DNA from: Echinarachnius parma
Lineage: Eukaryota; Echinodermata; Echinoidea; Clypeasteroida; Echinarachniidae
Assembly (NCBI GenBank): GCA_037951105.1
Contig: JBAMJV010004303.1
Coordinates: 22,501 to 86,500 of the forward strand
DNA: 64,000 bases
Direction: 5' to 3'
The position numbers and the translations under genes were made by a program. Positions within the stretch are counted from its first letter, which is position 1; each line of letters opens with the position of its first letter. The notes beneath the pieces are model-generated. The model was not told the origin of the DNA. It searched no databases and saw only the letters and a program-made list of their open reading frames with translations. Below are positions 1 to 64,000 of this stretch, piece after piece.

Positions 1-366
1 CCTTTTGTTAACAAGGACAATAATACATTGAACAACATTGCAATTAAGGAAAGACAGTTAGATTAATTAACTGTTATACACAATTCTTTTTTTATAGTGT
101 ATTTAATGACCTGATCATTTAATGGATATTGCTTTCTGGATCAGTGACTATAAAAAACAGTTTATCAAATGAAAGCATTTATTATGATTCCTGGTAAAAG
201 CATCTCTGCTATACTTTCTCCTTAATAAGAATACAGAAAGAGCTAAAACAATTCCTCATTATATACTGGAAAGTGATTTGCTAAACAGTATAACACTACT
301 AATGAGTGAACGAGAAACATTTTGAAACTATTCGAATCTTCACCATTTACGTCACACTATATACAG
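1..366 (+). other. Partial last intron of receptor copy 1
   Basis: This stretch has no coding potential that I can support. It ends in an AG (365-366) directly before an exon that matches the last exon of copy 2 in sequence and in splice phase. I read it as the 3' part of the intron between an off-window transmembrane exon and the tail exon. Confidence 0.6.
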
Positions 367-1519
367 GAAAGATGCAGCAAAGAAAGCCGCAGAACTTCGT
401 CAGCGTACGCCATCTGCCCGTGGCAACGCGTACATGAATTCAGCCTACTCATCTGAAGTACCAGACAACCAACAACCAGACGTGGTCAAAGTGCCTGGAG
501 GAAACCCCAGAATGAATGACGACAGTGGAGGATATGCTGATGTTCTGAAACCACCAGGTGGAGATGAAGAATACAGTTACGCCTACACGGAGACGAAAGG
601 CCACCAGGGAAGGAACACAACAGGTGTCGTTGGTAGTGACAGTGCTATGAATGACCACTCATATCAGTCAGTAAAACCCAAAGGAGATGCCCTCAAAGGG
701 TATACAAATCCCTGTAATAATGGTCCTGATTATTTCGTCCTGGAACCTCTGTCTACATCTCATTACCAAGAACAGCGACCAGTGGAACCTGATACGTCCG
801 GGAATGATACCTACCATCATCTCAACCACGACGGGACCTCACCAATGGCACAACCTGACGACGGATATGGAGTGGTATCTGCAACATCACAGGGCGAGCA
901 TGGCGAGGAGACCTACAATACACTGGACCACGGCGGAGTCGCGCTGGATGTCAACAGCGCAAGGAAACCCCAAGCCAGGTTAAAAAAGGGGGTGGACAAC
1001 GAAGTCGACAGTACGTACAACACACTTGGTCTCGTTGACGACGGGAGTCAACAGTCTCCCCCGACTCCTGACATCGGCGAATATGGTGCACTCGATCAGA
1101 ATCCTGCAACTGCGCCCGGCGAATCCAATGATGCATACAATGTTCTGCACCAGTCTTCAAAAACAACGGCTGATAAGGCCAGGCGTCAGGCCCCGCGAGA
1201 TGACCGGGATGTCAACGTTGACGACTACAACGTCCTCCACTCCGGGAGGGAAGTAGGAGACTACCACCAGTATCAGGACTTCGCAGCTGAGGAGCACCCT
1301 GACCAGTCCTCTCAACACGGAGCCCTGGACGATGCGGATTACAACGTCCTTCACTCTGGTAAGGAGGTCAGTGACTACCATCTGTACCAGGCGACAGAAC
1401 CACCCAAAGACAGCGACGACGTTTACTATTCGGCCATCAAAGACCAGATTCCGAAAGGCAACGGATCGACCCAACACGAACCAATCTACAGCGACGAAGT
1501 TTACTCTGACTTCAATTAA
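367..1519 (+). CDS. Cytoplasmic-tail exon of multi-tyrosine receptor, copy 1 (partial gene)
   Basis: Last exon of a receptor whose earlier exons lie left of the window. The open frame begins right after the acceptor AG at 365-366; its first base completes a split codon (phase 2), then 383 residues run to TAA at 1517-1519. The first ATG (434) is internal. The product is hydrophilic and acidic with no membrane segment. I count 12 YxxL/V/I motifs: YADV, YQSV, YFVL, YHHL, YGVV, YNTL twice, YGAL, YNVL three times and YSAI. STYNTL and VYYSAI fit the ITIM consensus (S/I/V/L)xYxx(I/V/L). A block YNVLHSG(R/K)EV(G/S)DYH occurs twice. The exon is strongly similar to 35276-36446. By analogy with other animal receptors, phosphorylated tyrosines would recruit SH2 proteins such as SHP phosphatases or Syk/Src-type kinases; that is inference. 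No homologue is named. Confidence 0.8.
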
Positions 1520-1884
1520 TGGTGCCATCACAGGAATCAAATTAATTGACTACAGTATGGTTAGAATTAAATTTGACAAGGTTTATGGGACTTTCTAGTG
1601 ACTGATCTTGTTGAGTCTTCCTCAATATTATAGTCTCTCGATGGCGTTATTATCAACAATCGGCCATATCATCCACATGTCAGCATCAGGTCCCGATTAG
1701 AGTGAATTATTATTTCTTTATCATGGTATCTACTATTAGTCGAGCAGGAAGTGCTAAGTGATAACTGCTTACATAATAGTCGCGGAACCTTGCTTATGGC
1801 TTCGTATGTATATATATTACAAATATATTATTACATCTGCTAAACTAGAGACGACGGGCCAATTGAGAGATATATATACGTATA
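1520..1884. other. 3' flank of receptor copy 1
   Basis: Probably includes the 3' UTR of copy 1. I see no convincing gene. It differs from the sequence following the copy 2 stop codon, which was replaced by poly-G repeats. Confidence 0.5.
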
Positions 1885-2995
1885 ACTTATGCTTAACATT
1901 TTCAAATCAGACAAGACGGGTTAAATGGGTTTTAGAATGTGTAACTGCATATGGAAAGTCTATAATATGTATGTTTTGTTGATCTATCCATTTGTATAAT
2001 TGAAATCATGATTTTGACCATTGATATTGCAGCGATGTTGTATATAAATGCAGACTATTATTTAACTGACACGTTATACATTATGCAATTATGTTTCTGT
2101 AAAACACAATTATATATATTATATTTTTCCAAAGTTTAAAGTGGTTCTCATATTATGTTTGATTAAAAAGGTTCTCGATATGTTTTTATTTTAAATTCTA
2201 TTTAAGGTTTTAGAGCAGGAATGAGAGAGTTTTGTATCTTTCAAACGTATCATTCATTTAACACACAAATGAATGGGAAAATGCACGTTTTTTCTTTTTT
2301 GTGTGTGACATGCGACTCTAAAATGACACGTGAATATGGTGAAAGCTCAACCGCAAATTTGGTTTTAAAAGATGCACAAGACGCAAGATGCGAGCGACGC
2401 GTTGTGGATTTTTTTTTTAGTAATCGCACCAATCGAGGAAGAGAGGCAAATCAGTCCCCTCTCCAGTCTTGTTAGGGTAAAAGTCTAGGTGAATTTTATG
2501 TGAATTGAGGCTTTTGCTTGAAAACACAAACATCCCTGCTTTGAACTTTTTATACAATGTACATGTATATATTATCTATGCTTAATATTCACAAAATCTG
2601 GAAGCTGGGTTGAATCGGACTATAAATGTGTATGTTTTGATGTTTTGTTGATCAATCCATTTGAACAATCAACATCATAATTGTAACCATTGATCTTGCA
2701 GCGAGTGTTTGTATATTAATTGCATGATATTATATAGCTGACACATTATGCCTAAACAGTTCTGTAAATTCAATTGTATATACTAATTTTCCAAGGTATA
2801 TATAGCGGATCTGATAGCGGTGCTCATATTATGTTTGATTTATGTTCTCGATATGTTTGTATATGTTTTATACACGTATTGATATTTAGCAGTACTACTG
2901 AATGTAAACGAAACAGTGTATATAGGCCACATCTTATATAATTATATTATATATTTTATATATTTTTATAAATGATCTATCATATTATTATCTAA

Positions 2996-3085
2996 TCAGT
3001 GGCGTAGCGACGGGCCGGGGCACGGGGGGGGGGGGGGGGGGGGTTCACGTGTTTATGCGTGGCCCACACAATTCTAAGCCTCGTG
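2996..3085. repeat. Poly-G patch of the 'AGTGGCGTAGC' repeat family
   Basis: 'cagtggcgtagcgac' leads into about 20 consecutive G. The same lead-in occurs at 43880, and variants at 50548, 53775 and 7040. At 50548-50683 the lead-in and an inverted 'gctacgccact' bound a short element, so this looks like one end of a dispersed DNA element. Confidence 0.55.
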
Positions 3086-3183
3086 GGTTTTTGGGTCGCC
3101 CCTATTTCCAAAATTATATGTTTGAAAATACAATGTTTTTATTTGCACATATGAATATTACATTATATTCTTGATGTACTATA

Positions 3184-3607
3184 GGATTTCTCGGTCAATT
3201 TCGTAAGTTGGCCACACAAATTCATTTGGTGTGCATTCAATTTCGCCGATTTTGTCACCGCAGCAGTATTCTGCAGTTCAAATTCGTTTTTTAGCATTCG
3301 AATTCATATAACAATCATTCGAAAACATTTTGTTTGCATTCGATTTAGAACGTGTTTCTATTTCGTAAAATTGTCATTCAATTTAAAGCGAGAAAATTTG
3401 TGATTACGTAATACCACCTTCCGTGAAATCCGTTGGCGAAATTGAATGCAAATAGCGTGTTTTTTAAATTGAATGCTAAAAATGCTAAATCGTATGAACA
3501 AAATGCAATTTTGAATGACAATTGCAAGCCTTCAGCTCAATTTCGCGAAATTGAATGAAACGCTTATCAAAACGAATGAGAAGCTTACGAAATTGGCTGA
3601 GAAAACC
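3184..3607. mobile_element. TA-flanked MITE with 'AATTTCG' core
   Basis: Terminal inverted repeats: the left end 'ggatttctcggtcaatttcg' is the imperfect reverse complement of the right end '...cgaaattggctgagaaaacc'. TA flanks both sides. The paralogous site near 44180 lacks this 424-bp block, which confirms a discrete insertion. The core is made of variants of 'attcaatttcg', also met at 53850-54420 and 60850-61190. A Tc1/mariner-type non-autonomous element is likely from the TA target. Confidence 0.75.
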
Positions 3608-3974
3608 TATATTATGTAATAACCTTGTTGTTTATCGACCATGTTTTTCTTTCGGTCTTGGTGTTTTTTAGGGTATTATATTTTCCCCACGTACTATTTT
3701 AAATATTCATACCGGTGGAAGCATTCATAAAGCCAATGGCTTTCCTAGCTGCCTCCACATTCTCATAATTATGTTTGTTGTATTCTAATTATGTTGCAAT
3801 TTCGTATTAATTTAAATTGTAATCTTTGTTTTGTATTTTATATGTTTTTATGATGAATGAATTAAAGAACAATTTCAATTTCAATTTTACTTGTATGTTT
3901 TCAACTTTAAAACAAACAAAATCTTGTTCAATTCATGATCAATTAAATTCTTGTTTAATTCAATTCAAGTACAT

Positions 3975-4105
3975 GGGTCCCGTTGCAAGAAAGAGATAAT
4001 TTGATTGTAAGTTAGAACTGATTGTAAGTCAGAAACTTTGCGCGTTTCAACCAATCAGACTCGCGCATTTAGAACACATGATCTGACTTACATAAGTTGC
4101 AACTT
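3975..4105. mobile_element. Fragment of 'GGGCCCCGTTGC' palindromic MITE family
   Basis: 'gggtcccgttgcaagaaaga' followed by 'gattgtaagtt' and 'acatgatctgacttac' matches the more complete palindromes at 13170-13319, 15870-16035 and 44296-44451. The right end is eroded here. Confidence 0.6.
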
Positions 4106-4220
4106 TACTTTATTTTCTCGTCGGTATAATTTGTAATGGAATTAATCAATGTTTTTTGGAAACGCTATCAAATGTTTTGACATGTTTATTTTTCCAAATG
4201 GTACCTCACGAAACGTCATT

Positions 4221-4676
4221 GAAAGGATAGTTGAGTTTTGGTATAGAGGGCGCTACACAATTTGTTTTGTGTCTGTTAATGAAAAACTCGAGTGTCAAAT
4301 TCGAAAGATCATACAATTTTAATGACAGAATAAACTTTATTTGATCAAAATCGGTTCAGAAATGGCTGAAATATCTCTCTATCTAATCCGACAATCTAAT
4401 CAATAAAACAACACATGCGCAATATTTTTATTTAAAATGGTTAAAACCAATGTGTGTTTAGAGAGCGCCCTCTTGAGTTTTAACGGCTCGTTTTGAATGA
4501 TATCAGGCTTTTCACTTAGTCATTTGTAATTTTGTATCCATTTCCTAGCATGGTGGACAGGTGGAGTTATAACTATTAGTTTATAATGTAATGGTGCAGA
4601 TTTTGGTTACTAAAATTCAGTTTGACCAAAACTGTCCTCTCTTTACCAAAAATCTACTATACCTTTAAGCGCATAC
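4221..4676. mobile_element. TTAA-family MITE, degenerate copy
   Basis: Begins 'aaggatagttgagttttggt' and ends near 'ctatacctttaa'. Internal landmarks of the family are present: 'actttatttgatcaaaatcg', 'gagagcgccctcttgagt' and 'agttataactattag'. It is one of about ten copies in this window; the intact copies are flanked by TTAA. Confidence 0.7.
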
Positions 4677-5056
4677 TAACGAAAGCGGGTTATTTACGAT
4701 TGAAGTATTCAGATTTTTAATTCTCCACTGGAAAGTTATACAATCATGTACGTAACTCTGTATAAATTCAGTGCAATTAGAAAATGAATATCACTTTGAA
4801 TTTTCGCTAGTAACTTGGCCATAATATACTATCAATTCAACGTGAAATTATCACACAGTAGACATATCAAAGCAATACCACATATCAAAGCAATATCAAA
4901 GCACAGCAATGCACATTTGTTTAACCATTTACCACTTTTTGCACATGACTGTGACCAAGTTACTAGATCACTTATATGCATCAACGCATCTACCTGATCC
5001 CGTGGAAGAACAGATCCACTACCAGTGAGAGTGGATCTCCCTGCCGGAAAGAACTT

Positions 5057-5385
5057 ACTCATCCACAGTGTGAACCTACTGTGTTTCACAGTGTGGACCA
5101 CAATGTTAAATTCGAGCGTTTTCACAGTGTGAAAACCAACTTACACTGTGAACACACTATAGGGCACTATATGACCACAGTGTAAAATCAAGGTGAAATT
5201 GTCTGCGTTCACAATATAGCGTGTAAAACGGTGTGCTCACAAAGTGCATCTCAGCAATTTCACAGTGTGTTCACAGTGTGTTCAGAGTGTGAGTTGGCTT
5301 TCACACTGTGAAAACGCTAGAATTTAACATTGTGGTCCACATTCTGAAACACAGTGTGTTCATACTGTGTTCACACTGGATGAGT
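5057..5385. mobile_element. Inverted-repeat element built of 'CACAGTGTG' motifs
   Basis: Left end 'actcatccacagtgtgaac' and right end 'tgttcacactggatgagt' are inverted repeats, and the arms stay complementary for about 60 bp (including 'gtggaccacaatgttaaatt'). Within the 329 bp, 'cacagtgtg' or its complement recurs around ten times. The paralogous site near 45130 lacks it, so it is a clean insertion. Superfamily not determined. Confidence 0.7.
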
Positions 5386-5993
5386 GTATTTACTCCGATA
5401 GGGCTGTCACGGGCAATACCCCCGATTTATCAGTCTATTGCACATATGTTTTTATTGATATACTGTGTCGTATATGTTTTGTCATCTTTTGTTAGAAAAA
5501 ATTGTCCTAATATATAGTATATTGTATATCCTTTTTATATTAACACAATTGAGAAAAGAAAAATACACAAGCCACATTCCCTGGTTTGAATTAACATCCA
5601 AATATTGATAACAATAGAAATAACGAATCAATATAGAGAAAAAACGAAAGTGATTACTAAATAAGCAAATTTTAATCATCATAGCATTTATCCACCGTCC
5701 ATTCATTACGCAGTAACACAATCATTCTGAATGATTTGGGTTCAATATTATAACGTCACCTTTTCCCCGGTTTAAAATGAGAGCGAAAGAGGAAGAGGAA
5801 TTAATTAAAATAATTGCCGCAATCGCATATAATTCATAGACCTAAACTGCAGAAAGACATGTCAAAAACAGGGCATGAAAAATAAAAGTCATACAATATG
5901 CACGAACGCAAAGGAACCACTTAATTCCGGATGTTTAGGTATAATTGTATCCTTATTATTCTTTGTGTAAATGTTAAACTGCACTAACGCAGT
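5386..5993. other. Intergenic, related to 8730-8840, 10784-10890 and 51250-51470
   Basis: No gene seen. 'gagcgaaagaggaagagga', 'agacctaaac' and 'cacgaacgcaa' recur in these regions. The block belongs to the duplicated upstream flanks of the receptor genes. Confidence 0.5.
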
Positions 5994-6589
5994 AAAGGGG
6001 GACCACCAGGCAAAGACGGATGGGGATGAATGTAACACACACAAACAAAATCAGATCGAACAGCCCTGTAATTTGGATTCTACGGATAAAAAACGAATGC
6101 GTCCCTCCATCAAACTATATATCGGTCAATAAAAGAGTTTAACTGATTTAGCATAATATTACAACAATATTGTACTTATTCTTATAAAGGTATTGTGAAG
6201 CCGACATTTGTAAACGTATGTCATGGAAAAATCTCAGAAATGAAGAATATGTAATTTACATGTAGTCAGTTTAAGCGAGGTTTGGTTATTTTGCTTAATA
6301 TTCGGTCATGCTATTTGTGTGCGGGCTGGCGCGGGTCACGAGGGGTCACGCATAACGTTGTGGTACTTCGTGGAATCCGTGTACGAGCTTCCTCACTGGG
6401 TGAATACACGTAATTGCACAATTAACCGTTGGTTGTCGTTTTTATTATTTTTAGGTCTATAACTTCACGGACAAGATATTTCAAGCCCTAATTTTTTCTG
6501 GCATGCTATTAAATGACATTTTCTTTCATATAAGACAAGAACCACGCAACTTTTGAAATTTGGCTTGCAAAAGAGGGAATGTCCCTTTA
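5994..6589. mobile_element. DNA element with 'AAAGGG' ends; inverted relative at 28290-28771
   Basis: Starts 'aaaggggaccaccaggcaaa' and ends 'gggaatgtcccttt', flanked by TA. The reverse complement of much of it (including 'acagccctgtaatttggatt' and 'tattgtgaagccgacatttg') is found at 28290-28771 within a receptor intron. Non-autonomous; no coding capacity. Confidence 0.6.
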
Positions 6590-8329
6590 ATAGGTAACGA
6601 CTATAAAGTTTCCAAGCCCCTAGATATTAAACTATACCATAAAACGACATTTCAAAAACACCACTCTGCAATATGTATTATAGACATTCATCATACACGT
6701 ACGCCTCTCTCGATCTTTGTGATAATGCTCATTAACTGTTTTGTTTAAACTGTTCGGTGGATGCCTGTTACCTGTCTGACTTGCAACTCTGTACTTTGTG
6801 CAGTTCTCCAGGCTGAATGAATTCAAGAAGAAGAAGGAAAAGGTGTCTGAACATATTACAACTAAGCTTTTATAGGAAACTTAAACACCAGAACAATTGC
6901 AGTTTCTTCAATATTGTTGTGGGATAATTTACACTACAACTTGCGCAACATATACAGTCATATTTGTTAAAATATATTGAATGTTATACTAGATTGACAC
7001 TGTAAAATACTGCGTTGTATTATTATCAGCAACAACAGCGGCTAGTGGAGCAACGGGTGGGTGGGGGGGGGGGGGGGCACGTTGCCACACAAAAGAAGTA
7101 AAAACAATACAAGATCATGAGGGGGAATTGTGTGGAAAACAAAATAAGAAAAAAGCATTAGCCTAAGATGTGCCTCCAATGTGCCCCCAAGTGGTGCACA
7201 CTATACGTCACCTACCCTGTGCTACATAATTGCACTGTTTGATAATCGTTTATCAGAAATAATCAACTCTAAATGTGGTTTGCTTTAAAGGGATCTAGTA
7301 ACTTTGTTGAAATGTGCAAAAAGGGATGAATGGTTGACACAATGTATGTTATCTGATATGTCCATTGGTAAAGTCCACTGGCAAAATGCAAAGTGATATT
7401 CGCTAACTCATTGCACTCACTTGTACACGGTTTCGATGATCCAGTGGATAATTAACATCTGAACACTTCAATCGTAAATATCTTTTTAACGAAAGGGAAG
7501 TTCGAAAAACCGAAACCTGTCCCATGCTTTCATTGTTAATATGAATACAACAAGGTATGATGGAACCACTAGAATTCCAATTGGATTTTGAGGATTTGGA
7601 CAATGTTACTAAGTCTCTTTAATATGTCTCCTTTTTAAGACGGTCGGTGGAGCAACTCGCAGACAACCGTCATGTTCAAGTCTAGATCGAGGTGACCGCC
7701 AGGTGTGATACTCCTTCTGTTTAGGTTTCAACACACCCATGATCAATTAAGATGTCCACGGTGGCGTAACTTGAATGGCCTGACTAATGTTTGTTTTTTG
7801 AGGGGCGAATTATTTTGGGACATACTTTTTATGATCCCCCATATTGTGTCTTTCTTCAATTATTAGTTGCCCCAATAGTTTGACAAAAACGACCTTTAGA
7901 GAAAAAAATTGAAGAAATAACAGAGAGTGTGTCCCCAATTATACGCGACACGGTCCCCCAACCAGTCCAACCACTTCACGTGTGCGTACTAATTTTGTGT
8001 GTGTACAAAGTCTCATTTAATGCAAGCACAATAGCCGATTTGCCTAACTCATATTTTATGACAACAATAAACGGTTTGTACTATGTACTGCACTATTAAG
8101 TCAAGGTATTGCCTTGTATACTAATATATTTTCTAAATTCACTTCCTCTTTTAACAAAAACGTTTTGTGATTTTGCAGTATAGGGGGAAACAGATTAGTA
8201 CAACAGACTAAGAGGCGCGCTGTAAAGGCACTCACTTTGGAACTTGATGAAGTATACGTAGGATGCATGTATACAAATAAATTTGCACATTATAATTTCT
8301 GACATGTGTATCAGTATCCATTGAACAAC
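6590..8329. other. Upstream flank of the first signal-peptide exon
   Basis: No gene supported. 7285-7640 resembles 50938-51250 upstream of copy 3 ('aaagggatctagtaactct/t', 'gcaaagtgatatt', 'cttcaatcgtaaatatcttt'). 7990-8329 resembles 11570-11926 ('caatagccgatttgcct', 'ttaacaaaaacgttttgtga'). This is where promoter elements shared by the paralogues would be expected, but no specific site could be recognised. A poly-G patch lies at 7060. Confidence 0.5.
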
Positions 8330-8393
8330 ATGTATACGATTTGGGTGGTAGTGTTTCTCGGCTCCATCGCTCCTGCAGTGACACAGAATGAAG
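8330..8393 (+). CDS. Signal-peptide exon, alternative first coding exon 1a of receptor copy 2
   Basis: ATG at 8330, 21 codons, then one base before a strong donor (G|GTAAGCA), so phase 1. The peptide MYTIWVVVFLGSIAPAVTQNE has a hydrophobic core and looks like a secretion signal. It is nearly identical to 11927-11993, and about 400 bp upstream are conserved too. Its phase fits the MAM exon at 14739. It may be an alternative promoter/first exon, or a remnant of a partial duplication. Confidence 0.6.
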
Positions 8394-9416
8394 GTAAGCA
8401 CGATTGATAAGGATCATTTGGCGTGAAAACAATATATTTTCCTTGATTATTTTTACCTTTATCCAGTTGGTCTTTACACTCAGTAGACTGATAAGTATCT
8501 GATCCATCATGCTTGACATCTTAATCAGTTTTAGCATAATACGTGTGGTTACAGTCTGTTTGATTGTCCATAATGTATAGATATTTGCTAGTTTGTACAT
8601 ACTTTGAAACATGAATGTATACCCAGTCTAAACACATATTGTAAAAAGAGCATACAGTGAAATAGCGTGGTCGGACTGATTGGGGAGAACGCAAATGATT
8701 TTTTTTTTTTAGATAAATAATTTGGTTCAATATGACGTCACATTTACTCTGGTTTGAAAGAAGAGCGAAAGAGGAAGACGAATCAATGAAAATAATCGAT
8801 TGCGGCAATCTCATGCATACAGTTTACAGACCTAAACCGCCTAAACCGGCTTGGTACGAACAGTCACGTCACGTTCACGTTGACGTCACGTGAACGGTTC
8901 TGTACCTTTTGTGAAACGGGTCACCCAAATCTACGAAGTGTAGGGTAAAGTGACCCAACAATTTGTCGTTTTCCATGCCGGTAAAACTCGAAGTGTCGCG
9001 TTAACCAAATCGTGACGTGAGCGTTTAATCAAGATTTTTAAAATTGCAAACGCTTGTTACTAAGACTAGACATACACGCACAAAGAGATTTAAAAATGTC
9101 GACGAAAATGCCGATACCCCCTTATCAAATCTTTTCAATCATTATGTTTATAATATGTACGTGCATAATTCAGAGTAATCTGAGACGATAATATGCAGTT
9201 CTGTCATTTAGGTAATGTACAACCATACCACTTGCATTATTTGTCTTGTTATTGGAGTATTTCTAAAGACGTGTCGTGCGTGCATTTTGGCAAATGTTGA
9301 TTTCCAGCTGAATTGCTACACGCAGCGGACAATTCAGTTCGCATACGCCTGAAGTTCCCGTGCTCGACGTCTGCGCGTACTGGCCCTTAACGGCGTTGTA
9401 TGTGCATGCCTGTGAA

Positions 9417-9444
9417 AGTGAGTGAGTGAGTGAGTGAGTGAGTG
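9417..9444. repeat. (GTGA)n microsatellite
   Basis: Seven tandem copies of gtga/tgag inside the MULE-like element. Confidence 0.9.
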
Positions 9445-9659
9445 ACTGGCAGCAGTGATCAACGAGTTTAAAAGTAATACAACAATGATTTGATTAATAG
9501 TGTTTATTTATGGTTATTGAATCGAGTCAATCTATAAGTCAGTCATTTAATCTAATAAACAATCAATTAATCAGTCAATCATTATAATGAAACAATCACA
9601 CCAATCAATCAATATTAAATAAATCAATTAATGTATTTGACATTCTAGCTACTTGTAGG

Positions 9660-10455
9660 CAGTGGCGTACCCAGGATTTTTTCAAGGGGTGAGTGTAGGG
9701 GGGGGGGGAATATTTCGTCAGACAAATTGAAGTAAGCGGGGGGAGTGTGGGTAGGGGGTGTCCGTAGAAAATGACCGCAGCCGAGGACGAGACCAGGACC
9801 GGTCACAAATTTCGAGGCCGAGACCAAGACCTAGATCTGTCAGTGTCTTTGTTTTTAAACGCAAATTGAAATTACATTTATTGAGTAACTATGTCGAGAA
9901 TTAACGTTAAAATTATATCACCAGAAATGATATTAAGTAATAATTTATTAATTGTTATTGATAACGTGCATTATCTTTTTGTTCTTGTTATGTTTGTTTA
10001 TTCAATATAAATGTCAGCATTTCACATTCTCTCTCTCTCTCTCCCCCCCCCCCCCCCTCCTCTCTTCTATTTTTCTTTATCTTAACACCAAATACCATTT
10101 CCCCCTATATACATATAACTTTCTTCTTTCTCTGTTTATTTAATCATTTGTAGTTTTGTTAACTTTGAAACATTTTAAAAAGTGAAACATTGATGTATTA
10201 TGTTATATGGGGACCTTGCTCTTACAAGCCCAGCTTCTCTAAGGTCTCCACTTTCTTTCATTTGGATTGTATATCGACTTAATATTGCACTTAAATTGTT
10301 TTTCTTATGCTGTTTTGTTCTATTATTATATGTAAAAATGTTGTGAAAGAAAGAAATAAAATGAACCTTGAAACCTTGAACCTTGAATTATGTAAGGGGG
10401 GTGGGGATGGGGGTAGGGGGTGTCCATCCCCCAGCCCCCAGGCCTGTGTACGCCT
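9660..10455. mobile_element. Nested repeat with 'GGCGTACCC' and 'GTACGCC' ends
   Basis: Starts 'gtggcgtacccaggattttt' followed by G-runs and ends 'ggcctgtgtacgcctata'. The start is shared with 24165 ('gcgtacccatgattttttca'). The interior contains a CT-rich low-complexity run (10030-10060) and the tail-like repeat 'accttgaaaccttgaacc' near 10370, which resembles a LINE 3' end. A composite of nested insertions is likely. Confidence 0.45.
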
Positions 10456-10775
10456 ATAATTGTATATTACAGTATAGGTAGGACGGGTTCGTTCACGATT
10501 AAATTTACCGAGAATTAGTCTCTTCTCAACGACAATTTACATTAATTTGTTTTACGCAAGCGCCAATTTACGTGAACTTTCATGAATTGCATATAGTATA
10601 TCTACAAACTGTTGGGTCACGTAACCCAACACTTCGTAGATTTGGGTGACCTGTTTCACAAAAGGTACGGAACCTGAACGTAACACTTCGTAGATTTGGG
10701 TGACCTGTTTCACAAAAGGTACAAAACCTTCACGTGACGTCAACGTGAACGTGACGTGACTGTTCGTACCAAGCC

Positions 10776-11926
10776 CCTAAACCGCAGAATGACATGACAA
10801 AAAGTGCATAAAAAGAAGAAGTCATACATTTATACACGAACGCAATGGAACCACTCGGTTCCGGATGTTCAGGTTAGTTTGGTACTCCATACCGTTACGA
10901 GGTTATACGACTTTCATGGTTCCAAGCTCCGAGACCTTCAAATGCGTAGTTTCAAGAAATAACCTTTTGATGAGTTAATAACACACTCAGTATTACATTT
11001 GAAAAAGCACACAATATTAATGACATAATCAACTTTATTTGATCAAAATCGGTTCACAAACGGCTGAAATATCCATTATTATATCTGATGGGAATAAATG
11101 TATTTTACACATTTCTAAAAAATATACCAAAAGAAAATGTTTTTTTTTTAATGTTGTCAAAAAATACAAAAATATAAGCGGGAATTATGTTGAAAACAAA
11201 ATACGACAAAAACATAAGCGTATAATGAGTGAGCATTCATAATCAGAAACAATACACTATGAATGGGGTTTGCTTTAAAATGTCATAAAATGTTATAAAG
11301 ACGGTCGGTGGAGCTAGTCGCAGTCTACAAACAACCGTCAGAACAGGTTGATGTTTCACTTTGGTCAAAATCTTTAAGTAGGTTCCATACTTCATCAATC
11401 AATGAAGAATTCCAAACATTTTACAGATTGAAGATTTAAAGATTACAAACCTTTTATTAGGGCACGATCTATAGAAAAATTAAGAAAATACAGAGAATTA
11501 AGAAACAGCCTACAGTTTGTCCCCAATAATTTGCGGCACCCCCAATCAGTCCAAACACTCAGCCAACGTGTGTAATTGAGTGTGTAAATGTATATGTGCA
11601 AGTTAGAATACAATAATATAATTGATGCAAACACAATAGCCGATTTGCCTGACTCATATTTTATGTCAACACAAAATGGTTTGTATTATACATGTACTTC
11701 ACTATTCATTCAAGGTAGGCCTACTTCCTTGTATTACAATAATTTTTCTAAATTCAGTTCCTCTTTTAACGAAAACGTTTTGTGATATTGCAGTGGGGAA
11801 CTTAGATCAGTACAACAGACTGAGAGGCGCAGTAAAAGCACATTGCTACTTGATTTAGTCGCATTATACTTGAATAAATCTGCACATTATAATTTCTGAC
11901 ATGTGTATCAGTATCCATTGAACAAC
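10776..11926. other. Flank of second signal-peptide exon with a MITE fragment
   Basis: 10985-11110 is a TTAA-family MITE fragment ('atttgatcaaaatcggttca'). 11570-11926 duplicates the region upstream of 8330. No gene other than the exon that follows. Confidence 0.5.
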
Positions 11927-11993
11927 ATGTATATGATTTGGGTGGTAGTATTTCTCGGCTCCATCGCTCCTACAGTGACACAGAATGAAGAAG
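11927..11993 (+). CDS. Signal-peptide exon, alternative first coding exon 1b of receptor copy 2
   Basis: ATG at 11927, 22 codons plus one base, then donor G|GTAAGCA (phase 1). The peptide MYMIWVVVFLGSIAPTVTQNEE differs from exon 1a by two substitutions and one added Glu. It is the signal exon nearest to the MAM exon at 14739, so I use it in the full-length model. The duplicated upstream block suggests it carries its own promoter. Confidence 0.65.
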
Positions 11994-14900
11994 GTAAGCA
12001 CGATTGATAACGAACATGTGGCGTGAAAATACTATCATAATAGATTTCCCTTTATCCAATTAGTGTGTAAAGTAAGTATTATATTTATATAAGAGTAGGG
12101 CCCTATTATACACGATAGTATGGTATAGTATAGTATAGTATGGTTATATTCCGTTTGAGTGTTTCGTCAAACATTTATGTAGATTTCCAAGTTTGCTTGT
12201 ATTTTGCAACATGAATGAATACTAAGTCTAAACACGTTGCGTAGCTTGGTTGGACTGACTACTGGGTGTCATGCGAATGATTCTATTTCGAGGGGCCATA
12301 CTTAATGTAGTTCTTTATTTCTACACGGATATCCCCCTATGTATCTTATTTTTGTTTTATTTATGGGTGGGGGGGGGGGGGGGAAGTACGTGCCCCCCGG
12401 CAGTTTGAGTCATACCTCAGTGGTACCATCAAGCTTATACGCGTTTCAAGGATCCTATAAGTATTATCAAAGTTGTTGTATGGTATTACTACTGCTGAAT
12501 ACATTTCTGTGTTTTAAATTGTTGAATGAGATTTATAAAATAATACAATCAAACAGTCGCGTGGTATTCCAATACAGTATAGTCACAGTGTACGTACGTC
12601 TCTGCTTTCTGGACTTGCTCAATCAGCTTCATTATAGTGGGGTTCACCTGCTTTCGGTATGCTAACTGTTGAACACAGCTTCATCGAACTGCATTTAGTT
12701 TGCCAACGCTTTCAGATTATGAGACTGTCCGCACGTCATACAGCTGTACGTCGAATGTTTGAATGAATAAATGAATGAATGATCGTTCATTTCCAACAAC
12801 AAACAATATACAAGTTTACAATGATCGAATATTGGTATACAGATTTGAAAAAAGGAGTTCTACTAAAAAGCGCCACGCTTGTAGATTGTAGGTCTCCTAT
12901 AAATTCTAAACAATATAATCAAGATTATACTTAGGGAAACAAATTAACAGAGAACAGGCCAAAGTAATTGGCTCAATTTGCAGTGAACATAATATGTACA
13001 TTATCTAAAAAATACGAATGTAAGAGATTGGAAGAGAAAGAAAAGAGAAAAGAAAAGAGAAGAGAAGTGGAGAGGAGAAGGGAAGGAAGGTACAAAAAGG
13101 ATAGGAGACTAAGTTTTGAAATTGTACAAGACTAACAAAATATATATATATACTGTATATGTACGACCAGGGCCCGGTCCATAAATAATAGCAATCGATT
13201 GTACACTCAGAAACTATGCACATTAATTCGAACAGATAATATCACACGATCTGACTTGCAATTTATTGCAACTTAATTTGCAATCGATTGTAATTTGAAC
13301 TCTTTCTACAACGGGGCCCAAAAGGATTCTAGACTTGCCTCGAAAATGTTGTTGATATGTAGTCAGAATTTGCCTTTTGGACGTTGTTTTGGTCATTATC
13401 TCAAAACGCCGGTAATTTCCCTACACTGTTGGACTATGGGGCGTCGATCCTGGGGGGGGGGGGGGGGGGGGGGGCAGGGGGGCGGTTGCCCCCCCCCCCC
13501 CCCCCCCGATGAAAATATTGGGGGGCGAACATATCATTTCGCCCCCCAATAATTATGAAAATGAGGAATAAAAAAATCGAGTGATATAATGCCAAAGAGG
13601 GGAAAGACACATTTATCAATAATTAATCTTCAAAATAGCTGTTTTGTTTTTTGGGAAAAGGACTGTAAATCTCTTTTTTTGCCGCGCACTTCGCGCGCAT
13701 ACAGTTTCTCATATTGTTTCATTTCGGTTGCGGGAACTCACCTTTTGAAATGTTTCAAATTTCGCCCCCCCCCCCCCCCCCCCCCCCCTCCCAATCGTAA
13801 AAACGGATCGACGCCTCTGGTTGGACATATCGTCATGGCCTTCGGCGAGCTATCTCGAAGAGTCTATCTATGTAGTTTACAAATGGTTTAAGAGAATCCG
13901 AGATTCATATAATGTATATCTATATATCCATACAAAGTCAGTGTATAGCTACATGTATATTAAAACAAATGTCCGTTTGACAAAGGCATATGCCCGAAAT
14001 ATCAAGTTATTAATTTTTGTCAAGGTGTTTTGATTTATTTAAAGTTTCGATATATCAATATAAATATATCACCATATATGTGTGCCACCGACCCAGGGCC
14101 TGTGTCCTACCCTGTCTTTATTCAGCTTATGGTATGATTCTTTAAATCATTGTGCTGTTATTAGTTTATATTTTGTATTGAAAATGTAAATATTATTTGT
14201 GTTTATGTCGTTTACACATACATATTATGTTGCTGGAAATGTGAAAATACGGAGATCCAATCAAGACAAATCCAGCGTTGTATCTAATGTGAATGACCCT
14301 TTATTTGTACAATCTGTTTAATTAAGGATTTACGTTTTGATTTTCTACTTTCCAAAGTATTTCCCAATTTATGCAATTGTTTATAAAAAAAAAACACGTG
14401 CTCCTATAATTTGACAATAACATACATAAGAGTAAACGATTTATAAAGACACACTAAAAGTGTGGCCGAGAAAATTCACATCCGTTTAGGCTTTAGCTAT
14501 ATAAACATGAATCATATACAGTACTGATACAATTGAAATTGACGATGGACTATTCGGAAAGATTATCTTAGTTGTTGGGACTACGAGCATGAGTAGTCAT
14601 TTAACAAACACAATAATACACACAATTACCGCTTGAAGTGTGCGATATTTCATTTCTTTGTTTTATTACGTTATAAGTTTTTAGAGGAATTTAGAGGAAT
14701 GGAATGACAAAAACTACTAAATATTACTATTTTCCTAGTTTGGAGTTGTGATTTCAGCAACAACAACTGTGGTATCCAACAAGACAGCAACGATGGAGGC
14801 TGGTGGACGAGGATGGGCAGATTAGGTACCTATGGTAAGTTTTATTTTGCGCTTGTGTTTCTATATTTTTTGTATGATGTTGTCCCATTTTCTGCTGGTA

Positions 14901-17900
14901 ATTATATTATAATTTGAGTAAGGAAATCCTTTGATGTTAATAAACTTTTAGGGTGTTGCACGCCTCGGGCTGAAAAAATTCCACGTGTCATTCGTTCTGA
15001 CTGCAGATCATTCTAAAGGCTTTCGATTTTTTAAATAAGTTGTTTGAAATCTCGAAATGAAATATAAAAACTCAAAATAGTTCCTGAAAGAGGATGGCTC
15101 TGGCATGGCAACGGATATTGCATGCATGCATGCACAGTAAAACTAGTACGCGTAGTACCCTGGCGTACGTGCAATTGCAACATACATGCATGTAATAACA
15201 AGCGATGGCCTCTCGCATTCACCAGTCCCAGAAGTCATGTCCAAATTTGTTGATTATTTGCTGCAGAGAGGGGGGTTCAATCTATCATTCTGCATGTTTG
15301 GTCTACTCCTATAGCTGCGCTCATCTGGACTCTGGTAAGTACCTTATTCAAAATTAATTGTACAATTGTCAATAGAATTATAATATAATATGAGTATGAT
15401 ATTGTCATTGACATTGTCATTGACTAATGACAGTGTAACTGTCAGACGTGTTTAAGACTTGGAGACATTATTGATTGGCTAGCCTCCCTATCCTAGCCCA
15501 ATTACAATTATATGAGCCATTAAGGCATTACCATTTTGCTAACACTAACAGTGGTCAGAGTCCAAAGTGGGCATTTGGAAAAAATTGTGTGGTATAATTC
15601 TATAAATAATTTATAAATACTGAAGACGTTAAATGACCTTTGACCTTCATCTTGACTGTCTAGCTACACAGGCCAACAGACCTCTACACATTTTGTTGTA
15701 TACAGGTTGTCATAGACTAATCATACAATAAAAACGCTATTATAATTTGTTTTGGTCCTATTTAACTATTTGGACTCTGACCACTGTTAGTGTTAGCAAA
15801 ATGGTAATATGGCTCATATAATTATAATGGTGCTAGGATAGGGAGGCTAGCCAATAAATAATGTCTCCAGGGCCCCGTTGCAGAAAGAGATACAATCGAT
15901 TGTAAGTTGCAATTAATCGTAAGTCAGATCACGTGTTCTAGATGCGCAAATCTGATTGGTTGAAACGCGTACATTTTCTGACTTACGATCAATCGTAACT
16001 TACAATCGATTGTATCTCTTTCTGCAACGGGGCCCAATTCTTTTAAACACATCTGACACTGTCAATGACAATGTCATACTCATATTATAATTATATTTAC
16101 AATTGTACAATTAATTTTGAATAAGGTACTTACCAGGGGCGTCGATCACGGGGGGATGGGGGGGGGGGGATATATCCCCCCCCCCCCAATATTTCAGGTG
16201 GGGGATGGCCTGTATTATCATCCCCCCCAAAAAAAATATTTGGGGTTCAAAAATATATGATAACATTAGAATTAAGGATTGCCCCCTCTCATGAATGGAA
16301 GTTGTTATTATAGTCTTCTTTAAACCACTTTTTGATAATGCAAAACGACCCAAATCCAAAATTATCCGGGGCTGCGCCCCTAGAACCCATATTAAGGTTA
16401 TTTGACCCAGTCCCAGCCCTGTACTCATTAAATAGTTTTATTCAGGACTTAATCTCTCTTGGCAAACTTTCAGGCAATCCTGGCCCACTGTGCGTCTGTG
16501 CTTCGCTCGTGAACTAAAATTGAGCTAACTATTCAATATATAGGTAATTGTATTTCTGGATATTACAAATCCCAAAGCTTCCGGGGGCTTCGCCCCCTAG
16601 TCCCCCACTAAGCTTTCCAATATTGGTATCCCATGACCTATTCAGGGTTCCATCATGATGATTGCAATCGACAGTTATCTATTATACTAAAATTCATCCA
16701 TACTTGGACAGTGCTCTCATCATAGCAGGAGCTTGCAATGTGCCCTTAATAATCTTCCAATCTCTAAACAGCTAAATCAAAAGCCAATTAAAGGGTTCCA
16801 CCACCCAAAAATAATAATCTTTTTATAGAAAGGTAACATCTTTAGTATTCCATTCCTTCAAAAAGTTCACAAAAATATGTTTTCAGAAAAAATATATAAT
16901 TGGAAAACGCATCACCATTCTCAGCCATGCGGTCATGCGGTCTGAATGCGCAGACTTTTATGCGAGCAGAGCCAGCGGCGCTCTATGCAGAGTGAACGAA
17001 TCATCCGGGATTCTATTGACGTACGCGTGAATTGCATTGGCGCACTCGCAAATGCCTGGCCCGTGTGGAACCACGAGATAGCCGTGGTTCCGTAAGTGGT
17101 GGAAATTAATTGCTGTGTTTATGAATTACACAACCCTTTGCAAAATGTTGGGTATCTATTTGATATCACAAAACGGTACCAAAACATATAATAACGTGTT
17201 GTCCTTTGCCTGGTGGTCCCCTTTAACTAAAGAATAGTAAACAAATATACCATGCACTTGAGAGCCTCTAGTTGAAATTATGGATTCCGAGGTGACAGGA
17301 AAAGCACTATGTTCTGAGGGTCGTAGACCCGAAGAACATAGTGCTTTTTCTGTCACCGAGGAATCCATAATTTCACTAGTGGCTCGAAATAGTGCATGAT
17401 ATATTTGTTTTATATCCTTCGCATAATCATAATCATCGCAAAAATAAATGATTTCAATTAAATTAAAGAAAAATATAAAGAAAACCAAAACATTGATCAT
17501 GGAACCATCACTGCTCTGACTATGTTCTGTTTGTGACACTGACCCCCTTTGCGCAATAAACCTAGCGCAGAGCGCGTATTGCGCTATATTTCCATTCATG
17601 GTTACGCGCATTAACAACTAATGCGCACCCAAATGCAAAACGCGCGCATCAAAGTGAATAATTAACCTGCTTTAAATACTACACACGTGTAATTGTATGG
17701 AGAAAATAGTTATTCGTACATTACACATACAGCTAGTGCAGTGTACACCGCGGCCGATTGTTAAATGACGAATTAGTGTCACGACCACAGAAGGACAACG
17801 ATGCACTATGTGCACCATTGTCGTAATTTTAAAATTCGAATACCGCTACGTTATACATGAAATGCATCTCTAGAATATTCTTTTGAACTTATTGATATTC

Positions 17901-20900
17901 ACGGGTGAAAATGTGCTGTATTTCTTTTTAAATAACTCTTTGAGAAATCTCGTCGAGCATCTTTCGCAAGCTAAAACAATTCCTCTGCTCGCAGGGAAGA
18001 TTTATAACACGCATCTCTATGGGCTCAATATGATCACCCGGCGTCTATGACGTCATTCATGGAATAGCATTTACTATTCCATGAATGACGTCACGCATAG
18101 CACATTTTTCTCAATTGGCATAACTATGTTTGGTCACATGACGCTATGTAGACCAATCACTGAACAGGATTTCATTCATGTAGGATATAATTAACTCTAT
18201 ATTTACATATAGACAACATATTTATATCTGGATATTACAAATCACAAAGCTTCCGGGGGCTCCGCCCCCTGGACCCCAATAAGCTTCCCAATATGGATAT
18301 CCCATGACTGATGCTATTCAGGGTTCCATCAAAATGCTTGCAAATATCGTCGCTGGGCAATTAAAAGGACAAATTGACGGTATCGATAGCAAAAAACGAT
18401 ACTTACTTTTTTGGAAGAAACAACATTTTGACATTTTGGGCAATAATATTTTTAAAATGCCAAATCCAGTAATCTTGTTTAGTGAAACAGTTATGTAGGC
18501 TATAAAGCAATCAAGTCGTTTAATTTGGCCTACGCTCAGTTCTTTTTAACGGAGTTATTTACGCATTTCTGAATTTGCCCTTTTTACATGCACGATATCG
18601 CGTCGATATTGGGCATGAAAAAGGACAAAATGCGTATTGCCCTTTTACGCGCATTGATAATGCACAGGCAATGCGCGCAACTTGGCGCAATAATGGGCAG
18701 CTAAAAGGGCAAATCCCTTTTTGTCCTTCGTATTGCCCATATGATATATATTTTTGATTTTCTCAAAAAGTTGGGAACATATGGGAATTCTAAACATATC
18801 ATCGGATAGGTTTTAAAGAACTCTATCTGAAAATAAAATAAAAACAAAATCGATATTCGACGATAATATCGGCCATTTTGCCCTTTTTATTGCCCAGCGA
18901 CGATATGTATCTATCAGGATAAAGTTCATATTGGACATAGCCCAGCTCATAACATAATGCTTGCAATGTACACTTAACAATCTTCCAATTTCTAAACAGC
19001 TGAATTCAAAAGCTTTGGGGCCCCCTAACCCTCTAATATTTTGCTCCTTTTTGTTTGGGGGGGGGGGGGGGGTGGTAAATGCGCTACTTTTAGTATAGAC
19101 TGACAAACAACCTCTTCATAATACACTTTAACATCAAACTCTTACACATTTATTATTGTACATGTATTGTGTGCACACGTGCTATAATTCTGTTTAGGAT
19201 CACATTCACCAACTGCTTTTGTTTTGTTTTTCCAATCCACCATTGTGTCAACTCTACGTCGTTTCAACACCGTATATCGCTCACACAAAGCGAAAGGCCG
19301 CCGAAGGCGGCCCTTTCGCGAGTGTTAAATAATTTGGGGTGATGGCGAATGAGTCATGGCATAATATTTAGCTTTTAATATATTATATAATTTCGCTGTA
19401 ATGGATGTGGGGGCAATGTATCCGGCAATTAGATAATGCGTGGCTGTAGAGTAAAACGTTTGTTTTTCTGTTGTATCTTTTGTTTTGTAGATTACTATTT
19501 CGCGAGATTTAGGTCTAGCGAGACATTTGTGAGGTGTTTCCTGCCAAACATGGAATTTCAGTCAAACTACGGAAAACTTTCCTTTACATATTACGTACGT
19601 AATGGCTTTCTTGACGTAGCAGTAGTGTGTGCAAATGACAACGATGCTGCAAGTACAAGAAGACTGGATGGTACCTCACGGCAGTGGCTCTACGCAGAAA
19701 TCGATATACAGTGCTCTTCTTCAATTCATGCAAGTACCAATAATAGTAATAATGCGCCTCTGAATAGGGCACCTAGATACATGGCGCTCTATAAATGCTA
19801 TATGGGCCTCAACGTGACAAAAGGGGTCTAAAGGCGAAATTTATGGAAAATGAGTTAAAACTATTTTCTGAATGTATGAAGTACTGAATCCAAAAATGTT
19901 GGGTTTTTACAAATCTGACTTTTTAAAGTACCTCTACAGTCTCACACAAAAATGGTGTATTTACGCAAAAGTGAACAGTATCTTCAGATATGCTACAAAA
20001 CGCAATTTAGAGAAACCCTCACACGTGTTTATTTTTGATCGCCAAATATTTGAGGCTGTTATGGGGTATGGTAAAAAAATACTTTTAACTGATCTAAAAA
20101 CCACTCGAATGCAATTTCAAAAAAATTACCTCGGCAAGGTCAGGACATTATTTATTCAAAATGGCTGCCGTATGACACGTGTACATGATTATAATGGTCA
20201 TGCGTCATGAACTCGCCTCCATATACATGTAGGGTGGTGCCGTTACGTTCTGGGGTTTTTTTGCTACCATTACCTTTACTTTTTATCGAAACCAGAACAA
20301 ATTTCTAAAGAAATGTTGGTATCACTTTAAAGGACTATTAGAATGCCATATGTCTGCAAAGTTTGAAATGTTTACCTATTTCCTAAGTGGAGATACAACT
20401 ATTTGAAGGTTGGAACCAGAGGATGCGCGCGTGGAAGCGGCGCCCCGGTACAAAGTCTATGGGGAAATGCTTTTTAAAGACCTTTTTTTTCTAAAACGTT
20501 GATAACTTTGTCAAAACTAGGTGTATAGCTACAATGTTGGTATTAAATGAAAGCTTTAACATTGACTTTATTGTAAAATGATTGAAAAGTGTTTTTGTCA
20601 CATTCAATTTTAACAAAATCAACACAAACACAGAAAATTGAGACTTGCCTGTACAAACTCTATGGGGGCACAATCTTGACCGATACATTCTGTGAATTCT
20701 TGGTAAAAACGTTAATATTTTCAATAAGACAAGGTGTAAGAATACAAATTTGGTATCAAATTAAAGCTTACCTATCAAACTGTATTATGACCGAACACAT
20801 TTAAGCTTTATTTTATATTCCGATCTTTAAAGGGATAGGCCTAGTTGAGTGTTAGTATAGGGGGGCACTTCACAAAATATTTTTTTGTGAGATAATGAAA

Positions 20901-23900
20901 AACTGACTGTCAAATTTAAAAGAACATACAATTTCAATTTTCAATGACAGAATAAACTTTATTTGAACAAAATCGGTTCAGAAACGGCTGAAATATCCAT
21001 AAACATATTTTTATTCAAAAATTCTTCACCAGGGGATATTTTTACTTTTTAGACAAATTTTAAAAGACTACTTTGAAACTAAATCTTAATAGGTTTTTAA
21101 ACAGTTGTTGATGATATCTCTATTAAATCATTATTCTAACAAAACATCAAATGCACAATTTTGTATGAAAAATGGCTAAAAAAACAATTATTTTTTTAGA
21201 GAGCGCCCTCTTGAGTTGTAACGGCTCTTTTTGAATGATAACAGGGGTCTTATGTAGTCGTTTGTAATTGTGTATACTTTTCGAGCATGGTGAAGTTATA
21301 ACTATTATTTTGTACCGTAATGGTGCAGGTTTTGGTTATACTAAAGTTAAGTTTGACCAATACTCAACTATCCCTTTAAGTGACACATAGTGAAAATGAT
21401 GGATTATCTTATTTTGTTTTCAGTATGAATAATAATAATAATAGTAATGGTGGCTACTTATATAGCGCACGAATGAAAGCCCCAAACAATATTATATTGC
21501 TGTAAATGTCTAAGTGTGCTCTGCATGAAAACATTATCATTTGTAGTCTAGAGCTACCTCAGAAAAAGTTATCATGGAAAATATTGACCTCTACAACTGT
21601 AAACAAAATGTGGGTTAATATACATTTTTTTAAAGTGTATAATGATATTTCTGAGTGCATATTAAAGGGATAGTTGAGTATTGGTCAAACTTAACTTTAG
21701 TAACCAAAACCTGCACGATTACGGTACAAACTAATAGTTATAACTTCACCATGCTCAAAAAGTATACACAATTACAAACGACAAAGTAAAACCCCCGTTA
21801 TCATTCAAAAAGAGCCGTTACAACACGAAGTGTCAAATTAACTCTAGAGAACGCCAGAGCGAAGCACTAGCGTTCTAGGTCCTAATACGGGACTGTAGTG
21901 CAGTGCGCGGTAATACCGTATAATAGTACGTGTAGTATGTATTGCAAAGCCAGTATAGTATGTGTAGTATGTATTGCAAAGACCCGTTCGTTCGCCTTTC
22001 GTTCGCGCTAATACACGGAGAGATGTCCATGAGGCGCATGTATATCACAGATTTTTTGCAGAATGGAGGGAAAAATCATAATCTTAATCCACCCGATAGT
22101 TGGATCACATATTGGAGAGTTAATTGCTGGTAAGTACCGTATCATATGTATAGTTTTAAGCACAATTAGCGTGCACAAACATATTTAGTTTCAGTTTTCT
22201 TTATGGAGGACCTAGATCGCTAGCGACTCGCGCTAGCGTTCTCTAAAAAGTGATACCCGGGCGTCAACCACTTTTATATAATATTTTGAAAGCAAATTTC
22301 ACAACAATTAGAGCATTTCAATGGGAATTATTATTATTTCCCATGTTTTTTTCGATGATCTTTCATATGGAATAGAAATCAGCCAAATCCGTTACAATTT
22401 TTGTTTGGGGGGCACTTTGGAAATTACCAAAACTCACCTTTGCCTTTAAGATTCTTATATTGTAATTTCCTTTCAGAAAATGTATATTTTTGATAGGATA
22501 GGGGAAGTTCGTCAGTGAATATTTAACATTGTCCTGCAGAAGCCCAAAACGGCATGTTTTGGAGGCGACCTCACGACGCATGACCACTACATTTTTAGGG
22601 GGGGGGGGGTTTAATAATAAAGTTGTACACCATTAGCAGGACTTCATTTGTCATTACAATGAAACTGCTCAATTATCAACCCACAAATTGTTGCACAAAC
22701 ACACACAAAATTATTATGCTCTAGTCCAGTGGTATGATTATTTTTATGGCAAATGGCATGAATTCAAGTTTAGCAGCCCATTTCAGCACCCTCACCTCAT
22801 GGAAAGACGTCTGGCAGTTGACCCCCAAATCCCCTAAATTGGCAGACCTATATCATGCAGCGGTTATAGGCTATGATCAACAGGCTTCACACCATTGGGG
22901 CCTTTTGAGACCTTCCAAAGCCTACATGTGTGGGTCGATTATCCGAACAAACTGCCAACCGCATCATCAACGAATGCAATGGGCGTGACGTCGCGTAGAT
23001 TATTTGCTACCTAATACTCAAGAAGAACATCACTTCACCAACTAATCCCAATATTAGTAAATAACTTCAAGCAATTTCATCTACACCTTACGTTTGTAAA
23101 TGTTACCTGAATAACATGCATACAGACTGGAATCTGAAGAAAAAACTATGGACTACAATCAGCCTAGACAACTATGACCATCCAGTCTATACAGGGTGGC
23201 CCAGAAATAACGGAACGGGGTGCTTGCTATAATGAAGACACATGATGCCTGTCATAGCAACTAGTAACGTTCAATGCGTGCGCCATTGTTAGTACCCTTT
23301 CTTCTCTATACACAGCTGAACGCACACTCACAATGGCGCACGGTTGATCGTTACTCGATGCAGTATGGCGGGTATCATGAGTCGTTAGTATGGCAAGTAC
23401 CCCGTTCCGTTATTTGTGGGGCACCCTGTATTGATGGAGTTTACACAAATCTTTGACGATTTACACACATCTCTGACAAACAATGTCCATATGACGAAGC
23501 TGGACAGGAACGGAAGATCCAGTAATGCCCTTATTGGTAAATCACGAGTAGGTTCACGGGTAAACCAAGCACCTCTATGTAGAATCCTGCAACAATTCGA
23601 GCTTCTGGCTACTGCCTAGTCTAGAAATTGATTCACTGGTATTCTGCCTTCAGAATACAACTGTTCATAATGGGAATACTAAGCTAAGGTCATGCAAAGA
23701 CCCTGTGATGCACGCCAATTTGCCATGGATAATTAGTCAAACTCCTCAAGCAACACAACGGTTGATGACCAAGGAATCGCGGGTGCGGTTCGTTATTCCA
23801 AAGGTTCGTTTATCCGAAAATGAAATAGGGTTCGAAATTCCGAAGGTTCGTTTATCCGAAAATAAAATCGCGTTCGATATTCCAAAGGTTCGTTGATCGA

Positions 23901-26409
23901 AAATGAAATAGGGTTCGTTAATCCGAAAATTTAATGGGGTTCGTTTATCCGTAAATGAAATCAGGTTCGTAAGTCCGAAAATACAAAAGGGTTTGTTAAT
24001 CCGAAAATGATATGGGGTTCGTATTGAACCTTTCGGAAAAACGAACCTTTGGAATAACGAGCTGTAACCGTTTTCAATCAAATAATGACAGTAGTAACTC
24101 CATCCATAGTTACTCCGGTTACAGCTCGAAAACACCTCTCTATATTACATCGGTCATAAGCGTACCCATGATTTTTTCAAGGAGGGAGTTATTCCGTCGC
24201 CAAATTTGTTAGAGGCCGAGACCACATAGAGCCGTGTAAGAGGGGAGGGGGAAGGGGGGGGGGGGGGGGGCAACAAATTTCGAGACTGAGGCCGAGACCA
24301 CTGGTGAAGTTTTGTCCTGGGGGGGGGGGGGGGGGTTCTGAGACTATTGGTTTAGATGGTCGAGACGGATGAAAAGTGGACTCGAAACCCGTAAAAGTGG
24401 GCCCCAGACCGGTACAAAGTATACCCGAGACCCACAAAAAACTAAAGGGGGTGAACACCCCAAAACAGTCCAAGGGGGGTGTTTTAACCCCAAAACACCC
24501 CTTCCCCTGGTTACGCATATGGTTAGGCATGTCGCAATACATAAGTATTGTGCGTGGTTGCTAGGCTAAATGATGTTGCTAGGCAACATTGATCTCCGTG
24601 GATAATTTCATGACTGTATTTTATGTAAATCAAGGTTAATGGTTTTACGATTTTTCTATTTTGATAAACTTTTAGAATCATTCATACACTAAACAAGTGG
24701 TATTGTCTAATAGATACAATCATTCAAATGGTATAGTAAAGTGTTTTAACTTTTTTATTTGAGGTTTGGTAAGAAATAGACAAACAAGCATCTATTTCAT
24801 TATGGTTGGTTTAAGGTTATTTCTGGTCTTTTTTCGATAACTATGAAGAAAATAAAGTCCATCACATTAACATGAATAATCCAAAGCGTGTTTTATTAAG
24901 TTTTGAGAAAAAATGAAAAATTTATGAAGTATGCAACTGTTGCTAGGAAACGCTTCTCGATTGATATTTACTTCAACTGACGACGAGGCACCATTTTGCC
25001 TTTCGAAGTGATTTCATCATAGGAAAACCCATATTTATGCATATTGATTGCATAATTTGAAAATAAGTCATATATACATGTATATGCAATTCCAGTTTTA
25101 TTTCTTGTAAAAGGGGGCGTGGTCTATTTAGTGTTGGTTTCCATGGTGATTCTTCAAGTAGCGGCAATTTTAATGGTCGTTTTCATAAACTTCAATTCCT
25201 TTTCAAATGAGTTATAAATTGCTTTAATCCAGCCGGGTGCATTAAAATCGAAAATGTTGAATCTTGCATCTTACTTTTTGCTCATTTGCCGCATTTGTGT
25301 AGCATTCACATCAGACTAGTTGCCATGGCAACGGTTTATCAATTTAGCCTTATATATTGTTTATGGATTCCTAGACCTCATTCCTTCCGAGAGAATCACA
25401 TTCAGCCATATGTATACACCACAGGAGTAAGGAGTAATGTGAGTTTGCATGAATTACATACAAATATGCAATTGGAAGTTAGTATTATGTCACTGACCTA
25501 GAGTTGACCCCTAATGACCTCTAATGACCGAATAAATCATGTACCGTTTGCAATATTTTAGAAACTGGTAGCTGGTATTACATTTATTATTCCCTGAAAA
25601 TATGAAAAACATATGTTAACTAGATTGTGAGAAATGTTACTGTTTGTCAACATGTCGTTCTATAATGGAACCCACTGTTTATGCATGATGTATTTTACCA
25701 CGTGTTACATAAGCAGCGTTGCCATGGTAACGTGTAACTCTCGGGGCTCCAAACTTCCAGTTTGGGATAGCTGAGATTTGTACCTTCAAAATGATACCAG
25801 AAATTCTTGGCCACCAGAGGGGTGCAGCCAACGTCATTTTAAAGCGATTGTTCAGGTCTTGCCTCATGGACTACATTTTCAGATGACGTTTGCGCCATAC
25901 TATGTGCCGCGCGCTAAGACCCCTTTTGTCGCGTTGAGGCCCATATATTATTATTATTATTATTACCATGGTCATGACAAGTTTAGTCATTTAATGGGAA
26001 TACTGAACACAACGGCTATTTACACAATCTGCTATACGAGTAACCGAGTAAAGTAGACACACTTTTCGATTTTAGACATATCAATCGTATACATTGGATT
26101 AAGAATAAATTTCATTATTTCCAAATCGGTATTTTGATATTATTTTACGGCACTCAGTTTTCAGTATTCAAGAAATAAAATGTTCTTTACCAAAAATAAG
26201 ATAAAAACTAATCCACCATGCTTGAAAGAAATACAAAATTACAAATAACTAAGTAAAACGCCTGTTATCATTCAAAAATAGCCATTAAAACTCAAGAGGG
26301 CGCTCTCTAAAAAAAAGTATTATCATAATTGTTAATATTAATAATTAAAGTATAATCATTCATTGTATTGTTGTCGTTGTTATTTGTAATGTTGTTATTA
26401 TTATTATTA

Positions 26410-26444
<35 letters not shown>

Positions 26445-26480
26445 TTAATATTATTATTAGTAGTAGTAGAAGTAGTAGTA

Positions 26481-26561
<81 letters not shown>

Positions 26562-26662
26562 ATAGTAGTAATAGTATTATTATTATTATTATTATCATTA
26601 TTATTATTATTATTATATTTTTAATTTTTTTTGTATTATTATTATTTGTATTATTATTATTT

Positions 26663-26696
<34 letters not shown>

Positions 26697-29115
26697 CAAT
26701 ATTATTATTATCAGGGGTATGAAGCTATAGCTTACCTTTCCAAATTATTTGATTACTTCTTTTTCGAGGGGAGGGGGGGTTATACCCCTCGTACGTCGTC
26801 GTAATGACGTCATGATAAGGTCGTCCATACGACACAAATTATGATGGCAAATAATAGTCTTTGAAATACATCATAATGACGTCGTATGTTTACCAGTTTA
26901 CGACTAATTTATGACGTCATAAAGACGTCTGTCTGATATCAGGGCACATCACACATTGCCGCTGCTCATATACCTTTCGATCATCTCCATTTAATTTTCA
27001 GATATCATTCACAGCTGTAAGTGTAAACAGCGACATTAGGATCGATAGTATCATTGTGACGGAGATAGCTACTTCGACTACAGCAGGTATCACTAGCTAT
27101 CTTATGATTATTTTGAGTGTCATTCTAAAACAATTGCATTGCATCCTATACCAAAGAGGCATTCTCATTGATGAGTGAAGCTGACCACAATATTGATAAT
27201 TTATTAGGACATTGTATTATCATATCGTGAACGAGTAACTCTTTACAATTGTGTTTAACGTGTATTACACACGAATTGACACGATATATTTGTTTAAAGA
27301 AGATGGTTACATATGAAACGAACTATAGCTTCAAATTTGATAAATTATGAACGGGGGCAAAACAGAGATTTACCAATTTGGGACTTGAATCAGCGATTAC
27401 CGACCAGGTAAGATTTATCTACCGACTAAAGATCCTAATGTGCACAAATCTATTTTGGTGTTTTCCAATATCAATTTCTCCTGGCTACGTACGCCACTGA
27501 CGATATGTATTACATGTATTACGAAGGTAAATATACACATTTCTAAACTCAATTTGGCGGGTGAATTATAACAGTGACTTAAGAAATGGATTGTACTTAA
27601 TAATCGAAGAATTTAAGTATAAAATTAGTCTATAACGTGAAATTATCTAACGTTAGGAATTTAGATTTACGACGTAAACGTGTAACTAAAAATGCATCGT
27701 TTTCACCCCCATGCACAGCTCTCGCAACAACCACCATTTCCACGATTAAGACTTTCACAGTTCGAGGTACCTCATCGAGTTCCGATGCGCCAGCGTCCAC
27801 GTCTCAGACTCCCGGAAAGGGAGAAGAACAAAGTGGTAAAATGTGCTTCGAAAGTTAAAGTAAATAAGCTTGGGTCGGTAAGGTTTATAAGACAACCATT
27901 ACGACAGGCACAGAGAAGTAAATGTCATAATGGTTCGAATTGATCTTCTGTTTCCATATTCTGTCGATTAAGAAAAGATTAAGAATCGATTAAGATATCC
28001 TGTTTTAGCCTACCTGGAGCCACGGTATCTAAAATAGTTTGAAACGGAATACTATACAAGCCTTGATCTATGGTAATGATGATTAATCCAGGGGGGATAA
28101 ACTCAGCTGACATGATGGTCTTGGCTAAACGCGATTAGAAGCCTTTTTGCAAAGTCACAAAACGTCATCAAAAGTATGACAGGCTGTATATTTCGAAATT
28201 GATCTGGAATTAAATATTAAAATAAATCACGTTGAGCGATGAAAACATTGAACACCTCTATATCTAGCGTAATTAATTAACCTCAAATAATAAAATGACA
28301 CAGCGCGTTTAATTGTGCATTGTGCGAGTATTCACCCGGTGCGAAATTTCGCTCACGCGCATTCCACGGAGTACCACGTTGCTGTGCGTGACCAACGTGA
28401 CACGCGCACAGATTGTGATCGAACAACGGCGTAAGCGAATACTAAACAAAATAACCAAAACTCGCTAAAAACTGACTACATGTAATTATATATTCTTCAT
28501 TTTCGAGACCTTTTCGATGACATACCTTTACAAATGTCGGCTTCACAATACCTTTACAAGAATAAGTACAATATTGTTGTAATGTTGTGCTTAATCAGTT
28601 AAACTCCTTTATTGACCGATATATAGTTTGGTGGAGAGCGCATTCGTTTTTCATTCGTAGAATCCAAATTACAGGGCTGTTCGATCTGAATTTGTGTGTG
28701 TGTGTTACATTCACCCTCATCCGTCTACTGGAAAGTGTTCAGACGATTTGTAAAAGGCGGACAGTCCCTTTAAATAACACACTACGTAATACTAGTTATA
28801 CTCGTTCAAAATATTTTCAAAGTGCACCCAGAGGAAATACCAAAACAGACGATTGTGTTATTATCAATTATATGAAGAAAAAAATGCAAATTGCATTCTT
28901 TTCACTGTAGAAGAGTTATTAGAAAGTCTGCACGAATCTTTTTCATTTGATCCTGGTCCATTTAAATCCAGGAGGCCAAATCACGAGTGCGATAGTGGCT
29001 GTCGTCATCGTAATCGTCCTGGTTATTGTGTGCGCAGTGGTTGGCTACATCTGTCTTCGCCGTCGCAGGTATATTCAATTCATACCTATGATTATGTATG
29101 TGTAATTATATGGTG

Positions 29116-29148
<33 letters not shown>

Positions 29149-30012
29149 AGTCAAACCTGCTAATGCGACCACCTGTCTATAGCGACCACCTGCTCATAAC
29201 GACCGCTCTCCGGTCCTCCCCTGAAAAATCATGTATTAAGCGACCTGTGTCCCTACGCACGTATAAACCTATGTACAGCGACAAAAAATTGGCGATAATG
29301 AGCGACCAAGCCATCGACTCGGTCGCCTCTGGTCGCTCAAGGCTCCAATGCTGATCATGCCAATGCATATAACATACTTTTGAAATCACGATGAACTTCA
29401 GACAGACGCTTAATTACCGACACCAATGCTTCAGACTCATGAACAAAGATTATACGTGCCCTTCAGTATCTGATGCTGATACAGAAATGCGTCGAACAAA
29501 GGCACTACACTCAACATAACAACTGAATTTCATCTAACAAATACTTTAATCGCCGAGGCGGGGTGTTTCCCCCGTGTTTTATACTCTTTTCATTGATAAT
29601 CCGTGCGCATATTAATGTACAACAAAACATTACATCTTGACCTCATAATTCTATATATAAAACTGCACACGCGCATATAAAAGTGCAACTGATTCTCTCA
29701 AGTCTCATGATGAGTAAATGAATTAAATAAAATTTCATTTCATTTAAAAAGATAATACACATATTTAATATCATTCAAAATATAATGCCAATATATCATT
29801 TCAACTTGTGTTGTTGTTATGCATGCAACAAATACTAAATTAAAATATGGACATGTGCATGTACAGATGCCAAATAATTACACATGTGCATACAGGCACA
29901 ATATATGCGCCAGACATTCAAAATGGCCACCAACTTGTCTAATGCGACCACATGTCTTTAGCGACCACTTTTCGCCGGTCCCATGAGTGGTCGCTATAGA
30001 CAGAATTGACTG

Positions 30013-30081
<69 letters not shown>

Positions 30082-33000
30082 ACTGGACAGTTAATGCCGA
30101 TTGTTTTGTCTACGAAGTACTTGTTTTAATATGACATTGTAACCACTCCAGAACGCCAACTATATGCGACTATATGCACCTTAGTCCCACGTGCGCCTGA
30201 TCATCAGAATGATTTAACTATATCTACTCCACGGGGGAGAGTGCATGAAGTATGTAAACAAACATATACAACTTGACTTTTATATTGTATATTACCCCTA
30301 AGCCGTTCATCTTCATTATTGTTGACTGTGACTTATGTTTCATGCTTCTGTGACTTACATTCATCATAATTGTGATACATTCGGAAAATATGTCTGCGGC
30401 CGAGGTTGAACATACCGAGACCGAGAAATCATCCATTACAAAAGTTGCCATTACCTCTACAAAAGACTTTCTTCGAGAATACTTCAAAAGCAACGAGTTC
30501 TTTGAAGCTATTGAAAGCGTAGTTGGTAAGGCCATTGACAAGAAATGGTCTGAGCTCTTTGAGAGGCTAGAGAAAATGGAGAGAAGCACCTACGACATAA
30601 TGGAACGACTGGAGCACAATGACGGTCGAACAATGGAGATGGAGCTGGACCTGAACGCCAAAGAGAGGGAGATAGGCAGACTGAAGGAGATTACTGCCAG
30701 GCAGAGCGACCAGATAAACAACCTTCAGAGAGCATCAAACGAGCTCGAACAATACTCGAGACGTAACTGCCTCAAATTCTATGGGGTCGCTGAACGTGAC
30801 GACGAGGACACCGATGTAACGATCTGTGACATCGCGAGGGAACGGCTGGGGATAACACTATCGAATGAGGAGATCGATCGATCGCATCGCGTCGCCGTGA
30901 GAAGAATCAACGAAGGTGAAGGCCGGAAGAAGAACAGACCGCGAGCGATCATCGTAAAATTCATGACGTATCGCAAGCGCAGTGCAGTCCTTCGATCTCG
31001 CAAGAAGCTGAAAGGCTCGGGCATCGCGATAGACGAGCCTTTGACTGCATCGAATCAAGACATTCTGTGGGCTGCCAAGAAACATGACAGAGTGAAGGAG
31101 GCTTGGGCCTCTGATGGGCGGATCATAGTCCTACTGGCGGGCACAGGAAACAAAGACATCAAACGATTAATTCGAAACAAAGATGAACTCAACAAGTTGT
31201 AGTATGAAATAAAGAATAAACACAAACATTTCAAAATGCACTCTCAACAAGCCAAGCCTATAAGATATTGTCCTTTTGCCCTGGGAATCGCATGTAGGAA
31301 TCTGAAGATTGAGTAGCTAATGATAAATGGCGAGGAGTCCTTACCTCATTATGTACATCTCTCTGCATAATCTTCATCAATATAGGATATTTTCCGTATC
31401 TGTGTAATCGATAATTTTGGACAGGAGTCCAATTCCATCCATTGAGATAATGTTGTTCAAGAAGTCCCCTTTGATATGGGTGTATATTATTTAGGTGATA
31501 CGTATATGATACGTATCACCTATTGATTTTGTTCGAATTTTGTGCGTCGCATATCTCAAGATCAGATGAATCAATTGTCATGAATCTTTACATGATGATA
31601 GATCATGATCTAACTTAGATCTGCGAACCTTGCGTCACATCACTTTGACGTCATCAGGACGCCATTTTGTAAAATATCAATAATCATCATATCTCAGTCA
31701 TGCATCATCAATTTCAATTCAAATTTAGTATTAATATTAATCATGTCAATGGTCATCTTTCAAGCTTATGCGCATGCGCTTGCACTCGGAGACGCGCGCG
31801 TACGCGTCCGTCAAATGAAAAAAATGTCAACAAATGTTCAAAGCCCACCTGATTAATTTACTATATGTTAAGCGTTTCAAAAATGTCCGCGCGTGCGCTT
31901 CGGCGCGCGCGTATTTGCGCGAATAACGCAAACGAATGGGGAAAATGTCGTTTCATCACATGTTTTGCAATCCTGATACATCCCTCAACACACCCTATCA
32001 ATTTGAGTCATTGTTGACTCATGATAAAGGAGTACGCGCTCGTCAAATTCAAAATTATGCGCGCACGCAAATTGGCAAAATATGGTAAAAACATACTTTT
32101 TTTTATTCGGCCATAAACCCCCAATTTTTGTTTAATATCCAGAAAGATGATGGGTTGTAGATACGAATTCATACCTCATTTATGCCAAGTAAATGTTATG
32201 ACATCATCATATTACGCGTTGAAAAGTCAATATCATCATATCGTAATTTCAATACGTATCACCTTAATTCGTCAAAGTGACGAATTCAACATCTAGTTAT
32301 TATTATAGGTGTTCGCAATGAGTTGTTCAATTTTGATATTTACCATACATTTTATACAAATTAAACATTTGAATATCCGCAGCTCCTACTACCATTACTC
32401 CTGCTAGCGTTACTCCGACTACCGTTACTTTGTCTACCGTTACTCCATCGACAGCTACTCCGACTACAGTTACTCCCACTACCGTTAATCCGACGTTGCC
32501 AAATGTGACTCAACGCACAGCAATGACAACATCTTCAACAACACACAAGGCAGGGACCGGGAATCAACAACATGGTAGTTATGATTATGCTATTTACGAA
32601 AGTATATGTTAGTTGATACGGATATAAATTTTGAAAGGAGGTCAGAAGGAGGTTCATAGTACGATGCAATATTAAAGGGGTAGTTCAGTTTTGGTATAGA
32701 GGGCTCGGCACGAAAATTTTTTTGTGAGATAATGAAAAACTAAGTGTAACATTTGAAAGAGCATAACATTTTATTGACAGAATAAACGTTATTTGATCTA
32801 AATCGGTTCAGAAACGGCTGAAATATAAATCTGGGCCCCAAATTTATTTGATGACTTTTTTTTTTATTATTAAAAAACTGCTTACACTTTTTCCAAAAAT
32901 TTAAAAAGAGGTTTTTAAATAGTTGTTGATGATCTCTCTATCTAGTCATTATTTCAACAAAACACCACATGCATAATTTTGTATGAAAATGGTTGAAACC

Positions 33001-36000
33001 AATGCTTTGTTTTAGAGATCGAGCGCCCTCTTGTGTTTTAATGGCTCCTTTTTAAAATGATAACAGGCTTTTTACTAAGTCGTTTGTAATTTTCTATACC
33101 TTTCGAGAATGGCGGAGTTATAACTAGACTTTGTAATTTTATTGTGCAGGTTTTGGTTACTAAAGCTTAGCCTTACCAAAACTGTACTACCCCTTTGAAT
33201 ATGAAGTTGTCTTATGTTCGTTTAATTATTATGGAGTTCTGATCTGTTGAGAGGACAGTTATTGTATGTAAGGCCCTTTTACATGTTCTAGGCAAATTTG
33301 GCTTAGGCCAAATACAGGACGATTATAAAATAACAATGACAGGACGGTATTCAGTATAACGACTTGTATGTGTATACAGGAGGTAAAGTGTTAATGTTTA
33401 TGTTATTATAATTATTATATAAACTGATTTTGATTGGGTTGCTGGCATGCGAATTCAGAAAGCAATTGTTGTCGGGTTTAATGTCATATTTGGCTATAAA
33501 CAAAACACACTGTTTATATTTTATACAGCTTTAGAACTAGCTCAATGCGCTATGGTCTCGTAATCATGGTAATGTGTGATTAGTTGAAACAGGAGTCATT
33601 TATTTTGTAAATATCATCGCAATAATGGCATGCGCCATATAATTAAGATAAATTTGGCATGCTGTTTTTTTTTTATCGTGAAATACTGGAGATGCGTGTT
33701 GAAAAGCCACTATGCGAGAGAAGATCTTGTGATACTATAAAGTAATTCACTCCTTTCCGAAATCACTCTATAAAAGGAAGTATAAAACAATTTCCCCTGG
33801 TAATTTCATTAAAATCACAAACAGATTTTAAAAATGACCTAATTCACGACATAACATTGCGTAATCGATAATGGCTAGTCACAAAATACCGTTGATGATT
33901 TTTTTACCACAACAATTTCTAGAGTGCGTATGACTGTTTGTGTGTTTTTACTGAAATCTACATGTTTATCGTAGCCGATTATGCACCAATGCTTAAATCT
34001 CTTATATTAGTTTGCTAAATGTTGGTTTCCTTTCTCGTTTAATTCATGAAGGTGGGCAAAATACGACCGTGATAGCCGCCGCCGTCGTAATAATCATCGT
34101 CGTGGTTGTCCTGGTGGTTGCAGTGTTATTTGTGTGTCGTCATCGCCACAGGTACTTGTTGTATGGTATATCTTTGGATATTTAAGGGGCCCTGCAACCC
34201 AAATGCATGTTGACCTCTGTTCATCTGTATTATTGTAAACATTCAATATTTGTAAACGGTTTGACCCAAATATGTTTTGTATATTTTTAAACATTTTATC
34301 ATTTATTTGTCTTCATGTTGCTAAGCCCCACCTCCTAAAAAACCCTCCAGAGCAAATTATATTGTTGACCTGCAGTGACATCATTTGTCAATCACTGGTC
34401 AGCTACCATGAGATTAACAAAAGATGAAAGTACAAAAAGAACATCCACACAAAAGCATGCCTTGCATACCTCCATGCAATAGCTTAGACGGTGCTTTTCT
34501 TCTGACATAGCAACAGCTATTGTAATTGAAGTTGTGGAGTTGGTATTCTATTCAACCGTATGATGCTATTGTGATTAGTCTAATCTTGTTGTACTTTCAT
34601 CTTTTGTTAATCTCATGGTAGCTGACCAGTGATTGACAAATGATGTCACTGCAGGTCAACAATAGAATTTGCTCTGGAGCATTTCTTAGGAGGTGGGGCT
34701 TAGCAACATGAAGACAAATAAATGATAAAATGTTTAAAAATATACAAAACATATTTGGGTCAAACCGTTTACAAATATTGAATGTGTACACTAATACAGA
34801 TGAACAGAGGTCAACATGTATTTGGGTTGCAGGGCCCCTTTAATATCAAGCGTAATTAAATTGATTTATTCAAGTTTTTTTTAAGCAAACAAGATGGTAG
34901 TTAAATTCAGGCAAATCTTTGATGTACATCAAGGTTTAATGTAATGCCGAAATATTTCAAACCACCAAGTTATTACAAAATAAATTCAGATTTAGAAATA
35001 TATTTTTATCTGGATATTTAAACACAACGTAAATCTTTTATGTTTTATAATTAAACAAATAACAAGTACGTTTTTGACGTGTAATATTAACATAAATCCA
35101 GCATGAGGATTGATAAAATATTGTTTAAAGTGATCATGAATTAGAGCAGAGAGTATGTTATATAAAATCGACGGTATCTTGGCAACACGTACTGACAAGT
35201 CATATTGAAGCTCTGTATTTGCATTTCTAGATACATTATACCGTGTTCTTTGTCTGCATTTTGTTCATGTTGCAGGAAGTCGGCCGAGAAAGAAGCAACG
35301 GAGCTTCAGCAGCCTTCTCCATCTTCTAAAGACAACACCTACACGAATTCCGCCTATTCATCTGCACTGCCAGACTACCAGCAGCCGGACGTAGTCCAAG
35401 TACCTGGTAGCTTCCCCAATATGAATGATGTGATGAAGCCACCGGGCGGAGATGAAGAATACAGTAACGCCTACACGGAGACGGAAGGCAACCAGGTCAG
35501 GTACAACACAGGTGCTATTGCCAGTGACAGTGCTATGAATGACCACTCATATCAGTCGGTAAAACCCAAAGGAGAGGCCATCAAAGGGAATACGAATCAC
35601 CATAATCGACAGAAGGATCGTGATATAAACTACGAACTTGATGGTGGTGATTATAACGTCCTGCTGGAACCTCCCTCCAGATCTCAATATCAAGAACAGC
35701 GACCAATGAATCCACCCGCTGCTTCCGGGGATGATACATATCATCATCTCAACCACGACGGGAGCTCACCAATGGCGCAACCTGACGACGAATATGGAGA
35801 AGTATCCGCAACATCACAGGGTGAGCATGGCGAGGAGACCTACAATGTACTGGACCACGGTGGAGTCGCGCTGGATATCAACAACGAAAGGAAACCCCAA
35901 GCCAGGTTCAGGAAGGGGGTGAACAACGAAGTCGACACTACGTACAACACCCTTGGGCTCGTTGACGACGGGAATCAACAGTCTCCCCCGACTCCTGACA

Positions 36001-36446
36001 TCGGTGCATATGGCGCACTCGATCAGAATCCTGCAACTGCGCACGGCGAATCCGATGATGCATACAATGTTCTGCACCAGTCATCAAAGACAACATCTGA
36101 TAAGGCCAGGCGTCAGGCATCGCGAGATGCCCGGGATGTCAGTGTTGACAACTACAATGTCCTCCACTCTGGGAGGGAAGTAGGAGACTACCACCAGTAT
36201 CAAGACTTCGCAGCAGAGGATCACCCTGACCAGTCTTATCAACACGGAGCCCTAGACGATGAGGATTACAACGTCCTTCACTCTGGTAAGGAGGTCAGTG
36301 ACTACCATCTGTACCAGGCGACAGAACCACCCAAAGACAGCGACGACGTTTATTATTCAGCCATCAAAGAGCAGAATCCGAAAGGCAACGGATCGATCCA
36401 ACACGAACCGATCTACAGCGACGAAGTTTACTCTGACTTCAATTAA
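11927..36446 (+). CDS. Receptor copy 2: signal peptide, MAM domain, Ser/Thr stalk, TM, multi-tyrosine tail (gene model)
   Basis: Joined exons: 11927-11993, 14739-14834, 19491-19733, 27015-27086, then stalk 32383-32574 with TM 34052-34151, and tail 35276-36446. Total 1941 nt, 646 codons plus stop. Using stalk 27719-27835 with TM 28972-29068 instead gives 620 residues, also in frame. Both stalk exons followed by TM 2 gives 685. Every internal junction is phase 1 except TM-to-tail, which is phase 2 for both TM exons and for copy 1. Expected topology: type I membrane protein with extracellular N-terminus. MAM domains are adhesion or dimerisation modules; the tail should be a tyrosine-phosphorylation platform. 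It lies between copies 1 and 3 on the same strand. Missed small exons or wrong splice sites remain possible. Confidence 0.65.
13170..13319. mobile_element. 'GGGCCCCGTTGC' palindromic MITE
   Basis: Left end 'gggcccggtcc' with 'caatcgattgtac', right end 'tctttctacaacggggccc'. The arms are related to 15870-16035 and 44296-44451. About 150 bp, no coding capacity. Confidence 0.6.
13440..13815. mobile_element. 'GGCGTCGAT'-terminal poly-G/poly-C MITE
   Basis: Left 'ggcgtcgatcctgggg' with a G-run of about 20 and then a C-run, right '...ggatcgacgcc' after another C-run. The flanks share 'gttggac' (13427 and 13820), a probable target duplication. A second member with a clear 10-bp duplication is at 61008-61107; another 'ggcgtcgat' end is at 16138. 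Confidence 0.65.
14739..14834 (+). CDS. First MAM-domain exon of receptor copy 2
   Basis: 32 codons, phase 1 to phase 1, between acceptor TTTCCTAG and donor G|GTAAGT. Reading WSCDFSNNNCGIQQDSNDGG and then WWTRMGRLGTY, it has the MAM N-terminal signature: Cys-Asp-Phe, a second Cys-Gly about eight residues on, then D/N-rich sequence and W-x-R. The same signature appears at 60219-60302 in copy 3. It follows the signal peptide with no other module between, so the MAM domain is at the mature N-terminus. Confidence 0.75.
15333..16135. mobile_element. Nested foldback element with splice-donor-like termini
   Basis: Left 'tggtaagtaccttattcaaa' and right 'ttgaataaggtacttacca' are exact inverse ends. 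Further in, 'gattggctagcctccctatcc' (21 bp at 15474) has its inverse near 15835, so the arms run about 400 bp. The right arm is split by a 166-bp 'GGGCCCCGTTGC' palindrome (15870-16035). No coding capacity. Confidence 0.8.
15870..16035. mobile_element. 'GGGCCCCGTTGC' palindromic MITE inside a larger foldback
   Basis: 'gggccccgttgcagaaagag' at the left is inversely repeated at the right; 'tacaatcgattgtaagttgc' and its inverse form the inner arms. It interrupts the sequence that is continuous in the opposite arm of the host foldback (near 15455), which gives the order of insertion. Confidence 0.8.
16545..16720. repeat. Dispersed repeat with 'GGGGGCTTCGCCCCC' hairpin, copy 1
   Basis: 'ctggatattacaaatc', 'aaagcttccgggggct', 'ccccct', 'aagctt(t/c)cc', 'ggtatcccatgac' and 'ttcagggttccatca' recur in order at 18226-18330. 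The GC hairpin is a perfect short palindrome. Confidence 0.7.
17251..17399. repeat. Long hairpin (arms about 72 bp, imperfect)
   Basis: The arms share 'gaaattatggattcc', 'ggtgacag' and 'agcactatgttct' in inverse orientation, with a very short loop at 'gtcgtagac' (17320-17328). Confidence 0.8.
18045..18100. repeat. Short hairpin 'CTATGACGTCATTCATGGAATAG'-type
   Basis: 'tgacgtcattcatggaatag' at 18048 is the inverse of 'ctattccatgaatgacgtca' at 18073, with a five-base loop. It includes a TGACGTCA palindrome (CRE-like), which here is probably incidental. Confidence 0.75.
18226..18340. repeat. Dispersed repeat with 'GGGGGCTCCGCCCCC' hairpin, copy 2
   Basis: Second copy of the block at 16545-16720, in the same orientation about 1.7 kb away. 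The hairpin has one changed base relative to copy 1. Confidence 0.7.
19491..19733 (+). CDS. Middle MAM-domain exon of receptor copy 2
   Basis: 81 codons, phase 1 in (after TTTTGTAG) and phase 1 out at A|GTACCA. Key stretches are GKLSFTYYVRNGFLDVAVVC and RQWLYAEIDIQCSSS. They fit the MAM core: a hydrophobic strand 'L.F.Y......L.V.V', then 'G....W..AEIDI', the usual 'W..a.v.l' strand. The start is fixed by phase with 14834. The end is less certain: another phase-1 GT lies 12 bases downstream, and the frame stays open to 19831. The Cys spacing departs from the family, so it is a divergent MAM. Confidence 0.65.
19734..20826 (+). other. Intron of receptor copy 2, uncharacterised
   Basis: An open frame at 19872-20210 (112 codons) shows no family I recognise and no splice context. 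I do not call it a gene. Confidence 0.4.
20831..21375. mobile_element. TTAA-family MITE, full length
   Basis: 545 bp flanked by TTAA (20827-20830 and 21376-21379). Ends 'agggata..ctagttgagt' and 'actcaactatccct' are inverse. Internal landmarks are 'tttgtgagataatgaaaaac', 'actttatttgaacaaaatcg' and 'gagagcgccctcttgagttg'. TTAA targets and AGGG ends suggest a piggyBac- or Kolobok-type superfamily. Confidence 0.85.
21666..21845. mobile_element. TTAA-family MITE, truncated
   Basis: Begins with TTAA then 'agggatagttgagtattggt', and runs as in 55003 until 'gccgttacaacac', where it breaks off. Confidence 0.8.
23192..23428. mobile_element. Mariner-like MITE (TA target)
   Basis: Ends 'cagggtggcccagaaataac' and 'ttatttgtggggcaccctg' are inverse and TA flanks both. 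'ggaacggggt' and 'accccgttcc' extend the inverted repeat to about 35 bp. 237 bp with no coding capacity. The terminus resembles Tc1/mariner elements. Confidence 0.85.
23784..24062. mobile_element. Element made of tandem 'GGTTCGTTTATCCGAAA' units
   Basis: About eight degenerate units of 27-31 bp ('ggttcgtttatccgaaaa', 'ggttcgtaagtccgaaaata' and so on). The last part is inverted ('cggaaaaacgaacctttgg'), giving the block inverted ends 'gttcgttattccaaaggttc' / 'gaacctttggaataacga'. Tandem amplification within a MITE is the simplest reading. Confidence 0.75.
24165..24515. repeat. 'GCGTACCC...GGTTACGC' poly-G repeat
   Basis: 'aagcgtacccatgatttttt' starts the block and 'cccctggttacgcatatgg' closes it. 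In between are G-runs at 24258 and 24320 and 'gaggccgagacca'-type phrases shared with 9780. Confidence 0.55.
26388..26712. repeat. Large (TTA)n/(GTA)n compound microsatellite
   Basis: More than 300 bp of ATT/TTA repeats enclosing about 110 bp of TAG/GTA repeats (26458-26570). It lies about 290 bp before the third MAM exon. Confidence 0.95.
27015..27086 (+). CDS. Last MAM-domain exon of receptor copy 2
   Basis: 24 codons, phase 1 to phase 1, from acceptor TTCACAG to donor G|GTATCA. VSVNSDIRIDSIIVTEIATS matches the end of a MAM domain, where the family has 'G-D-I-A-I-D-D-I'. It then moves straight into Thr/Ser residues. A second acceptor at 27000-27001 would add ISFTA in front, matching the family still better, but needs phase 0, for which no donor was found in the preceding exon. 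Confidence 0.6.
27719..27835 (+). CDS. Stalk exon 1 (Ser/Thr-rich) of receptor copy 2
   Basis: 39 codons, phase 1 to phase 1, acceptor ATGCACAG, donor G|GTAAAA. The peptide begins with alternating Ala/Thr (LATTTISTIKTFTV), is rich in Ser and Thr, and ends KGEEQSG. It parallels stalk exon 2 in its first base pattern (CT then ACN codons) and its Gly end. A juxtamembrane, probably O-glycosylated stalk is inferred. It is followed by TM exon 1. Confidence 0.65.
27836..28971 (+). other. Intron between stalk exon 1 and TM exon 1
   Basis: Carries the inverted relative (28290-28771) of the element at 5994-6589. Nothing else recognised. Confidence 0.6.
28290..28771. mobile_element. DNA element, inverted relative of 5994-6589
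   Basis: Reverse complement of the 6.0-6.45 kb block, ending 'acagtcccttta'. Open frames across it (for example 28587-28910) are shadows of the repeat. Confidence 0.65.
28972..29068 (+). CDS. Transmembrane exon 1 of receptor copy 2
   Basis: 97 bp, phase 1 in (after AAATCCAG) and phase 2 out (CGCAG|GTAT). It encodes Gly-Gln then a hydrophobic run (AIVAVVIVIVLVIVCAVVGY) followed by ICLRRR, a stop-transfer signal. It is the counterpart of 34052-34151: the same start (GGQ), same phases and same Arg-completing split codon. Its frame continues perfectly into the tail exon at 35276. It may be an alternative TM to exon 2, or a relic of a second gene that lost its tail. Confidence 0.75.
29116..29147. 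repeat. (CTA)n microsatellite, left part
   Basis: About ten CTA/ACT units. It is the left remnant of an array split by the element at 29148-30012. Confidence 0.9.
29148..30012. mobile_element. Pogo/Tigger-like MITE in a (CTA)n microsatellite
   Basis: Ends 'cagtcaaacctgctaatgcg' and '...gctatagacagaattgactg' are imperfect inverse repeats, and TA flanks both (29146-29147, 30013-30014). 'gcgaccac' phrases repeat in both arms. 865 bp without a transposase. CTA repeats continue directly on both sides, so the target was the TA of a CTA unit. CAG...CTG ends and the TA target fit the pogo branch of Tc1/mariner. Confidence 0.8.
30013..30081. repeat. (CTA)n microsatellite, right part
   Basis: About 22 CTA units, continuing the array interrupted at 29148. 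Confidence 0.95.
30390..31202 (+). CDS. LINE ORF1-type protein (L1-like RNA-binding), solitary
   Basis: 270 codons, ATG at 30390 (a GTG 18 bases upstream is in frame but unlikely). The N-terminal two-thirds is charged coiled-coil (residues about 55-125: LERLEKMERS, LKEITARQSDQINNLQR). It leads to NELEQYSRRNCLKFYGVAE, the usual junction of ORF1 coiled coil and RRM-like domain in L1-type elements. IDRSHRVAVR and RPRAIIVKFMTYRKR follow. The frame is intact, but no reverse-transcriptase ORF2 follows: after the stop come 'gaaataaag' and 'gaataaaca' and then unrelated sequence. Its codon use is more GC-rich than its surroundings. It sits in a receptor intron, same strand. It could be a 3'-deleted LINE or an ORF1-only element. 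Confidence 0.75.
   Translation: MSAAEVEHTETEKSSITKVAITSTKDFLREYFKSNEFFEAIESVVGKAIDKKWSELFERLEKMERSTYDIMERLEHNDGRTMEMELDLNAKEREIGRLKEITARQSDQINNLQRASNELEQYSRRNCLKFYGVAERDDEDTDVTICDIARERLGITLSNEEIDRSHRVAVRRINEGEGRKKNRPRAIIVKFMTYRKRSAVLRSRKKLKGSGIAIDEPLTASNQDILWAAKKHDRVKEAWASDGRIIVLLAGTGNKDIKRLIRNKDELNKL
31203..32382 (+). other. Intron region between LINE ORF1 and stalk exon 2
   Basis: No gene. 31495-31520 is a short palindrome ('gatacgtatatgatacgtatc'-type) and 'acgtatcacctt' recurs at 32255, suggesting ends of an unclassified repeat of about 750 bp with interior 'gcgcgcgcgt' and 'catgcgc' phrases. Confidence 0.4.
32383..32574 (+). CDS. Stalk exon 2 (Thr/Pro repeat) of receptor copy 2
   Basis: 64 codons, phase 1 to phase 1, acceptor TCCGCAG, donor G|GTAGTT. 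The first half repeats a five-codon TPTTV unit (PTTVTLSTVTPSTATPTTVT and onward), so the exon has grown by tandem duplication of 'actccgactaccgtt'. It ends KAGTGNQQHG. This is a mucin-like stalk, expected to be O-glycosylated; NVT gives one N-glycosylation site. It is followed by TM exon 2. Confidence 0.7.
32676..33194. mobile_element. TTAA-family MITE (AGGGGTAG subfamily)
   Basis: TTAA at 32672-32675 and TTGA at 33195-33198. Ends 'aggggtagttcagttttggt' and 'aaaactgtactacccct'. Landmarks 'tttgtgagataatgaaaaac' and 'ggtttttaaatagttgttga' are as in the other copies. Confidence 0.8.
33195..34051 (+). other. Intron between stalk exon 2 and TM exon 2
   Basis: I see nothing that can be named. Confidence 0.5.
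34052..34151 (+). CDS. Transmembrane exon 2 of receptor copy 2
   Basis: 100 bp, phase 1 in (after CATGAAG) and phase 2 out (CACAG|GTAC). It encodes GQNTT then VIAAAVVIIIVVVVLVVAVL, then FVCRHRH, a single-pass helix with basic cytoplasmic anchor; a split AGG (Arg) joins it to the tail. The polypyrimidine tract before the acceptor is weak. Sequence and phase match TM exon 1. Confidence 0.75.
34181..34843. mobile_element. Foldback element with 'AAGGGGCCCTGCAACCC' ends
   Basis: The left arm from 34181 ('aaggggccctgcaaccc', 'atgttgacctctgttcatct') is inversely repeated in 34575-34843 almost base for base over about 270 bp (for example 'ctaagccccacctcctaa' / 'ttaggaggtggggcttag'). It begins 29 bp after the TM exon 2 donor. 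Non-coding. Confidence 0.85.
34844..35275 (+). other. 3' part of the last intron of receptor copy 2
   Basis: AT-rich. Ends in the acceptor TGTTGCAG (35268-35275). No other feature. Confidence 0.6.
35276..36446 (+). CDS. Cytoplasmic-tail exon of multi-tyrosine receptor, copy 2
   Basis: Phase-2 acceptor, then 389 residues to TAA at 36444-36446. An upstream ATG at 35205 is in frame but lies in the intron. I count 11 YxxL/V/I motifs: YQSV, YNVL five times, YHHL, YGEV, YNTL, YGAL and YSAI. VYYSAI fits the ITIM consensus and TTYNTL is ITSM-like. Most tyrosines have Asp/Glu just before them, as in hemITAM and Src-family substrates. No YxxM (PI3K) motif is seen. Against copy 1 it lacks about seven residues around YADV and gains a segment with DRDINYELDGGDYNVL. 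Pairs are mostly spaced beyond the 6-12 residues of an ITAM. It is an adaptor-docking tail; whether inhibitory or activating is not decided by sequence. Confidence 0.85.
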
Positions 36447-37300
36447 TTGTGACAACGTTCATGGCAGGCGCGCCGGAAGCAGTTTTGGAATGGGGGGGGG
36501 GGGGGGGGGCGAAGACCTAAAGGGGCTCACGATTTGTTTGTGTAGGGGCTCATGCCCAACCACACTCACAGGGTTGCCAGAGGTGAGAGTGAGACATTGC
36601 GAGGGAGCGAAGCGACCAAACCCAAGGGAGCGAAGTGATTGAACGGGGGGGGAGGGGGGGGGGGGGGGAGGGTGTGGGAGGGGGGGGGGTGTCCCCGTCC
36701 CACGGTAGGGAGCTTTTGCATTTTTGGACTTGAAATTGTGCAATCTGGTGCATACCTAGATAGGAAATTCGGGCTTAAGATTAACTGTATCTGGGAAAGC
36801 GTGGTGTTCTGATTTGATCGACCATAAATTTTAAATATATTTTTTCACGAAGAAAACAAATAATTGACACACTAATAAATATGCCACATTATGCATGATC
36901 CAATTAACAACATAGCCTACAGCCAAGAACGAGTCCCGAGGGAGCGAAGCGACCGAGTGCTTGGGCAGAGCCAGAGGGGGAGGGTTTGGGAGGGGGTATC
37001 CCCCTCCCATGGGGAAGATTTTTCATTTATATACTTGAAATGGTGCAATCTGGTGCATACCTAGATAGGAAATTCGGGCTTAAGATTAAATGTATTGAGG
37101 AAAGCGTGTTATGATTTGATCGACCAGAAATTTTAAATATCTTTTTCACGAAGAAAACAAATAATTGACACACTAATAAATATGGCACATTATGTATGAT
37201 CCAACATGCATAGCCTATGTACCTGTCCCGAGGGAGCGAAGCGACCGAGGGCTGGGGCAGAGCCAGAGGGGGAGGGTTTGGGAGGGGATATCCGAAAAAA
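36447..37300. repeat. Poly-G and tandem 'GGGAGCGAAGCGACC' repeats
   Basis: Three related units at about 36590-36850, 36930-37160 and 37225-37300 share 'gagggagcgaagcgacc', 'gagggggagggtttggga' and, in the first two, 'gaaattcgggcttaagatt' (36765 and 37069, spacing about 304 bp). G-runs at 36491 and 36645. They start within 50 bp of the copy 2 stop codon and so may lie in its 3' UTR. Confidence 0.75.
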
Positions 37301-38467
37301 AAAATTATGCGAAAAATTAAAATGGATGTATAAATGAGACCGGCTCCCAGAGAATGGGTGTAAAGTCGGGATGGGTCTTTAGTACTTAGAGCCTCAAAAT
37401 CATAAAATATTGTCTTTGGCTGAAATTTTTAACTTTATGGGATTTGATACTTACATGTTTCATCTACATTCTCTGAACATTTCAGGTCCTTAATCAAATT
37501 TTTTATGCTGTAAATAATGATTTTTCTAAGCAACCTTCATTTCGGTTTCGACCAGAAACTCAGTAAATCCGCGCTGGCTGATCATGATCGATTGTGAAAC
37601 GAACGCGCCAGCTATGTGTGTGTGATTCGACCGTACCGCCGCGGCGAGCTGCATGAAGAAAGCACTGTAGCTGTACAGTGATTGGTCAGACTAACCTGAA
37701 TAGAGTTGTATTGTCCGTGTGTTGTACATTTCCGGGAAGCGTTCGCGGCATTTAACTTACTGTATAGTAAACGAGTACCTAGTTGGTTTGTTTATAATTC
37801 TATGGGTACCGCATTGAATCGCGCTGGGCATGCCGCAAGTGTGCAGTGTGCGTGTGCAGCGTACCATATCATACGGTATCAAACTGCGCTTTTCTTTTGT
37901 CTACCGGTGGTACAGCGGCGGTATGGTGAATATGATGCGGTGGTTTATGGCGGTACGTACATACACAATACACCGCGGTTGTAATACATGCACATCAAAG
38001 GGCAGCACATGGGCTAGTTTGTCGATCAACTGAGACTTAGGGCTGAGGCTTTGTACAATTACGTAATACCGGCGAAAGCGTTGCTGATTGGACGATGAAT
38101 AACAGTATAACTGCGCATGCATTATTTCGTTTGCTGATCGATTACGAAAAGCGGAAAGGTGAAAGCGAACCGTTCAACTTCTCGCTCGGTGTGTGAGAAT
38201 GCTTTTCTGAATGGATGCAAAACTTTAGAAGCGATTTTCTCCGTTGTTTGACAAATCACGGGGCTCTGGTCCATGTTATTAATTTGCGTTTTTCTAGCCT
38301 TCAAGAAACTCATACTTATCAAGTTGTATATCATTTTAAAGCTGAAATCCTAGAGAATTCAAAACACTAACAATCTCAATTTTGATATTCTCGATGAATT
38401 ACCCAAAGTGACAGAGCCGGTCACAAATTAGTTTTTGAACGTTAGAATTAACAAGTCTTAGCTTATA
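37301..38467. other. Intergenic, no gene recognised
   Basis: Several short open frames, none with family features. 37560-38160 is less AT-rich than the rest. Confidence 0.4.
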
Positions 38468-39354
38468 CACCGTGTCCCAGAAAAAACGAAACCGGGTTTC
38501 ATGGCAGAAATTTTCTGTTATAATGAATAATTTAATTGATGATATATATATGCCTGGAAAGCTCTGTGTCTCTTCTTTCATTTGATGTGCAACTTATGGC
38601 ACATACTTCAAGCGTGACTGAATTAGAACAATGGAAAGTGGTGTTACCAATATTCAATTTGCACGCATAAATTTGAAGTTTGGGTGAGTTTTAAGAGTTG
38701 TAAACGTACTTATTTTTAAAAAGGACAAACACCACATAAAAGTTCATATTTTCATCTTTTACATGACACCTCATGCTAAAAAAATAAATGATTTATGCCA
38801 GAGAACGACTACAATGAAAACATGTCTGATTTCTGCCCGAATGACTGAAAGTTGAGTTAGAAGTCGCTCAGCTTTCCTGACTAGCAGCTGACAATGGACG
38901 TTGATGCATGAGTGAATTTACACAAACATGGGGATCAGGAAACAGGCTAGATCAGGAAATTTACTCATTTGGGCTGGAATCAAGCATGTTTTCATTGTAT
39001 TCGTTCTCTGGCATATATCATTTATTTTTTAATCATGAGGTGTCATATAAAAGATAAAATTATGAATTTTCATGCGGTGTCTGTCCTTTTTCAAAATAAG
39101 TACGTTTACTATTCTTAAAACTCTCCCCAAAACCTCACCCAAACTTGCAATTTCTGCGCGCAAATTGAATTTTGGTAACACCACTTTCTATCGTTCTAAT
39201 TCAGTCATGCGTGAATTATGTGCCATAAGTTGTATATCAAATAAAAGAAGAGACACGTAGCTTTTCAGACATATATATATCATCAAGGAAATTATTCATT
39301 ATAACATAACATTTCTGCCATGAAACCCGGTTTCGTTTTTTCTGGGACACGGTG
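38468..39354. mobile_element. 887-bp foldback element with TA target
   Basis: Ends 'caccgtgtcccagaaaaaac' and 'gttttttctgggacacggtg' are perfectly inverse; TA flanks both. Arms extend about 370 bp with few mismatches ('gaaaccgggtttcatggcag', 'agagacac', 'ccagagaacga'), leaving a central non-inverted part near 38830-38985. No coding capacity. Confidence 0.85.
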
Positions 39355-39530
39355 TATATATATTTTTTTATTTTATTTATTTATTTATTTATTTGTTTGG
39401 GGAGGGGGGCAAAAACGCGTTTTGCCCCCCCCCCCCCCCCCCCCATTTTTTGGATTGGGGGGGGGGGGTGCGGCCGCACCTCCTGCCCCCCACTTCCGGC
39501 GCCTATGGTTCATGGGACTTTTAAAGATAG
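39355..39530. repeat. Poly-G/poly-C repeat with NotI-like 'GCGGCCGC'
   Basis: 'tttggggaggggggcaaaaa', a C-run of about 22 (39424-39445) and a G-run, then 'ggtgcggccgcacctcctgc' and 'cttccggcgcctatgg'. It directly abuts the foldback. Confidence 0.6.
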
Positions 39531-40084
39531 ATGCTTTGGGAACCTCTACAAAAAAAAAATCTCGATAGCGCTCCTATCATCAACTAGCCATCATCACACT
39601 CGACGCTAAAGAGAATAAAGAGACTGTATACTATGTTATTAACTGTCCAGTCAACTAAATTGTTCTTTTGTATATTGTTTTTTATACAAAAATACTCCAT
39701 TCGCCCAAGAAAACATAACGAAAGTTTTTCATTCTTTGTTTAACCAATGTCCTCGGAACCATGCTTTATATGATCGAGCTTCCTATGTTTATTATAAATA
39801 TAACACTGAACGTTTAAAAAATATAGAAGACGTGCTTCACCGCGTTTTGCACATAGGTTGTATAGTCTTCAGGTCTGCTTCCCGTGGTCATTTGGGTAAT
39901 CAATGATCCACCCAGTTCATTCCATTATTTATTTTCTATTAAAGGGATAGCCGAGTATTGGTCAAACTTAACTTTAGTAACCAAAATCTGCACCATTACG
40001 GTACAAAGTAATAGTTATAACTTCACCATGCTCGAAAAGTATACACAATTACAAACGACTAAGTAAAACCCCTGTTATCATTTT

Positions 40085-41337
40085 CTCCAGAAAACGAAAT
40101 ATATGTTATTTAGTAAATCTATAGATTCTTCGTTACCGGCTAACATAGTTTTTGAAAACACCCCATTGGAGCGTGTTTCATTCATTAAATTTCTGGGTGT
40201 AACGGTTGATAGTAACCTTTCTTGGAAACATCATATTGATAATATTTGTAAAACTATTTCTCGTAATATTGGTATTATTTATAAAGTAAAAACATGTCTT
40301 CCTTTTACTTCACTAATTATGCTTTATAGTTCTTTGATACTCCCATACTTAAATTATGGTCTTTTAGCTTGGGGAAACACACATGAAACTTTATTAGATA
40401 AAGTGTTGTTATTACAAAAGAAGGTTATTCGTATTATTTGTAATTCCCCTTTTCGCTCCCATACTGACTCTTTATTTTTTGAAAATAATATACTGAAGGT
40501 AAAAGACCTATTTTTATTTCAAGTTGGTCAATTTATGTATAATTATAATAATAACATGCTACCATCTGTTTTTCAAGAAATGTTTTTTAAAAATAGTTCA
40601 GTTCATAATTATCCAACTAGACATTCTGAAGAATTTCATTTACCTCTCTTGCGGACCCTACTTGCTCAAAATACATTTATATATGAAGGTCCTAAATTAT
40701 GGAATTCTTTAAGTGATGAAATAAAAAATGCTCCATCGATTAATATCTTTAAGAAAAAATTTAAATTGTTTTTATTACAATCTTATAAACATCATTGAAT
40801 TATATCTCCCATTTACTCTTATTTCGTGCTTACGTCATCCTTAAACAAGCTCATTCTTTACTCGCGGACTCAAAATGTAATCTGATATTATATATTATGC
40901 CTTCTCATGCATTGTTCCATTCTATTATGCGCAAGTCTTTTTCCTTATTTTCACTTGAACCCCACTTGCAGCTTATCTTTTACATACATTTGTACCTCCG
41001 ATCTCTCACTTCCTTTTGGCAGTGTCTCATTGTTTGTATTGTGTGCGTCTTCTCCTATTTGTGTCATGTAAAGTTCTCTCTTGTCCCATGTTGGTCTCTG
41101 TTGGCATCCCCTTTTCCCCCTTTTTCCTCTCTATATTTGTTTATGTTGTTGTAGTCTAGAATGTGTTAATTTAAATGTACAATATACCTAACTATTATTT
41201 GAGGGTTCCACAATTGTACAAGCATTGCTTTTTAGTGGACCCCTCTTGTTTCCAATATGTATATCACTATTTTGTGCAAATTATCATTATTCATTTGTAA
41301 TGTTTTGTTGGAAGCAAGAATAAATTGAAAAAAAAAT
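40085..41337 (+). mobile_element. 5'-truncated LINE inserted in a MITE
   Basis: Starts inside a reverse-transcriptase frame and ends in a 3' UTR of about 530 bp with 'aagaataaattgaaaaaaaa' (41315-41335), so it has the 3' end of a retrotransposed copy and lost its 5' part on insertion. Confidence 0.8.
40103..40798 (+). pseudogene. Reverse transcriptase C-terminal fragment (non-LTR LINE)
   Basis: 231 codons, the C-terminal part of a Jockey/CR1-type polyprotein. FIKFLGVTVDSNLSWKHHID is the 'thumb' entry motif seen after the YADD palm; LPYLNYGLLAWGNT and LLQKKVIRIICN follow, then HNYPTRHSEE and GPKLWNSLSDEIKNA at the end. The palm with YADD, the endonuclease and ORF1 are absent, so it is inactive. 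Its frame is not broken, suggesting a young insertion. Confidence 0.85.
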
Positions 41338-41759
41338 TGAAAATTCGAAAAGAGCCGTTACAACTCAAGAGGGTGCTATTTAACAAAACTAATTTGTTTT
41401 AGCCTTTTTCATACAAAATTGTGCATTTAATGTTTGTTAAAATAATGATTCAATATGAGATATCTTTAACGACTTTTTAAAAACCTATTGTGATTTTTTT
41501 CAAAGTAGTCTTCGAGCATTTTTTGAAATTTTTCTAAAAAGTCTAAATATCGCCCGGTGATTGTCGGTGAAGATCATTTTGAATAAAAAATATATTTATG
41601 GATATTCCAGCCGTTTCTGAACCGATTTCGATCAAATAAAGTTTACTCTGTCATTAAAATTGTATGTTCTTTCAAATTTGACATTCCGTTTTTCATTATC
41701 TCACAAAAAAATATCGGGAGGGGGGGCACTTCGGGAAATACCAATACTCAACACTAACT

Positions 41760-42769
41760 TTAACATGAAACACATAAATCGACATGAAAAAAAATCGTGG
41801 ATCATTGGTTACCCAATGGCCACGGGAAGCTGACATGAACTTAAGAACCTGAAAATAGGTTGATGATGCTCAATTTGTGTAGAAGATTTCTACATTGAGC
41901 ATTACATTTTGTTGTGATTTCTATATGAATTCAGACTTTTGCTTTTGGAAACACGCCCTGCTTCGAACTTTTCATATGATGTTCATGTTAGTAGGCTTGT
42001 TAAGGGGTCCGTGACTGTATTTTGGGGTACGATTGTTTTACTTGGCACACATATTCCTTTGATCAAAAGAAACAAAATCATCAACAGTTGCAAATTAGGC
42101 CAAATTTCCATTAAGATTTATGAAAATGTATTCATGAAAATGGGATTTTCTATGAAAATGGTGTTTTTATATTCCTTGGATCAAAAAAAGAAAATTGAAA
42201 AATTCATCCAAAGAGACACACTGTATCTATGCAAATTAGGCCTTATTTCCATAATGTATGCCAATTTATTCATGGGAATGGGATATTCTATGAAAATGGT
42301 GTTTTTATTGAGATACTTGAGAAAATAACTTTGGACATAGATGATCCAGGGTATATCAAGGCCAGTGGATCAATCTAGCAGATATTTTAACCTTTCGTGG
42401 CCATCTAGTCCCTCAAACCCAAGATGGCCGTTGGCAGGAATTTTTAATTTTGTATCCTATTCATGGTACAAACATGTATGTTGTGTCTATTTTAACATTT
42501 GTTTGGATGTCTGAATCAATTTTGAACCCATCCTTGGAACAAACTAAGAAGTATCATCAAAAGAAGAACACTTTATGTATGTAAATGAGCAACATTTGTA
42601 TATACTGTACGTTTGCATTAATACACAAATGTGATATATTATGAAATTGTAATCTTTATAGAATAACTGATGTTTTAACTTATGCATATTGATGAACTAG
42701 TGTAAGTCAAAGTAAACAAATACTTTTAGCAAGTTATTGTCAGCATTGGCAGTCATCTTGTATCACATG
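41760..42769. other. Intergenic, with an internal degenerate repeat
   Basis: 'ttcatgaaaatgggattttctatgaaaatggtgtttttat' type sequence occurs twice (42130-42170 and 42270-42310). No gene recognised; the 129-codon frame at 41939-42328 is the readout of this repeat. Confidence 0.45.
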
Positions 42770-45152
42770 TATTATCTATGCTTAACATTCTTTCAAAATA
42801 GACAAGACAATTAAAGTGTAATTGCATATGGAAAGTCTATCTGTAAGTTGTGTTGATATTTTCCATTTGTATAATTAAAATCATGCTTTTGACCATTGGT
42901 CTTGCAGCGATATTATGTATAATTGCACACTATTATTTACCTGACACATTGCACATTATGCAGTTATGTTTATGTAAATACAATTGTATATATCATATTT
43001 TGCTAAAGTTTAAAGCGGTTCTCATATCATGTTTGATTTAAATGTTCCCGATATGTTTGTATTTCAAATTCTACTTACGGTTTTACAGCTGGAATGAAAG
43101 AGCTTTGTATCTTTCAAACTTATCATGCATTTTACACACAAATGAATGGAAAAAATAATGCACGTTTGTTGCATTTTTTGTGTGTGACATGCGACCTTAA
43201 AATGACACGTGACCATGGTGACACCGCAACAGTAGTCGCGACGCGCGCAAATTTGGTATCAAAAGATGCGCAAGACGCAAGATGCGAGCGACGCGTTGTT
43301 GATATTTTGCGTTTTGGAGTACTGTAATCGCAAACATCGAGGAGGGGAGGCTAATCAGTCCCCCCTCCAGTCTTTTTAGGGTTAAAGTCTAGGTGATTTT
43401 TTAATGTGAATTCAGGCTTTTGCTTGAAAAAACAAACATCCCTACTTCGAACTTTTGATACGATGTACATGTATATATTATCTGTGCTTAATATTCTTAA
43501 AATCTGCAAGCCGGGTTAAATGGGAATATATAGGTGTATGTTTTGTTGATCAATCCATTAATTTGAACAATCAACATCATAATTGCAACCATTGATCTTG
43601 CAGCGAGTGTTTGTATAATTGCATGCTATTATTTAGCTGACATACACATTATGCCTATACATTACTATAAATGCATCTGTATATAATATGTATCCAAGGT
43701 ATCGTGTTGATATTATGTTTTAAGTAAATGTTCTCGATACGTTTTTTATAATATTTGTTTTGTACATATATTGATATTTAGTAGTACTACTGAATCCAAA
43801 CGAAACATTGTATTTTGGCCACACACCTGATATATATATTTAATATATTTTATAAATTTGTCATATTATTATCTAATCAGTGGCGTAGCCACCGGGGCAC
43901 GGGGAGGGGGGGGGGGGGTGGGGGAGGGGGTTCACGTGCCCCCTCCCAATTATTTGGAAAAAAAACATAAGATATTGTCACAATTGTTGAAAATGAATCA
44001 CGTTAATAAGGTAATATCTCAAACAATAAAATATATTATACTTAAATTATTGTACATGCCTGGCCCACACACTTCAAAGCCTCGTGGCTTTTTGGGTCGC
44101 CCCTATCTCAAAAATTATATGTTTGAACATACAATGTATTTATTTGCACATATAAATATCATATTATATTCTTGATGTACTATTATGTAATGATCTTGTT
44201 GTTTATCGACCATTTTACTTGTTCGTTTAAAAAAAATTAAAAATCTTGTTCAATTCATGATCAATTCAATTCTTGTTTAATTCAATTCAAATACATGGGT
44301 CTCGTTGCAAGAAAGAGATACAATTGATTGTAAGTTGCAATTGATTGATGTAAGTCAGAAACTTTGCGCGTTTCAACCAATTAGAACACATGATCTGACT
44401 TACAATACATTTTATTTTACAATCGATCGTATATCTTTCTACAACGGGGCCAATTAGATCTGACTTGCAATTAATTGAAACTTTACTTTATTTTCTCGTC
44501 GGTCTTATAAAGGGAAATAATCAATGTTTTTGGAAACGCTATCAAATGTTTTGACTGACCACTGGACGCTGCCATGTTTTTCCAAATCGTACAGCATGAA
44601 ACATCATATAAGCGCATACGAACGAAAGCGGGTTAAAATCATCGATATAAAAATACTCGATATAGCCACAGCGCCCTCTTCATGAAGCCAGCGAATCGAT
44701 TTACGCCAGTGAATGGAGCACCTTGTGTATTGGGTGTTCAGTTACTTTTAAATATTTGCGGCGGCTTTAACGTTGCGCATTCGGCAGTGTGCAGCGTGCT
44801 ATATCCAGTGACAGTGTGTATATCGATGGTTAAAATACGATTGAAGAGTTCGGATTTTTAATTCTCCATTGGAAAGTTATACACTCATGTAACTGTGTAT
44901 AACGTCAGTGCAATAAGTTAGCGAATATCACTTTGCATTTTCGCTCATAACTATTTAACGTGAAATGTTCACTCATTACCCGGTGAACATAAGATTACAG
45001 TAATCATGGTTATACACATTTGATCTACACGATCCATCACTTTTTGCACATATGAAGTTAGTAGATCCTTTATAACAATGCAGCAACGCACCCTCCTCCT
45101 CTATCAGGAAGAACAGATCCAATGCGTGTGAGAGTGACACGAGCAATGTTAA
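42770..45152. repeat. Segmental duplication unit, copy 2 (paralogous to 1885-5050)
   Basis: Carries the same ordered landmarks as 1885-5050 and also follows a receptor tail exon. It is cut at its right end by the Harbinger element; the interrupted sequence ('gagtgacacgagcaat' | 'accgatttattagtc') resumes at 50516 and matches 5408-5430. Confidence 0.75.
44296..44451. mobile_element. 'GGGCCCCGTTGC' palindromic MITE, partly eroded
   Basis: 'gggtctcgttgcaagaaaga' at the left, 'tctttctacaacggggcc' at the right, with 'gattgtaagttgc' inside. Confidence 0.65.
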
Positions 45153-45641
45153 TGCCTCGGTCACACCTTTGCGTATGTTGCTGCGTATTGCTGCGCTAGA
45201 CGGGGTATATCAATACGCAGCCTTACCCAGCAATACGCAGCGATTTTGAAGTTTGCAGTCACACTATTGCGTATGTAGCTCGTATGTAGCTCGTATGCCG
45301 CTCGTATAGAGACTGCCTACGGCTGCCTATGGTTGCCTATTGTCCCGATTTAGCTCGCTGTTGCTCGAAGCAGTACGATTCAATACGAGGTGTGCTCGCC
45401 TCATTGCGTATGGACCTCGTTCTTTGCTCGCTTGCCGCTCGCTAGCCGCTCGCACCAGTTGGTATCGTTGCGTATTTGCTCGCTTTAGCTCGAGTGCCGC
45501 TCGTATTGTTGCGTGTCAACTCGATCTGATGCGTACTAGCTCGCTCGGGCTGCGACGGTATATAAAAACTGGTCATTTTGCAGGAACGGGCATAAGCATC
45601 TAAGCTTCTGACGATTCTACATCAACAAGAAAATTAATCTG

Positions 45642-46940
45642 ATGACATCAATGGCCCTGCAACAGAGCTCTGCCATGCAAAGGCTTAAGCTTTTGGTTCA
45701 GCTGGAAGAAGAAGAGGCGAATGATGATTATGAGCAAGGGAAACTGCTCCTTGAGCTGCATCGACGAAATGTCACTCGAAGTTGTTGGGTGCGGTCCTGG
45801 ATCTGCCGGAGGAAAGACCAGGGACAATTTGACCAACTGATGAGAGAGCTGGAAGACGAGGACCAAGAATCATTCACGAACTTTTTGAGGGTTACCCCGG
45901 CAATGTTCAAAGAGTTAGAGCAGAGGCTACACGAAAGACTGGAGAAGCAGGACACTTTCTTCAGGGAAGCCCTCTCGCCCGCAATGAAGCTGGCCATCAC
46001 CCTTCGACACTTGGCCACGGGTGACAGCTACAAAACACTCATGTATAGCTTCAGAGTTGCCCACAATACGATTTCACTCATTGTACGTGAGGTATGCACA
46101 GCCATCACTGAGGAATATGGAGACGAGCTGGTGAAATGCCCTACCAGCCCACAAGAATGGAAAGCAGTCGCACAGGGCTTCGAAGACCGCTGGAATTCTC
46201 CCCATACCATTGGTGCCTTGGACGGCAAGCATGTTGCGATCAAGTGCCCCGAGGATAGTGGGTCAAGATTTTATAACTACAAGGGTTTTTACTCTATTGT
46301 ACTCATGGCCCTGGTCGACGCCGAGTACAAATTCTTGTGGGTCGATGTTGGATCCGAAGGTTCTACCTCTGATGCCCAGCTCTTCAATGCATGTGAACTG
46401 AAACAACGCCTCGAATCTGAAACCCTTGGAGTGCCTCAACCAGAGCCCATGCCCAATGATGATGAGGACACCCCCTACTACATTGTGGCAGACGAGGCAT
46501 TTGCCTTGAGAACATGGCTAATGAAGCCGTATGCAAGGACAGCTATGGCTAGAGAAGAGAGGATATACAACTACCGGCTATCCCGAGCCAGGAGAGTGGT
46601 GGAGAATGCTTTCGGCCTTCTTGCCAACCGATTTCAGTGCCTGCTCACCACTCTCCGGCAAAACCCTTCAACCGTCCGGACCATGGTACAGGCATGTGTA
46701 TGCCTGCACAACCTGATGCGAACCCGCTATCCTTCCATCCAGAATTCAGCATTGGACAGGGAGGACGCCGAACATAACATAGTGCCCGGTTCCTGGCGAG
46801 GAAAGCAGACCCTGGCTGAACTTAGGCAACCGGCTAGAGGTCGCTCTGCTACTCAGGCAGCTCAGGCCCAAAGAAATTATATCAAGGCCTACTACAACAG
46901 CCCTGCTGGTTCTGTTCCATGGCAGGAGTCAAAGATTTGA
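45642..46940 (+). CDS. Harbinger-type transposase (HARBI1-like, DDE_4 domain)
   Basis: 432 codons without interruption. The N-terminal 80 residues are charged; about 95-165 is a helix-rich DNA-binding region (LAITLRHLATGDSYKTLMYS, with IVREVCTAI). The nuclease core has the three acidic residues in family context: Asp194 in GALDGKHVAIKCP, Asp284 in IVADEAFALRTW, Glu321 in RRVVENAFGLLANRF. NYKGFYSIVLMALVD and GSTSDAQLFN are further signatures. The family cuts and pastes DNA at TIRs with 3-bp target duplications. Frame and triad are complete, so it could still be active or recently so. The start is the first ATG; the next in-frame Met is three codons on. Confidence 0.93.
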   Translation: MTSMALQQSSAMQRLKLLVQLEEEEANDDYEQGKLLLELHRRNVTRSCWVRSWICRRKDQGQFDQLMRELEDEDQESFTNFLRVTPAMFKELEQRLHERLEKQDTFFREALSPAMKLAITLRHLATGDSYKTLMYSFRVAHNTISLIVREVCTAITEEYGDELVKCPTSPQEWKAVAQGFEDRWNSPHTIGALDGKHVAIKCPEDSGSRFYNYKGFYSIVLMALVDAEYKFLWVDVGSEGSTSDAQLFNACELKQRLESETLGVPQPEPMPNDDEDTPYYIVADEAFALRTWLMKPYARTAMAREERIYNYRLSRARRVVENAFGLLANRFQCLLTTLRQNPSTVRTMVQACVCLHNLMRTRYPSIQNSALDREDAEHNIVPGSWRGKQTLAELRQPARGRSATQAAQAQRNYIKAYYNSPAGSVPWQESKI

Positions 46941-47577
46941 ATGCTGGATTCATGCAGGCCTGATGCTCAGAATTTCACCAGCCCAACTCATCGGTATCGA
47001 CGACATTTCAACTGCTTACCTGACCATCAGCCAATGTCAGCAACCGTTTAATTGAACGCGGATAATCTCATTTAACATTATTCAGTAGAGAAGAGCGAGG
47101 AGGAATCCAATGACGTCATGTGCTTCAGTCTCCTCGACAATGAACCCTCTCATCCAGATCCGAGATGCAGCATCATCATCGCGGACTCTGTTCTATAGCA
47201 ACCGCATAAATTAAAGACTTAAAAGACTCCTAGTATTTAATGGTGTAGTTTATGCATACAATTACATATGTATTTCATTCATTATTATACGATTCATTTC
47301 CTTGTTAATGTATTCGATGTTATGCCCTCTTAAAAGCTCAAAATACCGTGTTTTCTTAAAAAAAAAAAAATTAAATTCTGAACTTAAAGTGAGCAGTAAA
47401 GCTGTTCTAATATTGATCTGTTGTAAGCAGCAATTCCTGGTTCTTTTCATTGGCAGGAGTGAAAGAGTTGACATAATTATTAACTCACAGTTACAAGTAA
47501 TGTTGCATTAACAGTCGTTAAATTTAGTTCCTCTGTTATATTTTTGTTATTAAATGTTTTGGTAATGATGTATCATT

Positions 47578-47736
47578 GTACAGTTGCTAACTTGGTGGTG
47601 GAGGGATCATCACGGAATGTCCCATCCGAGGGATTTCAAATGCTATTGAGGGAAGAGTAAATAAGTCTTCACGGAATAGCATTTGAAATCCCGAGGGAAC
47701 ATTCCGTGATTTTCCCGACGACAAAGTTAACAACTG
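47578..47736. repeat. Imperfect hairpin within the Harbinger element
   Basis: 'atcacggaatgt' and 'gggatttcaaatgctatt' have inverse partners 'aatagcatttgaaatccc' and 'acattccgtgat'. The outer arms ('cagttgctaactt' / 'aagttaacaactg') are weaker. Confidence 0.75.
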
Positions 47737-48246
47737 TTATATCATCTGGCTAAATCCGCGGGCTAATACAAATCATGAATTTAAAAATGAAATGCCAAAA
47801 CAACATACGGTACGCGTAGATTATACGTGTACCTTAGGCTCTTATTGTGACGTCATAATGTAATCTCTTTTGCAGCGCGCTCCAGAGATTTATGACACCC
47901 GGGTGTCATAACCTCTGGCCATGTGTCATAACAAAATTGACACCTCTGTCATGACCCGTGATTAGCCAATCAGCGACGCGTATTTTACTAAGTCAGATGA
48001 TATAATACTGTGATATGTGTAAAGAGTGTTTTACACAAATTCCTAATTGTTTATAGCAGCATTGGCACTGGGAATGTTGATAAATTTGGTAGAATACGGG
48101 CCATTGTTTTGATTGGGACAGGGCCGAACATCATATAAAGAGAACAACAGTTGTATCTAAATAAACTTTTGATAAAAACAATATAAAGCTTTATCTTGAT
48201 TTGAATTTCATTTTATAATAGATGATACTTAACTGCTATATTATTA

Positions 48247-48562
48247 CCCAGCTAGCCACCTGACGTCGGGCCGATGTCGGAAATTGGTTGCCGGATGTCG
48301 GCATATCGCCGTTGGCTCGAGGTTAAAATGTCCGCCAGCCCAACATCGTCACGACGTCATTTTTGTGATATATTTCCGACAATGGCCCAACATCATCTCA
48401 TGACATGATCATTGTCGGAAAATGACGTTATGCCAATATATCACAAAAATGACGTCGTGACGATGTTGGGCTGGCGGACATTTTAACCTCGAGCCAACGG
48501 CGATATGCCGACATCCGGCAACCAACTTCCGACATCGGCCCGACGTCAGGTGGCTAGCTGGG
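48247..48562. mobile_element. Near-perfect 316-bp foldback MITE, TA target
   Basis: Ends 'cccagctagccacctgacgt' / 'acgtcaggtggctagctggg', TA on both sides, and arms of about 150 bp nearly identical ('cggcatatcgccgttggctc' and inverse, 'cagcccaacatcgtcacgac' and inverse). The centre is 'tcatgacatgatca'. The near-identity of the arms suggests recent insertion or arm homogenisation. Confidence 0.9.
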
Positions 48563-50515
48563 TAGGCGTGTATATATTTAATGATGTCTTGTATAATTAT
48601 ATTCACTCTCCCCATCATTTATGTTCGCTTTTAATTATCATAATTCAATGTATATATGTTTATATTTTCTTGTTTGTCAACATGCAAGTTAAACTGCAGG
48701 GCGCCTTTGTAAAGCAGTTTTGCATAACTGAACAGGCCTACCCTGCAGAATAAAATTAAGGAAAACAAATTAATAAATAAAAGACTCATCTGGATGGGTG
48801 TACATTTTGATTTATAAATGGTTCTACATGGTTGCTTTTATTTTAAGTTACTTTTGTCATGATTATCCCAGTAATAGAGTACAGAAGCCATGATGTCATA
48901 AAAATACCTTTTTAGAATTTTCAAATTTGGACTTCATTTTCAGAAAGAGCATACCAAATAATGTCAAAATACCGAATATCAAAGGTATAGGTTACGTATT
49001 GGCTGAGATATGCCCATCCGAGTGAATTTGACTTCAATGGGCAATCAGTGTTATAGTGCACTCGTTCATTAATTTATGAACCAGAGCGCTTTAACACTGT
49101 TGCATATTGACAAAAAAATAATCATTCAGATTTGTAAATTCTAAAAAAAATGTTTATGACATCACAATTCACCACTCTATAACAACAAACACAAAACTAG
49201 AAAACACAAAATCAAACAGATCATTTATTTATAACTTTATTTTTAATCAAGTAGCATCAAAAATCACAAAAATCTCACAAATTAAATACTGATAATACTG
49301 GAACACACTATATAATAAATATATTAAAGAAACACAATTTTGTGAACATACACTGAATATGGAACGTAGGCCATACCAACATCATACATCGTAGTAATAG
49401 TATCATGGTTATCCGCGTTTTTTTCATCTAAAATACAAAACGGAACATAAATTATTTATCAATTTCAACCTGTAATCAGGTTATATCAGGAGTATAGTAT
49501 CAACAAATAAATACTGATAATGGTGGTTTAGAACTGTAATACTAGAACACTTCATACTTTCAACAGTTTGCATAATGTAGCATAATTATCATGGTTATCC
49601 GCGTTATTTTCTTCTAAAATACAATACGGAAGAACAAAGATTATTAATCAATTTTAACTTTGAATCAAGTTGCATAAAACTACCGAAGTATCACAAATTA
49701 AACCCTGAAAATGCTGGTTTAAATATGCAAGTTCAATACCATGAATACATATTGTCAACATACATTGCATATGGAACGTACTCCACACTAACATACCGTA
49801 TCATACAGATTTAGCATTATTATCATTGTTATCCACGTTATTTTAATGTATAAACTATTGATACATTTTAACTTTTAATCAGGTTATATCAGGAGTATAA
49901 CAACCTGTGTGGCGCCCCGTCTTTTACTGTCAATCGTGCTGCTAGGCAGCTAATCGTAGTGCTAGCGAGCTAAAGCGAGCGGGAACCAGCGAGAGCGAGC
50001 TAAAGCGAATGGCGCACGAGCTATACTCGCAGCATAGCGAGTGGCATACGAGCGAGACTCGCAGCAAAGCGAGCGGCTATCGCAGTGATTCGTGTTGCAA
50101 GGAGCGGTGTGCGAGCAACAGCGCAACAATACACGCAATCATGCGAACGACAACGAGCTACAGCGAGGTAGATCGTGTGGGATACGCAGCTATACCCAGT
50201 GACACGCGCTCCAAAAATGAGGTGCGAATGATTGCGTATACCTGCGCTAGGTCACCTCGCTGTCGCTCGCTGTTGCTCGCATTCACGGGTTGTCACTCGC
50301 TCCCGCTCGTATGCAAATTGACCTTGCGTTTGCTTGCGAGAGTTCAGAAAATTTTAAAACATGCGAGCGACATACGCAGGCCCCTGCGCTTGTCTGCGTA
50401 TTGAGTACGAAGTGAGCTCGCATCATTGCGCTTTATTGGGTGTATCTGCGTATGTCTGCGTTCGAGCAATACGCAGCAATACGCAAGCCCAATACGCAAA
50501 GGTGTGACCGAGGCA

Positions 50516-52540
50516 TACCGATTTATTAGTCTCATTATACTTTTGTGCAGTGGCGCAACTACGAGGGGGTATTTGCCAAACGATATCAATCATAATGGGT
50601 ATATTTTTGACGAAATAAAGAAAAAACATAATGCGTGCCACCTATAATTTGAGTGCCCCGTACGTCCGACCACGCTACGCCACTAGATATGCTTTGTCAT
50701 CTTATTTAAAAACCTTTTTGACTAACTAAGAATGTATTCTACATCATTGTTATCAATACGATTTAGAAATAAACATATACAAAATTAGCAAGCAAATATT
50801 TGCCACATGCATCGCTGACTTGAATCAACAGCCAATCATGGATGACAATACAAAACACACAATAATACAGAGCGGAACAAACGAAACAAAACGTCGTGAA
50901 TCATAACCATTCTTTATAGCCATTGCGCATTAAAGGGATCTAGTAACTCTGATGAATAGGAGATAGAATGTGCATTTTTGTGTTTAATGCCCACTGAATA
51001 AGTAGGCTACTGAACGAACATTGCAAAGTGATATTTGGTAACTCATTGCAATGACTTAAAATAGTACGCAGTATGTTTACATTTTCCAGTGGAAAATTAA
51101 AAGTCCGAACACTTCAATCGTAAATATCTTTGTAATGAAAGGGAAAATTTAAAAACCGAAACCTGTGCCATGCTTCTAAGTTTATACGAACACAACAAGT
51201 TGTGACAGATCTAATTAAGATTTGTGGATGTTGGCAATGTTAGAAGATCCCTTTATGATACTCGATAATTTGGTTCAAGCTTATAGTTTAATCTTATCGG
51301 GCACATTTCCACTGAATTGAAAGAAAAGCGAAAGGGGAAGAGGAATAACAAATAAATAAATTGGTAGTCGCATACTAGAGACCTACACCACAAAATGGCA
51401 TGGTAATAATGCCCATGAAAAAACAACAATGTCATAGTATACAGTCATACACGAACGTAATATAAACAGCGGTGTGCGTTACACAAACGCAAATATGAAT
51501 ACACAGTGTTGCCACAACCGCTATATCCAATTAGTGTTGGAATAACTTGAACCTGATCCATTTTATAACAAATATGAATTCACTCATAACTGCATACTGT
51601 TATCGGTTATGACCAAGCCCACAGACCATTCAAGTAGAACAGAGCCTGAGACATTTTCAAAACGACCGAATGGTGTCCGATACATGCAGCAATGTCAATA
51701 ATTATCAGAACCACTTATTTCATGAAATGCTTACTATAATTAATAATAATAGTACGAATTTGGACCATGATTGTGACACTGCCGATATATCGATGTGTGT
51801 GTGTGTTTGCGTGTATGCGTACGTGTGCGTATAGTGTGCGTGCGTGAGTGTGTGTGTATGATTATGTGAGCGTGTGTGTGCGTGGGTGTATGAGTATGTG
51901 TGAGGAGTGACAGTACCCCCTCTGTGCATGTGTGTATTATGTCATGTTTGTAAAGAGGGAAATTATTATTATGATCACGAAGTCTAAAGTACACCCAGCC
52001 ACAATGGCCACTGCAGCCGATATACTAAACAATATTACATTGCACTATACTGCTAGGGGAAATCAGAATTTTGGCTCTGTACTTCCTCATCGATGTCCCG
52101 CAGACTTTAAACACAACCAACAGAAACTGCACCTGAACAGTAGCACCAAGTACCTGTAAATAGAACATCCACGCACTTCACTGGCACTGCACTGCACTGC
52201 CTCTCAGGACAGCACCGAATGGCGCTTTTAAGGAGATATTTTCTTCAAGTATCAAGTATCAAGTATTACAGAGGAATCTCACTCAATACCTGAATTATAG
52301 TTCATAATAAATCGTATTATTATTATTATGGCTGCACGGCCGGGCCGTCGGTTATTCTCTCACGGTCATTTCGGGATAATACAATATTATATCAGCCTTC
52401 CAACTCTTTTAGCGTGTGTGTGTGTGTGGTGAAGAAAACTACATCCTCATTAATAATTCCATACAAAACGGAAAAGCCGGGTGTTAACTCGACAGATAAA
52501 TTAATTATTACGATATCAACAAATCCTTGCGTTTATATCT
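50516..52540. other. Upstream flank of receptor copy 3
   Basis: 50548-50683 is a small 'AGTGGCG(C/T)A' element with inverted ends. 50938-51470 is paralogous to 7285-7640 and 5735-5960. A TG-rich microsatellite is at 51797-51905, and 52320-52340 is ATT-rich. No gene; a promoter is expected but not recognised. Confidence 0.5.
51797..51905. repeat. TG-rich microsatellite
   Basis: About 110 bp of imperfect GT/GTGC/GTAT repeats. The open frames on the complementary strand (His/Thr-rich) are its readout. Confidence 0.9.
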
Positions 52541-52637
52541 ATGAGTGTGGAGTTCTTCAGCATGATCAACATGTCGTTCTTGGTGCCTTTCGTCTTTCTT
52601 CTTGGGTTCGTCGGTACCTCGTCAGCAGTAGACCCAG
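52541..52637 (+). CDS. Signal-peptide exon of receptor copy 3
   Basis: In-frame ATGs at 52541, 52562 and 52571; the exon ends one base into a codon before G|GTAAGC (phase 1), as in copy 2. From the third ATG the peptide MSFLVPFVFLLGFVGTSSA is a textbook signal sequence with probable cleavage after SSA, so 52571 may be the true start; the longest form has 32 codons. The sequence is not close to the copy 2 signals, but phase and the following MAM exon agree. The rest of this gene extends to the right of the window. Confidence 0.65.
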
Positions 52638-54504
52638 GTAAGCACTTTTGAACATATTTGACTTCTGAGTTCTTAATATGGATGCATGAGTGCTGTGCCC
52701 CCCATACTTCAAAATGTGTTGAATAACATAATGGCTAAAATGTGTTTTCCTGTAAAGAAATTGTCTTGTACACTGTAATGTACTAATACACCTACTTACT
52801 ACACCACGAGTTACATTGCATAATAGTCTACATATTATACACCAGGGGAGAGGTTATACCCCCCCCCCCCCTTCCTGTCTCGGTTGTTTTAACCCTCTGA
52901 GTGCCGAATTAAATTGCAAGCACGTGCTTACCCAATTTCTTTTTGGGATAAGCCCCCGAGTAATCATTTGTATGTGTGCTTTTAGAATTGAAGCGCATTA
53001 GATTTGATTCCTTTAGTTCATTATTTTGACAATAAGTCGACAATTGCACACAAAGTGTTAATTGTTTCCTCGCCACCGCCCCCTCCCCTATCACTGTAAT
53101 CATACGCCACTGAGTTTAAGTGACGAAGCTAGGAATAACGGTTGACTGCTAAAATGCATACCGATATTCATATTGTCTCTAAAAACCGATACATCTGGGT
53201 TGTAGGGGGCCTCTCTTGCGATAAATACACTCTAAACATTATCCGCCCCCATAGCAGAGATATACAATGCAGTTGGTCGACCCGAAACAGATTTTATATC
53301 TTCATTACACCATTTAAAATCTGTATTTGTTAGTATCGCAATATATTAGTGGCGTGACTAGAGAGACCCAAACGACTAACTAATAGAAGTTTGAAATCAT
53401 TTTCCACTTCGTTGGTAATACTCAATTAAAAGAAGAAAAAATTATATAGAGTTGTACAAACGCCCCAAAAACTAGGATTTGCTGAATTATTACTTGGGCA
53501 TATACGGCACTTATTTATGGTGAAACTACACACAATTTATCAACTCTTTGTTCAAGGCATGTTGAATAGATTGTATTTGTGTGTACAGTATATTGTAAGG
53601 AATATATATCTTCTTTTTTTTGTACAGTATTGATCACATGCCATTCGTGGCTCCATCCGAAGTCACGGGATTTATTTAATATGTTTTGCACCACATCTTG
53701 CGTATCATAAACTGATACAGTGCGAAGATTAGCAATTCAGCCACATTGATAGTTGTTTGGAAGATTGTATACTGCAGAGGCGTAGAGTGGTCGGGCTGAC
53801 TTGACACACGAATTATTCGTTATTTATTTATTATTATAGGTGTCCCCCTCGATTTTAACACTTTTGACATTCAATTTTAAAATGTATCCTTCAATTTCGT
53901 TCCGAGAAGCCGAGAATATGCCAATGCCAACTTCAATTTCGTCTATTTTCGACCAATTTTTAAAAAGTCCATTCAATTTAGGCATTTGTCACACATGATC
54001 GTCCAGAGCAATTCAAATGCGTCAGTTATACTATGTTTTCAGGAACCGCGACCGCGAATTTGAATTATACTCTCCCAGCACAAATTTATTGTATTGATAA
54101 ATCAAACAATCAGACTTTTTGACAGCACCGTTTGTGTTTAACAATATCAAAATAACTTGTTTTTGTCTAATCAATCGTTTAAGAAACGATTATTTATTGA
54201 TAACGTCATCGTTTGTCATGGGGAAAATGCATATGAAACAGAGCAACCAGACGGCAAGACGAATTTGAACGACGAAGTCTTGAAATCGAATGAACATAAT
54301 TCGATTAACATAACGCGCACGACGAATTCCATTGCACAATGACGAAATAGAATGACCAAATTTTACAATTTGAATGTAGCTATTGCACATTCTCGAGACG
54401 AAATTGAAGTTACAAAATTGAATGACGATTGTTTGAAAATGGATGGGAAAATGTTATTGTTATTACTTTTATTATTGTGATTGAAAAAGAGCAAAGGAAA
54501 ATGA

Positions 54505-54577
54505 GATTCCAACGGGATTCGAACCCGAGACCTCCAGATTACTAGACCGGTGCTCTTACCGACTGAGCTATAGAAAA
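54505..54577 (-). tRNA. tRNA-Thr(AGT)-like sequence, minus strand, probably degenerate or TE-borne
   Basis: 73 bases with D-arm (GCTC...GAGC), anticodon loop CTAGTAA (anticodon AGT), and T-arm GGTTCGAATCC with internal A- and B-box-like sequences. Two acceptor pairs and the last anticodon-stem pair are mismatched. It is embedded in an inverted repeat with the plus-strand copy 217 bp away, so a tRNA-derived mobile sequence is as likely as a working tRNA gene. Confidence 0.55.
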
Positions 54578-54794
54578 CCATATGACGGCGCTCGCTCGTC
54601 CCTGAAACCCCTTAATTCTTCATTGCTCGAGTTGTTTTAATTAATTATTTAAAAAGATGCATCACTTCGGTGATCCCTCGCATATATCTCCAAGTTGATT
54701 TTCATCCTTCGGGTTTATGTCAGGTTTATAATAGCTTCTGACCACTCGAGCAATGAAGAATTAAGGGGTTTCAAGGACGAGCGCCGTCATAGGG

Positions 54795-54867
54795 TTTTCT
54801 ATAGCTCAGTCGGTAAGAGTACTGGTCTAGTAATCCGGAGCTCTCGGGTTCGAATCCCGTTGGAATC
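54795..54867 (+). tRNA. tRNA-Thr(AGT)-like sequence, plus strand, probably degenerate or TE-borne
   Basis: Inverse partner of 54505-54577, with the same cloverleaf and AGT anticodon (loop CTAGTAA). A few stem bases differ (for example 'gagtactggt' against 'gagcaccggt'). The flanks 'caatgaagaattaagggg' upstream and 'tttgctctttttcaatcaca' downstream are shared, in inverse, with the other copy. Confidence 0.55.
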
Positions 54868-55002
54868 CCATTTTTCTTTGCTCTTTTTCAATCACATTAT
54901 ATATTTCTGGTCAGTGTCCTTATATATTTGAATTACTTTTATTATTGTTACATTATTTTTCATTCTTATTGTTACTATTATTACCATCAGTTTTTGTATT
55001 AA

Positions 55003-56082
55003 AGGGATAGTTGAGTATTGGTCAAACTTAACTTTAGTAACCAAAACCTGCACCATTACGGTACAAAATAATAGTTATAACTTCACCATGCTCGAAAAGT
55101 ATACACAATTACAAACGACTAAGTAAAACCCCTGTTATCATTCAAAAAGAGCCGTTACAACTCAAGAGGGCGCGGTCTAAAAAAAATATTGGTTTTAGCC
55201 ATTTTTCATACAAAATTGTGCATTTAATGTTTTGTAAAAAAAATGATTCAATAGAGATATCATCAACAACTTTTTAAAAACCTATTCAGATTTTTTCAAA
55301 GTAGTCTTTAAGCATTTTTAAATTTGTTTCTAAAAAGTCAAAATATCCCCTGGTGAAGATTTTTTGAATAAAAATATGTTAAAGGGGTAGTTTAGTTTTG
55401 GTAAGGCTGAACTTTAGTAGCCAAAACCTGCACAGTAACATTATAAACTAATAGTTATAACTCCACCATGCTCGAAAGGTATACAAAATTACAAACGACC
55501 AAGTAAAACGCCTGTTATCATTCAAAAAGAGCCATTAAAACACAAGAGGGCGCTTTTTTAAAAGGCATTGGTTTCAACCATTTTCAGCCAAAATTATGCA
55601 TGTGATGTTTTGTTGATATAATGATTAAATAGCGAGATCATCAACAACCATTTAAAAAACGCTTTTGAAATTTTTTGAAAAAGTGCAAGCATTTTTTTTA
55701 TTTTTTCAAAAAATCATCTAATTATTTGGGCCCCAAATAATTATAAGATCAGATATATTTATTGATATTTCAGCCGTTTCTGGGTCGATTTTGACCAAAT
55801 GAAGTTTATTCCGCCATTAAAATTGCATGTTCTCTCAAATTCGACACTCAGTTTTTCATTACCTCACAAAAAAAGTGCGATGTGCAGCGCCCTCTCTACC
55901 AAAACTAAACTACCCCTTTAAACTTTATGGATATTTCAGCCGTTTCTGAACCGATTTTGTTCAAATAAAGTTTATTCTTTCATTAAAATTGTATGTTCTT
56001 TCGAATTTGACAGTCAGTTTTTCATTATCTCACAAAAAATTGTTTGTGAAGTGCCCCCCTTTACCAACACTCAACTATCCCT
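55003..56082. mobile_element. TTAA-family MITE (AGGGATAG subfamily) containing a nested relative
   Basis: TTAA at 54999-55002 and 56083-56086; ends 'agggatagttgagtattggt' and 'cactcaactatccct'. The sequence is continuous with other copies if 55383-55917 is removed ('aaatatg' then 'tttatggatatttcagcc'). Confidence 0.85.
55383..55917. mobile_element. Nested TTAA-family MITE (AGGGGTAG subfamily)
   Basis: 535 bp, ends 'aggggtagtttagttttggt' and 'aaaactaaactacccct', exact TTAA duplication (55379-55382, 55918-55921). It is inserted in a member of the AGGGATAG subfamily, so it moved later. Confidence 0.9.
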
Positions 56083-57550
56083 TTAATATTGATATTGTTA
56101 TTATTGTCAGTATTATTTTCATTATTATTATCATTATAATTATGTTTCGATTTATACAGCGCCTATCATGATTGATAATCATCTCAAACCGCTTTACAAT
56201 GATATTATCATTGAAAGTGAAGTAAATCAAATCAAATCAATACAATTCCTGGGGAATTGACGTCTTTATTTCCACAATTCATAAAAAGACACTACATATG
56301 TAAAGATGTACAAGAACAAAAACAGCAATGTACAAGAACAAAAACAGCAATATACACGGAGACTACAGAACATACAGAAAATATAAAACAGGTTTAAGAA
56401 AAACTATGTTTACATTAAGGCAATATGAATGTGGAGGGATCAGAAGAAGTTTTGTAAAAACTTATGGGTATGATCCCTAGGGTATATAGTAATAAAAATC
56501 AAAGTTAAAAAGAAAATCAATTTCGGTAAGTTTTACTTTATGCAATTGTCATGTTTCAAGTCAAACAATGCCAAGTCAAACATAGTTCAAACAAAAATTG
56601 TATACATATTTTTTTTAATGTCAGGAGTTATACATTTTCTAATAAAAGACTTTTTAATTTAATCTTAAAGGAATTCAGTGAAACACTATCTTTCAATTCC
56701 TGTGGGAAATTATTCCATAAAATGGGACCTTTATATGTTATTATTGTATGCGAAAAATGAGTCCGTCCATAAGTAACACGAAGGTGGGATTTGGATCTGG
56801 TGTCATAATTATGCACATCGCTATTCTGAATAAATAATGAGTCGAATAAATTTGGTAACAGTTGTTTATGGAATGAAAACATAAAAATGCCAAGATTATA
56901 TTCATACAATTGATAAATAGGTAAAACCTTCAATTTAATAAAGAGAGACTTAGAATGAGATAAATAAGAAGAGTTTGTAATTATTCTAACAGCTCTTTTT
57001 TTGTAGTTTATGCAAACGATCCAAGAGGTAATTATTGCAACATCCCCAAAGTATAATACAGTAATTTAAATGTGGTAGTATTAAAGCATTATATAATAAC
57101 AATAAAATATGTTCAGGGAGATACTCTTGCAGCTTATTTAAGACTCCAATATTTCTTGAAATTTTACTTATAACATTATTAAGGTGGCTCTTCCATTTAA
57201 TTTCCTCATCCAAAAAAACTCCTAAAAACTTCACAGTGTTCACCTTTTCAATTTTATCACGATCAATAAATAATTCTATATCCATCACATTAGAATTATT
57301 CCCAAAGAGCATAAAATGTGTTTTTAGGGCATTCAAAACTAGTTTGTTTGCTAAAAACCATGTATGAACTTTCACTAGATCAACATTCATTATTACATTT
57401 AATTGATCAAAGTATTATCATATGAAAGGTAGTGTTGAGTATTGGTATTTCCCGAAGTGCCCCCCGATATTTTTTTGTGAGATAATGAAAAACTGACTGT
57501 CAAATTCAAAAGAACATACAATTTTAATGACAGAATAAACTTTATTTGAT
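55574..57550. repeat. 1.98-kb tandem duplication, left copy
   Basis: Nearly identical to 57551-59527 at a constant offset of 1976-1977 bp. It includes part of the nested MITEs, a LINE 3' fragment and the start of a third MITE. Confidence 0.9.
56628..57390 (-). pseudogene. LINE reverse transcriptase C-terminal fragment, left tandem copy
   Basis: Minus strand. It has WFLANKLVLNALKTHFMLFG, then VNTVKFLGVFLDEEIKWKSH, ILPHLNYCIILWGC and LDRLHKLQKK, then a +1 frameshift in a run of seven A (57000 region). It continues as a second frame ending HNYDTRSKSHLRVTYG and GPILWNNFPQELKDS. The palm (YADD) and everything before it is missing. 'gatttgatttgattt'-type repeats form its 3' end (56220-56240). A CR1/Jockey-like LINE, related to but distinct from 40103-40798. 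Confidence 0.85.
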
Positions 57551-59527
57551 CAACCATTTTCAGCCAAAATTATGCATGTGATGTTTTGTTGATATAATGA
57601 TTAAATAGCGAGATCATCAACAACCATTTAAAAAACGCTTTTGAAATTTTTTGAAAAAGTGCAAGCATTTTTTTTATTTTTTCAAAAAATCATCTAATTA
57701 TTTGGGCCCCAAATAATTATAAGATCAGATATATTTATTGATATTTCAGCCGTTTCTGGGTCGATTTTGACCAAATGAAGTTTATTCTGCCATTAAAATT
57801 GCATGTTCTCTCAAATTCGACACTCAGTTTTTCATTACCTCACAAAAAAAGTGCGATGTGCAGCACCCTCTCTACCAAAACTAAACTACCCCTTTAAACT
57901 TTATGGATATTTCAGCCGTTTCTGAACCGATTTTGTTCAAATAAAGTTTATTCTTTCATTAAAATTGTATGTTCTTTCGAATTTGACAGTCAGTTTTTCA
58001 TTATCTCACAAAAAAATTGTTTGTGAAGTGCCCCCCTTTACCAACACTCAACTATCCCTTTAATATTGATATTGTTATTATTGTCAGTATTATTTTCATT
58101 ATTATTATCATTATAATTATGTTTCGATTTATACAGCGCCTATCATGATTGATAATCATCTCAAACCGCTTTACAATGATATTATCATTGAAAGTGAAGT
58201 AAATCAAATCAAATCAATACAATTCCTGGGGAATTGACGTCTTTATTTCCACAATTCATAAAAAGACACTACATATGTAAAGATGTTCAAGAACAAAAAC
58301 AGCAATGTACAAGAACAAAAACAGCAATATACACGGAGACTACAGAACATACAGAAAATATAAAACAGGTTTAAGAAAAACGATGTTTACATTAAGGCAA
58401 TATGAATGTGGAGGGATCAGAAGAAGTTTTATAAAAACTTATGGGTATGATCCCTAGGGTATATAGTAATAAAAATCAAAGTTAAAAAGAAAATCAATTT
58501 CGGTAAGTTTTACTTTATGCAATTGTCATGTTTCAAGTCAAACAATGCCAAGTCAAACACAGTTCAAACAAAAATTGTATACATATTTTTTTTTATGTCA
58601 GGAGTTATACATTTTCTAATAAAAGACTTTTTAATTTAATCTTAAAGGAATTCAGTGAAACACTATCTTTCAATTCCTGTGGGAAATTATTCCATAAAAT
58701 GGGACCTTTATATGTTATTATTGTATGCGAAAAATGAGTCCGTCCATAAGTAACACGAAGGTGGGATTTGGATCTGGTGTCATAATTATGCACATCGCTA
58801 TTCTGAATAAATAATGAGTCGAATAAATTTGACAACAGTTGTTTATGGAATGAAAACATAAAAATGCCAAGATTATATTCATACAATTGATAAATAGGTA
58901 AAACCTTCAATTTAATAAAGAGAGGCTTAGAATGAGATAAATAAGAAGAGTTTGTAATTATTCTAACAGCTCTTTTTTTGTAGTTTATGCAAACGATCCA
59001 AGAGGTAATTATTGCAACATCCCCAAAGTATAATACAGTAATTTAAATGTGGTAGTATTAAAGCATTATATAATAACAATAAAATATGATCAGGGAGATA
59101 CTCTTGCAGCTTATTTAAGACTCCAATATTTCTTGAAATTTTACTTATAACATTATTAACGTGGCTCTTCCATTTAATTTCCTCATCCAAAAAAACTCCT
59201 AAAAACTTCACAGTGTTCACCTTTTCAATTTTATCACGATCAATAAATAATTCTATATCCATCACATTAGAATTATTCCCAAAGAGCATAAAATGTGTTT
59301 TTAGGGCATTCAAAACTAGTTTGTTTGCTAAAAACCATGTATGAACTTTCACTAGTTCAACATTCATTATTACATTTAATTGATCAAAGTATTATCATAT
59401 GAAAGGTAGTGTTGAGTATTGGTATTTCCCGAAGTGCCCCCCGATATTTTTTTGTGAGATAATGAAAAACTGACTGTCAAATTCAAAAGAACATACAATT
59501 TTAATGACAGAATAAACTTTATTTGAT
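57551..59527. repeat. 1.98-kb tandem duplication, right copy
   Basis: Second unit of 55574-57550. At the junction (57546-57556) 'ttgatcaaccatt' fuses 'tttgatcaaaatt' (right end, 59524) to 'ggtttcaaccatt' (left end, 55572), with TCAA as the only shared bases. Confidence 0.9.
58605..59367 (-). pseudogene. LINE reverse transcriptase C-terminal fragment, right tandem copy
   Basis: Same fragment as 56628-57390 with a handful of substitutions (for example Asp/Glu at residue 4 of the first frame, Pro/Ser in QLL(P/S)NLF). It carries the identical frameshift, so the shift is older than the duplication. Confidence 0.85.
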
Positions 59528-59952
59528 CAAAATTGGTTCAGAAACGGCTGAAATATTCATAAATATATTTTTATTCAAAATGTTCTTCACCGGCAATCAC
59601 GGGCGATATTTAGACTTTTTAGACAAATTTCAAAAAATGCTCGTAGACTACTTTGAAAAAAAGCAGAATAGGTTTTTTTTAAAGTCGTTGATGATATCTC
59701 TATTGAATCATTATTTTAACAAACATTAAATGAACAATTTGGTATGAAAAAAGGCTAAAACCAATGATTTTTGTTTAAATAGCGCCCTCTTGAGTTGTAA
59801 CGGCTCTTTTTGAATGATAACAGGGGTTTTACTTAGTCGTTTGTAATTGTGTATAATTTTAGAGCATGGTGAAGTTATAACTATTACTTTGTACCGTAAT
59901 GGTGCCGGTTTTGGTTATTAAAGTTAAGTTTGACCAATACTCAACTATCCCT
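59402..59952. mobile_element. TTAA-family MITE adjoining the LINE fragment
   Basis: 'gtagtgttgagtattggtat' to 'actcaactatccct' followed by TTAA. The left terminus is altered where the LINE fragment abuts. The duplication breakpoint lies inside it. Confidence 0.8.
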
Positions 59953-60218
59953 TTAACATCAAATAAGTCCCTGAATAAACAGATCTCTATCCAAGGTCTA
60001 GTCCACCCCCTTACAACGTAATCGAGGTGAACACCCGCGGCCTTAGATTGAATTCATAAAACTACCAAGGAATAAAACGCAACAAAAAACAACCGTGGGT
60101 GTTATCAATTAATGTGAAAACTTGATTCGACCAACCGTATCACATGCTTACCGTCGTTTTCACGAGTCAGTATTTGCAATCAGTCCTTGTAATTTGACCT
60201 GTTCAATCTTGTTTTCAG
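59953..60218 (+). other. Intron end before the MAM exon of copy 3
   Basis: No repeats recognised. Ends in a good polypyrimidine tract and acceptor (TCTTGTTTTCAG, 60207-60218). Confidence 0.6.
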
Positions 60219-60302
60219 ATTTTTCCTGTGATTTGGGTGTCTTTTTAAGCTCAACGAGTTGTGGAATTACCCAGGAACCGAATGACCAGGGCAATTGGGC
60301 GA
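60219..60302 (+). CDS. First MAM-domain exon of receptor copy 3
   Basis: 28 codons, phase 1 to phase 1, donor A|GTATGT. FSCDLGVFLSSTSCGITQEP and NDQGNWA align with FSNNNCGIQQDSNDGGWW of copy 2 around the two cysteines (C-D-[LF]...C-G-I-x-Q-[ED]). With the signal exon at 52541 it gives SSAVDPDFSCDL at the junction. The following MAM exons are beyond the window or unrecognised within 60303-64000. Confidence 0.7.
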
Positions 60303-60411
60303 GTATGTATATTTTATTCAACGGTGAGAAACATTCCTCATATCGTTCAAGCGTTATATTTAGGAATTGGTTTTATGTGAAAGGATCGGCGTCTCCATGA
60401 TTTGATGACTA

Positions 60412-60477
60412 TGAAATGAAATGAAATGAAATGAAATGAAATTAAATGAAATGAAATGAAATGAAATGAAATGAAAT
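60412..60477. repeat. (AAATG)n microsatellite
   Basis: About 13 units of gaaat with one variant (gaaatta). Confidence 0.95.
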
Positions 60478-61007
60478 TGATTTATTGTCAATAATAATCA
60501 GTTCAATATTTACAATTTACAATAGTTATAGTACCTACAGATTAATGAAACATCTTGAATTAACAATACAGTAAAACGAATTGACAAAAGAGGCTAACAA
60601 AATAGCACAGTGCTAATCGAGGGGGAGGAGGGGGGGGGGGGTAGAGTGGGCACAAGATTATGCAACCGAATGCCACCTACCATGCCTACAGCAGTTATCT
60701 GCAGTACTCTTCAGGATTGGAGGAGGCATGCAGAATAGATAGGTAACTTTCAACAGTGTCTGTCTTTATTAACGAGAATAGTTGTCATTATTATAGGTTT
60801 TTCCGTCCATTTGAACACTTTATAAATTTTTTTTTTTTTTTCCCTTAAATTTCGTCCCGAGAAGCCGAGAATGTGCCTGTCAACTTAATTTTCGTCTATA
60901 TGTCTATTGTCGACCGATTTCACAAAAAATCCATTCAATTTAGTCATTTGTCACACTTTATCGTCAATTACAATACAAATTCGTCGGTCACAGTATGTGC
61001 TGAACAC

Positions 61008-61107
61008 CACGGGCGTCGATCTGTCATTGATACCCATTGATCAGGGGGGGATGATCCATTCATCCATCCCCCCTGATGAATGGGTATTACGTAAGTATCG
61101 ACGCCCA
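61008..61107. mobile_element. 100-bp 'GGCGTCGAT' hairpin with 10-bp target duplication
   Basis: 'gggcgtcgatctgtc' and 'gtatcgacgccc' ends, inner arms 'tacccattgatcaggggggg' / 'cccccctgatgaatgggta'. Direct repeats 'tgctgaacac' at 60998-61007 and 61108-61117 are the target duplication. Confidence 0.85.
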
Positions 61108-61194
61108 TGCTGAACACATAAAAGCGAAAGCAGATTCGAAAATTTGCGTTCATTTCCCTTACAATTCGATTCAAATTCGTCCCATGTATATATT

Positions 61195-61760
61195 ACGCTG
61201 TAATTGAGGGAAAGTGTGAAGAAATAGAACGGCACAAGAACAACTCTAAAGTAGCATTTGCTATTGGGAAAGAAATCACAAAGAAAAGGGCCACTAGATT
61301 GGATGTAATTAGTAACGAAAACGGCCAAACACTGACAGATAGAGTGGACATCAAGAGCAGATGGGTGCAGTTTTATAGCACCAAGCTGTTCGCTGCACAG
61401 GATAATGAGGACGACATGCAGTGGGAGGAAAGCAGTGAAATGGAGCCCCTTCCACTAAGATCATAAGTTGAACTGACAATGAAACAATTGAAGTTTGGAG
61501 GTACAAAGATCACAAACCTGAGATATGCAGATGATACCACTCTTATTTGCAGCAGTAGAGAGGAAAGGCAAGCGAAGAAAGGGACCTTTTATTGAACACT
61601 AAGAAGAGGAAAATAATGGTAGTTGACAGAGACAGTAACAACAATGATTTCACCATAGATGGAAAGAAGATCGAAGTGGTCAATCAGTTTGAATACTTGG
61701 GCTCTATAATCAACAACAAAGGAGAGAGCACCACGGATAAAAGAAGAAGACTAGCAATAC
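61195..61760 (+). pseudogene. LINE polyprotein remnant with YADD, left part
   Basis: Translation of pieces gives KEITKKRATRLDVISNENGQ, RWVQFYSTKLFAAQDNED (region before the palm), a stop, then LRYADDTTLICSSREER with the catalytic YADD (61537-61548), then VVNQFEYLGSIINNKGESTT. Most of the palm between the stop and YADD is deleted. RTE/'endonuclease-reverse transcriptase' style. Broken by the insertion at 61761. Confidence 0.8.
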
Positions 61761-62828
61761 GGGAGTTCGTAGTTACAAACTGCGCATGCGCCAATTTCTG
61801 AGACAAAAATTCACTGTACCAAAAACATCGATATTGCCCGTTGTCCCATAGACCTTCGTGCAATTATTGTCACATTTGAAACGTGTTTTCACGGGAAATT
61901 TGGCTCGAAGTCATAAATGTTTTTTTTCTGAATTAATCATAATAGACATCTCATATGTATACATAAGACTGATTTTTTCAAATTTATTTGTTCTATTTAT
62001 TTTCGGATTTTAACAAAAATGTCAACGTTCGTATCTGGGCTTTTATTTAATTTTTTTTTTTTAGCCTGCTTCAAGTTTGAAAATTAAAATATTTTAGGAT
62101 TAAGGTGAGTTTTTTTTGGTCAGGTCTTTCAAACGTAATGAAACACAAGGAGAATTCACGCACGCACGCGGACATTCTGCATAGAGCTCCTGTACTTTAA
62201 AGGTATGTCTTTAAAGTACAGGCGCTCTATGCAGAGTGTCCGCGTGCGTGCGTGAATTCTCCTTGTGTTTCATTACGTTGCGTGGGTTATAATGGGTAGT
62301 CAGCAAATTCCAACTCGACTCCACCGTAATCTCTCGAGGTAAACTCACGATTTGTGTTGGATCGATCGAAGAGATGTGCTTCGAAATATCTGAACAAAGG
62401 CCTTTTTACGAAATTGCATGCAGCAAACAAATTTCTCACGCTGTAACCTAAGACATCAAACAGCGGCACTTTGAAGTCGGTTGCGGTTAAGCGTGTTACG
62501 TGATATTTTCGCTCGTAAACATCTCTGATGGATCTCCATTCGACTAGTACAAACATTCCGAACGCGACTATTTTTGATGCATTTTTGACTCGGGTATTCG
62601 GAAGTGGGACAGTTTGCGATCGCTACTTATAACTGAGCCAATGGGGATTACGTACCGTGCGTAAAAGTGCGCAAGATGGATCCACGCGTCTAATATACCG
62701 GTCTGAATTCCCTTTAAATGCGTGCGTCACAGGCTGTGCCGTAAACGTACGCGTAAAGCGTCAATTTTGGTACAATCTTCTGAAAACCCGGTTACGTCCG
62801 TTGCTCCATGGGCTAACTACGAAGTCCC
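61761..62828. mobile_element. 1.07-kb DNA element inserted in a LINE remnant
   Basis: 'gggagttcgtagttac' and '..ctaactacgaagtccc' are inverse ends with one mismatch. The LINE frame resumes on the other side (IARSTVQNMSHIWKSRVLS). It contains the long hairpin at 62132-62280. An 89-codon minus-strand frame (62287-62556) is unrecognised. The target duplication could not be fixed. Confidence 0.65.
62132..62280. repeat. Almost perfect hairpin, arms about 70 bp
   Basis: 'aatgaaacacaaggagaatt', 'cacgcacgcacgcggaca', 'ctgcatagagc' and 'cctgtactttaaag' are followed by a loop of about eight bases and then their inverse, with three mismatches in about 70 pairs. Confidence 0.9.
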
Positions 62829-63343
62829 TTATTGCAAGATCGACGGTACAAAATATGTCTCACATCTGGAAGAGCCGAGTCCTTTCACACAGTCTAAACG
62901 TTCGACTTCTCCGTGTAACTGCATTCTCCATTGCTACATATGGATGCGAGTCTTGTGCCATGACAAATACTGACAGAAAAAGAGTTGACGCTTTTGAGAT
63001 GTGGTGCTACAGAAGGCTTTTGCAGGTGTCGTGGAAAGACAAATGTGTGGATCCTGAACAAGATTGGTACAGACTTATCTATCAGAAGGGAAATTATGGA
63101 GAGAAAACTAAAGTACTTTGGGCACATCGTTAGGAGAACTGAAGGAGTTGAAAAACAAATACTGGAAGGAGTAATTGAAGGAAAACGTGGTAGAGGTCGT
63201 CCACCAATATCCTGGACTGATGACGTAAAGAGAGTGTCTGGAGAAGGGATGAAGGGGGCAACGCGGTTGGCGGAATATAGAGTTGCATGGCGTGCTCTCG
63301 TGAAGACCACAGCCGCAGCGCTATACACGTACAGCGCCACCTG
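62829..63343 (+). pseudogene. LINE polyprotein remnant, right (C-terminal) part
   Basis: VTAFSIATYGCESCAMTNTD, then KRVDAFEMWCYRRLLQVSW, a frameshift near 63050-63090, then IMERKLKYFGHIVRRTEG and GKRGRGRPPISWTDDVKR. This is the conserved C-terminus of the LINE seen at 61195-61760. Non-functional. Confidence 0.85.
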
Positions 63344-63415
63344 ATCTTGATGATGAATGTTCTTTTTTGTATTGTCTTTATTCAATTGTTAAATTGTGTC
63401 ATTTCGGGGGTAACA

Positions 63416-63939
63416 TACACGCGTATACCCCGGGGGGGGGGGGGGGGGGGTCTGTCCTCATAGAAAGGGGGGTATCATGCGTGACCAAGGACTTGCCAAA
63501 AGCACCCTAAACGAGTATTTACGAGGTTCAAAAAATACACCCTAAGTAAGTATGATTATCGGTAATTTGATACCTTAAGCAAGTAATCAATTTTTTTGTA
63601 AACCCCTAAGCAAGTATTTTTGATACCCTAAGCAAGTAATCAATTTTGTGTAACCCCCTAAGCAAGTTATAACTATTTTTGATACCCTAAGCAAGTAAGC
63701 TGAGTTTTTGAGACCCTAAACGAGTAATTCATCTTTTTGAGACCCTAAACGAGTAATTTATCAACCTAAAAAAGATACCCTTTTTCCTGATTTTGGGTGA
63801 TTTTGAGACCCTATTGGAGATACTCGAGTATCTCGCCTGATCGTAAAAAACCACCCTAATTACTCGTTTTCTTGGTCACGTATGATACCCCACTTTCAAT
63901 GAGGACAGACCCCCCCCCCCCCCCCCGGGGCGTATGCAC
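63416..63939. mobile_element. Poly-G-ended MITE with a minisatellite core
   Basis: Left 'cgcgtataccccggggg', G-run, 'tctgtcctca', 'ggggtatcatgcgtgacca'; right 'ttggtcacgtatgatacccc', 'tgaggacaga', C-run, 'ggggcgtatgcacacg'. The core has about eight degenerate units around 'taccctaagcaagtaatcaa' / 'agaccctaaacgagtaattc'. 524 bp, non-coding. Confidence 0.85.
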
Positions 63940-63950
63940 ACGTACTCAAA

Positions 63951-63953
63951 CCC

Positions 63954-64000
<47 letters not shown>
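63951..64000. repeat. (CA)n microsatellite at the window edge
   Basis: More than 20 CA units, running off the right end. Confidence 0.95.

Follow-up and report, generated by a model that had tools for sequence, protein, structure and literature searches.

Three plus-strand genes on contig C4301 (140,338 bases) belong to a family in which tail segments and ectodomains have different histories. The new element is a mosaic of MAM ectodomains and apparently exchanged tails, and one of the three genes, gene 2, appears to be a chimera. Judging from the sequences, we lean with moderate confidence towards reading these genes as encoding tandem type I echinoderm recognition receptors with exchanged signalling tails, most likely acting in coelomocyte immunity.

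The window is the whole 64-kb stretch of DNA that was analysed, corresponding to bases 22501-86500 of C4301, and positions within it carry the prefix w. Genome-wide searches cover a 1.2 Gb assembly of 14,790 contigs in which haplotypes are not collapsed. The mitochondrial COX1 in this assembly uses TGA for Trp, AGA for Ser, AAA for Asn (one informative codon) and ATA for Ile at isoleucine positions, and contains no AGG; tRNA-Arg comes after it, as do frames recognisable as ND4L and COX2. This code and gene order are those of echinoderms. The exons are predictions whose splice sites were called by eye and by script, and signal and transmembrane (TM) segments were assigned via hydropathy and by eye, without a dedicated predictor.

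Gene organization and family size

Each of the three genes has a signal exon, one MAM domain spread over three exons, and a tail exon encoding about 390 amino acids (Table 1). The preliminary description of this DNA had correctly placed three plus-strand loci here; they are a tail at w367-1519, a gene at w8330-36446 and another from w52541. It had also assigned a common exon order and splice phase to all three. This is true of genes 2 and 3, in which stalk and TM exons are seen and which have the same exon order with intron phases 1-1-0-1-1-2. For gene 1 it extends to the signal, MAM and tail exons that are seen; 5 kb of this gene (contig 17501-22500) reads N, and its stalk and TM are not seen. 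The tail exon that copies 1 and 2 were said to share is indeed 83.5% identical between them at the DNA level, and it is present in copy 3 too, outside the window. The gene 3 tail exon has an interruption of 0.87 kb and is possibly damaged.

Table 1. Predicted exons of the three C4301 genes (w, position in the window; contig, position on C4301)
Feature	Position	Strand	Remark
Gene 1 signal exon	contig 4897, left of window	+	sequence reading
Gene 1 MAM exons	contig 13674, 14586, 16958, left of window	+	sequence reading
Gene 1 tail exon	w367..1519	+	383 aa, stop 1517-1519
Gene 2 signal-peptide exon MYTIWVVVFLGSIAPAVTQNE	w8330..8393	+	phase 1; genome-wide recurrence
Gene 2 second, duplicated signal-peptide exon	w11927..11993	+	possible alternative first exon
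Gene 2 MAM exon A	w14739..14834	+	profile match, splice reading
Gene 2 MAM exon B	w19491..19729	+	apparent GC donor
Gene 2 MAM exon C	w27002..27086	+	splice reading
Gene 2 type I stalk exon, relic or alternative	w27719..27835	+	match to C5317 type I gene
Gene 2 type I TM exon, relic or alternative	w28972..29068	+	match to C5317 type I gene
Gene 2 type II stalk exon, mucin-like and Thr-rich	w32383..32574	+	like C5216 genes
Gene 2 TM exon, type II	w34052..34151	+	like C5216 genes
Gene 2 tail exon, type II	w35276..36446	+	389 aa, 11 YxxL/I/V
Gene 3 signal-peptide exon	w52541..52637	+	start codon at 52541, 52562 or 52571
Gene 3 MAM exon A	w60219..60323	+	splice reading
Gene 3 remaining exons	contig 88342-98016, right of window	+	splice reading
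Gene 3 tail, two pieces	contig 96006-96092 and 96961-98013	+	right of window

A search of the joined exons with the Pfam MAM profile (PF00629, cut-off 26.4 bits), which the preliminary description had proposed as a check, gives matches above the cut-off for three of five spliced models. These are gene 1 (28.9 bits, profile 1-153 of 158) and two genes on contig C5216 (33.7 and 29.5 bits, profile from 42 or 44 to 153-154). Gene 2 (22.1 bits, profile 1-152) and gene 3 (17.9 bits, profile 80-152) score under the cut-off, and their domains are assigned as MAM because they are homologous to the other MAM domains of the family. The gene 1 and gene 3 domains are 63% and 40% identical, respectively, to that of gene 2, and an alignment of all five shows Cys and Trp positions that they share. 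A profile built from the five gives weak matches in the PDB to a metalloendopeptidase (E 0.007) and to enteropeptidase (E 0.096), the matched parts of which we take to be MAM domains. There is no other convincing Pfam domain in the plus-strand frames of gene 2, where only two sub-threshold matches occur, on a low-complexity stretch; this search reads exons singly, such that split domains can escape it and even the split MAM of gene 2 is missed. Ig and VWD domains are found neither in these frames, with the same proviso for domains split over exons, nor among the matches listed for the spliced models (for gene 2, the best 25 of 30).

There are 94 tail matches genome-wide, falling into 49 loci on 27 contigs, and MAM exon B is found at 55 places on 26 contigs in searches with two MAM proteins, which bears out the proposal of a tandemly expanded family with a MAM ectodomain, a stalk and a multi-tyrosine tail. 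The 55 places were drawn from 32 + 60 match rows after removal of rows for MAM-A and MAM-C exons and of second rows for the same place. Match counts for tails and MAM exons are lower bounds. The number of genes is probably below 49 because some haplotype duplicates are counted, a likely allele pair being C3959b and C448, whose MAM exons are 97% identical and whose tail dS is 0.

Both modules occur together on 22 contigs (hypergeometric P 2.5e-62, contigs weighted equally), with five tail contigs lacking a MAM match and four MAM contigs lacking a tail match. On the shared contigs, all 50 MAM exons agree in strand with the tail. A MAM exon lies on the same strand and at most 30 kb upstream for 30 of 38 tail loci, and there is none for the other eight. 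Signal exons recur as well in genome searches accepting E up to 1: that of gene 3 has four matches (C4301, C448 and twice C3252) and that of gene 2 has five (three on C4301, one on C5317 and one on C5216). All nine are on family contigs and on the gene strand, and eight are upstream of a family MAM exon. The ninth, C5216:8587, lies beyond the last gene and near the contig end, with no MAM match further on.

The two C5216 genes have the same exons and phases as genes 2 and 3 starting at the first MAM exon, and one of them carries the stalk exon twice; their signal exons were looked for and not found. In a more distant gene on C4620 the exons follow the identical order of MAM, stalk, TM and tail. 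On one stretch of C5216, a second pair of MAM exons lies upstream without an intervening tail. Thus the single N-terminal MAM domain described earlier is characteristic of the three C4301 genes and does not extend to this stretch. Fourteen tail matches span residues 1-389 of the query and contain no stop. Frame changes are present in some others, which, together with the interrupted gene 3 tail, suggests that some copies may be dead.

Different histories of ectodomains and tails

Among the 120 pairs that can be formed from 16 genes with both parts, 116 show lower conservation in MAM exon B than in the tail, the median identities being 55% and 84%; in this table and its medians the MAM exon is short in genes B and C2545a, and C2545a and C5317a have three extra front residues. 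MAM exons were extracted from 39 of 40 fetched loci, with C5440:138082 left out for having no clean exon, and several automatic 3' ends that overran were trimmed at a conserved motif. Seven pairs have a tail dS of 0.000. One is C3959b/C448, and the other six have a MAM identity of 60-71%, three of them (those with C2545a) calculated from uncorrected MAM exon ends; the dN/dS and AU sets use corrected ends. Two genes on C3959, located 43 kb apart, have a tail dN of 0.001 over 389 codons and a MAM dN and dS of 0.22 and 0.26. Likewise, gene 2 and the 54-kb gene of C5216 have tails that are 96% identical and MAM exons that are 27% identical.

Tree comparisons agree with these pairs. AU tests on the MAM data reject the tail clade of gene 2 and five type II genes (p 6.6e-8), and those on the tail data reject the MAM clade of gene 1, gene 2 and C5317b (p 1.7e-6). 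The groups were taken from the table of pairwise identities, which makes these p-values not wholly a priori.

In sliding comparisons, identity steps upward at the tail exon or within approximately 0.5 kb before it in four of five pairs. Between C3252 and the 15-kb gene of C5216, identity rises at the tail exon from ~45% to 96-100%, and between gene 2 and the 54-kb gene of C5216 it rises from ~80% to 92-100% near the exon start. The 94-kb gene of C5216 and C12199 go from ~50% to 100% at ~430 bases before the tail exon, and the 54-kb gene and C3959a go from 60% to 95% over ~400 bases that end ~0.5 kb before it. In the fifth pair, formed by the two C3959 genes, identity stays at 98-100% across the first 3.6 kb fetched, which places the switch of this pair further upstream. 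A sharp break 435 bp upstream of the gene 2 tail was also considered and has been withdrawn because the step in identity sits near the start of the tail exon; the 435-bp point marks one end of an inverted-repeat insertion upstream of this tail (w34177-34847).

The exon order of gene 2 is unusual in a way that fits such exchange. Its MAM exons are followed by a type I stalk and TM, and then by a type II stalk, TM and tail that resemble those of the C5216 genes. The first stalk is 81% identical over 27 amino acids, and the first TM 91% identical over 33 amino acids, to their counterparts in the type I gene on C5317, in which the tail exon lies ~1 kb past the TM with no further stalk or TM match between. 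On this exon arrangement, gene 2 would be a chimera that retains, as a second stalk-TM cassette, the one of its old type. The simplest history would be an exchange that joined a type II 3' half onto a type I gene. The tail is in phase with either cassette, and thus alternative splicing is possible.

The two modules also differ in constraint. For seven close genes the MAM exon has a mean dN of 0.197 and a mean dS of 0.185 (ratio 1.07, bootstrap P(dN<=dS) 0.41), and with nine genes the ratio is 0.85. The tail ratio is 0.39 in the same seven genes and 0.38 in the nine-gene set. These sets are hand-picked (7 and 9 of the 16 genes) and omit C448, which is near-identical to C3959b, and the distant MAM types. 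The test for positive selection on the MAM domain gives no significant result, its dN/dS being not significantly above 1; relaxed or diversifying evolution of this domain is possible. The family would offer a clear natural case in which exchange keeps a signalling module uniform as ectodomains drift apart.

Tyrosine motifs of the tail

There are 27 tyrosines and 11 YxxL/I/V motifs in the tail of gene 2, compared with 3.2 motifs in shuffled sequences, of which three in 20,000 reach 11. The tail of gene 1 has 12, and the 11-12 motifs counted earlier therefore stand. Over 13 tails the number ranges from 11 to 23. Distant tails lengthen, one on C8610 having 23 motifs in 645 amino acids. Chance origin of the motifs is ruled out by the shuffles. 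An Asp or Glu is located at position -1 or -2 of 8 of the 12 motifs in gene 1 and 7 of the 11 in gene 2, where about one is expected. When each such motif is counted once, the 13 tails have 5-11 apiece (0.9-1.9 expected). The form YNxL is found 2-6 times per tail, with 0.1 expected.

The preliminary description had related these tyrosines to ITIM, ITAM and hemITAM motifs, and this wording does not fit the window tails, whose motif is the core YxxL/I/V. The ITAM pattern Yxx[LI]x6-12Yxx[LI] is absent from genes 1 and 2, occurs once in the part-tail of gene 3 and is found 0-3 times in ten other tails, and the hemITAM pattern (an acidic run followed by GYxx[LI]) is found in none of the 13 tails. 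The ITIM pattern [ILVS]xYxx[ILV] occurs twice in gene 1 and once in gene 2, where 0.7 is expected by chance. It occurs 1-2 times in eight close tails (0.6-0.9 by shuffle) and 2-4 times in five distant tails (0.6-1.3). That the tail stems from a transposon or a virus was considered and rejected: there is no Pfam match for either window tail exon, no PDB match, and no confirmed relative on a viral contig.

The sequence YxxL/I/V doubles as a clathrin-sorting signal and is compatible with both motif classes. Perhaps, then, these proteins are endocytic or scavenger receptors in which the motifs act mainly as AP-2 sorting signals, with a tail that drives uptake rather than SH2 signalling. However, the motif array spans the entire tail, the acidic excess and the preference for YNxL are not needed by AP-2, and 11-13 sorting signals would be redundant, and we consider this reading rather unlikely.

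Proposed function and related systems

If the genes encode recognition receptors, as we favour, the product of an intact copy would begin with a signal peptide and a MAM ectodomain, borne by a stalk that is rich in Thr, Ser and Pro and probably O-glycosylated. A single TM helix would then lead to a tail of ~390 amino acids with 11-13 core tyrosine motifs. The MAM domain would bind a variable ligand, be it microbial, self or mate, and ligand-driven clustering would cause Src-family kinases to phosphorylate the tail tyrosines, after which SH2 proteins might dock on several phosphotyrosines together. Gene conversion or unequal crossing-over would hold one signalling output on many differing ectodomains. 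Self-recognition is a possible setting. A bolder reading, which we put forward as doubtful, is that the arrays form an echinoderm self/non-self system in which MAM diversity is made and sorted by array recombination and joined to a single gene-converted multi-tyrosine tail, so that the output stays common. If true, this would be a receptor locus of modular design, with 'many heads, one tail', that arose independently of Ig-based systems.

Zonadhesin combines MAM domains, mucin-like repeats and a TM segment with VWD domains and a short tail, and is a single gene. The order of MAM and stalk, the divergent ectodomains and the echinoderm-like origin would therefore also suit gamete-recognition receptors of a zonadhesin-like kind, whose ectodomains evolve fast through sperm-egg conflict. 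We regard this as unlikely, in that the family numbers dozens of copies and its tail is long and carries many tyrosines, both foreign to zonadhesin, and no VWD match is found in the plus-strand frames of gene 2, albeit in the single-exon search that also missed the split MAM.

MAM domains are classically adhesive, as in RPTP mu and meprin, and it is similarly unlikely that the family consists of general epithelial or developmental adhesion proteins that expanded without a recognition role; a weakly constrained MAM domain joined to constrained and homogenised tails is not expected of housekeeping adhesion. RPTP mu and kappa, neuropilin and ALK likewise have a MAM domain in the ectodomain of a single-pass receptor, but their ectodomains are otherwise different and their tails enzymatic or short, and none of their other domains is among the matches listed for the family genes. 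Finally, the many transposon-like stretches, the split gene 3 tail and the chance candidates that a relaxed signal-exon scan yielded too could suggest mostly decayed duplicates whose exon chains are chance splice signals in a repeat-rich region, but the stop-free tails, the tail dN/dS of 0.39 and the recurrence of signal exons on family contigs only make this very improbable.

The Toll, NLR and SRCR repertoires of echinoderms are large, and to our knowledge no clustered ITIM-like receptor family and no self-recognition locus is known from these animals. The MAM receptor family offers such a candidate in concrete form, with ligands, tails and polymorphism that are open to experiment. It was described earlier as apparently new, and among the papers listed from the literature searched, which mostly excludes subscription journals, none describes a receptor family with a MAM domain, a stalk and a multi-tyrosine tail. 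Clustered recognition receptors are a kind already known, of which a MAM ectodomain with a homogenised core-tyrosine tail is a new variation.

The Alr proteins of Hydractinia have Ig-like ectodomains, in contrast to the MAM ectodomain here. They resemble the present family in being clustered and in having tails that carry tyrosine motifs (PMC12065747). By analogy, the nearest working counterpart would be the FcoR family at the fuhc locus of Botryllus, which are clustered type I receptors with a variable ectodomain and long tails with core Y-x-x-I/L/V motifs (PMC12065747). The FcoR ectodomains are composed of Ig and sushi domains and the core motifs stand beside canonical ITIM or hemITAM motifs, with some alone (PMC12065747), whereas the present family has a MAM ectodomain and mainly the core motif. 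The mammalian CEACAM and CD300 receptors are likewise reported to be duplicated, in concerted evolution and equipped with paired signalling tails, although these have Ig ectodomains and classical ITIM or ITAM tails.

Sequence features within and between genes 2 and 3

There are two signal-peptide exons in gene 2, one in each copy of a duplicated 0.6-kb stretch. It is possible that the two copies of this stretch serve as alternative promoters. An open frame is also found between the two stalk-TM cassettes of this gene, close to the inferred fusion point, and it resembles the ORF1 protein of LINE elements. Further downstream, the intron separating the TM and tail exons holds a MITE-like inverted repeat, which is absent from the corresponding place in the 54-kb gene on contig C5216.

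Genes 2 and 3 flank an open, Harbinger-like transposase frame. The first intron of gene 3 contains a tandem duplication whose minus-strand frames, as judged by eye, resemble pieces of reverse transcriptase.

Coordinates of repeats, open frames and the additional MAM exon pair
Feature	Location	Details
Duplicated stretch, 0.6 kb	window 8017-8635 and 11622-12235	75% identical
Open frame, 282 aa	window 30354-31202	weak sub-threshold matches to Pfam coiled-coil families
Inverted repeat, MITE-like	window 34177-34847	arms 264 nt, 97% complementary; spacer 143 nt
Open transposase frame, 442 aa	window 45612-46940	PF13359 DDE_Tnp_4, 120.6 bits
Tandem duplication, 1.98 kb	window 55574-59530	99.3% identical
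Additional MAM exon pair, B + C	C5216, within 54-74 kb (L047, L048)	minus strand

MAM and tail exons on other contigs

Elsewhere in this assembly, contigs C3482 and C666 carry big arrays of other MAM exons, and many of these exons score higher in Pfam. A search of the assembly with the tail of the receptor family gave no match on either contig.

The additional MAM pair on C5216 is located upstream of the MAM belonging to the 54-kb gene, from which it is separated by a reverse-transcriptase-like frame. No stalk, TM or tail was seen between this pair and the next MAM in the 54-74 kb stretch, and the pair perhaps belongs to a gene with two MAMs or represents a copy that has decayed. The same stretch also holds repeats of about 463 bases arranged head to tail.

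The tail exon on C8610 (L040) encodes about 645 amino acids with 23 YxxL/I/V motifs, three of them at ITAM spacing, and was apparently enlarged through internal repetition.
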